In this document: piece after piece, positions 1 through 64,000 of the stretch | How positions within the stretch are numbered: the stretch's first letter is position 1 | Layout of the letters: every line of letters begins with the position of its first letter | From: Thalassotalea crassostreae | GTDB taxonomy: Bacteria > Pseudomonadota > Gammaproteobacteria > Enterobacterales > Alteromonadaceae | Length of the DNA: 64,000 nucleotides | Assembly: GCF_001831495.1 (NCBI RefSeq) | Contig: NZ_CP017689.1 | Coordinates: 1,984,001-2,048,000 of the forward strand | Direction of reading: 5' to 3' | Notes under the pieces: generated by a model | The model's database searches: none | Told to the model about the DNA's origin: nothing | Seen by the model: only the letters and a program-made list of their open reading frames with translations | Program-made: the position numbers and the translations under genes

Positions 1-1914
1 CTCTGGTGAGAATACACGGTTAATTTCACTCATTGCATCATGACTGTGATCTTGTTGTTTAAAACCAATCGACTTACGCTCAGTTTCTTGCACACCGGCG
101 TTAGTTGTCATAACTAAGATAACATTTCTAAAGTCCGCCTTACGGCCATTATTATCGGTTAACGTACCGTGATCCATTACTTGCAGCAAAATATTGTAAA
201 TATCAGTATGTGCCTTTTCAATTTCATCAAGCAATACCACAGCATGTGGGTGTTTAATAACCGCATCAGTCAGCAATCCGCCTTGCTCATATCCAACGTA
301 ACCTGGAGGCGCGCCAATTAATCGACTTACAGCGTGCTTTTCCATGTACTCAGACATATCAAAGCGCAATAATTCGATACCTAACTGTTTAGCAAGCTGT
401 TTTGTAACTTCTGTCTTACCAACACCTGTTGGCCCTGAAAACATAAATGAACCTACTGGCTTATCTTCCGTGCCAAGGCCGGCACGAGATAAACGAATAA
501 CGCTAGTTAATCCTTCAATTGCTTCATCTTGACCGAACACTACCATCTTCAAGTTACGGTCTATATTCATCAAGTTATCTTTTTCTGTAGACGACACTGA
601 CTTTTCAGGAATACGGGCAATGTTTGCCACTACCGTCTCAATTTCACCAATGTTAATCACTTTCTTACGTTTTGACGGCGCAACTAAACGTTGTTTAGCC
701 CCTGCTTCGTCAATCACGTCAATTGCTTTATCCGGTAGGAAGCGATCGTTAATATACTTGGCTGACAATTCGGCAGCAGCCTTTAACGCTTTGTTTGTAT
801 ATTTAATGCTGTGATGTTCTTCGTATTTGTCTTTTAAGCCTTGTAGGATCTTTGTGGTTTCATCGATGCTAGGCTCGTGGATATCAATCTTTTGGAAACG
901 ACGCGCTAATGCACGGTCCTTTTCAAAGATTGTTTTAAATTCTTGGAACGTCGTAGATCCCATGCAACGTAGCTTACCTCCTGATAATAGAGGTTTGATA
1001 AGATTTGAAGCATCCATCATGCCGCCTGATGCAGCACCTGCGCCAATGATGGTATGAATTTCATCAATAAATAAGATTGCTTGTTTATCTTGTTCTAATT
1101 CTTTTAATAATGATTTAAACCGTTTTTCAAAATCACCGCGGTATTTTGTGCCAGCGAGTAACGCGCCCATATCTAATGAGTATATCGTTGCTTCTTTAAG
1201 AACCTCTGGTGCCTTATCTTCAACGATAAGCTTCGCTAGTCCTTCTGCAATCGCTGTTTTACCAACACCGGCTTCACCAACTAATAACGGGTTGTTTTTG
1301 CGACGACGACTCAAAACCTGAACGGTACGTTCAATTTCAAGGCTTCGACCAATAATAGGGTCTATTTCTCCATTTAACGCCGCTTTATTTAAGTTTGTCG
1401 CGTAAGTGTCTACGGTTTTAGATTCTTCTTCTGCCGCTTGCGGCTGCTCTAATGAAGGCTGTACAGATTCTGTTTCTTCATTTTTCGCGATGCCGTGGGA
1501 TATATAATTGACGATATCGAGACGAGTGATATCGGATTTTTTCAAAAAGTATGCGGCTTGTGATTCTTGTTCGCTAAAGATGGCGACCAGTACATTAGCG
1601 CCATTAACTTCTGTCTTACCAGAAGATTGTACGTGAAAAACGGCGCGTTGCAGCACCCGTTGAAAACCTAACGTAGGTTGGGTTTCCCGTTCTTCATCGT
1701 CTTGTGAAATTACTGGTGTGGTATCACCGATAAAGTTTAGTAATTCCATTTTTAACTTAGTTAAATCACCACCACAGGCGTGGATGGCATCAATGGCTTC
1801 TGGATTTTCTAGTAACGCCAACAACAGATGCTCTACCGTCATAAATTCATGGCGAGAATCTTTCGCCTGACGAAAAGCTAAATTTAAGGAAATTTCTAAA
1901 TCTTTATTCAACAT
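1..1914 (-). CDS. clpA: ClpA, ATP-binding subunit of ClpAP protease (3' end beyond window)
   Basis: Hsp100/AAA+ unfoldase that feeds substrates to the ClpP peptidase in the cytoplasm. The minus strand is open from an ATG at 1914 to the window edge (638 codons); full ClpA is about 750 residues, so roughly the last 115 are missing. The double-Clp N-domain comes first. The first AAA module has Walker A GVGKTAIAEGL and Walker B ILFIDEIHT, and the second has GPTGVGKTE, VVLLDEIEKAH and the pore-loop GYVGYEQGG. The linker has the short ClpA form, without the long ClpB middle domain. clpS lies 51 bp upstream in the same orientation, the usual clpS-clpA pairing. The missing C-terminus is an edge effect, not decay. 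Confidence 0.97.
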   Translation of the reverse strand, partial: MLNKDLEISLNLAFRQAKDSRHEFMTVEHLLLALLENPEAIDAIHACGGDLTKLKMELLNFIGDTTPVISQDDEERETQPTLGFQRVLQRAVFHVQSSGKTEVNGANVLVAIFSEQESQAAYFLKKSDITRLDIVNYISHGIAKNEETESVQPSLEQPQAAEEESKTVDTYATNLNKAALNGEIDPIIGRSLEIERTVQVLSRRRKNNPLLVGEAGVGKTAIAEGLAKLIVEDKAPEVLKEATIYSLDMGALLAGTKYRGDFEKRFKSLLKELEQDKQAILFIDEIHTIIGAGAASGGMMDASNLIKPLLSGGKLRCMGSTTFQEFKTIFEKDRALARRFQKIDIHEPSIDETTKILQGLKDKYEEHHSIKYTNKALKAAAELSAKYINDRFLPDKAIDVIDEAGAKQRLVAPSKRKKVINIGEIETVVANIARIPEKSVSSTEKDNLMNIDRNLKMVVFGQDEAIEGLTSVIRLSRAGLGTEDKPVGSFMFSGPTGVGKTEVTKQLAKQLGIELLRFDMSEYMEKHAVSRLIGAPPGYVGYEQGGLLTDAVIKHPHAVVLLDEIEKAHTDIYNILLQVMDHGTLTDNNGRKADFRNVILVMTTNAGVQETERKSIGFKQQDHSHDAMSEINRVFSPE

Positions 1915-1965
1915 ATAGGCACACTCCGGAAAACTTACTACTTACTAATTAACAACCTTGTACCT

Positions 1966-2280
1966 TTAGACCTGTTCCATGGTACACATCAATGGATGTT
2001 CATGCTCTCGAGCAAATCGACATACTTGATCTACTTTGGTTTCGGCAACGTCACTGGTATAAATTCCGCAACTTGCTTTACCCTTATAATGTATTGTTAG
2101 CATAATTTGCGTCGCTTGATCAGTATTCATTTGAAAAAATTTCGATAAAACCTCAACAACAAAGTCCATTGGGGTGTAATCATCGTTCAAAAGTATCACG
2201 CGAAACATCGCTGGACGTTTTATTTTATCGTCGATCGCTGTCTGCTGATCGCTCTCTATCGCGTCTTTAACCTTACCCAT
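1966..2280 (-). CDS. clpS: ClpS, ClpA adaptor for N-end rule substrates
   Basis: Adaptor of 104 residues that binds the ClpA N-domain and delivers proteins with destabilising N-terminal residues. The core is typical: FRVILLNDDYTPMDFVVEVL followed by the helix containing HYKGKASCGIYT and a C-terminal segment HEHPLMCTMEQV. The NDDYTPM substrate-pocket motif and the HxxG stretch are intact. Length matches the family (about 100-106 residues). It is upstream of clpA and transcribed the same way, and the intergenic region to cspD on its other side holds both divergent promoters. Confidence 0.97.
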   Translation of the reverse strand: MGKVKDAIESDQQTAIDDKIKRPAMFRVILLNDDYTPMDFVVEVLSKFFQMNTDQATQIMLTIHYKGKASCGIYTSDVAETKVDQVCRFAREHEHPLMCTMEQV

Positions 2281-2573
2281 AATAAAATAATAGCCCTTAA
2301 TTGGCGTTCTGTAGAACTTCTTTTGTTAAAAAATTGTAAAAAAAACCAATAATTTACCTTGACTATTCTATAAATTTATCTAAATTTTTAAATGTGACTA
2401 AATTTTAGACACTAGAAAATTAAAAATACTCAATAAAAATAATAATACGAAGTAAAAATATTGATTTGATGATTATACCAATTTACATAATGATTTAGGT
2501 AGTTAAAACCTATCATTATGATCAAAGGTACAATATAACAAATTACCGATTCAGAAAGAAGGAAGTAAGAAGT

Positions 2574-2783
2574 ATGGCTAACGGTACAGTTAAATGGTTT
2601 AACAACGCCAAGGGTTTCGGTTTCATTTGTCCAGAAGAAGGTGGTGAAGATATCTTCGCTCACTATTCAACAATACAGATGGATGGTTATCGCACATTAA
2701 AAGCAGGCCAACCTGTTGATTATGAGCTACATGAAGGTCCTAAGGGCTGTCATGCATCTAGTGTAAAGCCGGTCGGCGAATAA
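2574..2783 (+). CDS. cspD: CspD-type cold-shock domain protein
   Basis: Single cold-shock domain of 69 residues that binds single-stranded nucleic acid. RNP1 (KGFGFI) and RNP2 (DIFAHY, F/H variant) are present after the MANGTVKWFNNAKG start. Its position divergent from clpS-clpA is the standard place of cspD, which inhibits replication in stationary phase in E. coli; that role is inferred from synteny and sequence. A strong ribosome site (AAGGAAG) lies about 9 bases before the ATG. It ends ahead of a long hairpin at 2857-2907. Confidence 0.93.
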   Translation: MANGTVKWFNNAKGFGFICPEEGGEDIFAHYSTIQMDGYRTLKAGQPVDYELHEGPKGCHASSVKPVGE

Positions 2784-2856
2784 AATAGCATTAACGAAAG
2801 TAACAATTAGGCACCAATAAAGCACTAATTGAATATTAGTTAAGCACTAAAATAGA

Positions 2857-2907
2857 AAGTGAGTTAGCAAATTAGATTCTAAAAGATTTTAATTTGCTAA
2901 CTCACTT
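2857..2907 (+). terminator. Long perfect inverted repeat after cspD, probable terminator
   Basis: Arms of 17 bp (2857-2873 and 2891-2907, core AGTGAGTTAGCAAATT) pair perfectly around a 17-base AT-rich loop. The T-tract after the right arm is poor (TCTTTGATT), so this may be a weak or bidirectional terminator, or an mRNA-stabilising stem for cspD. Confidence 0.6.
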
Positions 2908-2969
2908 CTTTGATTAAGGATATAGGCTTACGGGTATTGGTTTAAAGATATAGGTTTAAAGGCTTAAGA

Positions 2970-3167
2970 CTAATATTTACTCACGCGTTTCATTATGCCT
3001 GCAAACTCAGAACCACCCTCTAACTCTCTATAATCGACATTAACCAACTCCCAGCCTTCACTTCCAAGTTGATTCAAATAGCTTTCTATATCTTCTCGTT
3101 TACGCCCTTTAAATATCCCTGCGGCATCTACGTCTCTTGTATCAATCATTTTGTATTCAAACTTCAT
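2970..3167 (-). CDS. DUF4177 domain small protein
   Basis: Protein of 65 residues with the DUF4177 pattern: an N-terminal strand FEYKMID, a central helix ESYLNQLGSEGWELV and a C-terminal strand ending in a basic MKRVSKY. The LxxLGxEGWELV motif is the family hallmark. The biochemical function of the family is unknown. It has no signal peptide or membrane segment. It stands alone between cspD and icd, facing the end of cspD. Confidence 0.8.
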   Translation of the reverse strand: MKFEYKMIDTRDVDAAGIFKGRKREDIESYLNQLGSEGWELVNVDYRELEGGSEFAGIMKRVSKY

Positions 3168-3243
3168 TTATATTCCCTTAGTTTCTACCTTAATATCAAG
3201 AGCATAGTCGATTTTAGAATAAAGATTAAGCTAAGTTATGTAA

Positions 3244-3273
3244 CAAAAAAACCACGGCAAGCCGTGGTTTTCT
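3244..3273 (-). terminator. Rho-independent terminator of icd
   Basis: GC-rich stem ACCACGG/CCGTGGT with a short loop. On the minus strand it is followed by a run of seven T, about 60 bp downstream of the icd stop. Confidence 0.9.
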
Positions 3274-3331
3274 TTAAATATGCAATGCAGCTTTTAATTT
3301 ACTGCATTATTTTAGCGCAAGTAGTCAACGA

Positions 3332-5907
<2,576 letters not shown>

Positions 5908-6591
5908 TTGTCAGCAAATAAGTTTAACAAACAGAAAAATGGCTCAGCTAAAACTCCAGGTAAATTAACGAAGCGCAGCGACCAAAAGGTGCAACGAGGA
6001 AATTCTAAATCTCGTTACAAGCCTAGAGTTAAGAAGACTGTTGATAGCGGACCTACTAAGATCGTTTTATTTAATAAACCTTTTGATGTACTCACCCAAT
6101 TTACCGATGATCAACACCGTAAAACCTTAAAAGATTATATCGATATTCCTCATGTTTACGCAGCAGGTCGCCTTGATAAAGACTCTGAAGGGTTATTATT
6201 ATTAACTAATGATGGCAAATTACAAAACCAACTAGCTGATCCTAAGCATAAAAAGGCAAAGGTTTACTGGGTACAAGTTGAAGGTGCAGTCACCGACAGC
6301 GCAATCATCATGTTAGAAAAAGGTGTTGAACTAAAAGATGGATTAACCAAACCTGCAAAAGTGAAAGTAATCGAAACACCTAATGTCTGGCAACGCACTC
6401 CCCCTATAAGAGAGCGCAAAAATATCCCAACCACCTGGTTGCAAATTGAGATAACAGAAGGTAAAAACAGGCAAGTCAGAAGAATGACCGCCCATGTTGG
6501 CTTTCCGACTTTACGTCTGATCAGATATGCCATTGGTGAATATAATATTGGTGCCCTACTACCCGGCGAGCATAAACTATTTCAGTCATAG
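5908..6591 (+). CDS. rluE: RluE, 23S rRNA pseudouridine synthase (position 2457)
   Basis: RsuA-family pseudouridine synthase of 227 residues. After a basic, disordered N-terminal tail (about 50 residues rich in K, R, S) the catalytic domain begins with KIVLFNKPFDVLTQF. The catalytic Asp is in GRLDKDSEGLLLLT, and the C-terminal motif GKNRQVRRM is intact. It lacks an N-terminal S4 domain, as RluE does. The start is a TTG at 5908 preceded by AAGGG; no in-frame ATG fits. It is the first gene of an rluE-nudJ-mnmA-hflD-purB run identical in order to E. coli. Confidence 0.92.
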   Translation: MSANKFNKQKNGSAKTPGKLTKRSDQKVQRGNSKSRYKPRVKKTVDSGPTKIVLFNKPFDVLTQFTDDQHRKTLKDYIDIPHVYAAGRLDKDSEGLLLLTNDGKLQNQLADPKHKKAKVYWVQVEGAVTDSAIIMLEKGVELKDGLTKPAKVKVIETPNVWQRTPPIRERKNIPTTWLQIEITEGKNRQVRRMTAHVGFPTLRLIRYAIGEYNIGALLPGEHKLFQS

Positions 6592-6649
6592 TGACGCATT
6601 TATAAAACCATATCGAAACGTCAAAACTCACCACTAGAGAGCGTAAATT

Positions 6650-7108
6650 ATGAGTGAACAATTTAAACCAAATACTACTGTCGCAGGGATCATCCATCAT
6701 AAAAACAAATTTCTTATTGTTGAGGAAATTGATGAGGGTAAAGTCGTTTACAACCAACCCGCTGGCCACATAGAAGCAGGTGAAGATTTGATCGGTGCCT
6801 ATCAACGAGAAGTATTAGAAGAAACTGGCTTACATGTGGAACCACAATATCTAAGCGGTATTTATTATTACCACAAACCGGAACTGAATTTGTATTACTT
6901 AAGATTTTGTTTTGTCACCGAACTATCAGAATTTAGCAGCACAAGTCCGCAAGATAGCGACATTATAGATGCAATTTGGCTAACTTTAGACGAACTAAAA
7001 CAAAAAGGAAATCAAATTCGTAGTCCCCTGGTACTAGACTGTATAGCTGATTTTGTAAAAGGAAACCGACTGCCATTATCTTGCCTGCATAGCAATTTAA
7101 CAGCCTAA
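6650..7108 (+). CDS. nudJ: NudJ-type Nudix hydrolase
   Basis: Nudix phosphohydrolase of 152 residues. The E. coli NudJ acts on thiamine pyrophosphates and nucleotides, and that substrate range is inferred here from orthology. The Nudix box is complete: GHIEAGED...REVLEETGL, with the metal-binding REVLEE. The N-terminal FKPNTTVAGIIHHKNKFLIV is typical of NudJ. It sits 58 bp after rluE and upstream of mnmA, the same neighbours as in enterobacteria. Confidence 0.92.
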   Translation: MSEQFKPNTTVAGIIHHKNKFLIVEEIDEGKVVYNQPAGHIEAGEDLIGAYQREVLEETGLHVEPQYLSGIYYYHKPELNLYYLRFCFVTELSEFSSTSPQDSDIIDAIWLTLDELKQKGNQIRSPLVLDCIADFVKGNRLPLSCLHSNLTA

Positions 7109-7250
7109 TATTGCTAAAATATATAACCAACAAAAAAAGAATAAACATTTGTTACTATTTTTAGCTATTTCTACGCTAGAAATAGATGCCAGAGCCTATA
7201 AATCGTGCTACAATCGCGCCATTTTTAAACCTCTATGGAATTAAGTTTCG

Positions 7251-8372
7251 TTGACAGCATCAAATCCTAAAGCTAATCAAGATATTAAAGTAATCGTCGG
7301 CATGTCTGGCGGTGTTGACTCATCCGTTTCTGCTTACTTGTTAAAAGAGCAAGGTTATCAGGTCGAAGGCCTGTTTATGAAAAACTGGGAAGAAGACGAT
7401 GACGAAGAATATTGCGCCGCTGCAGATGATTTAAAAGATGCTCAACAGGTTTGTGACAAACTAGGCATCGAATTGCATACCATCAACTTTGCTACCGAAT
7501 ACTGGGACAATGTATTTGAATATTTCTTAGAAGAATACCGTTCTGGTCGTACGCCTAACCCCGACATTATTTGTAATAAAGAAATAAAGTTTAAAGCATT
7601 TCTAGAGTTTGCTTGTGAAGATATGGGCGCAGATTATATTGCTACCGGTCATTACGTTCAAAGACGGGAAAATAACGGTAAATTTGAAATGTTACGAGGC
7701 TTAGATTCAAACAAAGATCAAAGTTACTTCCTCTATACGTTAAGTCATAAGCAAGTTGGTCAAACGTTATTCCCTGTTGGTAACATTGAAAAGCCGGAAG
7801 TTAGAGCGATTGCCGAACGTGAAGGTTTAGTTACAGCAAACAAAAAAGATTCAACTGGTATATGTTTTATTGGTGAGCGAAAATTCAAAGACTTTTTAGG
7901 TCGATATTTACCGGCTCAACCAGGAGTTATTGAAACTGCCGAAGGTAAAGTCATAGGTGAACACCAAGGTTTGATGTATCACACTTTAGGTCAGCGCAAA
8001 GGTTTACACATTGGTGGCATGAAAGACTCTGGTGAAGAGCCTTGGTATGTAGTTGAGAAAGACTTAAAGCGAAACGTTCTAATTGTAGGTCAAGGAAATA
8101 ATCACCCTCGCCTGTTTTCTAAAGGCTTAGTTGCTAGTCAATTACATTGGGTTAATCGAGAAGAGATTGGTATAAATGAAGCTTTTAACTGTACCGTTAA
8201 AACTCGTTATCGCCAGGAAGACGTTGCTTGTACAGTAACTCGTTTAGACGACGAAAATTATCAGATAATGTTTAATGAACAACAAAGCTCGGTAACGCCA
8301 GGACAGTCAGTTGTATTCTATTTAAATGAAGTCTGTTTAGGTGGCGGCATAATTGACACGCTGATCCGTTAA
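7251..8372 (+). CDS. mnmA: MnmA, tRNA-specific 2-thiouridylase
   Basis: Adds sulfur to C2 of the wobble uridine in tRNA Lys, Glu and Gln, using ATP and persulfide from the TusE relay. The PP-loop is [15 protein letters not shown] near residue 18. The two catalytic cysteines are in [12 protein letters not shown] and [10 protein letters not shown]. Length of 373 is normal (about 368). The start is a TTG at 7251, with no in-frame ATG before the PP-loop except internally; GGAATTAAG upstream may act as ribosome site. It lies between nudJ and hflD, as in E. coli. Confidence 0.96.
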
Positions 8373-8422
8373 CAATCACGTTAATTTATTAATAACAAAA
8401 TAATATAGATTCAATTAAAAAA

Positions 8423-9043
8423 ATGAGCTTAAACGAACAAACCATTACTTTTGCCGGAATTTGCCAATGTGCTCAATTGGTACAAAATATCGCGCGCAAA
8501 AACCAATGTGATCAACAGATATTTGACGTGATGATGAACTCAATCGTTAATATCAATCCTGCCAACACAATAGACGTGTACGGCGGAGAAATTGCAAATT
8601 TAAGTGATGGACTATTGGCCATGACTGCGCAATTGGGTGATACCACAGCAACCAAAGATCCAGAAGTCACACGCTATATCGTTAGTTTAATGAATCTTGA
8701 GCGTAGACTTAAACGAAATCCAAAGGTAATGGCTCAATTAGGCCAACGTATTGAAGATTGTCAAAGACAGCTTGAGCATTTCGATATTGATTCTGATCAT
8801 ATGCACAGTGCTCTGGCAAGTATTTATACCGATATTATTAGTCCACTATCAGCGAAGATTCAGATTGCTGGTGACCCAAATATTTTAAAACAGGTAGGTA
8901 ATCAAAATCGCATTAGAGCGTTATTACTTGCCGGTGTAAGAGCAACAGTACTTTGGCGACAAGTCGGTGGAAAGCGCCGACACGTGTTATTTAACAGACG
9001 AAAGTTTGTCGAAACAGCGCAAACCATACTGAAACAAATATAG
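8423..9043 (+). CDS. hflD: HflD, DUF489 membrane-associated regulator
   Basis: All-helical protein of 206 residues, family HflD (formerly YcfC/DUF489). The E. coli protein binds lambda CII and modulates lysogeny; its housekeeping role is unclear. Recognisable segments are TFAGICQCAQLVQNIAR at the N-terminus, VTRYIVSLMNLERRL in the middle and IRALLLAGVRATVLWRQVGG near the C-terminus. It lies 50 bp after mnmA and before purB, the conserved arrangement. Confidence 0.93.
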   Translation: MSLNEQTITFAGICQCAQLVQNIARKNQCDQQIFDVMMNSIVNINPANTIDVYGGEIANLSDGLLAMTAQLGDTTATKDPEVTRYIVSLMNLERRLKRNPKVMAQLGQRIEDCQRQLEHFDIDSDHMHSALASIYTDIISPLSAKIQIAGDPNILKQVGNQNRIRALLLAGVRATVLWRQVGGKRRHVLFNRRKFVETAQTILKQI

Positions 9044-9104
9044 TCAGTTGACTAAAGTAAGCTGACAAAAGATTCAAACTTAAACTTAAAATTTATACTA
9101 CTAG

Positions 9105-10481
<1,377 letters not shown>

Positions 10482-10514
10482 ACTAAGCATTAACAAGCTA
10501 GATCTTTAACAACA

Positions 10515-10546
10515 AAAAGCCAGTGGTTAACGTCACTGGTTTTTTC
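10515..10546 (+). terminator. Rho-independent terminator of purB
   Basis: Stem CCAGTG/CACTGG with an 8-base loop, flanked by A-run and followed by TTTTTTCTT. Confidence 0.88.
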
Positions 10547-10628
10547 TTATCAAATATAGCAATACGGCTCATTTAAACTAAGATAAAGCTAATCTCTAGC
10601 TGAGCTAATCCGAATATCAAACAAAATA

Positions 10629-11780
10629 ATGATTCCTATGAAAATACACTTTAATGATTTAACCGCTGAGCAATTTTTAGAAAAATATTGGCAGAAACAG
10701 CCACTGTTAATAAAAGGAGCTTTTAAAGATTTTCAAGATCCTATAGAAGCTGATGAGCTTGCGGGACTTGCGATGGAGGAATTCATTCAATCAAGGATCG
10801 TTAATAGAACTAAAAATAATTGGCAAGTAAAACACGGTCCATTTGTAGACTATAGCGAGTTTGGTGAAGCTAATTGGACGTTATTAGTTCAAGCTGTAAA
10901 CAATTGGTTTGCAGAAGTAGACGCCTTGATTGAACCATTTAAATTTGTCCCTAGTTGGCGAATTGATGACGTTATGGTTAGTTTTTCAACGCCAGGTGGT
11001 GGTGTTGGTCCGCATTTGGATCAATACGATGTGTTTATTATCCAAGGTGAAGGTAAACGTCGATGGCGTGTGGGTAATCCTGATCCTAGTTTAGAAACAT
11101 TGCTTCCTCATGAAGATCTTAAACAAGTATCAGAATTTGAAGCAGTAATAGATGAAGTAACAGAGCCTGGAGATTTATTGTATATCCCACCTAATCATCC
11201 TCATGATGGTATCGCTATTGATAATTCATTGAATTATTCTATTGGTTTCCAAGCCCCTAACGCTCAAGAGCTTTATTCCGCTTTTGCCGATCACCAGCTT
11301 GATAACCAACTATTTGAAAACCGTTTTGACGATAAAAATCGTAAAGCAACCAACTCTCCTGAAGAGCTTTCAATGGAAGATATACAATTACTCACCAATG
11401 AAATGAAAGAATCATTAAATGATGAATCTTTAATGAAACATTTTATGGGTAAATATCTAACGACAGTGCATCACCCTCTAAATTTACTTGTACCTATGGA
11501 GCCTCTATCATTTAAACAGATTTATGGCTTTTTAGAAGACGGAAATTCAATCAACGCAGTGCTTGGATTAAAAGCGGTTGTTATAAACACTAATAATTAC
11601 AAAGCGTTATTCGCAAATGGTGAAGAGTTTTTACTAGAAGATGACACCAAAGCCTTGGCACATCTGCTTGCTAGAAAACAACCTTTGACTTTAGAACAAT
11701 TAAAAAGTTCACTTGATTGTTTGAAAAATAAACAACTATTAACTAATGTTATTAATAAGGGGCTATGGAGTTTTGAGTGA
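10629..11780 (+). CDS. roxA: RoxA, ribosomal protein L16 arginine 3-hydroxylase
   Basis: JmjC-type cupin oxygenase (formerly YcfD) that uses Fe(II) and 2-oxoglutarate to hydroxylate an arginine of ribosomal protein L16. The 383-residue protein begins KIHFNDLTAEQFLEKYWQKQ, the family's start. The iron-binding HxD is in GPHLDQYDVF and the distal His in PPNHPHDG; the C-terminal half is the winged-helix dimerisation and substrate region. Either ATG at 10629 or the one three codons later could be used. The stop overlaps the GTG of the next gene by four bases, indicating translational coupling. Confidence 0.92.
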   Translation: MIPMKIHFNDLTAEQFLEKYWQKQPLLIKGAFKDFQDPIEADELAGLAMEEFIQSRIVNRTKNNWQVKHGPFVDYSEFGEANWTLLVQAVNNWFAEVDALIEPFKFVPSWRIDDVMVSFSTPGGGVGPHLDQYDVFIIQGEGKRRWRVGNPDPSLETLLPHEDLKQVSEFEAVIDEVTEPGDLLYIPPNHPHDGIAIDNSLNYSIGFQAPNAQELYSAFADHQLDNQLFENRFDDKNRKATNSPEELSMEDIQLLTNEMKESLNDESLMKHFMGKYLTTVHHPLNLLVPMEPLSFKQIYGFLEDGNSINAVLGLKAVVINTNNYKALFANGEEFLLEDDTKALAHLLARKQPLTLEQLKSSLDCLKNKQLLTNVINKGLWSFE

Positions 11781-12250
11781 GGATAGGTTTGCCTTATCAA
11801 GTAACCGTTGTAAATTGGCAACAGGCTAAGCAACAATTAAAGACAGTACGTGAAAAGGTATTCGTATGTGAATATCGCATTCCTTATGACGTAGAATTTG
11901 ATAGACATGATCGCAAAGCGCATCATGTCTTAGTCACGGAAGAAAATTGTAATGAACCAATTGCAACTGGCAGAATAACGAATCAAGGCGAAATTTCTCG
12001 CATCGCTGTCGTCATTTCAAAGAGAAAGACTCCTGCTGGTAGGCAAGTAATTGAAACACTCTTAGGCATCGCTAGAAATAACAATTTAAAAGAAGTCTAT
12101 ATAAATAGTTCTTTAGATGCGGTTGATTATTTTGCAAGGCACCACTTTATTCCAGTTGGTGCCGTTTTTATGGAAGCGGGATTACCACGTCAAAGAATGG
12201 TGTGCTCCTTGTCCAAAATAGATTTTAAACGCTTTTACCTATCGCACTAG
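11777..12250 (+). CDS. GNAT-family N-acetyltransferase (ElaA/YjcF-like)
   Basis: GNAT-fold protein of 157 residues; substrate unknown. It has the N-terminal KVFVCEYRIPYDVEFDRHD segment that resembles ElaA/YjcF proteins, followed by IATGRITNQGEISRIAV and the cofactor-binding stretch AGRQVIETLLGIARNN. The C-terminus has FYFARHHFIPVG-like features (observed DYFARHHFIPVGAVFME). The GTG start overlaps the roxA stop (GTGA), so the two are co-translated. Whether it shares a pathway with RoxA cannot be told from sequence. Confidence 0.85.
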   Translation: MRIGLPYQVTVVNWQQAKQQLKTVREKVFVCEYRIPYDVEFDRHDRKAHHVLVTEENCNEPIATGRITNQGEISRIAVVISKRKTPAGRQVIETLLGIARNNNLKEVYINSSLDAVDYFARHHFIPVGAVFMEAGLPRQRMVCSLSKIDFKRFYLSH

Positions 12251-12262
12251 TTCCAGTCTTTT

Positions 12263-12670
12263 TTAACCTTCTTTCCATAAGTTTTCATTTTCAAATAACT
12301 GATACAAACCTTCCGCACGCCCTACTAAAAATTTAGCAAATTGAGCTTGTTCGGTTGTTGTCCCTGCTATATTTTGCGCTTGAAGTTGCCACTTCATAGA
12401 GAAATGACGTAACGAGTCGCGAACAGTATCAGCCGCCTCTGCTTGTATATGATCACATGGCAAATCACCACTGATCACCCAAATTGCATCGTTATCAATT
12501 GTTTTAAGTTTCCAAACGGCAAAAATAGGAGCTAAGTAACGACTGGTTTGTACTTCAACTGATTGTGTTACAACCCCTTTTTCTGCCAAATATTTTGTAG
12601 CATTAAGGTATTGTTCGCGAACCCACTGTTGTGTCTGTTCTTCTGTTATTGCATTTTCTGTCGACATCAT
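12263..12670 (-). CDS. DUF4826 family protein
   Basis: Soluble protein of 135 residues with no signal peptide. The pattern TQQWVREQYLNATKYLAEKGV, SRYLAPIFAVWKLK and DSLRHFSMKWQLQA matches what I recall of DUF4826 proteins of Shewanella/Colwellia-type genomes; function unknown. It converges with the GNAT gene (12 bp apart) and is divergent from the downstream dehydrogenase. The second Met is an equally possible start. Confidence 0.7.
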   Translation of the reverse strand: MMSTENAITEEQTQQWVREQYLNATKYLAEKGVVTQSVEVQTSRYLAPIFAVWKLKTIDNDAIWVISGDLPCDHIQAEAADTVRDSLRHFSMKWQLQAQNIAGTTTEQAQFAKFLVGRAEGLYQLFENENLWKEG

Positions 12671-12894
12671 ACTTCTCTATTGAACGAAAAAGACTATACT
12701 CTCTGAAAATAGCTCGAATAACAAGGCTATTACTGATCATTTTGGAAATATATACTGTAATTATTTCTTCACAAATATTCAGTGATAAATGTGTCAAAAT
12801 CACTAGCTCAGCTGGCACTTAAGTGCTATGTTTCGTGCGTCTAGAATATGGCACCGAACAGTTACCAATAAGAAAGAATATATCGGAGAAAATT

Positions 12895-13938
12895 GTGGCG
12901 TTATTTGAATTAGTCGACTTCGACCACCACGAACAAGTTGTATACTGCTCAGATGAGCAAAGTGGATTAAAAGCAATCATTGCAGTACATAATACAAATT
13001 TAGGCCCTGCAGCAGGCGGCTGTCGATTTTGGAATTATGATAACGAGCAAGACGCATTAAAGGATGTATTGCGACTATCTCGAGGTATGACCTATAAAAA
13101 TGCTATGGCTGGCTTACATCTTGGTGGCGGTAAAGCAGTAATTATTGGTGACCCAAAAGAATTAAAATCGGATGCTCTGTTTAAAGCGTTTGGTCGCGCT
13201 GTTAACAACCTTGGTGGTCGTTATTACACAGCAGAAGACGTAAACATTACAACCGCTGACATGGGCATTGTAAATCAAGAAACTGAGTTCGTCTCTGGAT
13301 TGGAAGGTCGAAGTGGTAATCCCGGTCCATTTACCGCTCTAGGAACATTTCTTGGCATAAAAGCTGCGGTAAAATTTAAACTTGGTAAAGATGACTTAAC
13401 GGGTATTAAAGTTGCAGTGCAAGGTCTTGGCAGCGTTGGTTATTCATTATGTGAGCAACTTCATGCCGCAGGCGCAGAGCTTATCGTTACTGATATCAAT
13501 GAAGACACATTAAACAAAGCAAAAGCTGAGCTTAACGCGACTGTTGTTGGTTTAGATGAAATATACGGTCAAGATGTCGATGTGTTTTCTCCTTGTGCTC
13601 TAGGCGCTTCAATAAACGATGAAACAATCGAGCAATTAACTGCAGTTATTGTCGCTGGTTGTGCAAATAATCAATTAGCGCAAGCAAAACACGACCAAGT
13701 TTTACACGATAAAGGCATTTTATATGCACCAGATTACGTAATTAATGCTGGTGGTATCATCAATGTTGCCCTTGAAATTTATCCTCAGGATTATAATGCA
13801 GATGAGGCGACTCGCTTAGTGCATAATATTTATGACACATTAATGAAAGTGTTTGAAAAAGCAGGTGATGATAATTTACCAACAGGTATTGTTGCAGACC
13901 AAATGGCGAGAGAGATTATTATTAACGGTCACGGTTAA
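12895..13938 (+). CDS. Leucine/Glu/Phe/Val dehydrogenase family (leucine dehydrogenase type)
   Basis: NAD-dependent oxidative deamination of branched-chain amino acids is the expected reaction. Length from the chosen GTG is 347 residues, typical of leucine dehydrogenases (about 345) and shorter than glutamate dehydrogenases. The substrate site has GPAAGGCRF and LHLGGGKAVI with the catalytic Lys, and the Rossmann domain has VAVQGLGSVGYSLCEQL. The open frame extends 24 codons upstream, but GGAG sits seven bases before the GTG at 12895 and MALFELVDFDHHEQVVY is the family N-terminus. A shared bidirectional terminator with ydiJ follows. Substrate preference for leucine over valine or phenylalanine is inferred. 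Confidence 0.88.
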   Translation: MALFELVDFDHHEQVVYCSDEQSGLKAIIAVHNTNLGPAAGGCRFWNYDNEQDALKDVLRLSRGMTYKNAMAGLHLGGGKAVIIGDPKELKSDALFKAFGRAVNNLGGRYYTAEDVNITTADMGIVNQETEFVSGLEGRSGNPGPFTALGTFLGIKAAVKFKLGKDDLTGIKVAVQGLGSVGYSLCEQLHAAGAELIVTDINEDTLNKAKAELNATVVGLDEIYGQDVDVFSPCALGASINDETIEQLTAVIVAGCANNQLAQAKHDQVLHDKGILYAPDYVINAGGIINVALEIYPQDYNADEATRLVHNIYDTLMKVFEKAGDDNLPTGIVADQMAREIIINGHG

Positions 13939-14015
13939 GCTATTTCAATCTAAGTCTTATATTTTAAGTGCATGCTTTAATCTTTTTACTTCAAATGCTT
14001 AGATAAAAAAATATT

Positions 14016-14056
14016 AAAAAAAGCTCGTTTTCTACAATAGAATACGAGCTTTTTTA
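14016..14056. terminator. Bidirectional terminator between the dehydrogenase and ydiJ
   Basis: Arms AAAAAAGCTCGT and ACGAGCTTTTTT around a 15-base loop provide a T-run on both strands, serving the two convergent genes. Confidence 0.85.
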
Positions 14057-14068
14057 TAAGTCTTATAG

Positions 14069-17000
14069 TTAAATATGCTTTACTAACGCCTGTATTGGAT
14101 GTTTAAGGTTTTTCTGACCTAAACGTTTGACTTGCGAACGACAGGAGAACCCTGTTGCAAGCTGATAAGCACCATCGCCAGAATCCACCGCTTTACGCCA
14201 ACTCAAATCATATAAGCCTTGTGAATTTTGTTGATTTTGCTTCTCGTGACCATAGGTTCCGGCCATACCACAACAACCTACACTGATACCTTCAAGTTTT
14301 AATCCAAAGAATTTAAAAATCTGCTGCCATTGTTGTTCAGACTCTACTAATGCAGTTTTTTCAGTACAGTGACTGAATAACTGATAGACAGGTAAATACT
14401 TAGGCTCTGTCGGAGTTTGGTTTGCAATTTCGGATAATAACCACTCATGGGCTAATTGCACATTAAAGTCACCACGTTGTTCACCTAAAACTTGCTTATA
14501 CTCATCTCGATAACAAAGAACTAACGACGCATCAACACCAACCATTGGTACATTTAGCATAGCTAACTGATTTAATAAATCACTTGCCGTTTTGGCCGTT
14601 TTAGCAAACTTTTCCAAAAATCCTTTAACATGCTGAGGTTTACCGTTAGGCGTAAATGGCAACAACAAAGGTTTCTTGTCTAACTTTCTGATCAAAGAGA
14701 TAAGATCTTCAACGAGCTCAGCTTCATAGAATGATGTAAATGGGTCTTGAACTACAACGATGTAGTCTTTACGCTGTTCATCAGTTAATGCTGATAGTTT
14801 CTCTAAGTCGAATGATTCTAGCGTTTGTTGTTTTAGCCGCTGAGCCAAATTTGGCGACGAAAGCAATGGTGTATCAACATAACCTAATACCCATTTACTG
14901 AACTTTTCAAAGACTTTGTTATTAATCACAAAATTGGTTAACGATGGTGTTCTTGCTAATAACGGCGTTAAACGCTCTACATTAGCAACCATATGATCTT
15001 TTAGCGGTCTGAGATAACGTGAATAATAAATGTCACTAAATTGAGCTTTAAATTCTGGCACATCAACTTTTACAGGACATTGACTGGCGCAGGCTTTACA
15101 AGCCAAACAACCGTTCATTGCTTCCATAACCTCAACTGAATAATCATAACTTCCGAGTTTAACTTTCACCGTATTTATGGTTTTCAAAGCAAGTTGTTTA
15201 ACACTGATTTGTTTATGTTGCTTAAGTGATTCAAAGTCAACGCCCTTCTCACTTAGCAAGCGCAACCATTCTCTCATTAAACCAGCTCGACCTTTTGGTG
15301 AATGTCTTCTATCCCCTGTTATCTTGCTCGATGGACACATAGGTGATTTAGGATCAAAATTAAAACACAGGCCATTACCATTACAATTGACTACCGAGGG
15401 CAAAGTGTCTTGTACAGTAACCGGGATCTGTCTATCAAATCCGCCCCGTTTTTTCGCATCGACACTAACTAACTTTTCAACAGAATCTAGTGGTGTACAA
15501 ATCTTGCCTGGATTCATTTTGTTTTTCGGATCAAAAGCTGATTTTATTTTTCGTAATTCGTTAAACAGCTCTTCACCAAAAAATTGCGGTCCATATTCAC
15601 TGCGATAACCTTTGCCGTGTTCACCCCACATTAAACCGCCATACTTAGCGGTTAAAGTAACGACTTGGTCTGATATTTCTCTTAAGATCACTTCCTGCTT
15701 AGGATCACACATATCTAAGGCTGGCCTAACATGCAAAACACCGGCATCGACGTGACCAAACATGCCATAATCTAATTTATAGCGATCAAGCAATGCTCTG
15801 AACTCTAAAATGTAATCGGCCAAATTTTCAGGTGGAACAGCGGTATCTTCAGCAAAAGCCAGTGGTTTAGCTTTTGATTCTGATTTTCCTAATAAGCCCA
15901 CTGCTTTTTTGCGCATACCATAAAGTTTGTTAATTTCACTTAACTGATCGGTTAGCTGATAGCCTATGACACCGCCTACTTCCTCGCCGATATCTTTATC
16001 TAGCTGCTGACATAATCGGTCAATTTTTTCTTGGTTTTGCTCGATACTGTCCCCGGCATACTCGACAATATTTAAGCCATCCATTACTTTGTTTTCAACA
16101 TCAGTGATCAGATTTTTCACCGTATGCCAAACGACGTCTTGCTTGGCTAAGTTCAATACTCGACTATCTATTGTTTCTACTGACAATGCATTTGCTTCAA
16201 CCAATTTTGGTGAATGACGCAAAGCCGATTCAAAGCTGTCATACTTAATTACTAATAACGCTCGGGCTTTCGGGATTGGCGTGATATTTAATTTTGCTTC
16301 AGCAACAACCGCTAACGAACCTTCAGACCCGGTAATCAGTCGGGTTAAATCAAACTCGCTAAGGTCATCATTAAAGACATTTTCTAAATCATAACCGGTT
16401 AAAAAACGATTTAATCGTGGGAATTTAGCCAGAATCTTATCGCGATTATCAAAACAACTTTGAAAAGCCGTCTTATATAATTTACTTTCATTAGTTTGTT
16501 GCTCAATGAGCGCCTGTATTTTATCGACAGGTTGTTTTTGCGTACTAAGCTCGTCGCCGTTTGCTAATACAAAACGTAACCCTAATACATGATCCGATGT
16601 TTTACCGTAAACTAAAGAGCCTTGTCCGGAGGCATCGGTATTTACCATGCCGCCAATTGTCGCTCGATTACTGGTGGATAAATCTGGTGAGAAAAAGTAG
16701 CCAAGAGGCTTTAAAAATTCGTTTAATTGATCTTTCACAACTCCGGCTTGAACACGAACCCATTGTTGTTCGATATTAACTTCAATGATTTCTCTCATGA
16801 ACTTTGATAAATCAATAACGATACCAGGCGTTAACGATTGACCATTGGTACCAGTACCGCCACCACGAGCACTGAACTGTATTTCATTAAACAAACTTTG
16901 GCTGGCAATGCTGGTAATAAGCTTAATATCTTCAACCGACTTTGGATGTAAAACCGCTTGCGGAATTTGTTGATATACACTGTTGTCTGTAGCAACCGCT

Positions 17001-17122
17001 AAACGAGCGCTATATTGGCATGAAACTTCGCCCTTATAAGCAGATTTTCGTAGTGCTTTTAGGTACTTTTTATAGGTCGGCGATACAACGTCGCTGTAAT
17101 CTAGCGCTGGTAACATGGTCAT
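14069..17122 (-). CDS. ydiJ: YdiJ-type FAD/Fe-S oxidoreductase (D-2-hydroxyacid dehydrogenase)
   Basis: Large flavoprotein of 1017 residues, matching E. coli YdiJ (1018). Order of domains: FAD-binding type 4 (PCMH) with SARGGGTGTNGQSLTPGIVIDL, FAD-linked oxidase C-terminal domain with GLMWGEHGKGYRSEYGP, a 4Fe-4S segment CLACKACASQCPVKVDVP, and a C-terminal cysteine-rich CCG domain (VGCCGMAGTYGHE). E. coli YdiJ has been linked to D-2-hydroxyglutarate oxidation; that substrate is inferred here. No signal peptide or membrane helix is visible, so it is likely cytosolic or peripheral. The start may be the first or the third codon (MTM). Confidence 0.92.
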   Translation of the reverse strand: MTMLPALDYSDVVSPTYKKYLKALRKSAYKGEVSCQYSARLAVATDNSVYQQIPQAVLHPKSVEDIKLITSIASQSLFNEIQFSARGGGTGTNGQSLTPGIVIDLSKFMREIIEVNIEQQWVRVQAGVVKDQLNEFLKPLGYFFSPDLSTSNRATIGGMVNTDASGQGSLVYGKTSDHVLGLRFVLANGDELSTQKQPVDKIQALIEQQTNESKLYKTAFQSCFDNRDKILAKFPRLNRFLTGYDLENVFNDDLSEFDLTRLITGSEGSLAVVAEAKLNITPIPKARALLVIKYDSFESALRHSPKLVEANALSVETIDSRVLNLAKQDVVWHTVKNLITDVENKVMDGLNIVEYAGDSIEQNQEKIDRLCQQLDKDIGEEVGGVIGYQLTDQLSEINKLYGMRKKAVGLLGKSESKAKPLAFAEDTAVPPENLADYILEFRALLDRYKLDYGMFGHVDAGVLHVRPALDMCDPKQEVILREISDQVVTLTAKYGGLMWGEHGKGYRSEYGPQFFGEELFNELRKIKSAFDPKNKMNPGKICTPLDSVEKLVSVDAKKRGGFDRQIPVTVQDTLPSVVNCNGNGLCFNFDPKSPMCPSSKITGDRRHSPKGRAGLMREWLRLLSEKGVDFESLKQHKQISVKQLALKTINTVKVKLGSYDYSVEVMEAMNGCLACKACASQCPVKVDVPEFKAQFSDIYYSRYLRPLKDHMVANVERLTPLLARTPSLTNFVINNKVFEKFSKWVLGYVDTPLLSSPNLAQRLKQQTLESFDLEKLSALTDEQRKDYIVVVQDPFTSFYEAELVEDLISLIRKLDKKPLLLPFTPNGKPQHVKGFLEKFAKTAKTASDLLNQLAMLNVPMVGVDASLVLCYRDEYKQVLGEQRGDFNVQLAHEWLLSEIANQTPTEPKYLPVYQLFSHCTEKTALVESEQQWQQIFKFFGLKLEGISVGCCGMAGTYGHEKQNQQNSQGLYDLSWRKAVDSGDGAYQLATGFSCRSQVKRLGQKNLKHPIQALVKHI

Positions 17123-17321
17123 TTGTATGAAGTGTTTAACAATTTAAAATTAAGATACTCCTATGATGCAAAAAATAGGCTTCAAAAACAAATGCTTTAT
17201 TGGCATAAAGGGATAAAAACTAGAATAAGTAAATTTCGAGCTCATCTGCGCTTTACCCTTTTAAAATAAACAACAAACGGTGTTCTAACCTTTCCTGCTA
17301 CTGACACTTATTACTCAATAC

Positions 17322-17585
17322 TCATAGATCTACATAGCGAACAAAAGTGTATGTTGACTTATCTGAAGATTTTAATGTTGCTTTCGACAGTAAAAGTTTA
17401 CTACCAATTTTGATTTTCGCGCCGCGAGGAACCTCAATTTTAATAGGTACCTTTAGATCGGATAACCTTACTGACAGAAAACTTGTGTGTCCCATCTGAT
17501 GCAACGCAGCGCCACTATTCTCTACAAGACCGACAACTTCTTCGAATACGTAAGCTTCATCATCAAATGAAAACCAAACTGCCAA
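17322..17585 (-). CDS. Small hypothetical protein, probably membrane-anchored
   Basis: Not recognised. The formal frame starts at a TTG at 17585 (87 residues), but no ribosome site precedes it. The same frame stays open to 17645 and encodes a hydrophobic segment (FIPIFLVLAVWFSF) that would form a signal anchor. A consensus AGGAG at 17636-17640 lies five bases before an ATC codon at 17628-17630, so an unusual ATC start giving about 102 residues is possible. The rest is beta-rich (VPIKIEVPRGAKIKIGSKLLL). It stands between ydiJ and ppsA on the same strand with its own leader. Confidence 0.6.
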   Translation of the reverse strand: MAVWFSFDDEAYVFEEVVGLVENSGAALHQMGHTSFLSVRLSDLKVPIKIEVPRGAKIKIGSKLLLSKATLKSSDKSTYTFVRYVDL

Positions 17586-17791
17586 TACTAAGAAGATGGG
17601 AATGAATAAATATTTTAAAGGCTTAAAGATAGTGTCTCCTACATTTTATATTTTTGATCTTTATATAAAACATGGGGATAGTTAATCATTAATCAACTGT
17701 AAAACAATAACTTGTCAATAACCGTAGCTATTAACCCTTAGGTTGAAACATAGTCTTTAGCTTGTGACTTTGGTTAAACTGGGGCAAATAA

Positions 17792-17822
17792 AAAAGGATC
17801 TATTTAAAATAGATCCTTTGTT
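17792..17822 (-). terminator. Terminator of ppsA
   Basis: Stem AAAGGATCTA/TAGATCCTTT, followed on the minus strand by TTTTTTATTTG, about 65 bp after the ppsA stop. Confidence 0.88.
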
Positions 17823-17884
17823 TAAGAATAACTTTCTCTTGTTCGCAGCTAGATTTTAATACCTAGCTACAGTATACAAGGCAA

Positions 17885-20260
17885 TTACTTGTTGTTTTGC
17901 TCTGCAAGATATAACCAAGTATCAAGCACTGAATCTGGGTTTAATGAAACAGAATCGATACCTTGTTCAACTAACCAAGCCGCAAAGTCTTTATGATCAG
18001 ATGGGCCTTGGCCACAAATACCAACGTATTTTCCTCGTGCTTTACAGGCTTTTATTGCCATTGATAATAACGCCTTGATTGCAGGATTGCGTTCATCAAA
18101 TAAATGAGCGATTAAGCCTGAGTCACGGTCTAAACCAAGTGTTAACTGAGTTAAATCATTTGATCCGATTGAAAAACCATCAAAGTGATCTAAGAACTGG
18201 TCTGCTAAAAGTGCATTTGACGGTAATTCACACATCATAATGATTCTTAGTCCGTTTTCGCCACGAACTAAGCCATTCTCAGCTAAGATTTCGATAACCT
18301 GCTCAGCTTCCTCTAATGTGCGGACAAATGGGATCATAATTTCTACGTTGGTTAGCCCCATGTCGTTACGAACACGTTTAATCGCTTCACATTCCATCGC
18401 AAAACATGCACGGAAGTCTTCAGAGATATAACGAGAAGCACCACGATAACCAATCATCGGGTTCTCTTCTTCAGGTTCGTAGATATCACCGCCTACTAAG
18501 TTAGCGTATTCATTTGATTTGAAATCAGACATACGGACGATAACTTTTTCAGGGTTAAACGCTGCAGCTAATGTAGAAACGCCTTCAGTAAGCTTAGTTA
18601 CGTAAAATTCACGAGGAGATTCGTAACCCGCAATAATGTCTTTAATTTCTTCTTGTAAATCAGCAGATTCATTTTCAAAATTTAACAGTGCTTTTGGATG
18701 AACACCGATCATTTTGTTAATGACAAATTCAACACGGGCCAACCCAATGCCAGAATGTGGTAAGCGAGCAAAAGAAAAAGCTCTGTCTGGGTTACCAACA
18801 TTCATCATAACTTTCATAGGAATATCAGGCATGTTGTCGATTTCTGATGTCGTTACTGAGTAATCCAGCTGACCTTCATAAATAAAACCGGTATCACCTT
18901 CTGCACAAGAAACCGTTACATCAACACCATCTGCAATTAAGTCTGTTGCATTACCACAACCGACAACCGCTGGAATCCCCATTTCACGAGCAATGATTGC
19001 AGCATGACAAGTACGGCCCCCACGGTTGGTTACGATAGCCGATGCACGCTTCATGATAGGCTCCCAATCAGGATCTGTCATATCTGTCACTAACACATCA
19101 CCAACTTGAACTTTATCCATCTCATCGATTGAATCAAGGATTCGTACTTTACCTTTACCAATCTTCTGACCGATAGAGCGACCTTCACAAATGACTTTTG
19201 ACTTGTCTTGTAATTGGAATTGTTCCATTACATTGGCACTTTCGCGACTCTTAACCGTTTCTGGACGAGCTTGAACAATATATAACTTACCGTCTAAACC
19301 ATCTTTGGCCCATTCGATGTCCATCGGACGACCGTAATGCTTTTCAATTATCACAGCTTGTTTAGCAAGTTCTTGAATTTCTTTATCATTAATAGAGAAT
19401 GTATTCGATACACTTTCTTCAACATCAACAATTTCAACTTGTTTTCCGTGTTCTTGGTTTGCTGCATAAACCATCTTGATTGCTTTTGAACCTATGTTAC
19501 GACGTACAACACTTGGTTTGTTTGCTGCTAATGTTGGCTTATGAACGTAAAACTCATCAGGGTTTACAGCACCTTGAACAACCATTTCGCCCAAACCAAA
19601 GCTTGAAGTGATAAATACTACATCTTCAAAGCCTGATTCTGTATCAATACTAAACATTACACCAGAAGATGCGATGTCAGAACGAACCATGCGTTGAATA
19701 CCAGCAGACAGCGCAACACCGTGGTGTTCATAACCTGAATGAACACGGTAAGAGATAGCTCGGTCATTAAATAGCGAAGCAAATACGTGTTTGATTGCAG
19801 TCATTACTGCGTCTAAGCCACGTACATTTAGGAAAGTTTCTTGTTGACCAGCAAAAGACGCATCAGGCATATCTTCAGCGGTTGCAGAAGAACGTACAGC
19901 AAAAGATGCTTCTTCACCGAATTCTCCTGCAAGAGCGTTGTATGCGTCTTCGATGTCTTTTTGCATTTCAGGAAGGAATGGCGTATCGATGATCCATTGA
20001 CGGATTTTTGCGCCGCATTCAGTTAGTGCGTGAATATCTTCAACATCTAACTTATCAAGTTCGGCATAAATTTTATCGTTAACGCCGGATTGTTCTAGAA
20101 AGTGATTAAAAGCAAACGCCGTTGTAGCGAATCCTCCAGGAACCTGAACACCAACATTGGCTAGGTTAGAAATCATTTCACCAAGTGATGCATTTTTACC
20201 GCCAACGCGGTCTACATCGCCCATCCCAAGATCTTGATACCAAAGAACATTTTCTTGCAC
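17885..20260 (-). CDS. ppsA: Phosphoenolpyruvate synthase
   Basis: Gluconeogenic enzyme making PEP, AMP and phosphate from pyruvate and ATP. The 791-residue protein has the N-terminal ATP-grasp domain ([32 protein letters not shown]), the swivelling domain with catalytic His in [13 protein letters not shown] and the C-terminal TIM-barrel ending in [18 protein letters not shown]. The start is a GTG at 20260 with AGGAGAAT just upstream. It is divergent from its regulator ppsR, with about 135 bp between them. Confidence 0.97.
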
Positions 20261-20395
20261 ACTATTCTCCTAAAAAGAACAAACTTATTGTGATAAATGA
20301 ATGTAAGGTTAGACATCCATATGATTGCTCGATATTCTACACTGAGTAATATCAAACTAAAACCCATTTAGAATTATTTTATAAGAGATTACAAA

Positions 20396-21205
20396 ATGCG
20401 TGCAGCTTTTTACATTTCCGATGGTACAGCCATTACTTCTGAGGTTTTTGGACATGCGTTATTATCGTTATTTCCTATGGAATTTGAACACATTACAATT
20501 CCATTTGTTGAAACGGTTGAGAAAGCACAACAAGTTAAACAACAAATTAACCTTACCCATAAGCGAACAGGCGAAAAGCCATTTGTCTTTCACACTTTTG
20601 TAAATTCAGAAATCAAAGAAATCATCGATAGTTGTGACGGCACAATCTATAATTTTTTAGAGCACTTTATAAACCCGGTAGAACAAGAACTCGGTATTGA
20701 AGCCAAACCAAAAGCTCACCGTACGCACTCGATTCACGAAAACAGCTACGACTATCGTATTGATGCGGTTAACTTTGCCCTTGCCAATGATGACGGCTCT
20801 AAGGTTACCGATTACGAGCATGCAGATGTTATCCTAGTTGGTGTATCGCGTTCAGGTAAAACTCCATCTTCATTATACTTAGCTCTGCAATACGGCATTA
20901 AGGCAGCGAATTACCCGTTTACTGATGACGATATGGACGAATTAAAACTTCCAAACTTTTTAAAGAAACATAAAAAGAAACTGTTTGGCTTAACCATCGA
21001 CCCAACCCGTTTACATGAAATACGCGACGGTCGAATGGCAAATTCTAAGTATTCTTCTGCGCGTCAATGTCGCATGGAAATAAGAGAAGTTGAGAAGCTG
21101 TATAAGAAAGAAAAGATACCTTTTATCAACACCACTAAGTTTTCTGTCGAAGAAATATCAGCAAAAATACTAGGAGAAATGGGATTACAACGATATAAAT
21201 ACTAA
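20396..21205 (+). CDS. ppsR: PpsR, PEP synthase regulatory kinase/pyrophosphorylase
   Basis: DUF299-family bifunctional enzyme that inactivates PEP synthase by ADP-dependent phosphorylation of a threonine near the catalytic His and reactivates it by phosphorolysis. At 269 residues it is family length. Hallmarks are [21 protein letters not shown] at the N-terminus (split here by residues before and after), the P-loop [15 protein letters not shown] and the C-terminal [14 protein letters not shown]. Divergent arrangement with ppsA is the common one and supports the assignment. Confidence 0.95.
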
Positions 21206-21225
21206 TATATAGCTAATAATTACAA

Positions 21226-21254
21226 CAAAACGGTTCCACTAGGAACCGTTTTTC
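21226..21254 (+). terminator. Terminator of ppsR
   Basis: AAAACGGTTCC/GGAACCGTTTT stem with a four-base loop followed by TTTC. Confidence 0.85.
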
Positions 21255-21307
21255 GTTATGTTAGCCCCATTATAAACACGGTTACCGTAAAACGGTTAAA
21301 GAACACT

Positions 21308-22348
21308 ATGACCTTGAAAACAGATGAGTTTCGCACATCCTTAATTGAGCATTTAATATCACCTGCTCAACTTGCACGTGACATCCCTTTGTCGGATGAA
21401 ACCGCAGAATTTATTATTCAATCTCGTAAAGATATTGAAAATATAATTAGTGGTAAAGATAAACGCATGCTCGTTGTGATCGGCCCTTGCTCAATACATG
21501 ACACTGAAGCAGCGCTTGACTACGCGCAAAAGCTTAAGGTTTTACAAGAAAGATATAAAGATGAACTTTATATTGTAATGCGTGTGTATTTTGAAAAGCC
21601 AAGAACAACCGTTGGTTGGAAAGGCTTAATCAGTGACCCTGATCTTGATAAGTCATTTAATGTTGAAAAAGGTCTGCATTTAGCCCGTGATTTACTGGTT
21701 AAAATTAATGAAATGGGCTTGCCAGCAGCGACTGAGTTTTTGGATATGGTTACGGGTCAATACATTTCAGATCTTATTAGCTGGGGCGCAATTGGCGCTC
21801 GCACTACCGAATCACAAGTACATCGTGAGTTAGCTTCCGCTCTATCTTGCCCTGTTGGTTTTAAAAACGGTACCGATGGTAACATCAAGATTGCGATTGA
21901 TGCGATTCACGCTTCGCGTGTACCTCACGTTTTATATTCACCTGATAAAACAGGACAGATGTGTATCTACCGAACCTCAGGTAACCCGTATGCGCATGTG
22001 ATTTTACGTGGTGGCAAATTGCCAAACTACTCAAAATCAGACATCGACAGCACCTGTCAGCAGTTAGATAACGCGAAAATAACCCCAAGCGTAATGGTTG
22101 ATTGTAGCCATGGTAATAGTGAGAAGAATCATAATAAACAGATCCTTGTTGCCGAAGAATTAGCCAAACAAATCAACGACGGTTCTACTCATGTATTTGG
22201 CGTAATGATTGAAAGTTTCTTGGTTGAAGGAAACCAGAAAGTTGTTGATGTTAACGACTTAATTTATGGACAAAGTATTACTGATGCTTGTGTGAACCTA
22301 CAACAGAGTGAACAAATACTCGATATTCTGCAAACTGCTAAGCAATAG
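21308..22348 (+). CDS. aroH: DAHP synthase, class I (AroF/G/H family; AroH by synteny)
   Basis: First enzyme of aromatic amino acid synthesis, condensing PEP and erythrose 4-phosphate. Length is 346 residues (AroH of E. coli 348). Conserved stretches include VVIGPCSIHD, MRVYFEKPRTTVGWKGL, IGARTTESQVHRE, GFKNGTDGN and VMVDCSHGNSEKNH, which hold the metal and PEP ligands. The choice of AroH among the three paralogues rests on the ppsA-ppsR-aroH order shared with E. coli; the feedback-effector specificity cannot be read reliably. Followed by a perfect palindromic terminator. Confidence 0.88.
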   Translation: MTLKTDEFRTSLIEHLISPAQLARDIPLSDETAEFIIQSRKDIENIISGKDKRMLVVIGPCSIHDTEAALDYAQKLKVLQERYKDELYIVMRVYFEKPRTTVGWKGLISDPDLDKSFNVEKGLHLARDLLVKINEMGLPAATEFLDMVTGQYISDLISWGAIGARTTESQVHRELASALSCPVGFKNGTDGNIKIAIDAIHASRVPHVLYSPDKTGQMCIYRTSGNPYAHVILRGGKLPNYSKSDIDSTCQQLDNAKITPSVMVDCSHGNSEKNHNKQILVAEELAKQINDGSTHVFGVMIESFLVEGNQKVVDVNDLIYGQSITDACVNLQQSEQILDILQTAKQ

Positions 22349-22376
22349 CATAGTTAAACGTAGTAGAACGAATTAT

Positions 22377-22398
22377 AAAGGCACCATATGGTGCCTTT
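22377..22398. terminator. Palindromic bidirectional terminator
   Basis: A perfect 22-bp palindrome (arm AAAGGCACCAT) lies between the convergent DAHP synthase and phosphatase genes, with T-rich sequence after it on the plus strand. Confidence 0.8.
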
Positions 22399-22431
22399 AA
22401 TTGTTTTATTAACTGGAAAATGAGAAATAAG

Positions 22432-22914
22432 TTACCGCAATTTTTTTATTAATCCCTCGCTTGCATCTTCTATCAAGTCTAGAACCAATGCGAAACCCCG
22501 GCTTCCACCGTAATATGGATCAGGTACTTGTGTTTCATCAAAGCTTTCCGAGTATTCTAAAAATAGCTTTATTTTATGAGCATGTTCATCCGGTGCTATC
22601 GCTTGTAAGTTTCTAACATTGTCATCGTCCATTGCTAATATAAGCGAGAACCGCTCAAAATCTTCAACTAACACTTTACGTGCCTTTAAACCATCAAAGG
22701 AATAGCCACGCTTAACGCCTTCTTTTTCTGAGCGACGATCTGGCCTTTCACCAGTATGCGCAGACAACGTGCCGGCAGAGTCTATTTTAATTTCCAGTCC
22801 CAATTCATTAGCTTTATGACGAAAAACAGCTTCCGCTGTCGGTGAGCGACATATATTGCCCATACAGACGAATAGTACGCTAGTTATTTCAGAATTATTA
22901 TTTAAACCTGTCAT
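22432..22914 (-). CDS. Low molecular weight protein-tyrosine phosphatase
   Basis: Cysteine phosphatase of 160 residues from the ATG at 22914. The active-site loop is VCMGNICRSPTAE (C-x5-R-S) and the general acid Asp is in VPDPYYGG. The frame also allows a TTG four codons earlier, but GAGAAG precedes the ATG. Members with this motif occur both as stand-alone housekeeping enzymes and as regulators of exopolysaccharide kinases; no such kinase is adjacent. Its downstream neighbour on the right is a decayed sulfotransferase-like gene. Confidence 0.9.
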   Translation of the reverse strand: MTGLNNNSEITSVLFVCMGNICRSPTAEAVFRHKANELGLEIKIDSAGTLSAHTGERPDRRSEKEGVKRGYSFDGLKARKVLVEDFERFSLILAMDDDNVRNLQAIAPDEHAHKIKLFLEYSESFDETQVPDPYYGGSRGFALVLDLIEDASEGLIKKLR

Positions 22915-22969
22915 TTTGCTTCTCAATAATGGATTTATTTGGCGATTGTTAATAGCAATGTTTCAAAAG

Positions 22970-23824
22970 TTAAACGCTAAAAGTTTGAGCAGCTTTTTCA
23001 CATAATTTGAAATCTTCAGCATAAAATAATTTAACCTTTTTTCTTATCTCGTCATCGTAAAATAATTCTTTATCAGGAAAGTAACCATTTTTATTCTTAT
23101 ATTGCATGATGTCGATATTTTTAGTATCTGACCAATCAGTAGACTCGTCTACATTTACATACTGATGATGTTGTCGGCGTTGAGTGTTATCAATACTGGA
23201 ATCAAAATTAAATTTTGATTCTAAATATTTTAATCCTTGTGCCAAATATTTCAAATCAATAACAATATCTAAATCTATACCTTGTACTGTATGACTTTGT
23301 GGGCGCCAATGTCGATTAAGTTGACTCACTTCAACGGTACTTAAATAATCAACAAACTGCCTAAAGGTAATTGATGGTTGCTCGCAGCCATCTTCTTGTC
23401 TTACCGATTTTATTACATGTTGAACCCATTTTTGTTTGATTTCTTCAGTACAGAATTTATCAACAAACGCACTGACTAACCGAGAGTACGGCTCTCGTAC
23501 TACAAGGATTTTATAATACGAATCATCAAGAATTGCTTATTCAATCTCTACGCGGTTTCTTTTGCCGTGATATCGAACGAATTTTCTTAAAATCTTGTTA
23601 TCTTCATTAGGTAAATCTTTACCATGAAACTTTTTGTAATTTTTATACCAACGTATAGAAAAACGCCACCCTAAAAGTTTTATTGAAGAGAAAAAACTAG
23701 TAAAATATTTTTCTGGTTCTAAACTAGAAATAAACCAAGATTTGAGTACGGTCCCCGCACATTTAGAATTAGTAAAGAGAATAAATTTTTTTCTTTTTGT
23801 TAGATGAGGAATCGGATCTCTCAT
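22970..23824 (-). pseudogene. Sulfotransferase-family gene with an in-frame stop
   Basis: One continuous frame of 284 codons is interrupted only by a TAA at 23537-23539. The 5' half (ATG at 23824) has a PAPS-binding-like P-loop (FILFTNSKCAGTVLKSWF). The 3' half continues, without frameshift, with YYKILVVREPYSRLVSAFVDKF, the second conserved motif of Sulfotransfer_2-like enzymes, and ends at 22970. Such enzymes transfer sulfate from PAPS to glycans or lipids. The stop could be a recent nonsense mutation or a sequencing error; an intact C-terminal half argues that inactivation is recent. Confidence 0.72.
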
Positions 23825-24003
23825 GTCATATTACCTGTTTTCACTTTGAGTGAAATATAAAAACACATATAAAGCCTATCAATTCTGCGACTATTCGCAA
23901 TTTGCTTAAATTTAAAATTGTTAGCATAGCAAAGAAAACTATTCAAAAGTAGAGTGTTATTAGGTCTTTCTATGGAATACAGTGTAACCCTCCCATTCTT
24001 AGA

Positions 24004-24801
24004 TCAGTTTTTAATAGAGTTTTCCATTACTAACTTCTCGTATACTTTGAGTGGTAAATCATTGAGCGATTCATGTGGTCGCTCATAATTATAATCATCA
24101 ATCCAAGTTTCAGTGATATTTCTTACTTCAGTCAATGATTGAAACAAATAACAATCTAGCACTTCGTTTCGGTAAGTGCGATTAAATCGTTCAATATAGG
24201 CATTTTGTGTTGGTTTACCTGGCTTAATGAAATCTAACTTTATGCCATGTTCTTCAGCCCAAAACTCTAACGCCTGTGAGATAAATTCTGGACCATTATC
24301 TTGACGAATCGCTTTCGGATAACCTCGATAGGCAGCAATGCGATCAAGCACGCGTATGATGCGCTCAGACGGCAAACTGTGGTCAATTTCAATGGCTAAT
24401 ACTTCGCGTTGGAAATCATCAATTACGTTAAACGTACGAAACGGTCGGCCTTGATATAAACTGTCGTGCATAAAATCCATCGACCAACAATCATTGGCAC
24501 TGGTTGGTACGGCCAATGGCTCAGGGTTTCGATTAGGTAAACGTTTCTTGCCTTTGCGCTTAAGGTTAAGCTTCAAACCACAGTACACGCGATAGACACG
24601 TTTGTGGTTCCAGCCGAAGCCTTGGTTTCGAAGTCTTTTAAATAATTTACGAAAACCATAGCCAGTATGTGTTTCAGCGAGTGGAACTAGCTCATTAATG
24701 ATGTCCGAGTCATCCACTAATTTGGGCTGATAGTAATACGTACATCGGCTAATGTTTAAGGCCTGACATGCCAGCACAACACCTAGACCTAGCTCCATCA
24801 C
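24004..24801 (-). CDS. IS3-family transposase OrfB (DDE integrase domain)
   Basis: The rve-type catalytic domain has the DDE triad in SMDFMHDSLY, IRQDNGPEFIS and NAYIERFNRTYR. The N-terminal HTH_21 region has CTYYYQPKL and GYGFRKLFKRLRNQG. It is normally made as an OrfAB fusion by -1 frameshifting: the -1 frame is open from the slippery site at 24843-24849 into this gene (fusion spans 24004-25106). The listed start is a formal internal Met of the fused frame. Confidence 0.93.
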   Translation of the reverse strand: MMELGLGVVLACQALNISRCTYYYQPKLVDDSDIINELVPLAETHTGYGFRKLFKRLRNQGFGWNHKRVYRVYCGLKLNLKRKGKKRLPNRNPEPLAVPTSANDCWSMDFMHDSLYQGRPFRTFNVIDDFQREVLAIEIDHSLPSERIIRVLDRIAAYRGYPKAIRQDNGPEFISQALEFWAEEHGIKLDFIKPGKPTQNAYIERFNRTYRNEVLDCYLFQSLTEVRNITETWIDDYNYERPHESLNDLPLKVYEKLVMENSIKN

Positions 24802-24836
24802 GGCATACTTGGCTAACTGCTTTCGTTCTGATGGCT

Positions 24837-25106
24837 TTACAGCTTTTTTTCTACAATGTCTTTCAATGCCATGTTTTGCAAACTGACATCGGCAAACAAC
24901 TTCTTCAGCTTACGGTTCTCGTCTTCAAGTGCCTTTAACTTGGCTAAATCGGATGCCTCCATCCCGCCGTATTTGGATTTCCACTTGTAATAGGTACTTT
25001 GCCCTACATTGTATTTTCGGCAAAGCTCAGGCACGGTCATTGCACCTGATTCACCTTCTTTTAAAATGGCAAAAATTTGGGCTTCACTAAATCGTTTGTT
25101 TTTCAT
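24837..25106 (-). CDS. IS3-family transposase OrfA
   Basis: Protein of 89 residues with an HTH_Tnp_1 domain (RFSEAQIFAILKEGE, ELCRKYNVGQSTYYKWKSKY) followed by a leucine-zipper coiled coil (LKALEDENRKLKKLFAD). It binds the terminal repeats and dimerises. It ends DIVEKKL at a TAA just after the slippery heptamer. Confidence 0.92.
   Translation of the reverse strand: MKNKRFSEAQIFAILKEGESGAMTVPELCRKYNVGQSTYYKWKSKYGGMEASDLAKLKALEDENRKLKKLFADVSLQNMALKDIVEKKL
24843..24849 (-). promoter_or_regulatory. Programmed -1 frameshift site of the IS
   Basis: On the minus strand A-AAA-AAG sits in the orfA reading frame (GAA AAA AAG CTG TAA). Slipping by -1 gives AAA GCT GTA AAG and enters the orfB frame, producing the OrfAB transposase. 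Confidence 0.8.
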
Positions 25107-25384
25107 CTTGTTGTTCTCCGCTTATTTAACAATAAACGGAAAACTCTATTAAAGCGATTCTGATTTTAAGGGAGGGTTACAACAGAGTTGTAGTTTATAA
25201 CATTAGTATCACCGCTTATATTAAAATGAAATTTTCTAAAAATATTATCGTAATTTTTAGGAGATCTTATCGTTATTGTTACTTCTTTATGTTCTTGGGA
25301 TTTTAGTGATACTTCAGTTGTGCCAATAATTTTAAACCCGTCGCCTAAATCTGTCGATATATGAAAGTGTGAAATTTTATTCGT

Positions 25385-25545
25385 TTTATTAAGCAACTTC
25401 AAAGTAAATGAATTCTCAGTTTCGCCAGAATATAACGTCCGATAGAGCACATTTCTGTCTTTAATAACCGACACTTCGAAACTGTCCCGAGCACCAAGCC
25501 ATAAGCCAAGTGATACCAGCATAGAAACAATGATCATTGTATAAG
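25385..25545 (-). repeat. Left copy of the ccoG direct repeat (island boundary)
   Basis: This segment aligns without gaps to 54328-54488 (offset 28,943). It contains a perfect 88-bp run at 25440-25527 and another identical 17 bp at 25529-25545, after which the sequences become unrelated. On the other side similarity falls off gradually within coding sequence. Confidence 0.9.
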
Positions 25546-25772
25546 AAAAGTCTTCTAACAAAACCAATATAAATATTACAGACATAGTTGAAGAAGTAGA
25601 AAAACACATTTCAGATGTAATCAATTCATAAAATAGTATTTAGCAGCACTTGTTAACATAAAGTCTAAGAAAACTTCTTTTTTGGGCCCAAAAAAGTGTT
25701 TTAGAATTTCCCCACTCTGTTTAATAATTTTATTAAACAGAGTATTTTTTAAAAATAAGGCTTCGTTGTTTA

Positions 25773-26168
25773 TCAACAATCGTCTTCAATTGTAAATTCT
25801 ATTGTTTGGTACAGGTCTTTAATTTTAACTGGTTGTCCGTTTTCAATCGAAGGTTTGTATCTCCACTTCGATAGTGCTTTTTTTGCTGCTTTATCAAAAA
25901 TTTGTTTTGGGCTAGATTCTACAACTTGTACATCTTCAACCTTACCTGTCGTGGTAATAGAGTATCTAAGAATGACAACGCCCGTTATGCCATCGTTATA
26001 TGCTTCTTCCGGATAGTTTGGTTGAACCCTTACAATTGGAAAGTGAGGATTAGTTGGGTATTTTGTGACATCGAGTTGCTCCTGTACGTTCTCTGTTGGT
26101 TTAGCTGCTGATTGGAAACTACTAAAAATTAATAACAAAGGTAATGCAAATGTCTTATATGTTTTCAA
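25773..26168 (-). CDS. TonB C-terminal domain protein, periplasmic
   Basis: Protein of 131 residues with a signal peptide (LPLLLIFSSFQSAAKP) and a TonB_C domain (VQPNYPEEAYNDGITGVVIL, VVESSPKQIFDKAAKKALSKWRY). It lacks the long proline-rich spacer of a true TonB, and the N-terminal hydrophobic stretch looks cleavable, so it is probably a soluble or short-anchored paralogue rather than an energy transducer working with ExbBD. It is the first gene inside the left boundary of the island and faces away from the PP2C gene. Confidence 0.82.
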   Translation of the reverse strand: MKTYKTFALPLLLIFSSFQSAAKPTENVQEQLDVTKYPTNPHFPIVRVQPNYPEEAYNDGITGVVILRYSITTTGKVEDVQVVESSPKQIFDKAAKKALSKWRYKPSIENGQPVKIKDLYQTIEFTIEDDC

Positions 26169-26575
26169 TGTTTTATCCTTAAAATCTTATTTTTATTTGG
26201 TTAAATTGACAAAAATTATATTGGTACGCTACATCATAATCCGTCAATCACTTATGACGTTCTTTAAACACACTTAATAAATGATTAATTAAACACTCTA
26301 ATGATATAAGCTTGCATGTCAAATTTTCTACACCACTGTCACATTACATATACTCCCTTTCTATCATTTATAAATTCAATACCGAGATAATTTACAAAAA
26401 ATACTGGTATAAATATTTGTAATAAAACGTCACTAATACAATAATTTTGATTGTTTCTAAGTTAACTATAAGTAAAATGATTAAAGTACTTTAATCTTGC
26501 TAGAAATTGTTTATATATTAATAGTTTTGGCTGCCATCATTAATAACTAACACCGCGCACAAAGGAAAAGAAACG
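26169..26575. promoter_or_regulatory. Divergent intergenic region TonB-like / PP2C
   Basis: About 400 bp, strongly AT-rich, with no frame I would call a gene. It should hold the promoters of the leftward TonB-like gene and the rightward PP2C-Hsp70 unit. Confidence 0.45.
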
Positions 26576-27322
26576 TTGTTACTTTCATCTAGTTTATTTT
26601 TCAAAAATACTTGGTCCTTTTCAGGCAGTACTGAAATTGGTCCAAATAAACAACACAATGAAGATTCTATTGCAATTGATAATAATCATCAATTCGCAAT
26701 AGTATGTGATGGCGTGGGTGGTAATCGTTGTGGCGAAGTTGCTTCAAAAATGGCATGTACATATTTGTCTAATGCGTTAACCAATAAAGCCGAAAGTAGT
26801 AAAACCGAGCTTAAACAGATTCAACTTAAATCCATGCTAAAGAGTTGCCATAAGTATTTACTTGAACACATGCAACTCCATAAAGAAACACAAGGCATGG
26901 CAACAACGCTTGTACTCGCTTTTCGACATAAAAAAAATGCCACCATTGCTTGGGCAGGCGACAGTAGAGCCTACCTTTTAAGAAATGACAAATTAATACA
27001 ACTAAGTCAAGATCATAGTTTTGTTGCCGAAAAGGTTGCACAGGGAGTATTTACAGAAAAGGAAGCTGAGGAGCATTCATTAGCAAACTTAATTACGTCT
27101 GCTCTTGGAGGTAGCACCAATAGCTTAAAACATATTGGTATCGAAACCATCAAACTTAAAAAAAATGACCGACTTATATTGTGTACAGACGGTGTATACG
27201 GCTATATGGCTCAAGCTCAGTTAATGAATGCCGCGAAAATATCGGCGCATGCGCTTACATCACAAGCAATTGATAATGACACTTTAGATAATTGCAGTGC
27301 AATATGCATCGATATAAGCTAA
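26576..27322 (+). CDS. PP2C-family Ser/Thr protein phosphatase
   Basis: Metal-dependent phosphatase of 248 residues, soluble. All PP2C motifs are present: NED at 28-30, CDGVGG at 44-49, GMATTLV at 107-113, AGDSRAYL at 127-134, CTDGVYGYM at 203-211 and DNCSA at 238-242, including the metal-binding aspartates. It starts with a TTG at 26576, preceded by AAAGGAAAAG. It is most like the PppA/Stp1 class that reverses Hanks-type kinases. The natural partners are the kinases at 30.7-36.3 and 46.2-49.1 kb; the Hsp70 gene follows 88 bp downstream on the same strand. Confidence 0.93.
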   Translation: MLLSSSLFFKNTWSFSGSTEIGPNKQHNEDSIAIDNNHQFAIVCDGVGGNRCGEVASKMACTYLSNALTNKAESSKTELKQIQLKSMLKSCHKYLLEHMQLHKETQGMATTLVLAFRHKKNATIAWAGDSRAYLLRNDKLIQLSQDHSFVAEKVAQGVFTEKEAEEHSLANLITSALGGSTNSLKHIGIETIKLKKNDRLILCTDGVYGYMAQAQLMNAAKISAHALTSQAIDNDTLDNCSAICIDIS

Positions 27323-27410
27323 GCAAAAATTAAAAGTACCCACTTCTATGTATTTAGCTAATACAGTATGATAATGGTATAAAACAACTAATAATATACT
27401 CAAAGACATT

Positions 27411-28919
27411 ATGCTTTATTTAGGGATCGACTTAGGCACCACATTCTCGTTAGCCTCTTATATAAATGCGGCCAACCAAGTTGCATTAATACCAGATAAA
27501 TATGACACCAATAACTTCCGCACTCCGTCTGTTGTCCAAATAGGCAGCAATGGCTGCTTTGTAGGTGATGCAGTTGAAGCACAATTGCAAGAGAACCCAA
27601 GCTCAGAACATGTTCGGTTTGTAAAACTAGCTATGGGTGAAGAACAGCATTTTGTTGATCATCAACAACGCCAATGGCGACCTGAAGCAATTTCTGCATT
27701 GATACTTAAAAAGCTCATTAACGATACCACTAGTTTTCTACCCGAAAACCTAGCAGGTGCTGTTGTTACCGTTCCAGCTAATTTTTCAGACAATCAACGT
27801 CAGGCTACAAAGCAAGCTGCTCTTTTAGCTGGAATTCCTAGAGCGACATTGATAGAAGAGCCTATTGCCGCTGCTACATTTTATGGTATGAATGATATCT
27901 CGGGCGATCAAACTTTATTCGTATTTGACTTAGGAGGCGGCACGTTCGATGCCACACTTTTACAAGCAGCTGACGATGGACTATTTGTCCTAGCAACTGA
28001 CGGTCAACATGACTTAGGCGGTAAAACCGTCGATGAAGCAATAATGCAACAAGTAGCTGATGAATACGAACGATTGCATGGCGATGATCCAAGGCAAAAC
28101 AGTACCGCACTAGTACAGCTACGCCAGTTTGCTACCGAAGCAAAGCTAGAACTGTGCAAACCTGGTGTTAACCAAGTTCGTAAAACACTATTGATTAATA
28201 AACGTACTGTTGATTTTTTACTTACCCAAGCGCAGTTCAATCGTTTAGTAGATAAATTAGTAGAACAAGCCATAACCGTATGTGAACGTTGTTTAAGTGC
28301 AGCAAGCATGGACTGGGATTTTGTTGATCATATTCTACTTACCGGCGGCTCAAGTTTATTACCCTTGGTTCGAGAAAAGCTAGCACAACGTACAGACAGA
28401 CCAAAAGACGGTTTAATGTTAAAACAGCCGCATCAAGCTGTTGCTTTTGGCGCAGCGTTAATTGCCAACCAACTATTTAGTGATTCGAGTAATAAAAAAC
28501 AGTTACAACGGGCTACTAGTTGGCAACTAGGCATAAGAGTCGCAGGCAGAGATGGTAAGCCTTGTGTACAGGTAATGATTGATAAAAACCAGCCTGTGCC
28601 AGCCAATAAAACAGTCACTTTCAACACCACCCGCGAAAATCAGCCACGTATGGTTATTGAAGTGGTACAGCAAAAAGACAGTAATGAAGATGAGAAAAGC
28701 TTAGGTTATTTTATTTTTGCGCTACCCGAAAATGCTGCTATTCGTTATGCCGTTGATATAACTCTTGCTTACGATATAGAAGGATTAGTTACAGCAACAG
28801 CCCGTAATCCGAAAACAGGCACTCAGCTAAAGCAAGTGATGGATGAAAATGGCGCAGCTTTAGACGATGAACTAGTAAACCAGAAAGATTGGATCGACCA
28901 TACATTAGTGAACGAATAA
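27411..28919 (+). CDS. Short Hsp70 (DnaK-like) chaperone without lid
   Basis: Protein of 502 residues compared with about 640 in DnaK. The ATPase domain (about 1-357) has DLGTT at 7-11, DLGGGTFD at 173-180 and the GGSS adenosine motif at 312-315. A beta-sandwich substrate domain follows (about 370-500; NQPVPANKTVTF), but the helical lid and the EEVD-like tail are absent. This resembles the HscC/specialised Hsp70 group. It lies behind the PP2C gene, and five J-like domains occur in the kinases of the same island, but no GrpE or canonical J-protein is nearby. Client and partner are inferred, not shown. Confidence 0.92.
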   Translation: MLYLGIDLGTTFSLASYINAANQVALIPDKYDTNNFRTPSVVQIGSNGCFVGDAVEAQLQENPSSEHVRFVKLAMGEEQHFVDHQQRQWRPEAISALILKKLINDTTSFLPENLAGAVVTVPANFSDNQRQATKQAALLAGIPRATLIEEPIAAATFYGMNDISGDQTLFVFDLGGGTFDATLLQAADDGLFVLATDGQHDLGGKTVDEAIMQQVADEYERLHGDDPRQNSTALVQLRQFATEAKLELCKPGVNQVRKTLLINKRTVDFLLTQAQFNRLVDKLVEQAITVCERCLSAASMDWDFVDHILLTGGSSLLPLVREKLAQRTDRPKDGLMLKQPHQAVAFGAALIANQLFSDSSNKKQLQRATSWQLGIRVAGRDGKPCVQVMIDKNQPVPANKTVTFNTTRENQPRMVIEVVQQKDSNEDEKSLGYFIFALPENAAIRYAVDITLAYDIEGLVTATARNPKTGTQLKQVMDENGAALDDELVNQKDWIDHTLVNE

Positions 28920-29069
28920 ACGTTATTTAAAGATTGAGATGATCATCTCTTGGCACTAGTTTTACTTAGAATTATTTTAATTAGATTTAGTATGCTTAGG
29001 GTTAAGGAAAAAGTTAGTGCCTATCAATTCTTTAGCCTGCTTGACTTGAGATAAGGTTAATCCTGTCGT

Positions 29070-29762
29070 TCAGTTTCCATTTTTACAGATATTTTTAATA
29101 TATGATTCAAAGGCTAGCACGTATGTTGTCAACACTCCTGACTCAAAACCGTCCCTATCATCTATAATACTACCTTGATTATTTTGGAGTGCTTTTAGAG
29201 ACAAGTAACATTGTTCCATATACGATAATGGAAAAGTAGCGATAGAGACTTTTTCCAACGTCGATATTACTCGCAAGTTACCTTTAATAATTGCGCCACG
29301 AGGAGAGTGACCAGATAAATTGCTCTCGCCTACGTTTCGATATACCCGAGCTATCACTAATGTTATCGCTTCGAATACTGAACGATGTGGCGACTTAAAC
29401 ATCGGTGTTCCCCGCCAAGGACAGGTTATAATTTCAATGTATTTTGTCTCGTCACAAGGAGTATTACTTTCTAAATATTGGAGTTTAAATCTATCGGAAA
29501 GGTCTCTAATCATATTGTTACAAAAAGAATTATAGATTGATACGTCATTATTTTTTTTCTTACTATTTTTATGACCATTGTTTTTTATATTAATCCGGTA
29601 AAGAAAAAAGCAAAGCATTGTCGAAATAATTAACGATACGGCTATCAAAACCAAATCATCAATAAAGACTAAGGTCATGATAAAACAATAGATAATTATG
29701 ATTATAGAAATTTTGGCGTAATATTTTCGAATGGCTACTTCAGTAGTTTTTTCTTTATCCAT
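29070..29762 (-). CDS. Hypothetical membrane protein, two TM helices
   Basis: Not recognised. 230 residues: two closely spaced hydrophobic segments at about 17-35 and 37-54 (ISIIIIIYCFIMTLVF, LIAVSLIISTMLCFFLY) form a hairpin, followed by a lysine/asparagine-rich linker and a soluble cytoplasmic domain of about 150 residues with FEAITLVIARVYRNVGE and DGFESGVLTTYVLAFESYI. Its codon use is more AT-rich than its neighbours. It converges with the Hsp70 gene. Confidence 0.65.
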   Translation of the reverse strand: MDKEKTTEVAIRKYYAKISIIIIIYCFIMTLVFIDDLVLIAVSLIISTMLCFFLYRINIKNNGHKNSKKKNNDVSIYNSFCNNMIRDLSDRFKLQYLESNTPCDETKYIEIITCPWRGTPMFKSPHRSVFEAITLVIARVYRNVGESNLSGHSPRGAIIKGNLRVISTLEKVSIATFPLSYMEQCYLSLKALQNNQGSIIDDRDGFESGVLTTYVLAFESYIKNICKNGN

Positions 29763-29817
29763 GATATCACCTACTGTTCCCGTTCAACTTTAATAGCAAT
29801 AAACATATCCTATATAA

Positions 29818-30231
29818 CTAGTGCTCATTTACTGAACCTATGCAGAATCCCTCTCCTTCAGCGGATACGACAATCTTGGGTACTGGCTTTGCTTTAATTA
29901 TGTTTGATGCAGGGCAACGGGTAGTATTGATCAAGTAGTTTTGCTTATTAACATCTAAAATCCAATAATTCTCCACTACTAATTGCTCAAATTTAATCTT
30001 CATGCCGACGGTATGATCGTTTGGGTAACCTTTACTAAGATAAGTCTCTGTCTTGCTAAAAATATGCCAATGATCTGTGCTGCCGAGATAGCGAATATTA
30101 GAGGTAAGTTGAGTTGGTCCTATTTGTTTAAGTTTCTCAATTGTCTTAATGCTAATATGCAAGCTTCGACTACCAGAGGCTTCCGTAACAAATGATACGA
30201 CCACTAATAAAGATAACAGAATAAATTTCAT
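29818..30231 (-). CDS. Hypothetical secreted protein
   Basis: Not recognised. 137 residues beginning with a classical signal peptide (KFILLSLLVVVSFVTEASG). The mature part is beta-rich and has two cysteines (TTRCPAS and GEGFCIGS) that could pair in the periplasm. It lies 55 bp upstream of the two-TM protein in the same orientation, so the two may form a unit. Confidence 0.65.
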   Translation of the reverse strand: MKFILLSLLVVVSFVTEASGSRSLHISIKTIEKLKQIGPTQLTSNIRYLGSTDHWHIFSKTETYLSKGYPNDHTVGMKIKFEQLVVENYWILDVNKQNYLINTTRCPASNIIKAKPVPKIVVSAEGEGFCIGSVNEH

Positions 30232-30391
30232 TGAGTGTCCTTTGTAGCTTTAATTGCGATGCACTTCATATACATTTTGCTAATTAACCTTTGCTCGTGA
30301 GCAACATCATACTGTGTCGATATTTTCCTAGACTACTAACCATAACTTCTGTTTAAATAGTTTTATAAATACTTTATTTCTAAGGATAATC

Positions 30392-30598
30392 ATGGTCGCT
30401 CGTTTCTCACTTACCTGCCCGAACTGCAAAAATGATACTTTCAAAGCGGTACAGCTAATTAATGATTTTCCACAGTTTCAACAAGAAAACGAGTGGCAAA
30501 GCCAGCTAAGTTTTCAATGCCAAGAATGCAATTCAAAATTGGCCCAAATTGACGAGGATCACTCTGGCAAAATTAGTTGCAGTATAAATTCTCAATAA
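30392..30598 (+). CDS. Small zinc-ribbon protein
   Basis: Protein of 68 residues with two CxxC knuckles, CPNC at residues 9-12 and CQEC at 43-46, the layout of a zinc ribbon. It has no signal peptide. Function unknown; it could bind nucleic acid or a protein partner. It converges with kinase gene 1. Confidence 0.65.
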   Translation: MVARFSLTCPNCKNDTFKAVQLINDFPQFQQENEWQSQLSFQCQECNSKLAQIDEDHSGKISCSINSQ

Positions 30599-30670
30599 CA
30601 CATACGACACCAATTCGCGTCAACATCATTAACCTTATAATTGGCTCACTTTATTGAACCTTTTTATAAA

Positions 30671-33442
30671 CTATTTCACTACAACCATGCCACACATTTT
30701 TAAGTAGTTTTGAAAAGGAACTGTTTCAACGAAGTTATCTTTTGTTTTGAAATCAATCTTTTTAGTTACAGAATAATTTTTAGGCTTACCATCGCTCTTT
30801 TTGACAGAATAGGAATAAACGTCATAGTCAAATATAAGTCGAAGGCTATCTCTAACACTTTTATAATCTAATTTAACAGTGCGCCCTTCTTTTAATAACA
30901 TTTTGTAGCCGACTAAATAATCGGTGGTTCTGTACGTTTTCCAGTGCCAAGTTCGTGCGGTTCCATCCCTTTCGTCCCATGTGTCATAAACTGATGTGAT
31001 TTTTTTATCGGCATAATCGTATCCCGTTTCACCCCAGCCCTCCAAAATGCACTGACCGTTCTCATCGAGTTTATGTGTAAAGTTACGGTTAAATCTTGTC
31101 GTTGTTCTTGACCCTTCGTCTGTTCTAACTATCTTTTGACTTCTACCACTTCGATTCAAGTCATATAGATAGTCTTTAGCTTTAGATTTTCGATTCGCAA
31201 TTACCTTTTCCCTTTCTTTTTTGCGTTTAGCCTTTTGTCTTTCCTTTTCTTCCTGTTGCCATCGAGCTTTAACTTGATTCACTTCAGGGGATGAATCAGA
31301 TATGCCCTGACTATAATTTTCATATGATTGTTCATATAACGTTCGGGCCTCACTATATTCCGCAGTATCTAACTTCGCTGTTGCATTCTCATATTGAGAC
31401 AAACCCAGTGTTACAGAGTTAGGGGTGTTTTTTAAGCCATATTTATTTTTATGCGCTTCCCATTTGGTATGAGCTTCCTGAATTATTGGAAGATATTCAA
31501 GAATAACATCAATATTTTCAAATTCTGAATTTAAACTCTGCCAAGAATCGACCACTTCACTTAATGTATTCAGGGCAGACTCCATTTCCTTTTCAGATTT
31601 AGCTAATTTCAACAGAGTTTCGCCTGAAGACTGCTCGCCTTCAATATCAACTATTAGCTGACCGTTTTCTAATCCATCAACCGCTAAAACGTGGTAACTT
31701 TCATGATACCAGGTATCAACATTGTCTCTTTGCGATTGTTGATAATTAGCTTTGACTTGTCGTATCGATTCATCAAAACGCTTTCTTAGCACCTTAATTT
31801 TACCCAGTAACTTTCCTGCTTCTGCTTTTTGTGAGGCAATCAGCTCTTTATCTACTGGCTTCAAAAAGTCTAAATGACCATTTACACCGGCATATCCTAA
31901 GCCACCTATGAACATTAAAACAAACATAACAATGGCAAATTTGTTGGGACCTTTTGTTTGTAGATGGCTACTGCTTGAACTCGCTTTATTCTGAACTCGT
32001 TTTTTGCTTTTTGGTGAAGTGCCCTTTCCATTTTGAATCGCTTGATTAAACGCTGATATATCTGAAAATCGCTTTTCTGCCCGTGGCGATAATGCTTGCA
32101 TGATGGCATCAGCCATAGCTGCAGGAATATCGGCTCTTACCTCACTAATCGGTTCAATTGCACCTGCTGGTACTTCTCCCGTTAATAGCTCGTATGCAAG
32201 TACGGCAACAGCGTACTGGTCAGCTCGGCCGTCAATATTTTCTAGGCCTTTTAGTTGCTCTGGCGCCATATAGTATGCGGTGCCCATTGCCGCACCGGTT
32301 TGAGTGCGTTGGCTGCTCGATTGTAACTGAGCGATACCAAAGTCCATCAACTTAATTTTGCCATCGCTACCAATCCAGATATTTTCTGGCTTTATGTCTC
32401 TGTGCACCGTTGTTTCATGGGCGTTCTTTAGGCCAATGCAAATAGCATCGATGTATTCTTTTACATCGTCAATATCAAATGGTCGACCTACTGTGCTTTG
32501 ATTGTCCATAACCTGACGTAAGTCTTGCCCTTCTAACAGCTCCATTGTTAGAAAATATAAGGTATCACCATCGTCATGTTGGTGGGTTTGTACGTCAAAC
32601 ACATTTACAATATTTGGATGGCTCAACATCGAGCTCACCCGGGCTTCATTTAAAAAACGTTCTAACGCTCGCTCATTTTTGGTTAAACTCGGAAGTAATA
32701 GTTTAATCGCTATATCTTCGCCACGATTTTTGTCAAAGGCACGATAGACTACGCCCATTCCGCCCTGACCAATTAACTCTTTCACTTCATAGCGATTTGC
32801 AATAACTTGCCCTGGCTGTAATTCAACCTGAGGAACATCACTAGGTGATAAGCCAGGTAAATCTGCAAGTTTAGTTTGCGAAAGAACCGAAGATGACTTG
32901 CTTACACTCGCCTTAGTTGGTTCTGGCTGAGACTTTTCAGGTTGTGAGCTTTTTCCTTTACCAAACAAATCATCCAAATTATCCATTTGTTGAGCTAGTG
33001 TTTTGCTGTTGTCGGAACTTTGCTGGTTAAGTACTTGGTAAGCTTGTTCAATTTTATCTAGCACTTTAGCGAATTTTTTCTGTAACGCTGGTGTGGCAGC
33101 CGCTTCCATTTTGGCTAGAACAGAGCTTTTCTTTTGTTGATATTCTCGCGTAACGTCTTCTAAGCGTGCGCTTTCTGGTAGATTAAATGTTTTGTAAGCG
33201 CTTTTAAGATCTGTCGTTACAATACTATTTTGTGATGCTGTAGCGGTTAAACTAGTTAAGGTTAAATAAGCTTGTTCAACTTTATCTAACACCATAGCAA
33301 ATTTCTTAGCTAATGCAGGTGTTGCAGCATTCGCTATTTTTTTATCTAAGTCTGATTTTTTATCACGGTAAGCATTAACTATTTCTTGTTCATTTGCATG
33401 TTCTTTAACACTTAAAATTTTAAACGCAGATTTTTGTTCCAT
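30671..33442 (-). CDS. Membrane Ser/Thr kinase 1 with two J-like domains
   Basis: 923 residues. N-terminus: two J-domain-like modules without HPD (about 1-64 and 78-141). An acidic/serine-rich linker leads to a Hanks-type kinase (about 218-475) with GQGGMGVVY, catalytic Lys247, HRD Asp349, DFG Asp367 and an APE motif, so it should be active. A single TM (about 502-520) precedes a periplasmic part with helical coiled-coil segments and a unique C-terminal domain (from about 800) containing two cysteines. The ATG lies one base after the stop of kinase 2, so the pair is translationally coupled. About 1.34 kb is nearly identical to kinase 2. Presumed antagonist: the PP2C at 26.6 kb. Confidence 0.92.
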   Translation of the reverse strand: MEQKSAFKILSVKEHANEQEIVNAYRDKKSDLDKKIANAATPALAKKFAMVLDKVEQAYLTLTSLTATASQNSIVTTDLKSAYKTFNLPESARLEDVTREYQQKKSSVLAKMEAAATPALQKKFAKVLDKIEQAYQVLNQQSSDNSKTLAQQMDNLDDLFGKGKSSQPEKSQPEPTKASVSKSSSVLSQTKLADLPGLSPSDVPQVELQPGQVIANRYEVKELIGQGGMGVVYRAFDKNRGEDIAIKLLLPSLTKNERALERFLNEARVSSMLSHPNIVNVFDVQTHQHDDGDTLYFLTMELLEGQDLRQVMDNQSTVGRPFDIDDVKEYIDAICIGLKNAHETTVHRDIKPENIWIGSDGKIKLMDFGIAQLQSSSQRTQTGAAMGTAYYMAPEQLKGLENIDGRADQYAVAVLAYELLTGEVPAGAIEPISEVRADIPAAMADAIMQALSPRAEKRFSDISAFNQAIQNGKGTSPKSKKRVQNKASSSSSHLQTKGPNKFAIVMFVLMFIGGLGYAGVNGHLDFLKPVDKELIASQKAEAGKLLGKIKVLRKRFDESIRQVKANYQQSQRDNVDTWYHESYHVLAVDGLENGQLIVDIEGEQSSGETLLKLAKSEKEMESALNTLSEVVDSWQSLNSEFENIDVILEYLPIIQEAHTKWEAHKNKYGLKNTPNSVTLGLSQYENATAKLDTAEYSEARTLYEQSYENYSQGISDSSPEVNQVKARWQQEEKERQKAKRKKEREKVIANRKSKAKDYLYDLNRSGRSQKIVRTDEGSRTTTRFNRNFTHKLDENGQCILEGWGETGYDYADKKITSVYDTWDERDGTARTWHWKTYRTTDYLVGYKMLLKEGRTVKLDYKSVRDSLRLIFDYDVYSYSVKKSDGKPKNYSVTKKIDFKTKDNFVETVPFQNYLKMCGMVVVK
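31772..33112 (-). repeat. Near-identical kinase core block, copy in kinase 1
   Basis: Aligns gap-free to 34542-35882 (offset 2770) with only scattered differences. It covers the second half of J-like module 2, the linker, kinase domain, TM and juxtamembrane helix. Similarity drops abruptly at both edges, showing recent duplication or gene conversion. Confidence 0.9.
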
Positions 33443-33443
33443 T

Positions 33444-36257
33444 CTAATTCACCGTATTACAAGCTTGTGCATACATATCTAAGTTTTTGTCCACAGTTGA
33501 AAAATCAGATGATTCCCAATAAGTTGACTTAGAATCCTTTTTACAATTCCTTGATCCGCAAATACTCGCTGTTAACTTTAACCAGTCTGACTGTTTTTTT
33601 ACCGTTACCGGATTATTTTTCGAAACAAGTACAGTTATAGTGTTGTTTATACTGGAACTACCATCACTCGAGTATGATGTTCGTCGACATTCGGCATAAG
33701 CAGGACTATTAAAATAATCACCACGTCTAATTGGCTCCCAATCTAATCGTTGTTCTCCAGATGCACATCTTGTTGTTCCCTCTCTAGTGTAGGTACTATA
33801 ATATTTCGAATAGTATTTCCGACTTCCTGCAGCTTTTACTGTCAGTTCGCATTGGCCGTTCTGGTTGAAAGATGATGAGTAAGTTAACTTTCCTTTATAA
33901 ACACTTTTAGAGTCGGAATCATAGTCTGTTTCAGAAAAAGATTTAGGTAAATTTTTTAAAGCGGTATCTATTGCCTTTTGTCTTTTCTCTCTTGCTTCAT
34001 TCGCCGCTTTAGCCATTGCCGCTTTTTTCCATTTAGCTTTTGTAGCGGTTACTTCTTTATTTGTATCATCGATCGCTTGCTGATACTTTTCCTGTGATTG
34101 AATTAATAAATCTATACTTTCTACAAATTCACTTTTTGCAATAGACTCCATTGCTTGTTGATTAAGTAAGTCAGCTTCATTTAGAGAACTAGGTATATTT
34201 TGAATTTGATATTTATCTAAATGATTGTTCCATTCATTTATAACAGAATCGACTTTTTGTGCATTGTCCAATATCGTATCGATATGAGCAAAGTTATCAT
34301 TAAGCTTTTGCCAACCGCTAACAGCGCCCTCAAGCGTATCAACAGCAACATCAATCTCTTTGCTATTTTCGGCTGATGTTAATAGCACCTGAGCAGAAGA
34401 TTGCTCGCCTTCCAAGTCAACAATATCATCGCTATTTTCTAAATACTCTACAGCCAAATTATGGTAATTTTCGTAATACCAAAGATCTTTATTATCCTTT
34501 TGGGCCTGCTTATAACTCGCTTTTATATCTCGCATTGATGTATCAAAACGTTTTCTTAGCACCTTAATTTTACCCAGTAACTTTCCTGCTTCTGCTTTTT
34601 GTGAGGCAATCAGCTCTTTATCTACTGGCTTCAAAAAGTCTAAATGACCATTTACACCGGCATATCCTAAGCCACCTATGAACATTAAAACAAACATAAC
34701 AATGGCAAATTTGTTGGGACCTTTTGTTTGTAGATGGCTACTGCTTGAACTCGCTTTATTCTGAACTCGTTTTTTGCTTTTTGGTGAAGTGCCCTTTCCA
34801 TTTTGAATCGCTTGATTAAACGCTGATATGTCTGGAAATCGTTTTTCTGCCCGTGGCGACAATGCTTGCATGATGGCATCAGCCATAGCAGCTGGAATAT
34901 CGGCTCTTACCTCACTAATCGGTTCAATTGCACCAGCAGGTACTTCTCCCGTTAATAGCTCGTAAGCAAGTACCGCAACAGCGTACTGGTCAGCTCGGCC
35001 GTCAATATTATCTAGGCCTTTTAGTTGCTCTGGCGCCATATAGTATGCGGTACCCATTGCCGCACCGGTTTGAGTGCGTTGGCTGCTCGATTGTAACTGA
35101 GCGATACCAAAGTCCATCAACTTAATTTTGCCATCGCTACCAATCCAGATATTTTCTGGCTTTATGTCTCTGTGCACCGTTGTTTCATGGGCGTTCTTTA
35201 GGCCAATGCAAATAGCATCGATGTATTCTTTTACATCGTCAATATCAAATGGTCGACCTACTGTGCTTTGATTGTCCATAACCTGACGTAAGTCTTGCCC
35301 TTCTAACAGCTCCATTGTTAGAAAATATAAGGTATCACCATCGTCATGTTGATGGGTTTGTACGTCAAACACATTTACAATATTTGGATGGCTCAACATC
35401 GAGCTCACCCGGGCTTCATTTAAAAAACGTTCTAACGCTCGCTCATTTTTGGTTAAACTCGGAAGTAATAGTTTAATCGCTATATCTTCGCCACGATTTT
35501 TGTCAAAGGCACGATAGACTACGCCCATTCCGCCCTGACCAATTAACTCTTTCACCTCATAGCGATTTGCAATAACTTGCCCTGGTTGTAATTCAACCTG
35601 AGGTACATCACTAGGTGATAAGCCAGGTAAATCTGCAAGTTTAGTTTGCGAAAGAACCGAAGATGACTTGCTTACACTCGCCTTAGTTGGTTCTGGCTGA
35701 GACTTTTCAGGCTGCGAGCTTTTCCCTTTACCAAACAAATCATCCAAATTATCCATTTGTTGAGCTAGTGTTTTGCTGTTGTCGGAACTTTGCTGGTTAA
35801 GTACTTGGTAAGCTTGTTCAATTTTATCTAGCACTTTAGCGAATTTTTTCTGTAACGCTGGTGTGGCAGCCGCTTCCATTTTATCCAATAATGCTGATTT
35901 CTTTATTTGGAAAGCTTTAGTAATTGCATCTGCAGAATCATCTTCGTTTGCGCCAATTACTTTTAATGCTGTTTGATAGGCCTGTTGATCTGTAGCATTC
36001 TTTTTATCTAGTATATTATGTTCACTTGCAGCATTAGTTGCTTTCTTGGTATTGGTAATAGCGCCTTCAGTAATCAAATTGTGAGCTTGTTCTATTTTGG
36101 TAAGTACCGTTTGAAACTTTTTTGCAAGCGCTGGCGTCGCAGCCGACTCAATCTTCGCTTTTAGATCATTACTCTTTTGTTGATATGCTAATTCAATCTC
36201 TTGTTTATTTGCATTTTCAGTTAAACTGAGTACTTTAAATGCGCTATGTTTGTCCAT
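33444..36257 (-). CDS. Membrane Ser/Thr kinase 2 with two J-like domains
   Basis: 937 residues, same layout as kinase 1 with a 15-residue offset: J-like modules at about 1-64 and 92-156, kinase domain about 233-490 (Lys262, HRD Asp364, DFG Asp382), TM about 517-535 and periplasmic coiled coils. Its C-terminal domain differs from that of kinase 1 and has six cysteines (for example NGQCELTV, TTRCASGE, AECRRTS, CGSRNC, QACNTVN), suggesting disulfides in the periplasm. It is downstream of a 42-codon gene and the FHA-like genes on the same strand. Ligand and substrates unknown. Confidence 0.92.
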   Translation of the reverse strand: MDKHSAFKVLSLTENANKQEIELAYQQKSNDLKAKIESAATPALAKKFQTVLTKIEQAHNLITEGAITNTKKATNAASEHNILDKKNATDQQAYQTALKVIGANEDDSADAITKAFQIKKSALLDKMEAAATPALQKKFAKVLDKIEQAYQVLNQQSSDNSKTLAQQMDNLDDLFGKGKSSQPEKSQPEPTKASVSKSSSVLSQTKLADLPGLSPSDVPQVELQPGQVIANRYEVKELIGQGGMGVVYRAFDKNRGEDIAIKLLLPSLTKNERALERFLNEARVSSMLSHPNIVNVFDVQTHQHDDGDTLYFLTMELLEGQDLRQVMDNQSTVGRPFDIDDVKEYIDAICIGLKNAHETTVHRDIKPENIWIGSDGKIKLMDFGIAQLQSSSQRTQTGAAMGTAYYMAPEQLKGLDNIDGRADQYAVAVLAYELLTGEVPAGAIEPISEVRADIPAAMADAIMQALSPRAEKRFPDISAFNQAIQNGKGTSPKSKKRVQNKASSSSSHLQTKGPNKFAIVMFVLMFIGGLGYAGVNGHLDFLKPVDKELIASQKAEAGKLLGKIKVLRKRFDTSMRDIKASYKQAQKDNKDLWYYENYHNLAVEYLENSDDIVDLEGEQSSAQVLLTSAENSKEIDVAVDTLEGAVSGWQKLNDNFAHIDTILDNAQKVDSVINEWNNHLDKYQIQNIPSSLNEADLLNQQAMESIAKSEFVESIDLLIQSQEKYQQAIDDTNKEVTATKAKWKKAAMAKAANEAREKRQKAIDTALKNLPKSFSETDYDSDSKSVYKGKLTYSSSFNQNGQCELTVKAAGSRKYYSKYYSTYTREGTTRCASGEQRLDWEPIRRGDYFNSPAYAECRRTSYSSDGSSSINNTITVLVSKNNPVTVKKQSDWLKLTASICGSRNCKKDSKSTYWESSDFSTVDKNLDMYAQACNTVN
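34542..35882 (-). repeat. Near-identical kinase core block, copy in kinase 2
   Basis: Partner of 31772-33112; 1341 bp without gaps. The borders fall inside J-like module 2 and just after the TM-proximal helix. Confidence 0.9.
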
Positions 36258-36299
36258 TTGGTTTCTCTATTATAATTATAGCAATTTGGTTTATGATGC

Positions 36300-36428
36300 T
36301 TAACTTTCAAATTCTTTATCAGGAAATTGATTTGCTAAATTGCTTGTAATTCCTTTGATAATCGAATCGAAGTATTCTTTTCGATTATAATTATTCGGAA
36401 CTAGGATCTCTAACGTATATAACGCCAT
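36300..36428 (-). CDS. Small 42-residue protein between FHA-like protein and kinase 2
   Basis: Not recognised. An ATG at 36428, 14 bases after the stop of the FHA-like gene, opens 42 codons ending TAA at 36300. AAGG lies nine bases upstream. The product starts MALYTLEILVPNNYNRKEY and ends NQFPDKEFES; it is soluble and amphipathic. Tight packing in a one-way gene run and the ribosome site support it, but at this size chance cannot be excluded. Confidence 0.55.
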   Translation of the reverse strand: MALYTLEILVPNNYNRKEYFDSIIKGITSNLANQFPDKEFES

Positions 36429-36442
36429 TATTAACGACCTTG

Positions 36443-37480
36443 TTAGCAAAACGCTCTCAAAATTGAGTCTGAAAACTTAAACAATGATGCCTCACCTATT
36501 ACAACCCAGCCTTGTTTACGCTTTGATAAAGAGGGGTCATTAACTATTTGCATTGGACCAGAGCCGTTTACATGCCTTACTTCGTGGTTATCTGATTTGT
36601 CGTAATAAATCCAAGCACCATCTTCATATACAACCTCGCCTTGTAATTCATCTAAAGCAGGATCTGGAATGAAAATATCACATTCGTCAGAGCAACCTAT
36701 GGTAATACGACTATTTTTTGAGAATTCAAATTGCTCACCGTCAACCTCAATTATCAGCTTATTACTCAGAGGTTGAGGCGACTCATTGTTTTGAGGTATT
36801 TCCTCTTGTTCATCAGTTACATTATCTTCTTTTTCGTCCTTATCATCGTCAGGTTCGCCAAAAATCAAACCATAAACAACACTCAATACTATCAATACAC
36901 CAGGTGCCATAATTAAAAGATAAAACCAAAGCTCACCACCGTGTTTATGTTCATAAATAACTAATATATTATCCGCTAAGGTGATTCCTTCGAATTGATT
37001 TACCTGGTCGATTTCTTTTTGATACAGGTTATCGATAGTGATGCTCTTAGCCTCCCCATCTATCACATTGCCAGAAGACATATATTTATCCATATAAGAC
37101 TCCAACTTATCAACAGTGATAGTTGGAGACAGCCTTATCAACATAGATGTTTTAACTTCTTCTCCATTTTGCCACTTTTGGTATTCGCTTTCATTCAGCA
37201 CTGGTGCCACTATAACCGTGATATCTTTTTTGTTATCAGCAACCCCATAGTCACCCGCTAGACGATTTTTACCTTCAAACTCATATTCATAGGTGTATCC
37301 ACCCGTGAATTTTGCATTTTTAACGGCTATAAATGACAGTTCTTTATCTTTAACGTTTACCTGGTCAACATGAATTGGCTCTATCTGAGAAAATTGAAAG
37401 TTTTCATATAAACCTTTACCACCTTCCCACACTCCTAAGCCTACGAGGTACAGTAACCCTAAACCTAATAAGAATTGCAT
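36443..37480 (-). CDS. Two-TM protein with degenerate FHA-like C-terminal domain
   Basis: 345 residues. TM1 at the N-terminus (about 2-18), a periplasmic domain of about 160 residues, TM2 at 184-208, an acidic linker (DDDKDEKEDN) and a cytosolic FHA-like beta-sandwich (about 240-345). The usual FHA motif (GR...S..H) is replaced by ITIGCSDECDIFIPDPALDELQ: the phosphothreonine-contacting Arg is Cys, and Ser/His are missing. It may bind something other than pThr. The gene follows the larger FHA-like gene by 45 bp on the same strand and precedes the kinases. Confidence 0.75.
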   Translation of the reverse strand: MQFLLGLGLLYLVGLGVWEGGKGLYENFQFSQIEPIHVDQVNVKDKELSFIAVKNAKFTGGYTYEYEFEGKNRLAGDYGVADNKKDITVIVAPVLNESEYQKWQNGEEVKTSMLIRLSPTITVDKLESYMDKYMSSGNVIDGEAKSITIDNLYQKEIDQVNQFEGITLADNILVIYEHKHGGELWFYLLIMAPGVLIVLSVVYGLIFGEPDDDKDEKEDNVTDEQEEIPQNNESPQPLSNKLIIEVDGEQFEFSKNSRITIGCSDECDIFIPDPALDELQGEVVYEDGAWIYYDKSDNHEVRHVNGSGPMQIVNDPSLSKRKQGWVVIGEASLFKFSDSILRAFC

Positions 37481-37525
37481 TTTATGTTCCTTAAATTTTT
37501 TAAATTTTTTCTACAACCGTTTCCG

Positions 37526-39169
37526 TTAAACGGTTCCTAACTTTAAGCCAATTTCACACCCAGATAACGACAATTCAATGTTATCTTTCACCTTTAATAA
37601 TTGGTGCGCTTCAATTTCTCTCCACTCGCTATTTGAACTAGCAGCTCTAAACTTAATATTGTCTTCTTGAGTTTTATTCACCACGTACCAGTCATTACCA
37701 TCAAAATGAAGATCAGCTTGGTGCTCTTCCAACATTGGATCCGCAATAAAAATATCAGCCTTGTCTGAGCAGCCAATAGATGTATTAAAAGCTTGCCCTT
37801 GATAACCTTCAACTTTTACCTGCTCATCCTCTGTGAGAACGGTTATAGAAACTCGTTGAGTGCTTTTCACATCGGGTGACTGAACAGTGTCCTGAGTGGT
37901 ACCTTTAACCAAGTTTCCCTGTTTATCGAATGAGTTTTCAACTAAGCTTAACAGCCCTGAAGCATATACTTTGTTCTCACGACTAAAAATGGTACTTATT
38001 AACATAATCCATCCTATAATAGGAATGATAACTGCTATGGCCATTTTCCCTTGTGATGACATTTCAGGGTGAAACGTCAGTTCATTTTTATTGGTAAAAC
38101 GAATGCGAACTGCCTTGCCATTTTGACGAACTACAAGCAAAGACTTGTGCACACCCCAACCATCTTGCACCCTAGCTTCAATGTTTGAACTTAAAAATGT
38201 TTGTAAAACATCTTTATCAGGCAAATTGTCAAATTGAAGTTTTTTAGTATTACTTTTAGTGCCTTGAATAAGATTCGATTCTAAATGCTGAGGCTCTACT
38301 CGGGAGTTCATGCTATTCGAATTAATTGAGTTTTGACTAGAAATTTTATCTTGCTCACCTGAGAGAAAGCTATTACCTTCAGCTTTTTTAGCAATAAATG
38401 CTGCAATAAAAAACAATACACCTACACTAGCAAACATGAAGAAGGTCTTTTCACGTATTGAATACATTGAAAGAGCCCAGCCAACAAAGGTAAGAGCAAG
38501 CGCGCCATTTATATTCCACAGTATTCTTGCTTGCGAAACGCTATTTTTTAATTTGACTTGAACCAAAGAATACAAGCTAATAACACTAATTAATATTGGT
38601 AGCCAGAATGCTGCTTTTAGACCTTCGATTAACTCTATGATGTCGAAATTAGAATCATCCAAAATTCCCCATGAATACCAAGTCGGGTAACAAATCGCCA
38701 ATACCGCGATGGCTATAGAGATGTATTCAAGTTTTTTATTAGTGGCTGATTGGCTGTCTTCACTATGATATAGTTTTTGAGAATTATTTATACTCGCAAC
38801 ATGAACTTTATGGGCGCAATATGCAGTAACAACAAACAGAATATTCGCGAATATGAAAATGCTATAAAACGGATAAAACCCGTCATCGATTATTGCCTTA
38901 GACCAAAATACAAGTCCTAATACACCAGCTCCGACCCATATATTACGAGCAACATTCATACTCGTACCTACTATGGTGGCAATTAACGCAAAACAAGCAA
39001 TTGGCAAGCTCGCATGTAATATCCAGGCATACCACTCTAGGTATTCAAAATGCTCAGCCAACCCAATACCTTCAGCTTGTAGGTAAAGAAAAAAAGAAAC
39101 TTCTTCCCATACCAGCGGTGCAATACCCAAGATCCCAAGTATAATGACGATCTTTTTCGACATATTCAT
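37526..39169 (-). CDS. Polytopic membrane protein with degenerate FHA-like domain
   Basis: 547 residues. About eight hydrophobic segments in the first 265 residues, one more near 378-398, a soluble loop between them (KSLLVVRQNGKAVRIRF), and a C-terminal FHA-like domain (about 450-547). Its motif SIGCSDKADIFIADPMLEEHQ parallels that of the neighbouring 345-residue protein: Cys replaces the conserved Arg and Glu replaces the Ser, although a His is kept in EEHQADL. Function unknown. It is upstream of the smaller FHA-like gene and follows the dynamin-like gene on the same strand. Confidence 0.72.
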   Translation of the reverse strand: MNMSKKIVIILGILGIAPLVWEEVSFFLYLQAEGIGLAEHFEYLEWYAWILHASLPIACFALIATIVGTSMNVARNIWVGAGVLGLVFWSKAIIDDGFYPFYSIFIFANILFVVTAYCAHKVHVASINNSQKLYHSEDSQSATNKKLEYISIAIAVLAICYPTWYSWGILDDSNFDIIELIEGLKAAFWLPILISVISLYSLVQVKLKNSVSQARILWNINGALALTFVGWALSMYSIREKTFFMFASVGVLFFIAAFIAKKAEGNSFLSGEQDKISSQNSINSNSMNSRVEPQHLESNLIQGTKSNTKKLQFDNLPDKDVLQTFLSSNIEARVQDGWGVHKSLLVVRQNGKAVRIRFTNKNELTFHPEMSSQGKMAIAVIIPIIGWIMLISTIFSRENKVYASGLLSLVENSFDKQGNLVKGTTQDTVQSPDVKSTQRVSITVLTEDEQVKVEGYQGQAFNTSIGCSDKADIFIADPMLEEHQADLHFDGNDWYVVNKTQEDNIKFRAASSNSEWREIEAHQLLKVKDNIELSLSGCEIGLKLGTV

Positions 39170-39353
39170 ATTCCTTAATTATATTTCTTGTCTTTCTTAA
39201 CTCATTTATTACGTCTAACGATTCCAATATCGACTAGCGACGTTTATCCAATTAACAAAATCTGATTTTTATTTTTGCAACGTTTTATCGCTCTCAATGC
39301 GAACGATTTAAACAAAACGCTCTTACTTAATTATTTTAATCAGGCATTTCGGT

Positions 39354-41207
39354 TTAAATAGAACGCAATAAACTTTGTGCATCGCTTTTCAGCCGTTCAA
39401 GTTGTCGTTCAATACTCTGCCATTGGCGCAACTCTTGCTCTATTTGCAATTGTTGTTGCTGCTGTTGCTGTTGCTCTAGTTTTGCTTTTTCTTGAGTACT
39501 CTCTTGAAAGTCTTGGATCGTGTCTTGTAAGTTTTTTTGCATTCTGCGCTTTTGCACGTCCAACACATCGAAAATTTGCTGTTGGATAAACCTTTGCACA
39601 TCACCGACCACTCGGCGTGCCTCACTCTTTAGCCCATCGCTTACTTTGACTAACTCTTTATCTAAACGCTCAGCATCTTCTTTAGGCCACTGTATGTAGG
39701 TATATAAAAATCCACCAATTAATATTATTGGCGCAAAAATCATCAAGCTTTGACGCAAGTCCATATCCCAACCAGCTTTTGCAACCCCACCTAACACCAC
39801 AGTGGCCATTGATAAGCCCATTATTAGTTTTCTGCTTTCGCCTAAACGAGTCATAGTTGTACGTTTAGGCATTTCTCCTCGGTAATTTAGAGTTACTTCA
39901 ACGCGTTGCTCCAGTGCATCATAAATATCGTGACAGTCTCTTATTTGCAATTGCTTAAGTTTTGGCATGGCTAATGTTTGTAGACGTTGGTTTAGATCCA
40001 CTAGCACACTTTGAAGTTGGCTTTGCGTTTGCTGGTAATACTGTTTAATCGCGCCTTTAGACTCTTTAATAATTAAGTAACGAAGGTCTGATAAAGTATT
40101 TTCATCTATCGCTAGTTTAATAACTGAATGTGAAAGTTCTGACGTTAAATTTTCAAAACTAATATCATCAATGGCCGCCGTTACCATTTTGCTAAGTGAT
40201 GAGTACTGTAATGATAATTGCTGTATGTTGGCGTCAATATCTTTACGTGCTGTGATCAATTCATCATCTAAATATTGGCGAATTTTATCGGTTTCTCTAC
40301 GATCAATACCTAGTGTATTAACGCCAGCTGGTTTTAAGCGTGATTTTCTTTGCTCTAAAACGCCCGCTTCTTGCTGATAACGTTCAAATACTGCATTAAG
40401 CTTGTTACTAAGTTTATTGGCATAAAAGTGTTCAATAAACTGCTGGCGATATTTATCGGTTAACTTAGTTAAAGAACTCGGTAATGCTGCGGCAATATGC
40501 TTGGTGATCAATGTAGGAGCTAAAGTAACTGGCGCTTTATTGTGTTGTTCCCACCAGCCGACTGCAGGTAAATTAACATCTTCCTCTAACTCATCCACAG
40601 TGAGCAATGGCATAAACCCTTGCATGTTACTGGTCAATGCTTCTACTGCATCATGATCTTCGCGCGACAAGGTATAACGCAATGGTGCTGCCACCATTGC
40701 AACATTAGTTTGCGAAACCATAGCGTTTAATAAACTAGGAGAGTCGAGCAGTGCTGCAGCGTTATCTGGAATCAGTAGCTTTAAAGCAATTAACTTACGG
40801 CTACTTGGTGCTTGTAGAGTAAATGGATTGGTGACACTGGCTTTGGTCGCCCCCATTTCTATTTGTAATGCTTGTACAAACGCTTGTTGCTGTTCAAACG
40901 TTTGCTGTTGCTTTTTCAATAATCCAAATGAAAAATCGCCATCGGATACCGTCAATTCGACAAAACCAGGCCATTGTTTACTATCAACATTAAAACCTTT
41001 AAATGCATCACCATAAAGCCAGTTTAGTGTTTGTTCTAAACAATCCGGTGTTAGACCAAGTAACGCTACGGTAAACACAGGGTTTTGCATTTCACTAAGC
41101 AACTTAGCAATATTGTCAGTTAGCGGTGTTTCTGCTTGTCCGCGCTCAAGTTGCTCACAAATTGACAGCGCGCTTTGCGCAATAACCGAAAGTTTTTGAT
41201 TTACCAT
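39354..41207 (-). CDS. Coiled-coil two-TM protein of dynamin-like architecture
   Basis: 617 residues, soluble N-terminal domain of about 260 residues, long helical stalk, a TM hairpin at 461-480 and 487-506, and a C-terminal coiled coil with an uninterrupted glutamine run. This order resembles bacterial dynamin-like proteins. At the place expected for the P-loop there is VALLGLTPDCLEQTLNWLYG, without GKS/GKT, so GTP binding is doubtful. The relationship to dynamins is inferred from architecture only. It lies between the LPP20-like/anti-sigma genes and the FHA-like genes, all on one strand. Confidence 0.6.
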   Translation of the reverse strand: MVNQKLSVIAQSALSICEQLERGQAETPLTDNIAKLLSEMQNPVFTVALLGLTPDCLEQTLNWLYGDAFKGFNVDSKQWPGFVELTVSDGDFSFGLLKKQQQTFEQQQAFVQALQIEMGATKASVTNPFTLQAPSSRKLIALKLLIPDNAAALLDSPSLLNAMVSQTNVAMVAAPLRYTLSREDHDAVEALTSNMQGFMPLLTVDELEEDVNLPAVGWWEQHNKAPVTLAPTLITKHIAAALPSSLTKLTDKYRQQFIEHFYANKLSNKLNAVFERYQQEAGVLEQRKSRLKPAGVNTLGIDRRETDKIRQYLDDELITARKDIDANIQQLSLQYSSLSKMVTAAIDDISFENLTSELSHSVIKLAIDENTLSDLRYLIIKESKGAIKQYYQQTQSQLQSVLVDLNQRLQTLAMPKLKQLQIRDCHDIYDALEQRVEVTLNYRGEMPKRTTMTRLGESRKLIMGLSMATVVLGGVAKAGWDMDLRQSLMIFAPIILIGGFLYTYIQWPKEDAERLDKELVKVSDGLKSEARRVVGDVQRFIQQQIFDVLDVQKRRMQKNLQDTIQDFQESTQEKAKLEQQQQQQQQLQIEQELRQWQSIERQLERLKSDAQSLLRSI

Positions 41208-41554
41208 AATTTAATTATTCATTTATTATTTTTATTAAAGCTGTCCTTGCTATAAACAAGAGTTATTGCGTGAATTAAATGTTGTTTGTATACATAAAAA
41301 CACACCTTTATATTACATAATTACAAAATAAAATACAGTTCAAAATAAATCTAATATTTGTCTTTTTAACTATCAATCTTGTCCCTGTATACTATTGTTC
41401 TAAGTTGAATGACTAATGTTTTTAATGTTACTCGGATTTCTGATGCTAATTTTGTTACATTGCTTTAAATTTATTTGTTAACGCCGGATTATTATCCGGC
41501 TAATTTAAGTGCAAAAAGCTCTGTTGGCTTTTTTTGCCTCAACGTCGATTAACA
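41208..41554. other. Intergenic region with two hairpins
   Basis: About 350 bp without a credible gene. It includes GCCGGAT/ATCCGGC at about 41483-41502 and an A-run/GCTTTTTT hairpin at about 41511-41533, placed just downstream of the LPP20-like gene on the minus strand, where they may act as terminator. The promoter of the dynamin-like gene is expected in the remainder. Confidence 0.5.
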
Positions 41555-42136
41555 TTAATTATTACTTATCGCTTTTTGTAATTCTTGATCAGCTTTGTAT
41601 GCTCGAAATTCTTCATAGATCACAGAGTCGTCTTGAGCATCTAATGTCGCTTTACTGTTTTGTTTCATTTTTGCGTAGAACTCTTTAGTTTCATCTCCGT
41701 TCAGTTCAACTAACACACACAGTTGTTCTTTATCTGACACTTCATATACGCCCATTTTAATTGCTTTAGTACCTACTAACGTTTGTTGAACGAGCTGTTG
41801 CCCACTTTGAGTAAAATTCGTACCTACGTTTAAACCGTCAGTGGTTTTAGTTTTACTTTGAAAGCTTTTTGCCAAAAACGATACTTTACGTTCAAGTTGG
41901 CCAGCTAGTTGCTCACTTGCTAGTACTACCGCTTCACTTTTATCTACATTGATGGTTCCGGAGTACTGAACACATGCACTATCTGCAAGCCCCTTTTCAG
42001 AAGTCGGCGTTGTTACCCAACTAGGTAAGTTTTTAAGTGCACCGGAATCATTTCCTGAGTTGGTATTTGAACATGCAGCAATAGTACTGATTAATAATGT
42101 ACTGATCGCAAGTTTGTTTAATGATGTTAATTTCAT
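41555..42136 (-). CDS. LPP20-family lipoprotein
   Basis: 193 residues with a lipoprotein signal and lipobox ending TIAAC (Cys22). The mature part has the LPP20 pattern: LPSWVTTP near the N-terminus, SEAVVLASEQLAGQLERKVSFLAKSF and a C-terminal LCVLVELNGDETKEFYAKMK. LPP20-like proteins occur in the outer membrane and near flagellar FlgP-type proteins; no flagellar gene is nearby. It closes the sigma/anti-sigma/lipoprotein set (22 bp gap). Confidence 0.82.
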   Translation of the reverse strand: MKLTSLNKLAISTLLISTIAACSNTNSGNDSGALKNLPSWVTTPTSEKGLADSACVQYSGTINVDKSEAVVLASEQLAGQLERKVSFLAKSFQSKTKTTDGLNVGTNFTQSGQQLVQQTLVGTKAIKMGVYEVSDKEQLCVLVELNGDETKEFYAKMKQNSKATLDAQDDSVIYEEFRAYKADQELQKAISNN

Positions 42137-42158
42137 GGTCTTCTTCCCTAGTTTTAAT

Positions 42159-43001
42159 TTATTGCTTATTGTTATAGACGGTCATTTTTGCATGTTGCTT
42201 CAAAGTATTTCCTAACTCACACCACTGTGACTTAGTTGAGGGGTTAAATACAATCATTTCCGCTGGATATTTCTTTACAAGATCATTAAATCTTTGCTTT
42301 AGTGTAGCAAGCTGTTGAGCGCTATTTTCGCTATTACAGTTTTTTTTATTTAACGCTAATGCTGCCACCGCCAAAAAGGCAAACTCTTCTGCGGGTTTAG
42401 CAGGGGTGCCAATCTCTTGTGTCCAACCTAAATAGACAGCTAAATACATTTCCCAAGCAAACACAGGTACAGCATTACTGGCTAATACGGGCGCAGATTG
42501 TTGCTGGCCTTTTAGTAATGAAGTTGGCGCGGTTAATGGCTCAGTACTTAATGAATCGGCATTTACTTGCTCTGTAGAATTATTTTTTTCGGCAAGCAAT
42601 TCACCTTGCGGAGTTTGATTATTAAACCAGAAAACCAATACCGTAACACAAGCAAATGACGCGGCACTGGCAATAATATTGCGCCACTTATTGCGAACAT
42701 TAATGTCTTTACCTATATCTTTACCTGCACCCTTGCTCTTATCATTTAAGGTCTGCTCTTGTGCCTTTTTTGCTTCTAAACAATGTAACCATTGCTGCCT
42801 AAGAGCACTTTGGCTAGCTAGTGCGGTTTTAAAGACTAAATGTTGTTCAGCGCTAAGTTGCTTATCAACATAAGCGGCTAACACACTGTCCATATCATTA
42901 AAATCTGCAAACAGCTTTGTATCGGTTAACACTGAACTACGTTTTTGCTTAGCCAACACATTAGCAATCATATCTATAGAGTCATTACTTTGCTGTTTCA
43001 T
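42159..43001 (-). CDS. Single-TM protein, probable anti-sigma factor
   Basis: 280 residues. A cytosolic N-terminal about 100 residues contains an anti-sigma-like helical segment (MDSVLAAYVDKQLSAEQHLVF), followed by one TM (about 106-126) and a periplasmic part of about 150 residues with two cysteines (KKNCNSE, SQWCELG). It lies 20 bp after the sigma-like gene. The anti-sigma role is inferred from this pairing and topology; there is no clear zinc-binding ZAS motif (HxxxCxxC). Confidence 0.6.
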   Translation of the reverse strand: MKQQSNDSIDMIANVLAKQKRSSVLTDTKLFADFNDMDSVLAAYVDKQLSAEQHLVFKTALASQSALRQQWLHCLEAKKAQEQTLNDKSKGAGKDIGKDINVRNKWRNIIASAASFACVTVLVFWFNNQTPQGELLAEKNNSTEQVNADSLSTEPLTAPTSLLKGQQQSAPVLASNAVPVFAWEMYLAVYLGWTQEIGTPAKPAEEFAFLAVAALALNKKNCNSENSAQQLATLKQRFNDLVKKYPAEMIVFNPSTKSQWCELGNTLKQHAKMTVYNNKQ

Positions 43002-43021
43002 TAGCTGCTTATACCTTTATC

Positions 43022-43870
43022 CTATTCACTATGACCATTTACAGATTCTACAATTAGCCCTAATTCGATTAACGCAGTATGTAATTGCTGCCTAACAGAG
43101 GTTAATTTTCTCTGTACTGATGCCGCACTAATGTTTAGCAAGTCAGCAACTTTTCTGCTCGACAAGCCGTCTTCATAACTTAATGCTAATAATAAACGGT
43201 CGTCGTTATTAATATTTATCTGCTCAGCCAGTTTAGCTAAGGCATCGTTAGCATTAGACGGACAAGTTTGCTGGTTGCTGCTAGCTTTTTGCTCAGCAGA
43301 GTTGATTAATTCGCTAAGTAACGCTAGTGCATTTTGACGTTGGTTGTTGGCAATAGCTTGCTCTAATTGCTCTGAACTATCATCTGGCAGTTGCTCTAAG
43401 CCAAGTTCTGTGGTGCAGCACTCACTAAAACCTGGTTCACCACAACGAGGTATACGTTGTTTTATGGTTTTAATGGCATTAGCAATATAACCAGGTTGAA
43501 AATCATCTTTAAGCTTTTGTTCGATAAGCTCTGGCCATTGGCGCTCAAGACACAACATGCGCCATAGCTTTACCCAAGACGTACCTAAATCTTGTAACCA
43601 AACTGGTGGGCGTGGGCGGCCAAATTTGCGACGAGAAAAATCTTCGATTAACCGACTTGCCACAGAGTAGGCAAATGTTTCGGGTTTGCTGTTGCCAGAA
43701 AAGCTTAGTAGTCGTTGCCAGTTATCTGCCGATAACATCTCAATAATCTCGGTAACAGCTTCTTCGGCGAGCGCTGGTTGTACAAAACGTTTTGACGTCA
43801 TCGCATTTAACTGTCTAAAAAAACGTTCTGTTAAAATCACAGCTGTCCAATCAATCGTTGTCCCTGACAA
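43022..43870 (-). CDS. Sigma-70-family-like regulator (divergent)
   Basis: 282 residues. The C-terminal about 60 residues form a sigma region-4 helix-turn-helix: LLLALSYEDGLSSRKVADLLNISAASVQRKL. An N-terminal helical part (FAYSVASRLIEDFSRRKFGRP) may be a region-2 equivalent, but an unusual cysteine-containing insert (IPRCGEPGFSECC) separates them. The start is a TTG at 43870 with AAGGA ten bases upstream. It is followed at once by a probable anti-sigma gene and an LPP20-like lipoprotein, suggesting envelope-signal control of this island; the regulon is unknown. Confidence 0.68.
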   Translation of the reverse strand: MSGTTIDWTAVILTERFFRQLNAMTSKRFVQPALAEEAVTEIIEMLSADNWQRLLSFSGNSKPETFAYSVASRLIEDFSRRKFGRPRPPVWLQDLGTSWVKLWRMLCLERQWPELIEQKLKDDFQPGYIANAIKTIKQRIPRCGEPGFSECCTTELGLEQLPDDSSEQLEQAIANNQRQNALALLSELINSAEQKASSNQQTCPSNANDALAKLAEQININNDDRLLLALSYEDGLSSRKVADLLNISAASVQRKLTSVRQQLHTALIELGLIVESVNGHSE

Positions 43871-44084
43871 TCTATCGTGTTCCTTAGCTTGTATACCAAT
43901 AATTATTATTCTTATATTTTTTAACTATATACCAAGTATTTAGTAGTTTCATCATTAATCCTATATCCTAGTTATTTTTTATTTAAAAGTTGTTAACATA
44001 GTTTAAATAGGAGCGATAACGTGAGGCATAAACAATACTGGTCCGTCTAACTTATCATAAAATAAAAATCGATTAAGGCTAATA

Positions 44085-45437
44085 ATGACACTCTCAGCTA
44101 TCCGTTTGTTTTTGCTTAGTGCAATAGTACCGCTTTCCTTAAATGCTTTTGCTGACAATAAAAAGAGCAATGAAGAATTTGATCATAAACAGTCATTCAA
44201 TCTTTTCAATCAACAGACAAAACAAACGTTTTCTGCATTCAGTGCCGCCAATGAAAAGTCTTACAACGAAGCATTCATCAGTGCCTGGCAAGAATTTAAT
44301 CAGGCCATAGTTGAACCTGTTCCCAATATGCCTAAACCTAAAACGCAGCCTTTTGTTTCATCATCTCAAAAAACCGAAACATCCAGCAAGACTTCTAAAT
44401 CGACACACGTTCAGCAACAAAAGGTACATTTAAGCTATCAAGGGTTTTATGGCCATACATTAGTTCAATTGCCACTAACATCACTACCAAAACTTAGTAA
44501 TATCACAACACGAGCCTTGCGAACCTTTCGACAACAAGCATTGCATAACAGCAACTTTAACGAACTATTAAGCTTTTTAGCCTTTATGCAACAGCGAACT
44601 GAAGCGAAAACATACGCGACGGTCTTATTAAGTAAGCAAATATGTAAGCAGTATTATGCGGGTAATGCTGCCATTGCTTGCGCTTGGGTTTTAAACCAAA
44701 GTAGAGGATCAGATGTACGGCTTGGGATGCGCGATAAACAACTTTTATTGTTAGCAGCAAGTAGCCAACAATGGTACGAGCGCCCGTTCTTTAACGTGCA
44801 AAACCAGCGATTTTATGTGGTCAATCACAATGATTACCAACGCAGTGTCGGGCCCACGCAGCTTCAAACTCAAGGACATGGTGATGCCACAAAAGACGTA
44901 ACTATTGCACTAAGTAGTGAGCTAAATCCTGCGCTTAAAAATACTATTAAGGTTATGCGCTTTAAACAACAATTAACCATAGACAGTGACCATCTTGCCT
45001 TTTTATATCAGCTGCCGCAATTGCACATAAGTGATTATTTAAATGACAACATTCCAGGTTATATAAAGAAACAAATAACTCCTTGGATAACAAACATGGC
45101 AGCTAATAACATGGATAGGTTTACGACTCTATTAAGCGAATTACAAACATTACCTTATCAAATTGACGATACTCAATTTGGCTATGAAAAACCGTTGACT
45201 TTAACCGAGCTTTTATACTTTCCATATAACGACTGTGAAGACCGCGTCTATGCGATGGCGGCGATAAATAAGCAGTGGCTAGGTTTAGAGTTAGCCGCGC
45301 TTTATTATCCAGGGCATTTAAGTGCAGCGATAAAAATAAATGACCAATGGCTCGAAGCCGATCCAACCTACCAAGGGGCAAGCATTGGCATGCGCCAACC
45401 GGCGTATAAAAACCATGAACCAGAGTTTTTCTTTTAA
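44085..45437 (+). CDS. Secreted transglutaminase-like protein
   Basis: 450 residues with a signal peptide (LFLLSAIVPLSLNAFA). The N-terminal two-thirds is not recognised. The C-terminal part looks like a transglutaminase/papain-like fold: Cys384 in YNDCEDRVYAM, His411 in YPGHLSAAI and Asp426 in LEADPTYQG are in the order and spacing of the Cys-His-Asp triad. It may be a protease, amidase or non-catalytic scaffold in the periplasm. It is divergent from the sigma-like gene and is followed 23 bp later by the KAE-repeat gene. Confidence 0.72.
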   Translation: MTLSAIRLFLLSAIVPLSLNAFADNKKSNEEFDHKQSFNLFNQQTKQTFSAFSAANEKSYNEAFISAWQEFNQAIVEPVPNMPKPKTQPFVSSSQKTETSSKTSKSTHVQQQKVHLSYQGFYGHTLVQLPLTSLPKLSNITTRALRTFRQQALHNSNFNELLSFLAFMQQRTEAKTYATVLLSKQICKQYYAGNAAIACAWVLNQSRGSDVRLGMRDKQLLLLAASSQQWYERPFFNVQNQRFYVVNHNDYQRSVGPTQLQTQGHGDATKDVTIALSSELNPALKNTIKVMRFKQQLTIDSDHLAFLYQLPQLHISDYLNDNIPGYIKKQITPWITNMAANNMDRFTTLLSELQTLPYQIDDTQFGYEKPLTLTELLYFPYNDCEDRVYAMAAINKQWLGLELAALYYPGHLSAAIKINDQWLEADPTYQGASIGMRQPAYKNHEPEFFF

Positions 45438-45460
45438 ACACGTTTAAGTAAGAGAGTAAA

Positions 45461-45811
45461 ATGAAAGCCAAAACACTTCATACGCTAGCACTTGCGTTAG
45501 TGATAAACAGCGCGAGTGCCTCGCCCACAAATAACGAATACATAAAATGCAATAAACTTGCGGTCGCGCTATTAGAGATGTGTTTAGCTGATACATCACC
45601 TTCGAGCAATGAGCAAGCTCAATGCTGGCAACGCTCAGAATCACAATTTAAGCAATGTAAGGCGCAGGTAAAAAATCGTCATATTAAAGACCCTGTACGC
45701 ATAAAAGCAGAAAAAGCAGAAAAAGCAGAAAAAGCAGAAAAAGCAGAAAAAGCAGAAAAAGCAGAAAAAGCAGAAAAAGCAGCTAATTACAAAGCTAAAA
45801 ATAGTAAATAG
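45461..45811 (+). CDS. Small secreted protein with C-terminal KAE repeats
   Basis: 116 residues with a signal peptide (TLALALVINSASAS). A four-cysteine central region (YIKCNKL, LEMCLAD, AQCWQRS, FKQCKAQ) could form two disulfides. Residues 82-105 are eight exact Lys-Ala-Glu repeats followed by KAANYKAKNSK, a highly charged helix. The gene is the likely second member of a unit with the transglutaminase-like gene. Function unknown. Confidence 0.75.
   Translation: MKAKTLHTLALALVINSASASPTNNEYIKCNKLAVALLEMCLADTSPSSNEQAQCWQRSESQFKQCKAQVKNRHIKDPVRIKAEKAEKAEKAEKAEKAEKAEKAEKAANYKAKNSK
45704..45775 (+). repeat. 9-bp tandem repeat (AAAGCAGAA) x8 inside the KAE gene
   Basis: Eight perfect in-frame copies of the 9-mer encode Lys-Ala-Glu. 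Perfect identity predicts copy-number change by slippage, which would only lengthen or shorten the helix. Confidence 0.95.
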
Positions 45812-46186
45812 AAAGGAAAAAGTAATCGCTATTCTAATTAAACAAATAGCGCGTTATTTTTTCTAAAGTAAAGCGCCGGTTACGCAAAAATTTATCTAAC
45901 TGAAGTATCATCCACTTTATGCAGTCATGACAGTCTTGCACTGCTTGTGGAATTTTTACTGCCATAACAAATAAACCTTTATAACCCGCAAAAAATCAAA
46001 CCACCTGCGGTGGTTACAACAGCAAAAGCCCTCCCTCAGCCCCTCCAAAGGAGGAGAGAGCAAGCAGAGCTTGCCACAAAGGGCTAAACACCATAGTGCA
46101 AAGGAACGTTAGCTAATGCTAACGAATGGCACAGGATGTGCGACAGCTTTCACACATCCTGTGCTACGCTGCATAAGTAAATCCAT
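45812..46186. repeat. Intergenic cluster of inverted repeats
   Basis: About 375 bp without a gene. Several stems crowd together: AGCCCT (46027-46032) with AGGGCT (46080-46085) encloses CCTCC/GGAGG (46042-46054) and GCAAGC/GCTTGC (46060-46074). Then come CGTTAGC/GCTAACG (46107-46124) and a 12-bp stem GCACAGGATGTG (46129-46140) with its complement at 46153-46164. It could be the 3' structure of kinase 3 mRNA or a decayed repetitive element. Confidence 0.65.
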
Positions 46187-49084
46187 TTACAAATCCTGAA
46201 CCAATCGAAAGCCGAGAATGTTGCCGCGGCCGTCTGCGGTAAACCTGTGACGAGTGGCCGAACGCAAGTGGAGTGGAAAGTCGAGCCAAGAGCCGCCGCG
46301 CACCACACGCCTGTCACAGCTGCCACTTTGCCAGGCACTGCCATTACTCGGCGCGCCGTGGTAGCCATCGTTATAACAATCTTGCACCCACTCCCAAACG
46401 TTACCATGCATGTCGTATAAGCCAAAACCATTGGCACTAAAGCTTTTTACAGGGGCGGTTTTAATATCATCCCATTGACTACCACAGCCACCACAATTAG
46501 CGCGGTTATTACCTACACTATCACCCCAACTGTATTTTGTGCTTGTTCCTGCGCGCGCCGCATACTCCCATTCAGCTTCACTTGGCAAACGGAAAGTGCC
46601 GACGCCCTGTTTATTTAACCAGTTTATGTAATTTTGAATATCGTTCCAGCTAACATGAATCATTGGACGGTTGCCTTTACCCCAGCCAGCGTCACTCACA
46701 TTAGCGCACACACCTGCATCAATACACGGTTGGTATTGATTCCAGGTAACTTCGTGCGCTTGCATATAGAAGGCATTAATCGATACGCGATGGACTGGCT
46801 TTTCAGATCTATTGCCACTGTTTGAGCCCATTTGAAAGTTGCCTACGGGTATCGCGATTAATTGATCCTTAATGCTTGCCTTTAATTTAGCTATACTGGC
46901 TTTTTCCCTAGCGGCTTTTTCTCGAGCTATCTTTTCTTTGGTAGCTTTTTCTCGAGCTATCTTTTCTTTGGTAGCTTTTTCTCGAGCTGTTTTATCTCTA
47001 GCGGACTTTTCATCTGCAGCTTTTTGCCATTTTGCTTTAACCGAGGCTATTTGATCTTGACAGCACCCTTTCGCTTTTATAAATAAATCATGCGCTTTAA
47101 TCCATTCTTGTTTTGCTATTAACAGCTTGCCAGCCTGCGCCTCATTTAGTGCGTTCTTCTCACTCGCATTAGCCTCGGCTATTTCTTGTGGTGCAGTTAA
47201 CTTGTAGGTTTTTTGGTGTTTCAGCCATGCAGATTTAGCCTTAGTAGAGTTGTTTTTAGCCTCATCGTAGTTGCTTGCTAAGTCTATCGCCTTTAAATAA
47301 AGTGCCTGCCCTTCTGAATGAGTCGTTAACGCATCAGCAAATTCACCTTGACGCTCTAATGATTTAGCATCACTAAGCAGTTTTTCTGCTTGTGTTGCTT
47401 CGTTAGCCTTTGCAATTTGTAGGCGTTTTTTGGTCGCTAACCAGTTACTTTTTATTTGCTCACTTTTTTCATTGCTTGATAAGGTATCTTCTGCCGCAGA
47501 AAATTCTTTCCACATTTTTTTATAACCATCATTAACCTTCACAAAGCTGTCTTTTGCTAGCGCTAAGCTATTAGCAGCACCCTCTCGAAGTAATAACTCC
47601 GCTTGGCTTAGCTCTCCTTCAAGCTCAGTGGTGAGCGAGCTTAAAAATAAGTAGTCTTGTGTGATACGGTACCAGTGCTCTAAGTGTTTAAGGTTTGAGG
47701 CGCCTGAGCGCTGCGCATCTTTCACTTCAGATTTAAGATTGCGCTCAGCGTTATCTAAACGCTTTTTATAGGTTTTTATCTCACCTTGAAGTTTCGCTAT
47801 CTCACCTTTTTGTTGGGCGATTAACTCTTTATCAATTGGCTTTAAAAAGTCTAAATGGCCATTAACACCTGCAAAGCCAAGACCGATTACAAACAATAGA
47901 ATGACTGCGGCTATTACGCCTTTGTTCGGACCTTGCTGTGTTAGCTGATGATTAGCTTTTTGGCGCTTTTTTGCTTTACCTTGCTTGCCCTGTGCAATCG
48001 CTTGGTTTAACAAGCTTGCACTGGCAAAACGTTGTTCAGGGTTTACTTCAAGCACTTGGTCTATAACACTGCTTAAGCCTTTACCGATTTCTTTACGGTG
48101 CTCTATAGCACTAGCAAAGCGTCCCATAGGGATTTGGCCGGTAAGCATTTCATACAAAAGCACACCAACGGCATATAAATCGGCCCTTGCATCTACGTCT
48201 TTTCCTTGTAATTGCTCTGGCGCCATATAATACGCGGTTCCCGTGGCAGCGCCGGTTTGTGTGCGCTGAGTGGTGGACATTAATCGTGCAATACCAAAGT
48301 CCATCAGTTTGATTTGACCATTTGGCATTAACCAAATGTTTTCAGGTTTAATATCACGGTGAACTGTAGTTTGATGGGCGTGTTCAAGGGCGGTAAGCAA
48401 TTCACTTATAATGCGTTTTGCTTCATCTATCGGCATGTCTTGTTTAAGGGTGTTTAAGTTAGTTAAATACGCTCTAAGCTCTTGCCCTTCAAGTAACTCC
48501 ATAGTTAAGAAACACAGGTCATTATCTATTTGTACATCAAAAACATTTACAATGTTTGGGTGACTTAACTGGCTTGATAATCGTGCTTCTTCTAGAAAGC
48601 GCTGTTTAGCCGATTCGTTTTTCGTCAGCTGAGGTAATAACATTTTGATGGCAATATCGGCGTCGCGGTTTTTATCAAAAGCGCGATACACCACACCCAT
48701 TCCGCCTTGACCTATAAGCTCTTTTATTTCATAACGATTGGCAATGATATGCCCAGGTTGTAATTCAATTTGCGTGGTATCAACCCCTGCCATACCCGGT
48801 AAGTCGGCAATTTTTGTTTGTGATAAAGGGTTTTGAGACAACGGTGAATTATCTTGAGGAGAATTGGCCGTATTGGTCGACTTTTGGGGTTGTTCTTGCA
48901 GCGACTGGTAAACTAGCGTTAGTTTTTGCAATGCTACTTCAAATTTTTCTGCAAGTGCTGGTGTTTGTGCATTGGCTATTTTATTTTCTAGCTCTGCTTT
49001 TTTTTGTTGATATGCTTGTTCAATATCTTGCTGGTTAGCCTCAGCTTGCAATCCTAATGCTGTTAATGCCGCTTCTTGCTGCAT
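46187..49084 (-). CDS. Membrane Ser/Thr kinase 3 with J-like domain and SUMF1-fold ectodomain
   Basis: 965 residues. One J-like module without HPD (about 1-63), linker, Hanks kinase (about 118-370) with GQGGMGVVY, Lys147, HRD Asp244, DFG Asp262 and APE motifs, TM about 388-406, long periplasmic helices including a charged repeat (AREKATKEKI), and a C-terminal SUMF1/FGE-fold domain (about 745-965; IPVGNFQMGS, FRLPSEAEWEYAARAG, GNVWEWVQD, RGGSW). The cysteine pair needed for formylglycine formation is absent after RGGSW, so the domain probably binds rather than oxidises. The intracellular half resembles kinases 1 and 2, although the DNA is more diverged. Confidence 0.92.
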   Translation of the reverse strand: MQQEAALTALGLQAEANQQDIEQAYQQKKAELENKIANAQTPALAEKFEVALQKLTLVYQSLQEQPQKSTNTANSPQDNSPLSQNPLSQTKIADLPGMAGVDTTQIELQPGHIIANRYEIKELIGQGGMGVVYRAFDKNRDADIAIKMLLPQLTKNESAKQRFLEEARLSSQLSHPNIVNVFDVQIDNDLCFLTMELLEGQELRAYLTNLNTLKQDMPIDEAKRIISELLTALEHAHQTTVHRDIKPENIWLMPNGQIKLMDFGIARLMSTTQRTQTGAATGTAYYMAPEQLQGKDVDARADLYAVGVLLYEMLTGQIPMGRFASAIEHRKEIGKGLSSVIDQVLEVNPEQRFASASLLNQAIAQGKQGKAKKRQKANHQLTQQGPNKGVIAAVILLFVIGLGFAGVNGHLDFLKPIDKELIAQQKGEIAKLQGEIKTYKKRLDNAERNLKSEVKDAQRSGASNLKHLEHWYRITQDYLFLSSLTTELEGELSQAELLLREGAANSLALAKDSFVKVNDGYKKMWKEFSAAEDTLSSNEKSEQIKSNWLATKKRLQIAKANEATQAEKLLSDAKSLERQGEFADALTTHSEGQALYLKAIDLASNYDEAKNNSTKAKSAWLKHQKTYKLTAPQEIAEANASEKNALNEAQAGKLLIAKQEWIKAHDLFIKAKGCCQDQIASVKAKWQKAADEKSARDKTAREKATKEKIAREKATKEKIAREKAAREKASIAKLKASIKDQLIAIPVGNFQMGSNSGNRSEKPVHRVSINAFYMQAHEVTWNQYQPCIDAGVCANVSDAGWGKGNRPMIHVSWNDIQNYINWLNKQGVGTFRLPSEAEWEYAARAGTSTKYSWGDSVGNNRANCGGCGSQWDDIKTAPVKSFSANGFGLYDMHGNVWEWVQDCYNDGYHGAPSNGSAWQSGSCDRRVVRGGSWLDFPLHLRSATRHRFTADGRGNILGFRLVQDL
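46921..46980 (-). repeat. Two perfect 30-bp tandem copies inside kinase 3
   Basis: Positions 46921-46950 and 46951-46980 are identical and encode the ten-residue charged unit (K-A-T-K-E-K-I-A-R-E register) in the periplasmic stalk. A partial third copy flanks them. Confidence 0.92.
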
Positions 49085-49352
49085 AAAATCACCCTTTAAT
49101 GTTTATTTTTATATGATGTTAGACGGCCTACTTACCTGTATGCGTCATAACATTCTATACAGTCGATTATGCAATGCTTTTACCTTTAATTCCAGAGCAA
49201 TTAATTGACGAGTTAATAGATGTTTTGTACTTACTTGTGCTTTATTAACGTTTCTAGCAATATAAGAAACAATGCCACTGTATTCAATTATCGAATTTGT
49301 CCGACTAACATTCGAGCGAGATACTAAAACAAATAACGTGAGTGCAAAACTT

Positions 49353-50303
49353 ATGAGCAAATTAATTTATTACATTATTTTTTTCAGTGCGTTATATAGT
49401 TCAGTAAGTTTGGCTGAAAATTTAAATAAAGAGTTTGAACAGTTTCAACGAATGAGCAATGAAGATTTTGAACGATATAAAAATACAACTACCGAAGCTG
49501 GTTGTTTGCGTTTGGGGCATTTATGGAATACCAAAACTAAGACTTGCACCAAAACAAACAACTTAGAAAAGTTAGAACAAAGTTGTATTACAACTGGCGG
49601 TCAGTTACATAAAGACTCAGGAATTTGTGTTTTACCTTCTAAAGGGCTTTTACCAGGGTATGATAAAAGTGAAAGAGTAAATGCCCCTGTTTATAATTCG
49701 CCTAAATCAGACAACATGCAAACAATTCAATCAAACACAGCCCATGATTTGCCGTATAGCTATAAAAATAGCAAACCTAAAGACTATGAATTGGATCCTG
49801 AAAAAGTCCCTGTTGTAACCAAAAAACTTAATTTACCATCTAGAGATAAACAAACTAAAGAATCTGAAAAAGGCAGTGGGATAAGCTCTACACAAGTTAC
49901 TCAAAATACTAACCATTCGAATAAAGGTTATTCTTCCCCATCTAATGGTAATAACCAAAATTCAAAAAACATTATACCTGAACGTTATAAAAACTATCAC
50001 TTTAGTGGCGTTAAAACCGTTACCTGGAGTAAAGAAGATATAAAAAAACGAGGTGGCGCTTTTATGATCGAAACCGGTGATAAAGAGCGTGCTGAAAATG
50101 ACGTTAAAACGTTTTTAATAAACAAAGCATCGAAGCAATGCAAAGATGATGGTTATAAGTACAGCTCGGTTTTTGGATCAAATTACAAAATTAATGAGTT
50201 GCTATTTTTCTCGACTCATTCATGCAAAAGTATAAATCGCATGGGCGTTACATTTTGGCATTGCCAAGGTTCAGGTGAGTATCAATGTGGGGCAAGGCAG
50301 TAG
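49353..50303 (+). CDS. Hypothetical secreted protein with cysteine-rich ends
   Basis: Not recognised. The frame is open 27 codons further upstream, but the ATG at 49353 gives a proper signal peptide (LIYYIIFFSALYSSVSLAE). Length 316. The mature protein has a cysteine-bearing N-terminal region (AGCLRLGHLWNTKTKTC, QSCITTGG, GICVLP), a long low-complexity S/N/K/P linker, and a C-terminal domain with four cysteines (KQCKDDG, HSCKSI, FWHCQGS, YQCGARQ). It is divergent from kinase 3 and upstream of the coiled-coil gene. Confidence 0.72.
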   Translation: MSKLIYYIIFFSALYSSVSLAENLNKEFEQFQRMSNEDFERYKNTTTEAGCLRLGHLWNTKTKTCTKTNNLEKLEQSCITTGGQLHKDSGICVLPSKGLLPGYDKSERVNAPVYNSPKSDNMQTIQSNTAHDLPYSYKNSKPKDYELDPEKVPVVTKKLNLPSRDKQTKESEKGSGISSTQVTQNTNHSNKGYSSPSNGNNQNSKNIIPERYKNYHFSGVKTVTWSKEDIKKRGGAFMIETGDKERAENDVKTFLINKASKQCKDDGYKYSSVFGSNYKINELLFFSTHSCKSINRMGVTFWHCQGSGEYQCGARQ

Positions 50304-50574
50304 CTACTTGATTAAAATTAGTATAAATATTGGGTTTATATCTATTTCTATAAACTTAAGAAAGGTTTGCTATACAAACACTTAACTTGAAACAAGCCGA
50401 TTAAAAGCCTATGTTTTGTATACTAATAGTAGAATTTGCTGATAAATGCGGTTAATAATCGCTAAAAAATACGGTAAAGTAAAAAAAAATTATTAAAGCT
50501 ATGATGCAATTTAGGATCGTGGCCGTCTTAGTAAATAACTAAGTATTGCTATAAAAATTAAAAAGGATGACCCC

Positions 50575-52338
50575 ATGGCTATCAAAGAACATGACAACAC
50601 TCGCAGTCAGTTACAAGAACAGTTAGCGAATGCCAGAGCTGAAGCCGAAAAAGCTCGTCAGGCGGCCATAGATGCAGATCTAGAGAAAAATAAAGCGCAA
50701 CAAGAAGCGCAAACTGCTCAGCAACAAGCTCAAAATAGCCAAGACGCATTAGATTTAGCACAACAACAAGCACAAACTGCTACAGCGTCGATGCAACAAT
50801 CAAACGCAGCAGCTGATGAATCTCGACAATCATCAACTACTGCCTCATCGTATTCACAAGACAGCCAACAACAAGCAAATGCAGCTAATCAAGCTGCAGC
50901 TGACGCTGCACGAGCAGCGAGTCGCGCAGAAAATGAAATGCAAGATGCCACTCGTTCATCAGACCAAGCTACTAACGCCATGGATGATGCTCTTTTTGCG
51001 TCGACTGCAGCAACAGCAAGCTCAGCTCGTGCTGATGCATCGGCAAGCAGCGCTGATATGAAAGCAAATAATGCAGGTGTTTCAGCAGAAGAATCGGCCC
51101 AACAAGCGGCAAGCGCATCAAATTCCGCTGGTGAAGCCAGCCAACAAGCGAATCAAGCAGGAAGTTCTGCAACGGAAGCCAATAGCCAAGCGGCTAACGC
51201 ATCAAGTTCAGCAAGTGATGCGAATACCCAAGCAGAACAAGCCGCTGGCTCAGCATCAGACGCCAATCAACAAGCAAGTCAAGCTACAACATCAGCTGTA
51301 GATGCCGATGCGCAAGCAAATAATGCAAATAGTTCTGCGCAAAGTGCAAATGAAAAAGCAAATGCAGCTGCTGAAGCGGCTGCCAATGCTAGCCAACAAG
51401 AACAAGAAGCTACTCAATCAGCTGCTGAAGCTGAAAAAGCACAACAAGCCGCGGAGCAGGCTCAAGAAGAATCGCAACAATCTCGCGATGCTGCCAAGCA
51501 AGCAGAGACAGAAACGGTTAATGCTCAACAAGAATCAGAAAAAGCTAAGCAATCTGCAGAACAAGCTCAGCAACAAAGTGAGCAAGCGAAAACTGAAGCT
51601 GAACAAGCTAAAGCAGACGCAGAGCAGGCACAGGCTGAAGCTGAACAACAAAAAGCTGCTGCCGCACAATCAGCAGAATCAGCGAGCTCAGAGTCGCAGC
51701 GAGCAGGTAGTTCCGCACAACAAGCAAGTACTGAGGCACAACAGGCTAGCTCCTCGGCGAGTACTGCCGCCAGTGAAGCACAACAGGCAAGTTCAGCTTC
51801 GAGCCAGTCAGTTAACGCCGCAAGTGTCGCAGAAAATGCAGCTAACTCCGCCAGTACGGCTTCATCTGATGCACAAAGCTCCGCCGGCAAAGCAAAAGAC
51901 AGTGCTAGTGCAACTGTAGATGCACTTAGGGCGGCAGAGCAAGCTAGAAACGATGCCGAAAAGGCAAGAGAACAAGCTGAGTTGCGTCTTTCACAGCTTG
52001 AAAGTGCTTGCCAGAAAGCCGCAGCTGAAATGGAAACCACGTTGAATGATATGCGAACACAGCTCAATGTTGCTCTTTCTATGGTTGATGAAATTGTTAT
52101 TAATCGAAATTCATCAGCGGTTATGCATGACGAAATTTCTGCTTTAAAGGATGAAGTGATCACTTTCCATGGTGAAGCACAAAATGGCCTAGGACAAATC
52201 ATGAATTTTCATAGTGACGCCAGCAGTGCCCTTGCAAAAACACAAAGCTCAGAGAGTTCAGCAGATAGTTCAGCTAGAAGCGCCGAAAATAGTGCAGATA
52301 GAGCGGAGCGAGCAGCCGATAGAGCTTATAACGTTTAA
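50575..52338 (+). CDS. Giant Ala/Gln/Ser-rich coiled-coil protein
   Basis: 587 residues, no signal peptide. Residues from about 8 to 500 are an almost unbroken alternation of Ala with Ser, Gln, Glu and Asn in seven-residue-like periods (QAEQAAGSASDANQQ, EAEQAKADAEQAQ), predicting a long helical coiled coil. A less repetitive C-terminal part (about 465-540; LESACQKAAAEMETTLNDM, HDEISALKDEVITFH) precedes an Ala/Ser tail. Composition resembles the shaft of phage side tail fibres, but there is no adhesive tip or other phage gene. ATG at 50575 after AAAAAGGATG. The lipoprotein gene begins 11 bp later. Confidence 0.8.
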   Translation: MAIKEHDNTRSQLQEQLANARAEAEKARQAAIDADLEKNKAQQEAQTAQQQAQNSQDALDLAQQQAQTATASMQQSNAAADESRQSSTTASSYSQDSQQQANAANQAAADAARAASRAENEMQDATRSSDQATNAMDDALFASTAATASSARADASASSADMKANNAGVSAEESAQQAASASNSAGEASQQANQAGSSATEANSQAANASSSASDANTQAEQAAGSASDANQQASQATTSAVDADAQANNANSSAQSANEKANAAAEAAANASQQEQEATQSAAEAEKAQQAAEQAQEESQQSRDAAKQAETETVNAQQESEKAKQSAEQAQQQSEQAKTEAEQAKADAEQAQAEAEQQKAAAAQSAESASSESQRAGSSAQQASTEAQQASSSASTAASEAQQASSASSQSVNAASVAENAANSASTASSDAQSSAGKAKDSASATVDALRAAEQARNDAEKAREQAELRLSQLESACQKAAAEMETTLNDMRTQLNVALSMVDEIVINRNSSAVMHDEISALKDEVITFHGEAQNGLGQIMNFHSDASSALAKTQSSESSADSSARSAENSADRAERAADRAYNV

Positions 52339-52349
52339 TAAGCAAGCGT

Positions 52350-53375
52350 ATGTTAAGAACATTACTATATTCAACCAGTTTTATATGCTTAACTGCTTGC
52401 AGCAGTAAGCCTGTTGACATATCTAAAGTTGACACTGAAACCTCGCCTACTCAATGTCAATTAATTGCCCAACAAGGATCTGAAGAAGGTGTCTACACTT
52501 CGATCGTACAAACTGGCGACAGACAAGAGTCGCTAAAACTTGCGCTTGCCAATATTGCCAACCAACGACAAGTTGCCATTCGGTCTTCAGCAACGGTAAG
52601 CCAACAAAAAAGCGACGGTTTATCGCAGCAAAGTTATAGTCGAAGAATAAGTGCTGTGAGCGAATTTGTGTTTGATGACTACGAAGTAGTTTGCGAAGAT
52701 TATGTCAGTGGAGAGGTGTTAATTCACTTTGATGATCGTTCACTCCCTGCCCGTATACAGTCAAAGTTAAAAAAATATTATGGTCAACATGGTTGGCAAC
52801 TATCGGGTAAAACACATTTATTAAATTCAATTGGCTTACAAACCATACTTAGCTCTCCTGGAAGCAATCCACAGCAATTAAACGTTCAAGTAAATCGAAA
52901 CAGCAAAGGCTGGGTATTAGCGATTGGCGCACATCGTTTTAAGTTGCGTGATGAGGAATGGCGTTTGCTGTATTCATTACCAAATAATCAACATGATAAT
53001 TTACAATTTTATATTGAAAATGAATTCGGGAATGAGTTACAACACGCACTATTTCATGAGCAGGAGTTTCGTTTTGCTGTTTCTGGAAATTTACCCAAAA
53101 GCTTTTATCTAAGTATTTATTACATTGACACACGAGGTAAAATTGTAGAGATTCGCGCCAATGAATTTCACCGCAACACTAAAAAACTACTCACTCCGCA
53201 ACAAGGTATATTTACGGCAGAACTTGAAGCTGACTTAGAGACCAGCATAGATGATTATCTTTTAGTGATTAGCCAGTCACCGTTGGCAAGACCTAACTCA
53301 CCTTGGTTATATCAAGGATGGTCAGAATTTTTCGAAAGAAACAATGCGTTAGGATTAAGATTAACCATACGTTAA
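52350..53375 (+). CDS. Lipoprotein with LPP20-like and DUF4384-like regions
   Basis: 341 residues. Lipobox LTAC (Cys17) marks an outer-membrane lipoprotein. Residues about 50-135 resemble the LPP20 fold (SLKLALANIANQRQVAIRSS, VSEFVFDDYEVVCED). The C-terminal part (about 225-325; FRFAVSGNLPKSFYLSIYYI, DDYLLVISQSP) resembles the DUF4384 beta-domain seen next to kinases and caspase-like proteins. Both domain calls are from pattern only. It starts 11 bp after the coiled-coil gene, so the two are co-expressed. Confidence 0.68.
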   Translation: MLRTLLYSTSFICLTACSSKPVDISKVDTETSPTQCQLIAQQGSEEGVYTSIVQTGDRQESLKLALANIANQRQVAIRSSATVSQQKSDGLSQQSYSRRISAVSEFVFDDYEVVCEDYVSGEVLIHFDDRSLPARIQSKLKKYYGQHGWQLSGKTHLLNSIGLQTILSSPGSNPQQLNVQVNRNSKGWVLAIGAHRFKLRDEEWRLLYSLPNNQHDNLQFYIENEFGNELQHALFHEQEFRFAVSGNLPKSFYLSIYYIDTRGKIVEIRANEFHRNTKKLLTPQQGIFTAELEADLETSIDDYLLVISQSPLARPNSPWLYQGWSEFFERNNALGLRLTIR

Positions 53376-53534
53376 GAGCTATTAGTAAAGACTATAATTG
53401 TTGCAGTTAAAGTGGCTTATTGATTTACTTTGTATTTCATCTAAATGAGCAAGAGGTTAATGTCACCACAACGCTCTTAACCAATTGCCTTTCAGTTTTT
53501 CGTATTACCCAACAGTCAATACCAACTAAATACA

Positions 53535-54005
53535 CTAATAACAATTTCTTGCATTTCTGATATTTCTTACTGCTTTGTCATATTGGGCCTTATTATGCTT
53601 ATAATAGTAACTGTCTTCATACCTACCATTAGTAGCAGCAATACCAAGCCCTTTATACGGTATATTTGATATTGTCATTGACATCTGTTTATTACCGGTA
53701 AGCTAGTCTAAAAATTCCGATAGATTTAAAAATCGATTTTCTGGTTTAGGAGATAAAGCTTTTTGAATACCATTACTGACTTTTTTGTTTATACCTTTTA
53801 CCAAGGTATTTAGCGGTTCAATTGCACCTGCAGGCACTTCACCACTAAGCAATTCATAGCTAAGAACAGCCAACGCATATTGATCAGCTCTGCCATCAAT
53901 ATTGGACCGTCCTCTTAATTGTTCGGGCGCCATATAATAGGCGGTGCCACTTGCTGCTCCTGTTTGCGTGCGTTAGCTTGTGCTCATGACTCTAGCGAAA
54001 TTTGA
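53535..54005 (-). pseudogene. Remnant of a fourth Ser/Thr kinase of the island family
   Basis: The minus frame encodes the activation loop onward (RTQTGAASGTAYYMAPEQLRG ... SGEVPAGAIEPL ... ALSPKPENRF), nearly the sequence of kinases 1 and 2. It is broken by TAA at 53973 (where others have CAA) and TAG at 53703. The N-lobe, J-like modules and TM are missing. Beyond the second stop the same frame runs to 53535 with a short cysteine-ended segment that may be the residue of its ectodomain. The 5' limit near 54005 is approximate. Confidence 0.85.
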
Positions 54006-54105
54006 ATAACCAACTAAGCTGAATCTTTAGATATTACTAGCTGTTCGTTTATCAATTTGGTTCTTGTCGAGCACTTTTTTTAGTATAAATTTAAATAGTG
54101 CCTCT

Positions 54106-55500
54106 TTAAGACTGTCCATGAAAAGTCGACTCATAACTTACTGCTTCTGAATCGTTACTTATATTGAACTTGAACGATCTAAATACTTGATGATACGAGC
54201 TAGGCGCTCTAATGGTGATCGTTACTTCTTTATGTTCTTTTGGTTTTAATGATACGTCGGTAGCACCTATGATAGTAAACTGTTCTCCTAAGTTAGTCGC
54301 AATGTTAAATATAGCCTTTTGGTTGGTTTTATTGAGTAACTTTAAGGTAAATGAATTCTCTGTTTCGCCAGAATATAATGTTCGATAGAGCACATTTCTG
54401 TCTTTAATAACCGACACTTCGAAACTGTCCCGAGCACCAAGCCATAAGCCAAGTGATACCAGCATAGAAATAATGATCATTGTATAAGCAAAAATCGAAA
54501 GCTTAGATTTTGCATGTGTCATTTCATAGCCAAATTTGATTAATTTAGATTTGTAGCCAAATTTTTCCATAACCTGATCACAAGCATCGATACATAAACC
54601 GCAGCTAATGCACTGATATTGCAACCCGTTTCTAATATCGATACCGACTGGGCATACTTGAACGCAAAGATTACAATCAACACAATCGCCAAGTTGTTCA
54701 GGCTTTTCTTTATTGAGCTTTCTAGGCCCTCTATTTTCGCCGCGATTAGCATCATACATTACGACACTAGTGCTAGGGTTAAACATCACCGATTGAAAGC
54801 GAGAATACGGGCACATATGTTCACACATCTTTTCTCTAATAAAACCCGCATTGGTATAAGTGCATACTGCAAAAAATATTACCCACCAGAAAACGACGTT
54901 AGAAAGCTGCCCGTTAATAAACGATAGATAAAGTTCATTTGCTGGAACAAAATACGACATAAAAACAAGCGAAGTAAGGATAGAAAACACTAACCAGATT
55001 GTGTGTTTTAGGGATTTTTTCACTAGCTTATTGATTGACCACTTTGCTTTATCTAACGCGATTCGCTTACTGCGAGCACCCTCAACTCTGTGCTCTACCC
55101 AAACAAACATTAACGTCCATATTGTTTGCGGACAGGTAAATCCACACCAGACACGACCATATTTTGTTGAAACGACAAATAAGGCGAATGCTGCAATGAT
55201 AAAAATAAACACAAACAAGAGTAAATCATGAGGGAAAAATATGAATTCGAACACTTTTAATGTTTGCGCTTCGAGATCAAAAATTACCGCTTGTTCATTT
55301 TGGTGAGAAATAAATGGGATCAATATAAATAGCGACATAAGAACGAAAGATATGCTGCGTCTTATTCGTTGATAAAAGCCTTTTTGTTCACGAACATATA
55401 TTTTTTGATCAGTTGTTGAACTGTTGCCAATCTGGTTAGTTTGAAATATGACTTGTTGCTTGTTAATTAACGTATTCGATTCTTTATTCATTGCGCTCAC
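54106..55500 (-). CDS. ccoG: CcoG (FixG/RdxA), cbb3 oxidase copper-assembly protein
   Basis: Inner-membrane Fe-S protein that reduces Cu(II) for delivery to cbb3-type cytochrome oxidase. 464 residues with several TM helices, CGFTCPQTIW, two ferredoxin-like clusters (CVDCNLCVQVCPVGIDI and CISCGLCIDACD), a last TM (YTMIIISMLVSLGLWLG) and a C-terminal Ig-like periplasmic domain. Other cco genes are not in the window. Its 3' region is duplicated at 23960-25545, and the shared 88-bp run marks the right edge of the island; the C-terminus after that run may therefore be island-derived. Confidence 0.95.
   Translation of the reverse strand: MSAMNKESNTLINKQQVIFQTNQIGNSSTTDQKIYVREQKGFYQRIRRSISFVLMSLFILIPFISHQNEQAVIFDLEAQTLKVFEFIFFPHDLLLFVFIFIIAAFALFVVSTKYGRVWCGFTCPQTIWTLMFVWVEHRVEGARSKRIALDKAKWSINKLVKKSLKHTIWLVFSILTSLVFMSYFVPANELYLSFINGQLSNVVFWWVIFFAVCTYTNAGFIREKMCEHMCPYSRFQSVMFNPSTSVVMYDANRGENRGPRKLNKEKPEQLGDCVDCNLCVQVCPVGIDIRNGLQYQCISCGLCIDACDQVMEKFGYKSKLIKFGYEMTHAKSKLSIFAYTMIIISMLVSLGLWLGARDSFEVSVIKDRNVLYRTLYSGETENSFTLKLLNKTNQKAIFNIATNLGEQFTIIGATDVSLKPKEHKEVTITIRAPSSYHQVFRSFKFNISNDSEAVSYESTFHGQS
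54328..54488 (-). repeat. Right copy of the ccoG direct repeat (island boundary)
   Basis: Partner of 25385-25545, same orientation, inside intact ccoG. Towards the 3' end of the gene the copies diverge to roughly paralogue level; towards the 5' end homology stops because the left copy is truncated. Confidence 0.9.
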
Positions 55501-55602
55501 CGATAGAAATTAATGGTAATACTTAATGAATAAATTTTATTTTAAAGCCTTAAAAGGTTACAGATACAGATATCTTAATTATAATGGGTACAGATTTACA
55601 AT

Positions 55603-57033
55603 ATGACTACTAGTTCCATGGCGAAACCAGTTAAATACTTCGAAATTGCTCGACAGATAGAAAGCCAAATTTTATCGAAAACATTACTGCATGGCGCAAA
55701 ATTGCCATCAATAAGAGAATTAGCGATAAAATATAGTGTTGCAAAAAACACTGTGATCAGTGCCCTACAGCAATTAGAGTCTAAAAAATTGGTCGTTGCA
55801 GCCCCTAAAAAAGGCTATTTTGTTTCATATCAATCAACAACAAAACGCATTCCAAAACTTTTAATTTCACCCTTAACAGTGCAAGCGGTAAATATGCCCG
55901 ATGTATTTTATGATGTTATGGAAAAAGGCGCTGCGTTTGACATTCTAGCGACGCCTACTAACTTCCATGACCATAATAAACTCAGTGAACTCAATCGCTA
56001 TATAGGCAAGTCATTAAGACAAAAATCTGCTGCTCATGCGAATTACTATGATAAACCTTTAGGGAACGACTATTTAAGAGAGCAGATCGCACTTCGCTAT
56101 CAACAACGAGAGTGTAATTTCAATCGAGAACAGCTGTGTATAACATCAGGCTGCCAACATGCCCTGTTTATTGCGCTATTAAGTTGTTGTAAACCTGGAG
56201 ACAATATTGCAGTAGAAACCCCAACGTTTTATGGTGTCCTTCGTTTATTAGAACAGCTTAATTTGAATATCATCGAAATCCCCTCTTCGATAGAAACAGG
56301 CATTAACACCAAAGAACTAACCAATGCGTTATCTAAGTGGAACATCAGTGCGTGTATTGTCACCCCGTGTTTTGCCACACCTGCAGGCTCTTGTATGACC
56401 GACACGCAAAAACAATCTATGGTGTTACTCGCTAACGAATATGATTTTGCCATTATTGAAGATGATATTTATGGCGATATCGGCTTTGACCAATCCGCGA
56501 TAAAACCAATAAAAGCATTCGATACAGAAGATAGGGTTATTTTGTGTGGATCGTTTTCAAAGTCTTTATCACGAGATTTACGACTAGGTTGGATTAGTGC
56601 TGGTCGTTGGCATAAAGAAGCGGTTCGATTTAAACTCGCTAGTCAATTAGCGAACAGCCAAAGCGACCAAGAAGGAGTCGCGCAGTTTATGATGCATGGT
56701 CATTATAGACGTCATTTAGATCAATTTAGGGTAAAATTAGCACAACAACAAGCTCAGCTAATCGACGCCATTGAACAGTACTTCCCTAAAGATTGTGCCT
56801 ATAGTATTCCTAAAGGTGGATTGTGTTTATGGTTAGAGCTAAACAATAATGTTAATACCGACGTATTGTATCAACAGGCTAGAAAGTTAAATATTCATCT
56901 TACTCCAGGGCTTTTGTTTAGTAGTCAGGGGTTTTATAACCATCACTTACGTTTAAGTTATAACCACCCGATCACTAATGAACGTCTAACGGCTTTAAAA
57001 CAGTTAGCAATGCTTATTAAAAAGTTTAACTAG
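55603..57033 (+). CDS. MocR-type regulator (GntR HTH + aminotransferase fold)
   Basis: 476 residues. N-terminal winged helix of the GntR class (LPSIRELAIKYSVAKNTVISAL) and a C-terminal fold-type I PLP domain with the PLP lysine in GSFSKSLSRDLRLGWISAG and NYYDKPLGNDYLREQIALRY. MocR proteins bind PLP and control amino-acid or vitamin B6 genes; the target here is unknown. It is divergent from ccoG with about 100 bp between, so it might regulate itself or ccoG. Confidence 0.9.
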   Translation: MTTSSMAKPVKYFEIARQIESQILSKTLLHGAKLPSIRELAIKYSVAKNTVISALQQLESKKLVVAAPKKGYFVSYQSTTKRIPKLLISPLTVQAVNMPDVFYDVMEKGAAFDILATPTNFHDHNKLSELNRYIGKSLRQKSAAHANYYDKPLGNDYLREQIALRYQQRECNFNREQLCITSGCQHALFIALLSCCKPGDNIAVETPTFYGVLRLLEQLNLNIIEIPSSIETGINTKELTNALSKWNISACIVTPCFATPAGSCMTDTQKQSMVLLANEYDFAIIEDDIYGDIGFDQSAIKPIKAFDTEDRVILCGSFSKSLSRDLRLGWISAGRWHKEAVRFKLASQLANSQSDQEGVAQFMMHGHYRRHLDQFRVKLAQQQAQLIDAIEQYFPKDCAYSIPKGGLCLWLELNNNVNTDVLYQQARKLNIHLTPGLLFSSQGFYNHHLRLSYNHPITNERLTALKQLAMLIKKFN

Positions 57034-57103
57034 AGAGTTTTGCGGTTTAATGATGAGGTTGAAAAGCTAAGTTTAAATACTTCGTTTAAATACCCATAAA
57101 AAC

Positions 57104-57134
57104 AAAACCCTATGCTGTTACATAGGGCTTTTTA
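57104..57134. terminator. Bidirectional terminator
   Basis: Stem CCCTATG/CATAGGG with a six-base loop and flanking A/T runs lies between the convergent MocR and S9 peptidase genes. Confidence 0.85.
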
Positions 57135-57171
57135 AGGATTTATAAAAGCTTATAAAATATGCTAAATTAAC

Positions 57172-59229
57172 TTATTCGGCTGTATCTTTGTCTTTTAATT
57201 CTAGCTTATCTTTATGGTCTAATTCGTGGCTTGGCATGGTTTTATTACCTTGCTTTAAGTAGTTATCCATCCAGCGCATTAAACGTAGATTGTAATCATA
57301 CTTTGCGGCCATTCGCTTATTACCGTGACCTTCACCTGGGTAATACACTAAACGAACTGGCTTGTTTTGCACTTTAAAGTAACGATATAGCTCCATAGAT
57401 TGAGCAGGATGAACTCGCGGGTCATCTTTACCGTGCATGATTAATAATGGGGTTTTAGATTGCCCTGCCCAATAAATTGGACTGCGTTCTAAATACCATG
57501 ACCACTTATCCCAAGGATATGAGCGCGCATGAACATTATGCATCTCTGAAGAAATATCTGTAGTACCAAATTTTGAAAGTTGATTTGATATACCAACAAA
57601 CATCACACTTGCAGCAAAATGCTCAGTTAGTTTAGTTGCGCCCCATGCTGATGCATAACCACCGTATGAACCACCTGTAATCCCTACTTTTGACTCATCA
57701 ACTAAGCCCATGTCAACTAAGTGATTTTTGAAATCGATTAAATCATCAAACTCTTTACCAGCATAATCGTTTTGGCCTAATTTTGAGTAATCAACGCCCT
57801 TACCTGTGCTACCACGGTAGTTAGGATAGAAAACTGCGTAACCTTGTCCTGCGGCTAATTGACCTGGACGAGAGTAATTGGTAACCCAACCGTCCTTATC
57901 ATGACTTTCTGGACCGCCATGAACCGTCATAATTAACGGGTACGTTTGACCTTCTTTATAATCAACAGGGTAAATCAAGATACCATCAATGATCACGCCG
58001 TCTCTCGCTTTTAAAGACAAAGTTTGTTGCTTACCAAAACGTCTATCTGCTAACCACTCATTTGAGTTAGTTAAACGAGTCGCTTTATTGTTGCGAACCA
58101 TGAATACTTCATTGACATGCTTTTCAGTATTGGCTTTTAAGGCGATAGTTTTGCCTGAGTTCGAAATGCTGATATTGGATGGAATAAACTGCCCTAATGA
58201 AATAACAGTTTCAATTTCTGGATTCGACAACTCTAGTTTACCAAGCATGCTTTGTGTGCCTTGGTTGCCAATAAAGTACAATTCATTGTCTGACTTTGAC
58301 CATGCAAAATCAGCAATATGACCAGGATAGTTTTCTAGCCAATAGTTTACTTTTGAGTCATTAGTATTGGCGATAAATAAACGACCCGCAGACGGATCAT
58401 GTTTATCTTCTGCGCCGATCATAGCCACATATTGACCATCATGAGAAAAGCTAGCGTCGCCTAACTTACCTTCAGTAGAAAATGAGTTAGTAATTTTTTT
58501 CGACGCTATGTTGAAGGTATGCCACTGTGAAAGCGTATATTTATCATCAATAAGTGCACTTGGTTGGGTTTTTACTAACAAAGTATCATTGTTTGGTGAA
58601 AAATGAACCGCTGAAACGTAATCGTTAATTGGCGCGGCTTCTGGATTAATGGCTTTTTTAGTGATTTTTAGATCAACTAAGTAAAGCTCTTGGTTCACTA
58701 GGTCTTCTTCAAAAACTTCGGCTTTGAAACCAAGTTCTTTCAGTTTTTTAACTGACTTGTCAGAGGCAGGTTTTGCTAATATAGCAACGGTTTTGCCATC
58801 ATTTGATAAGCTGTAACTGCTTATTGATCTATCTTTTAGTGAGATAACTTTTTGCTCTGAACCACCTAAAAACGCGATTCGATACAATGAGCTATATTTT
58901 TCTTCAGCCATTTTCGCTAGAAAATAGATATATTCATCATTGTGAGACCATTGAATGTTTTTGATGTTTACTTGACCGGTAATGTAAGGACGCTCGACAC
59001 CTTTATCATCAAGTAAAAATAGTTGTGTCCAATTTAACCCGTCTTTTTCGACATAAACTTCTCTTGGTACTGAACGAGTGAAAGCAAATTTATCGCCATC
59101 ATGGCTTACTTGTACTTGAGATACTTGTTCTAGGTTGGTTAAATCGTCGGCGGTAATAACGTTTGCAGCAACACTGGTAGCACTCCAAAAAGTGACAACA
59201 AATGTTAATATCATTTTAATTTTATTCAC
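57172..59229 (-). CDS. S9-family serine peptidase, secreted (prolyl oligopeptidase type)
   Basis: Periplasmic peptidase of 685 residues. I chose the GTG at 59229 because AGGAAA lies nine bases before it and it gives a signal peptide (MILTFVVTFWSATSVAA); the open frame goes 21 codons further. The N-terminal two-thirds is a WD-like beta-propeller; the C-terminal alpha/beta hydrolase has nucleophile Ser in GGSYGGYASAWG, Asp in HGKDDPRVHPAQS and His in YPGEGHGN, with the HGGPESHD oxyanion region. Probably degrades oligopeptides for nutrition. Confidence 0.92.
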   Translation of the reverse strand: MNKIKMILTFVVTFWSATSVAANVITADDLTNLEQVSQVQVSHDGDKFAFTRSVPREVYVEKDGLNWTQLFLLDDKGVERPYITGQVNIKNIQWSHNDEYIYFLAKMAEEKYSSLYRIAFLGGSEQKVISLKDRSISSYSLSNDGKTVAILAKPASDKSVKKLKELGFKAEVFEEDLVNQELYLVDLKITKKAINPEAAPINDYVSAVHFSPNNDTLLVKTQPSALIDDKYTLSQWHTFNIASKKITNSFSTEGKLGDASFSHDGQYVAMIGAEDKHDPSAGRLFIANTNDSKVNYWLENYPGHIADFAWSKSDNELYFIGNQGTQSMLGKLELSNPEIETVISLGQFIPSNISISNSGKTIALKANTEKHVNEVFMVRNNKATRLTNSNEWLADRRFGKQQTLSLKARDGVIIDGILIYPVDYKEGQTYPLIMTVHGGPESHDKDGWVTNYSRPGQLAAGQGYAVFYPNYRGSTGKGVDYSKLGQNDYAGKEFDDLIDFKNHLVDMGLVDESKVGITGGSYGGYASAWGATKLTEHFAASVMFVGISNQLSKFGTTDISSEMHNVHARSYPWDKWSWYLERSPIYWAGQSKTPLLIMHGKDDPRVHPAQSMELYRYFKVQNKPVRLVYYPGEGHGNKRMAAKYDYNLRLMRWMDNYLKQGNKTMPSHELDHKDKLELKDKDTAE

Positions 59230-59376
59230 GTATTTAGGTTTCCTATTTTCGAACTTACATGAGGCGTGCAAGCTTAAAGTTTTTTTAGGCAAAAACCAAC
59301 GGCTTAAGTAGATGAAAATTAAAAAAATGCGATAAACGACATGGAATAGATGTTAAATAGTTTTTAAACGCTAATA

Positions 59377-59403
59377 ACGGCTATTTTTTTTGTTAATAGC
59401 CGT
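59377..59403 (-). terminator. Hairpin after rlmJ, possible terminator
   Basis: Nine-bp stem ACGGCTATT/AATAGCCGT with a nine-base T-rich loop, about 70 bp past the rlmJ stop. The U-tract on the minus strand is weak. Confidence 0.55.
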
Positions 59404-59472
59404 ACATAATTCATCCAATTTTCCATTTATACGTCAGGTGAATTGGCTAATGCCAAATTTAGGAAATGTTAA

Positions 59473-60297
59473 TTATTCGTCAACAATTTGACTAAAGCGG
59501 CTTCGGTCAAGATTATCAACAGACATTGCCTTACTTACTTGTGGCATTGTCTCTGCAAACTGTTGTTTTAATGTCCAAGGCGGATTTACTGCAATCATAC
59601 CCGATGATTGCATGCCCTTTACTGTGTCATCATTGACACCAATTTCAAATAACTGCACGTTGCGCATGGCTGTTTTTTGTATCGATTGCTCAAGTAAATC
59701 AATTTGACTGCGTTCAACGACTGGATACCATAATAATATTGTTGTTTGTGGCATTTTTTTGTATATCTTAGCCATCACCTTTACCACGGTTTGATAGTCC
59801 GATTTTATTTCATAGGACGGATCAATCAACACGATAGCTCTGCGGCTTTGATTGGGTAATAAACGTTGTACACCGGCAAATCCATCTTCTTTTTGCACAT
59901 AGGTCATGCGCTTTATTGCACAGTATTTTTCAAGTTCAACCACGGTTTGTGGGTGCATTTCAAATAACCAAGCGTGATCGCCACGTCTCAGCAAGCGATT
60001 AACAAACATTGGTGAGCCTGGATAGGCGCGCTTAGCCAAATCATCTTTGATTAATTGATGGTAATTTTCTAAGCCCGGTAAATTTGCCCAATCTAGCTTC
60101 ATAACGCCAGAATCGCTTTCTGCTGTTTTTCTAGCTTCCATTGAATCAAGCTGGTAATACCCTGCGCCGGCATGAGTATCAATATAATCGAATGGCTTGT
60201 CTTTACGTTGATAATAGTGAACACATTCGGTTAAAAGCCAATGTTTAAGTACGTCGGCATGATTGCCTGCGTGATAATGATGTTGGTAACTAAGCAT
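59473..60297 (-). CDS. rlmJ: RlmJ, 23S rRNA adenine-2030 N6-methyltransferase
   Basis: SAM-dependent methyltransferase of 274 residues (E. coli 280). N-terminus LSYQHHYHAGNHADVLKHW is the signature; YIDTHAGAGYY is the SAM-binding loop and VLIDPSYEIKSDY the catalytic DPxY motif. The family is housekeeping; it stands as a single gene here. Confidence 0.95.
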   Translation of the reverse strand: MLSYQHHYHAGNHADVLKHWLLTECVHYYQRKDKPFDYIDTHAGAGYYQLDSMEARKTAESDSGVMKLDWANLPGLENYHQLIKDDLAKRAYPGSPMFVNRLLRRGDHAWLFEMHPQTVVELEKYCAIKRMTYVQKEDGFAGVQRLLPNQSRRAIVLIDPSYEIKSDYQTVVKVMAKIYKKMPQTTILLWYPVVERSQIDLLEQSIQKTAMRNVQLFEIGVNDDTVKGMQSSGMIAVNPPWTLKQQFAETMPQVSKAMSVDNLDRSRFSQIVDE

Positions 60298-60367
60298 AGA
60301 TTATGGTCTTTGAATATTATCGGTAAAGTTTACCTGAGAAACGTCAATAATACACTGATTGTCGTGG

Positions 60368-60781
60368 TTAAAATAGCACGGATATATCGTCAATTGTGCC
60401 AAGTGCACCGTTTGTTATAGCCTTTTCGCGCTCTTCTTCGGTCAAGATATTTACCAAAGGCGTTTTACGACGATAGCGCTTCATCTTGCCACTATTTTCC
60501 AATATCGCCCGTTTAAATAAATCAGGCTGATCGCTCACTTCAATAATTGATAACCAAGTAATGTATTCACCATAACCTATCTTTGCTGTTTCGCGCCTGT
60601 TTTCTAGGGTTTCCTTTACTTGTTCAATTAACTCAGGATTAGACAGCAACTTTTCAACGATTGCGGCATGTATTACCCAAACTTGTTTATCAATATAGTC
60701 ATCTTTAATACTGCGTTTAGAGATTTTATATGATCTGTTTTTATGGCGAGACCTATGTTGTGATTGACGTTGTGAATTCAT
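60368..60781 (-). CDS. Hypothetical protein coupled to dnaE2
   Basis: Not recognised. 137 residues: a basic N-terminal tail (RQSQHRSRHKNRSYK) followed by a helical soluble domain with VIHAAIVEKLLSNPELIEQV, YGEYITWLSIIE and LTEEEREKAI. The ATG overlaps the dnaE2 stop (TAATG), so it is translated with the SOS polymerase genes. A role in the ImuB-DnaE2 mutasome or its control is inferred from position only. Confidence 0.75.
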   Translation of the reverse strand: MNSQRQSQHRSRHKNRSYKISKRSIKDDYIDKQVWVIHAAIVEKLLSNPELIEQVKETLENRRETAKIGYGEYITWLSIIEVSDQPDLFKRAILENSGKMKRYRRKTPLVNILTEEEREKAITNGALGTIDDISVLF

Positions 60782-63700
60782 TAATGAAAATCTCTCGACT
60801 TGTGTTTAAATGACGACAACTCACTTAAATCAGTAAGTTTTCCTGCAATAATATGAGTGACTTGCCCTTCACGTTCCAAAATTCCTGTAACCTTTAAGAT
60901 TTTGCCAGTTAAATAGGCTTGTTTTTGAGCTCTTGCGGTTGCAGACCAAACAATCACGTTGATATTGCCAGTATCGTCTTCTAAGGTAACAAAGGTTACT
61001 CCTGAAGCGGTACCAGGTGACTGTTTACCGGTGACAACACCCACAACGCTCACCACAGACTTGTGCTCTTTAGATGCAAGCTCTGTCATTCTAGTAAAAC
61101 GGCCTAACTGTTTTGTTTGTTCCAACAACGTTATAGGATGCTTGTTTAAGGTTAATCCTAAGGCGGCGTAATCTTCGTTTAAGGTTTCCACTTCACTAGG
61201 CTCAAAAATATGTTTTGTCTTGTTACTGCTAGCATTGCTTAAAACATCGTCAGACACCGCTGCGGCAAAAAGTGGCAAATCATCGCTACTATTCATTATA
61301 GCCCAGCGACTGTTATAGCGATTACCAAGTAAGTCTTTTAACGCATCACTACTGGCAAGCAACTGCAAATCCCGATTATTAATGTTGAGGCGCTTAAGTT
61401 GAGTTATTTCCCTATAACCTTGCTCTGGGCGGTTATTAATCAGCATTTCTATTGCCGTTTTAGACATTCCTTTTACCAGGCGAAAGCCCAAACGAATAGC
61501 AAATCCTTCACTATTTTGTAACGCGTTACCATAATTGTTGTGATCGGACACTAAAATATGATCGGACATAGAATGATTGACACAAACTGGCAGCACTGTG
61601 ATGCCATGACGCTTCGCATCTTGCACTAATTGTGAAGAAGAATAAAACCCCATCGGTTGGGCATTTAGTATCGAAGCATAAAACGCCGCTGGATAATAAT
61701 GTTTCAACCAAGCTGATACATAGGCCAGTACCGCAAACGATGCAGAATGACTTTCTGGAAATCCGTATTCACCAAAACCACATATTTGCTCAAAGATACG
61801 CTCAGCGAAACTCTGTTCATAACCTCGACTGAGCATGCCATTAATTAACTTTTCTTTAAATTGCAGTAACTTACCATTCTTTTTCCAGCTTGCCATAGCG
61901 CGGCGTAATTGATCTGCCTCACCACCACTAAAGCCAGCGGCTACCATAGCTAACTTAATCACCTGCTCTTGAAAAATAGGCACTCCCATCGTCCGCTCAA
62001 GCACTTCTTTTACTTCCGCCGATGGATAGGTTATCGCTTCTTCACCGTTTCTTCGTTTTAAGAATGGGTGCACCATATCGCCTTGAATAGGACCAGGTCG
62101 AACAATGGCAATTTGAATAACTAAATCATAATACGTTGTCGGTCTTAAGCGCGGTAGCATACTCATTTGCGCTCTCGACTCTATTTGAAAGACCCCTACC
62201 GTATCGGCATTTTGTAGCATTTGATAAACCTGAACATCGTCCTTTTTACGAGTAATATCGGCAATGGTTAGTCTTTTTTGATAGTGCTTATCGAGTAAAG
62301 AAAAACACTTGCGTATAGCGGTTAACATGCCTAAAGCGAGCACATCGACCTTCAATAAACCAAGGGTTTCGATGTCGTCCTTATCCCACTGGATCACTGT
62401 TCGATTATCCATTGCCGCATTCTCTACCGGCACTAACTCATATAACGGCCCGGAAGAGATTATAAAACCGCCTACGTGCTGAGAAAGATGACGAGGAAAT
62501 CCAAGAATTTCATTCACCAAAGTAATGAAGTTTTGTCCCTGCAATGATTCTGCCGATAAGCCTAGTTCGACAATCTGAGCTTGCCAGTTTAGCCCACGGT
62601 CTCGACGGTTAATATTTTTAATGAAGTATTCAAGCTGAGTAACGTTAATACCCAACGCTTTACCAACATCACGGATGGCGCTTTTTAAGCGATAACTTAT
62701 GACGGTTGCCGCAATTGCTGTGCGCTCTCGCCCGTATTTTTGATAAATGTATTGAATCACCTCTTCACGACGCTCGTGTTCAAAGTCTACATCAATGTCT
62801 GGCGGCTCATTACGTTCTTTAGAGATAAAGCGTTCAAATAGTACCGATATCTGCCTTGGATCAACGGAAGTGATCTCTAGGCAATAACATACCACTGAAT
62901 TAGCCGCAGAGCCTCGACCTTGGTATAAAATCTGCTCAGTTTTAGCAAACATAACCACATCATGTATGGTTAAGAAGTAATAGGCATAATCCAGCTCTTC
63001 AATTAAACAAAGCTCTTTATCAATAATTGCTTGAATGTGATCTGGGACACCATCAGGGAAGCGGAATTTACAGCCTTTATCAACCAGCAGCTTTAAATGC
63101 TCTATTGCCGACAAGCCATTGGGCACCAACTCTTGTGGATACTCATAGCGTAATTCAGACAACTTAAACTGACATTTCGAGGCTATCGCCATCGTTGTTT
63201 GTATTGCTGTTGGGTGAAACAGTTTATCTAACTTAGCCAGTGGTCTTAATGAGCGCTCGGCATTAGAGAGCAATACCCGCCCTAGTTTACTTACTTGAGT
63301 GTTATGCTTAATTGCCGTTAATGTATGTTGCAACTTTAGCCTTGATGGACAGTGCATCACAACCCCACCACAGGCGACAATATCAAGTTCTAATTGCTCA
63401 GCAAGACGCTGACAATGATGTTGATAATCATGATCCGTGGCGACTAATTGCCTTTGTAGTGCCAAATACAAACGTGACGAATGATGTTTGGCTAACCATT
63501 GTCCCCAGTGTAAATCTGTCGAATTTCCTTTTGGTAGCCAAAGCACGAAACAATGCTTTATCGACATTAAGTCCCATTCAGATAGCTGATATTGGCCTTT
63601 ACTGCTACGGCGTCTAGCATTGGTGATCACTCGACATAACTCGGCATAAGCTTGCCGTGTCGGCGAGATTAGCAGTAACTGAAGCTCATCATTAAAATGA

Positions 63701-63906
63701 AACATGCTGCCGATGATCAGTTTAATATCAAGTTTGGCACTTTTGATTGCACTATAGGCCCTTACCACTCCTGCAACCGAGCACTCATCGGTAATGGCAA
63801 TAGCGTGATAGCCATAGAACCTAGCTTGATGCACCAACTCTTCTGGTTGTGAAGCACCTTCTAAAAATGAAAAATTGCTCTGACAAAATAGTTCAGCGTA
63901 ATACAT
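60781..63906 (-). CDS. dnaE2: DnaE2/ImuC, error-prone DNA polymerase
   Basis: C-family polymerase of 1041 residues used with ImuB for translesion synthesis after DNA damage. An N-terminal PHP domain (YAELFCQSNFSFLEGASQ; AIAITDE) is followed by the polymerase core with catalytic aspartates in PPDIDVDFEHERREE, GRGSAANSVVCYCL and GFGEYGFPESHSASF, and a C-terminal OB fold (VTFVTLEDDTGNINVIVW). It lacks the long C-terminal tau-binding region of DnaE1. Its ATG overlaps the imuB stop (TAATG). A LexA-type promoter would lie upstream of imuA/imuB, outside the window. Confidence 0.96.
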   Translation of the reverse strand: MYYAELFCQSNFSFLEGASQPEELVHQARFYGYHAIAITDECSVAGVVRAYSAIKSAKLDIKLIIGSMFHFNDELQLLLISPTRQAYAELCRVITNARRRSSKGQYQLSEWDLMSIKHCFVLWLPKGNSTDLHWGQWLAKHHSSRLYLALQRQLVATDHDYQHHCQRLAEQLELDIVACGGVVMHCPSRLKLQHTLTAIKHNTQVSKLGRVLLSNAERSLRPLAKLDKLFHPTAIQTTMAIASKCQFKLSELRYEYPQELVPNGLSAIEHLKLLVDKGCKFRFPDGVPDHIQAIIDKELCLIEELDYAYYFLTIHDVVMFAKTEQILYQGRGSAANSVVCYCLEITSVDPRQISVLFERFISKERNEPPDIDVDFEHERREEVIQYIYQKYGRERTAIAATVISYRLKSAIRDVGKALGINVTQLEYFIKNINRRDRGLNWQAQIVELGLSAESLQGQNFITLVNEILGFPRHLSQHVGGFIISSGPLYELVPVENAAMDNRTVIQWDKDDIETLGLLKVDVLALGMLTAIRKCFSLLDKHYQKRLTIADITRKKDDVQVYQMLQNADTVGVFQIESRAQMSMLPRLRPTTYYDLVIQIAIVRPGPIQGDMVHPFLKRRNGEEAITYPSAEVKEVLERTMGVPIFQEQVIKLAMVAAGFSGGEADQLRRAMASWKKNGKLLQFKEKLINGMLSRGYEQSFAERIFEQICGFGEYGFPESHSASFAVLAYVSAWLKHYYPAAFYASILNAQPMGFYSSSQLVQDAKRHGITVLPVCVNHSMSDHILVSDHNNYGNALQNSEGFAIRLGFRLVKGMSKTAIEMLINNRPEQGYREITQLKRLNINNRDLQLLASSDALKDLLGNRYNSRWAIMNSSDDLPLFAAAVSDDVLSNASSNKTKHIFEPSEVETLNEDYAALGLTLNKHPITLLEQTKQLGRFTRMTELASKEHKSVVSVVGVVTGKQSPGTASGVTFVTLEDDTGNINVIVWSATARAQKQAYLTGKILKVTGILEREGQVTHIIAGKLTDLSELSSFKHKSRDFH

Positions 63907-64000
63907 TAACTAAATACCCCATGCAGAAACCACTCGCGCTCAGGGGTTTTGAAGATCCATAGCCAACGGCCATTTTGACTACGGGCAACAAAATAATCAC
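63906..64000 (-). CDS. imuB: ImuB C-terminus (Y-family polymerase-like), partial
   Basis: The minus strand from the window edge reads DYFVARSQNGRWLWIFKTPE and ends WFLHGVFS-stop at 63906, the conserved C-terminal end of ImuB-type proteins. Only 30 codons are visible. The stop overlaps the dnaE2 start (TAATG). ImuB is the non-catalytic hub that links DnaE2 to the beta clamp. Confidence 0.85.
   Translation of the reverse strand, partial: DYFVARSQNGRWLWIFKTPEREWFLHGVFS

Follow-up and report, generated by a model that had tools for sequence, protein, structure and literature searches.

J-like modules without HPD on Ser/Thr kinases of a Thalassotalea island that also encodes a lid-less Hsp70 with an altered J-docking site

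The closest described arrangement to the locus reported here is the yegD-yegI-pphC(yegK)-yegL cluster of E. coli K-12, where the genes for a membrane Ser/Thr kinase and a PP2C phosphatase likewise adjoin one of the Hsp70 family, and where a VWA-type protein stands in the place of the pseudo-dynamin described below. PphC dephosphorylates YegI (PMC13232886). By reading, YegI carries no J-like module, and there is no room for one because its kinase domain starts almost at the N-terminus. YegD lacks R at position 167, as in the Hsp70 subfamily of our island. Nevertheless, YegI matches the island kinases with a best E of 0.044, and the match between YegD and the island Hsp70 (E 8e-6) spans just 83 residues, so we did not count either pair as homologous and rejected a YegD-type assignment of the island Hsp70.

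A second related group is that of the GAP1-N2 GTPase-centric conflict systems. In the portion of PMC7159879 that we could consult, the GTPases occur with HSP70, GrpE and DnaJ-domain proteins, or separately with a kinase and PP2C, and some systems have FGS-domain effectors. There the J-domain sits on FNIII-repeat proteins and the kinase with PP2C forms a separate theme, as far as that text goes. Unlike the GAP1-N2 GTPases, the dynamin-like protein of our island has no P-loop, and a Pfam scan of 20 island and flanking proteins gave no match to GAP1, a TRAFAC GTPase or vWA, although Pfam may hold no GAP1 model.

Regarding the J-like module itself, Pam16/Tim16 likewise has a J-like fold without HPD, and the best match of our module in the VIA structure comparison is a chain that we take to be Pam16. 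However, Pam16/Tim16 belongs to the eukaryotic mitochondrial import motor, has no kinase fusion and is the partner of an HPD-bearing J protein. A J-domain N-terminal to a protein kinase is also found in DNAJB1-PRKACA (DNAJ-PKAc), which recruits Hsp70 (PMC6533061). That kinase, however, is a human tumour fusion, and the DNAJB1 J-domain keeps its HPD. Finally, PknB-type receptor kinases with Stp1/IreP PP2C share the kinase domain, the single TM helix and the phosphatase type with the island, whereas the island kinases have in addition a J-like module and an Hsp70 partner; NCBIfam PknB_PASTA_kin scored them well below its cut-off. A known defence system was rejected, as PADLOC on 10 island proteins matched only K1, K3 and PP2C, in their kinase/phosphatase domains.

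The initial annotation knew of no described system with this combination. This needs narrowing, since the Hsp70/kinase/PP2C cluster is annotated in E. coli K-12 and the GAP1-N2 neighbourhoods are published, but YegI by reading has no J-like module and the consulted text of PMC7159879 mentions none on a kinase. Searches of the open-licence literature turned up no account of this gene set, and the variant system is real and apparently undescribed. What is new here is the docking-site change of an Hsp70 subfamily alongside the loss of HPD.

The locus lies in a window of 64,000 nt of Thalassotalea crassostreae (NZ_CP017689.1), to which all positions refer. The joint presence of J-like kinases, an Hsp70 and a PP2C in one island was confirmed overall, and the gene set (around 25.6-54.1 kb) is wider than the span 26576..49084 annotated before (Table 1).

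Table 1. Features of the island in window coordinates; L numbers denote related loci
Feature	Position	Strand	Evidence or relatives
PP2C-type phosphatase (Stp1/IreP-like), adjoins Hsp70	26576..27322	+	Pfam PP2C_2 1.5e-18
Lid-less Hsp70, 502 aa, island subfamily	27411..28919	+	Pfam HSP70 9.6e-80, alignments, motifs
K1, 923 aa: J-like, J-like, Ser/Thr kinase, TM, C-terminal region without Pfam match	30671..33442	-	
K1 J-like module 1 (residues 1-66)	33245..33442	-	
K1 J-like module 2 (about residues 77-142)	33017..33214	-	
K2, 937 aa, K1 paralogue, two J-like modules	33444..36257	-	
K2 J-like module 1	36060..36257	-	
K2 J-like module 2	35787..35996	-	
Membrane protein (by reading), weak FHA-like match	36443..37480	-	Pfam FHA E=0.0079, below cut-off
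Membrane protein (by reading), weak FHA-like match	37526..39169	-	Pfam FHA E=0.0062, below cut-off
Pseudo-dynamin, 617 aa: dynamin/BDLP/mitofusin-like fold, no P-loop, long C-terminal helix	39354..41207	-	
Lipoprotein-like, 193 aa, recurs in related loci	41555..42136	-	L052, L057, L055/L058 (these last two probably one gene)
Anti-sigma-like membrane protein, name inferred from position	42159..43001	-	L051, L052
ECF-type sigma factor	43022..43870	-	NCBIfam sigma70-ECF 2.2e-13; L051, L052, L055, L057, L060 (75 aa), L066
450-aa protein, signal-like start, recurrent partner	44085..45437	+	L051, L052, L055, L057, L066
K3, 965 aa: J-like, kinase, TM, FGE-sulfatase-like domain	46187..49084	-	Pfam Pkinase 8e-52, FGE-sulfatase 3.3e-60
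K3 J-like module	48887..49084	-	
Ala-rich repetitive protein, recurrent partner	50575..52338	+	Matches L052, L057, L059, L060, L066; identities are weak evidence because of low complexity
Lipoprotein-like, weak DUF4384 match, recurrent partner	52350..53375	+	Pfam 5.9e-4, below cut-off; L052, L057, L058, L059

The ATP, kinase and PP2C motifs of these proteins are intact. In the phosphatase both DGVGG and AGDSR are present, and NCBIfam Stp1_PP2C_phos matched it at 3.5e-51, which is below the cut-off of that model. Judging by their motifs, the kinase domains of K1-K3 are apparently active. K3 has a hydrophobic segment near residue 385, and the predicted membrane topology would place the C-terminal regions of the kinases outside the cytosol. 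The linker of the J-like kinases holds a conserved SQTK.ADLP-type motif.

The number of N-terminal modules annotated before, five (two in K1, two in K2 and one in K3), was right, and HPD is missing from all of them. The EQAY ending ascribed to the modules is present in K1a, K1b and K2b only, as K2a has EQAH and K3 ends differently; likewise, the "long helix pair" does not stand as worded, because the structural model, built from 31 alignment rows, has one long helix II (residues 18-37) followed by helix III (42-68). The predicted structure is nevertheless J-like. In the VIA comparison the top 26 rows were nearly all J-domain entries, while Foldseek gave a weak E of 0.46 and Pfam DnaJ stayed below its cut-off. 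With hhalign the modules matched a set of 14 J-domains, 6 of them taken from the five-module profile search of 117 genomes, at 93%, whereas every control comparison remained at or below 1.75% (the reversed alignment at 0.38%). The 117 genomes of that search include the own one; beyond it, 7 proteins from 6 genomes matched, and by reading six of them are DjlA-like and the seventh is a small DnaJ-like protein, all with HPD. Furthermore, when a 31-module profile was compared with all PDB chains, J-domain proteins or J chimeras occupied the first 26 of 83 matches (best E 7.6e-5). The modules are therefore J-domain relatives by ancestry and predicted fold.

The loss of HPD, which would lie between helices II and III, runs across the whole family of J-like kinases: the tripeptide was found in 0/31 aligned modules and in 0/99 related kinases. 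A search of the protein database with the K1 N-terminus matched K1 and K3 only; the wider relatives emerged when genomes were scanned with an alignment and when the query was brought closer to the consensus. A J-like module is carried by 93 of these 99 kinases; the other six have no detectable one, and one of them is perhaps a truncated protein. For three of the six, the longest contig has the length (409847) recorded for a 70%-identical Hsp70, found among the 120 of 269 matches listed, which suggests that they share one contig with it. Tandem modules are atypical, because only K1 has two among the 99 (K2 falls outside this set). The J-domain residues of helix II that contact Hsp70 are Y25 and K26 (PMC13012618). 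In the 31 modules, Y was found at position 25 in 11 and A or Q at position 26 in 20, and since these contact residues are not conserved, a canonical J/Hsp70 interface is unlikely. F or Y near the F47 position is kept in 28/31.

The Hsp70 side has changed too. As annotated, the island Hsp70 is lid-less, ending after the beta substrate-binding region, and the alpha lid is missing in the aligned members of its subfamily, whose lengths range from 481 to 592 aa (n=119). The ATPase motifs DLGTTFS and DLGGGTFD are present, and T199 is found in 119/119. An ordinary DnaK or HscA was rejected, because the own genome encodes both elsewhere (names by reading). The published J-contact positions of DnaK are R167, E217, L391 and L392 (PMC13012618), and at three of them (167, 217 and 392) the island subfamily differs. 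Position 167 is R in only 12/119, position 217 is Y/F in 115/119 and never E, and position 392 is L in 0/119; position 391 is mostly kept (L, V or I in 111/119, with L in 81). We take N170 and T173 to be further J-docking residues of DnaK, and here position 170 is E or D in all 119 and N in none, while position 173 is V/I/L in 118 and T in one. The LLLD interdomain linker motif was found in 0/119. The LLLD motif is retained, along with R, N, T and E, in all 10 DnaK/HscA controls. As the loss of HPD and the change of the docking site go together, a classical J-stimulated ATPase is unlikely. Thus, the earlier suggestion that the kinases may bind this Hsp70 without canonical ATPase stimulation has been strengthened in its second half, whereas for its first half linkage and homology suggest binding between the kinase N-terminus and Hsp70.

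The linkage is conserved for the J-like kinase, the Hsp70 and the pseudo-dynamin. Of the two findings that the initial annotation named as refuting it, a fold other than J-like and an Hsp70 unlinked to the kinases in other genomes, neither was obtained. Among 16 genomes searched, 14 had a detectable J-like module, and in 11 of these the Hsp70 was found, in each case sharing its contig with a J-like kinase at a distance of at most about 10 kb. It was absent from the other three and from a fifteenth genome (L070) whose module is interrupted by stops; all four are MAGs. The subfamily is rare: in the order sample it occurs in 3/394 genomes (own included), all three with a J-like protein and a pseudo-dynamin nearby, and at E <= 1e-95 a search of a further 368 genomes of the class and 397 of the phylum did not find it. 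The genome searches scored a few candidates for each genome, 3-4 in these last two samples. PP2C is present in 9/12 Hsp70 loci and was not found in the G419 stretch. That stretch retains the J-like module, Hsp70 and pseudo-dynamin even though its kinase domain is degenerate.

The pseudo-dynamin shares its predicted fold, by structure comparison, with the bacterial dynamin-like proteins IniA, BDLP and LeoA (pTM 0.49, model built from 10 rows), but unlike them this protein and its homologues have no GTPase P-loop (0/10).

We propose, with not quite an even chance of being right, that the J-like module docks the kinase to a dedicated lid-less Hsp70 in a membrane-anchored kinase–chaperone system. 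Every one of the kinases would begin with a J-like module, HPD-less and cytosolic, continue through a linker and the kinase domain to a single TM helix, and end in a region outside the cytosol, which in K3 is FGE-sulfatase-like. The module would most likely be a docking arm that keeps the kinase in complex with the Hsp70, and probably also with the membrane pseudo-dynamin, without classical stimulation of ATP hydrolysis. The Hsp70 may then stay stably bound to the kinase and act on it as an ATP-dependent switch or holdase, and PP2C may reverse the phosphorylation and so regulate the system. Against docking counts the proposal that other HPD-less J-like proteins work without Hsp70 (PMC11349236).

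A Pam16-type role is possible but on the unlikely side. The modules would pair mutually or with a canonical J-domain (DnaJ, DjlA), thus dimerising or positioning the kinases, and the Hsp70 would either belong to the complex as a component of its own or serve as a client chaperone. However, the motif scan, which covered the island and the related loci that were fetched, saw no HPD-bearing J-domain, tandem modules are scarce, as noted, and the tight linkage to Hsp70 is left unexplained. We consider it improbable that the module is a generic helical scaffold that binds the pseudo-dynamin or another partner, with the Hsp70 folding or disassembling the complex without touching the module. The pseudo-dynamin is indeed present in 11/12 Hsp70 loci, own included, and its gene often lies immediately ahead of that for the kinase (for instance in L020, L058, L063 and L065), but this model would make it a coincidence that an Hsp70 adjoins a J-domain relative, and would leave the change of the docking site without an explanation. 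That the modules are ordinary helical hairpins whose likeness to J-domains is compositional is hardly credible in view of the hhalign controls, the 117-genome scan, the PDB profile search and the VIA rows, and we rejected this reading.

HPD and the Hsp70 docking site are highly conserved contacts. In this conserved bacterial system both changed while the genes stay linked, which offers a natural experiment on J-domain function without triggering of ATP hydrolysis. The system would tie bacterial Ser/Thr kinase signalling to a dedicated chaperone, and a module of 65-110 aa together with an Hsp70 of 500 aa, both small proteins, would allow a direct test of the case.

In a more specific form of docking, module and Hsp70 would be a private, re-engineered lock and key, in which the D35–R167 bridge is lost, the charge pattern is partly reversed and the J-like domain clamps the Hsp70 onto the kinase without triggering hydrolysis. 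This is rather doubtful, and the reversed charge pair is a lead and not a result; if true, it would be a chaperone-gated receptor-kinase system. The motif pattern captured 81 of the 99 kinases and missed 18; among those captured, 65 carry K or R at module position 35, and the invariably acidic position 170 of the Hsp70 is three residues from 167. In all five aligned Microbulbifer modules (two in L055 and one each in L058, L060 and L062) position 35 is A, and in the module model this residue sits inside the longer helix II.

As the initial annotation had claimed, the three Ser/Thr kinases of the window (K1, K2 and K3) begin with two, two and one copies respectively of a J-like module of around 65 residues, and the HPD tripeptide is found in none of the five. 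The other copies are 44-56% identical to the first module of K1, which the Pfam DnaJ model matched below the cut-off (E 0.016 for full-length K1, 0.0014 for the module by itself). Of 31 modules, the same model matched five at E <= 10, and 28 retain an aromatic residue near the F47 position. The glycine loop, IAIK, HRD, DFG and APEQ motifs are present in all three kinases, and a hydrophobic segment lies C-terminal of each kinase domain, around residues 500 (K1), 515 (K2) and 385 (K3).

Kinases of the window and features at the edges of the island (window coordinates)
Feature	Position	Strand	Length	Domains (Pfam) or type
K1	30671-33442	minus	923 aa	kinase domain 218-441
K2	33444-36257	minus	937 aa	kinase domain 233-456
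K3	46187-49084	minus	965 aa	kinase domain 118-361; FGE-sulfatase-like domain 740-962
Transposase-like gene	24004-24801	minus		integrase core (rve, HTH_21)
CcoG/FixG-like gene, partial copy	25215-25514			3' part
Kinase-domain remnant	53814-53978	minus		inside 53376-54106
CcoG/FixG-like gene, intact copy	54106-55500

The Hsp70 of the island had been described as lid-less, and in the alignment it indeed stops after the beta substrate-binding region, while retaining DLGTTFS, DLGGGTFD and GGSSLLP. We aligned 119 members of its subfamily (118 from the best 120 of 269 matches, after dropping two short pieces, and one from the stretch L084) over 470 aa with 10 DnaK/HscA controls, following the numbering of the organism's own DnaK. 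R167 is found in 12 of the 119 versus all 10 controls, and the LLLD linker motif in none versus all 10. Position 170 is E/D in all 119 (N in the controls), position 173 is V/I/L in 118 (T in the controls), position 217 is Y or F in 115 (E in the controls) and position 392 is Q in 100 and L in none (L in the controls). Position 391, L in the controls, is L, V or I in 111 and therefore largely retained, and T199 is retained in all 119. According to PMC13012618, HPD touches R167 and the linker residue L391 of DnaK; Y25, K26 and F47 are among the J residues that interact with R167, E217, L391 and L392. Judged by these contacts, the J-docking site is mostly altered on the Hsp70, and the HPD and helix II contacts are altered on the module. 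Rather than drifting, positions 170, 173 and 217 are each confined to new residues, suggesting that this surface still has a function. YegD of E. coli (3675-5027 of the yeg stretch L095), which adjoins the kinase YegI, likewise has neither R at position 167 nor the LLLD linker in the alignment, and therefore independence from J-domains may extend more widely among Hsp70 relatives that are linked to kinases.

Genome contigs were scanned with an alignment covering the J-like region and the kinase N-lobe, which gave 23 loci in 16 genomes, mostly of gammaproteobacteria (Alcanivorax, Microbulbifer, Simiduia, Pleionea, Vibrio, Psychromonas and others), the weaker matches including Phaeospirillum, Desulfocapsa and an Anaerolineae MAG. 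Fourteen of the 16 genomes have a detectable module, with a weak signal in two of them (L068; L071/L072). The module was not detected at the locus L073, and in a Cellvibrionales MAG (G457, locus L070) it is interrupted by stops around 10000-10150. Eleven of the 16 genomes encode an island-type Hsp70 (41-83% identity across the full length), and the other five have only DnaK/HscA-like matches of at most 36% identity; these five include G457 and three further MAGs that have the module (G446, G455, G458). The linkage to the kinases holds elsewhere, since all 11 island-type Hsp70s share a contig with a J-like kinase, from adjacent to around 10 kb away. Counting our own, the PP2C phosphatase lies beside the Hsp70 in 9 of 12 loci (not found at those of G444, G451 and G456, the G444 contig stopping around 600 bases past the Hsp70), and the pseudo-dynamin, a dynamin-like protein lacking the P-loop, at 11 of 12 (all but G453, in whose examined stretch it did not appear).

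Regarding the order, 3 of 394 genomes (our own, G367 and G419) have the Hsp70 subfamily at E <= 1e-95, each with a J-like protein and a pseudo-dynamin nearby; beyond our own genome there were none in 368 class and 397 phylum genomes, in samples that overlap partly and with 3-4 candidates scored per genome. A search of the order sample with K1 found J-like kinases in our own genome, G367 and G330, the last an 85%-complete assembly showing no island-type Hsp70. In the J-like protein of G419 (16794-19241 of its stretch L103), the kinase domain is degenerate (Pkinase E 0.0075), and there is neither HRD nor DFG within the first 330 residues. This genome retains the module, hydrophobic segment, FGE-like domain, Hsp70 and pseudo-dynamin; the latter adjoins the J-like protein, with the Hsp70 near, and PP2C had no match in the 20-kb stretch.

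Among 99 related kinases (98 protein-database matches to the N-terminal part of a Simiduia kinase, and K3), the module is detectable in 93 and HPD is present in none, and a crude hydropathy test shows a hydrophobic segment behind the kinase domain in 96. The six module-negative ones still have a SQTKLADLP- or SHTKLADLP-type linker, and one of them, P0099, may be truncated, because its apparent start lies inside the module's end. The C-terminal regions differ in Pfam accession, with FGE-sulfatase in most; some accessions we take to be Sel1, MORN, FKBP, peroxiredoxin or thioredoxin-like domains, the last three presumably of protein-folding or redox kinds, which hints at envelope proteostasis.

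Tentatively, and with the balance about even, we propose that the module would be a docking arm keeping the kinase in complex with its dedicated Hsp70 near the membrane pseudo-dynamin, that the Hsp70 ATPase would work without classical J-type stimulation, and that PP2C would counteract the kinase. The main rival, in which the modules would take part in a Pam16-like pairing among J-type domains through putative contacts, we consider rather unlikely. The component families are all known, and E. coli yegD-yegI-pphC and the GAP1-N2 systems are the nearest described arrangements. No description combining J-like receptor kinases, an island-type Hsp70 and a pseudo-dynamin was found in the open-licence literature searched.

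A profile of the five modules matched only canonical J proteins in 116 other genomes. The cluster is flanked by two DAHP synthase genes (named by reading) around 46 kb apart; this pair is about 7-27 kb apart in 8 of 12 genus relatives (G001, G002, G004, G006, G008, G009, G010, G012), around 240 kb apart in G005 and on different contigs in G007 and G011, and G003 has a single, more distant match. The two CcoG/FixG-like pieces bracket the island, the intact copy at its right and the partial one at its left edge (78% identity to 54158-54457). The spacing and the bracketing suggest, without proving it, that the island is a recent insertion. A transposase-like gene lies just left of it.

K1 and K2 are nearly identical from the end of the second module through the kinase domain (a repeat family, 32247-32364 versus 35017-35134, has 99% identity across 118 nt) and diverge in the first module and the C-terminus, suggesting recent duplication or gene conversion. 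A fourth kinase domain survives as a remnant surrounded by stops, with 74% DNA identity to K1 (32150-32314).
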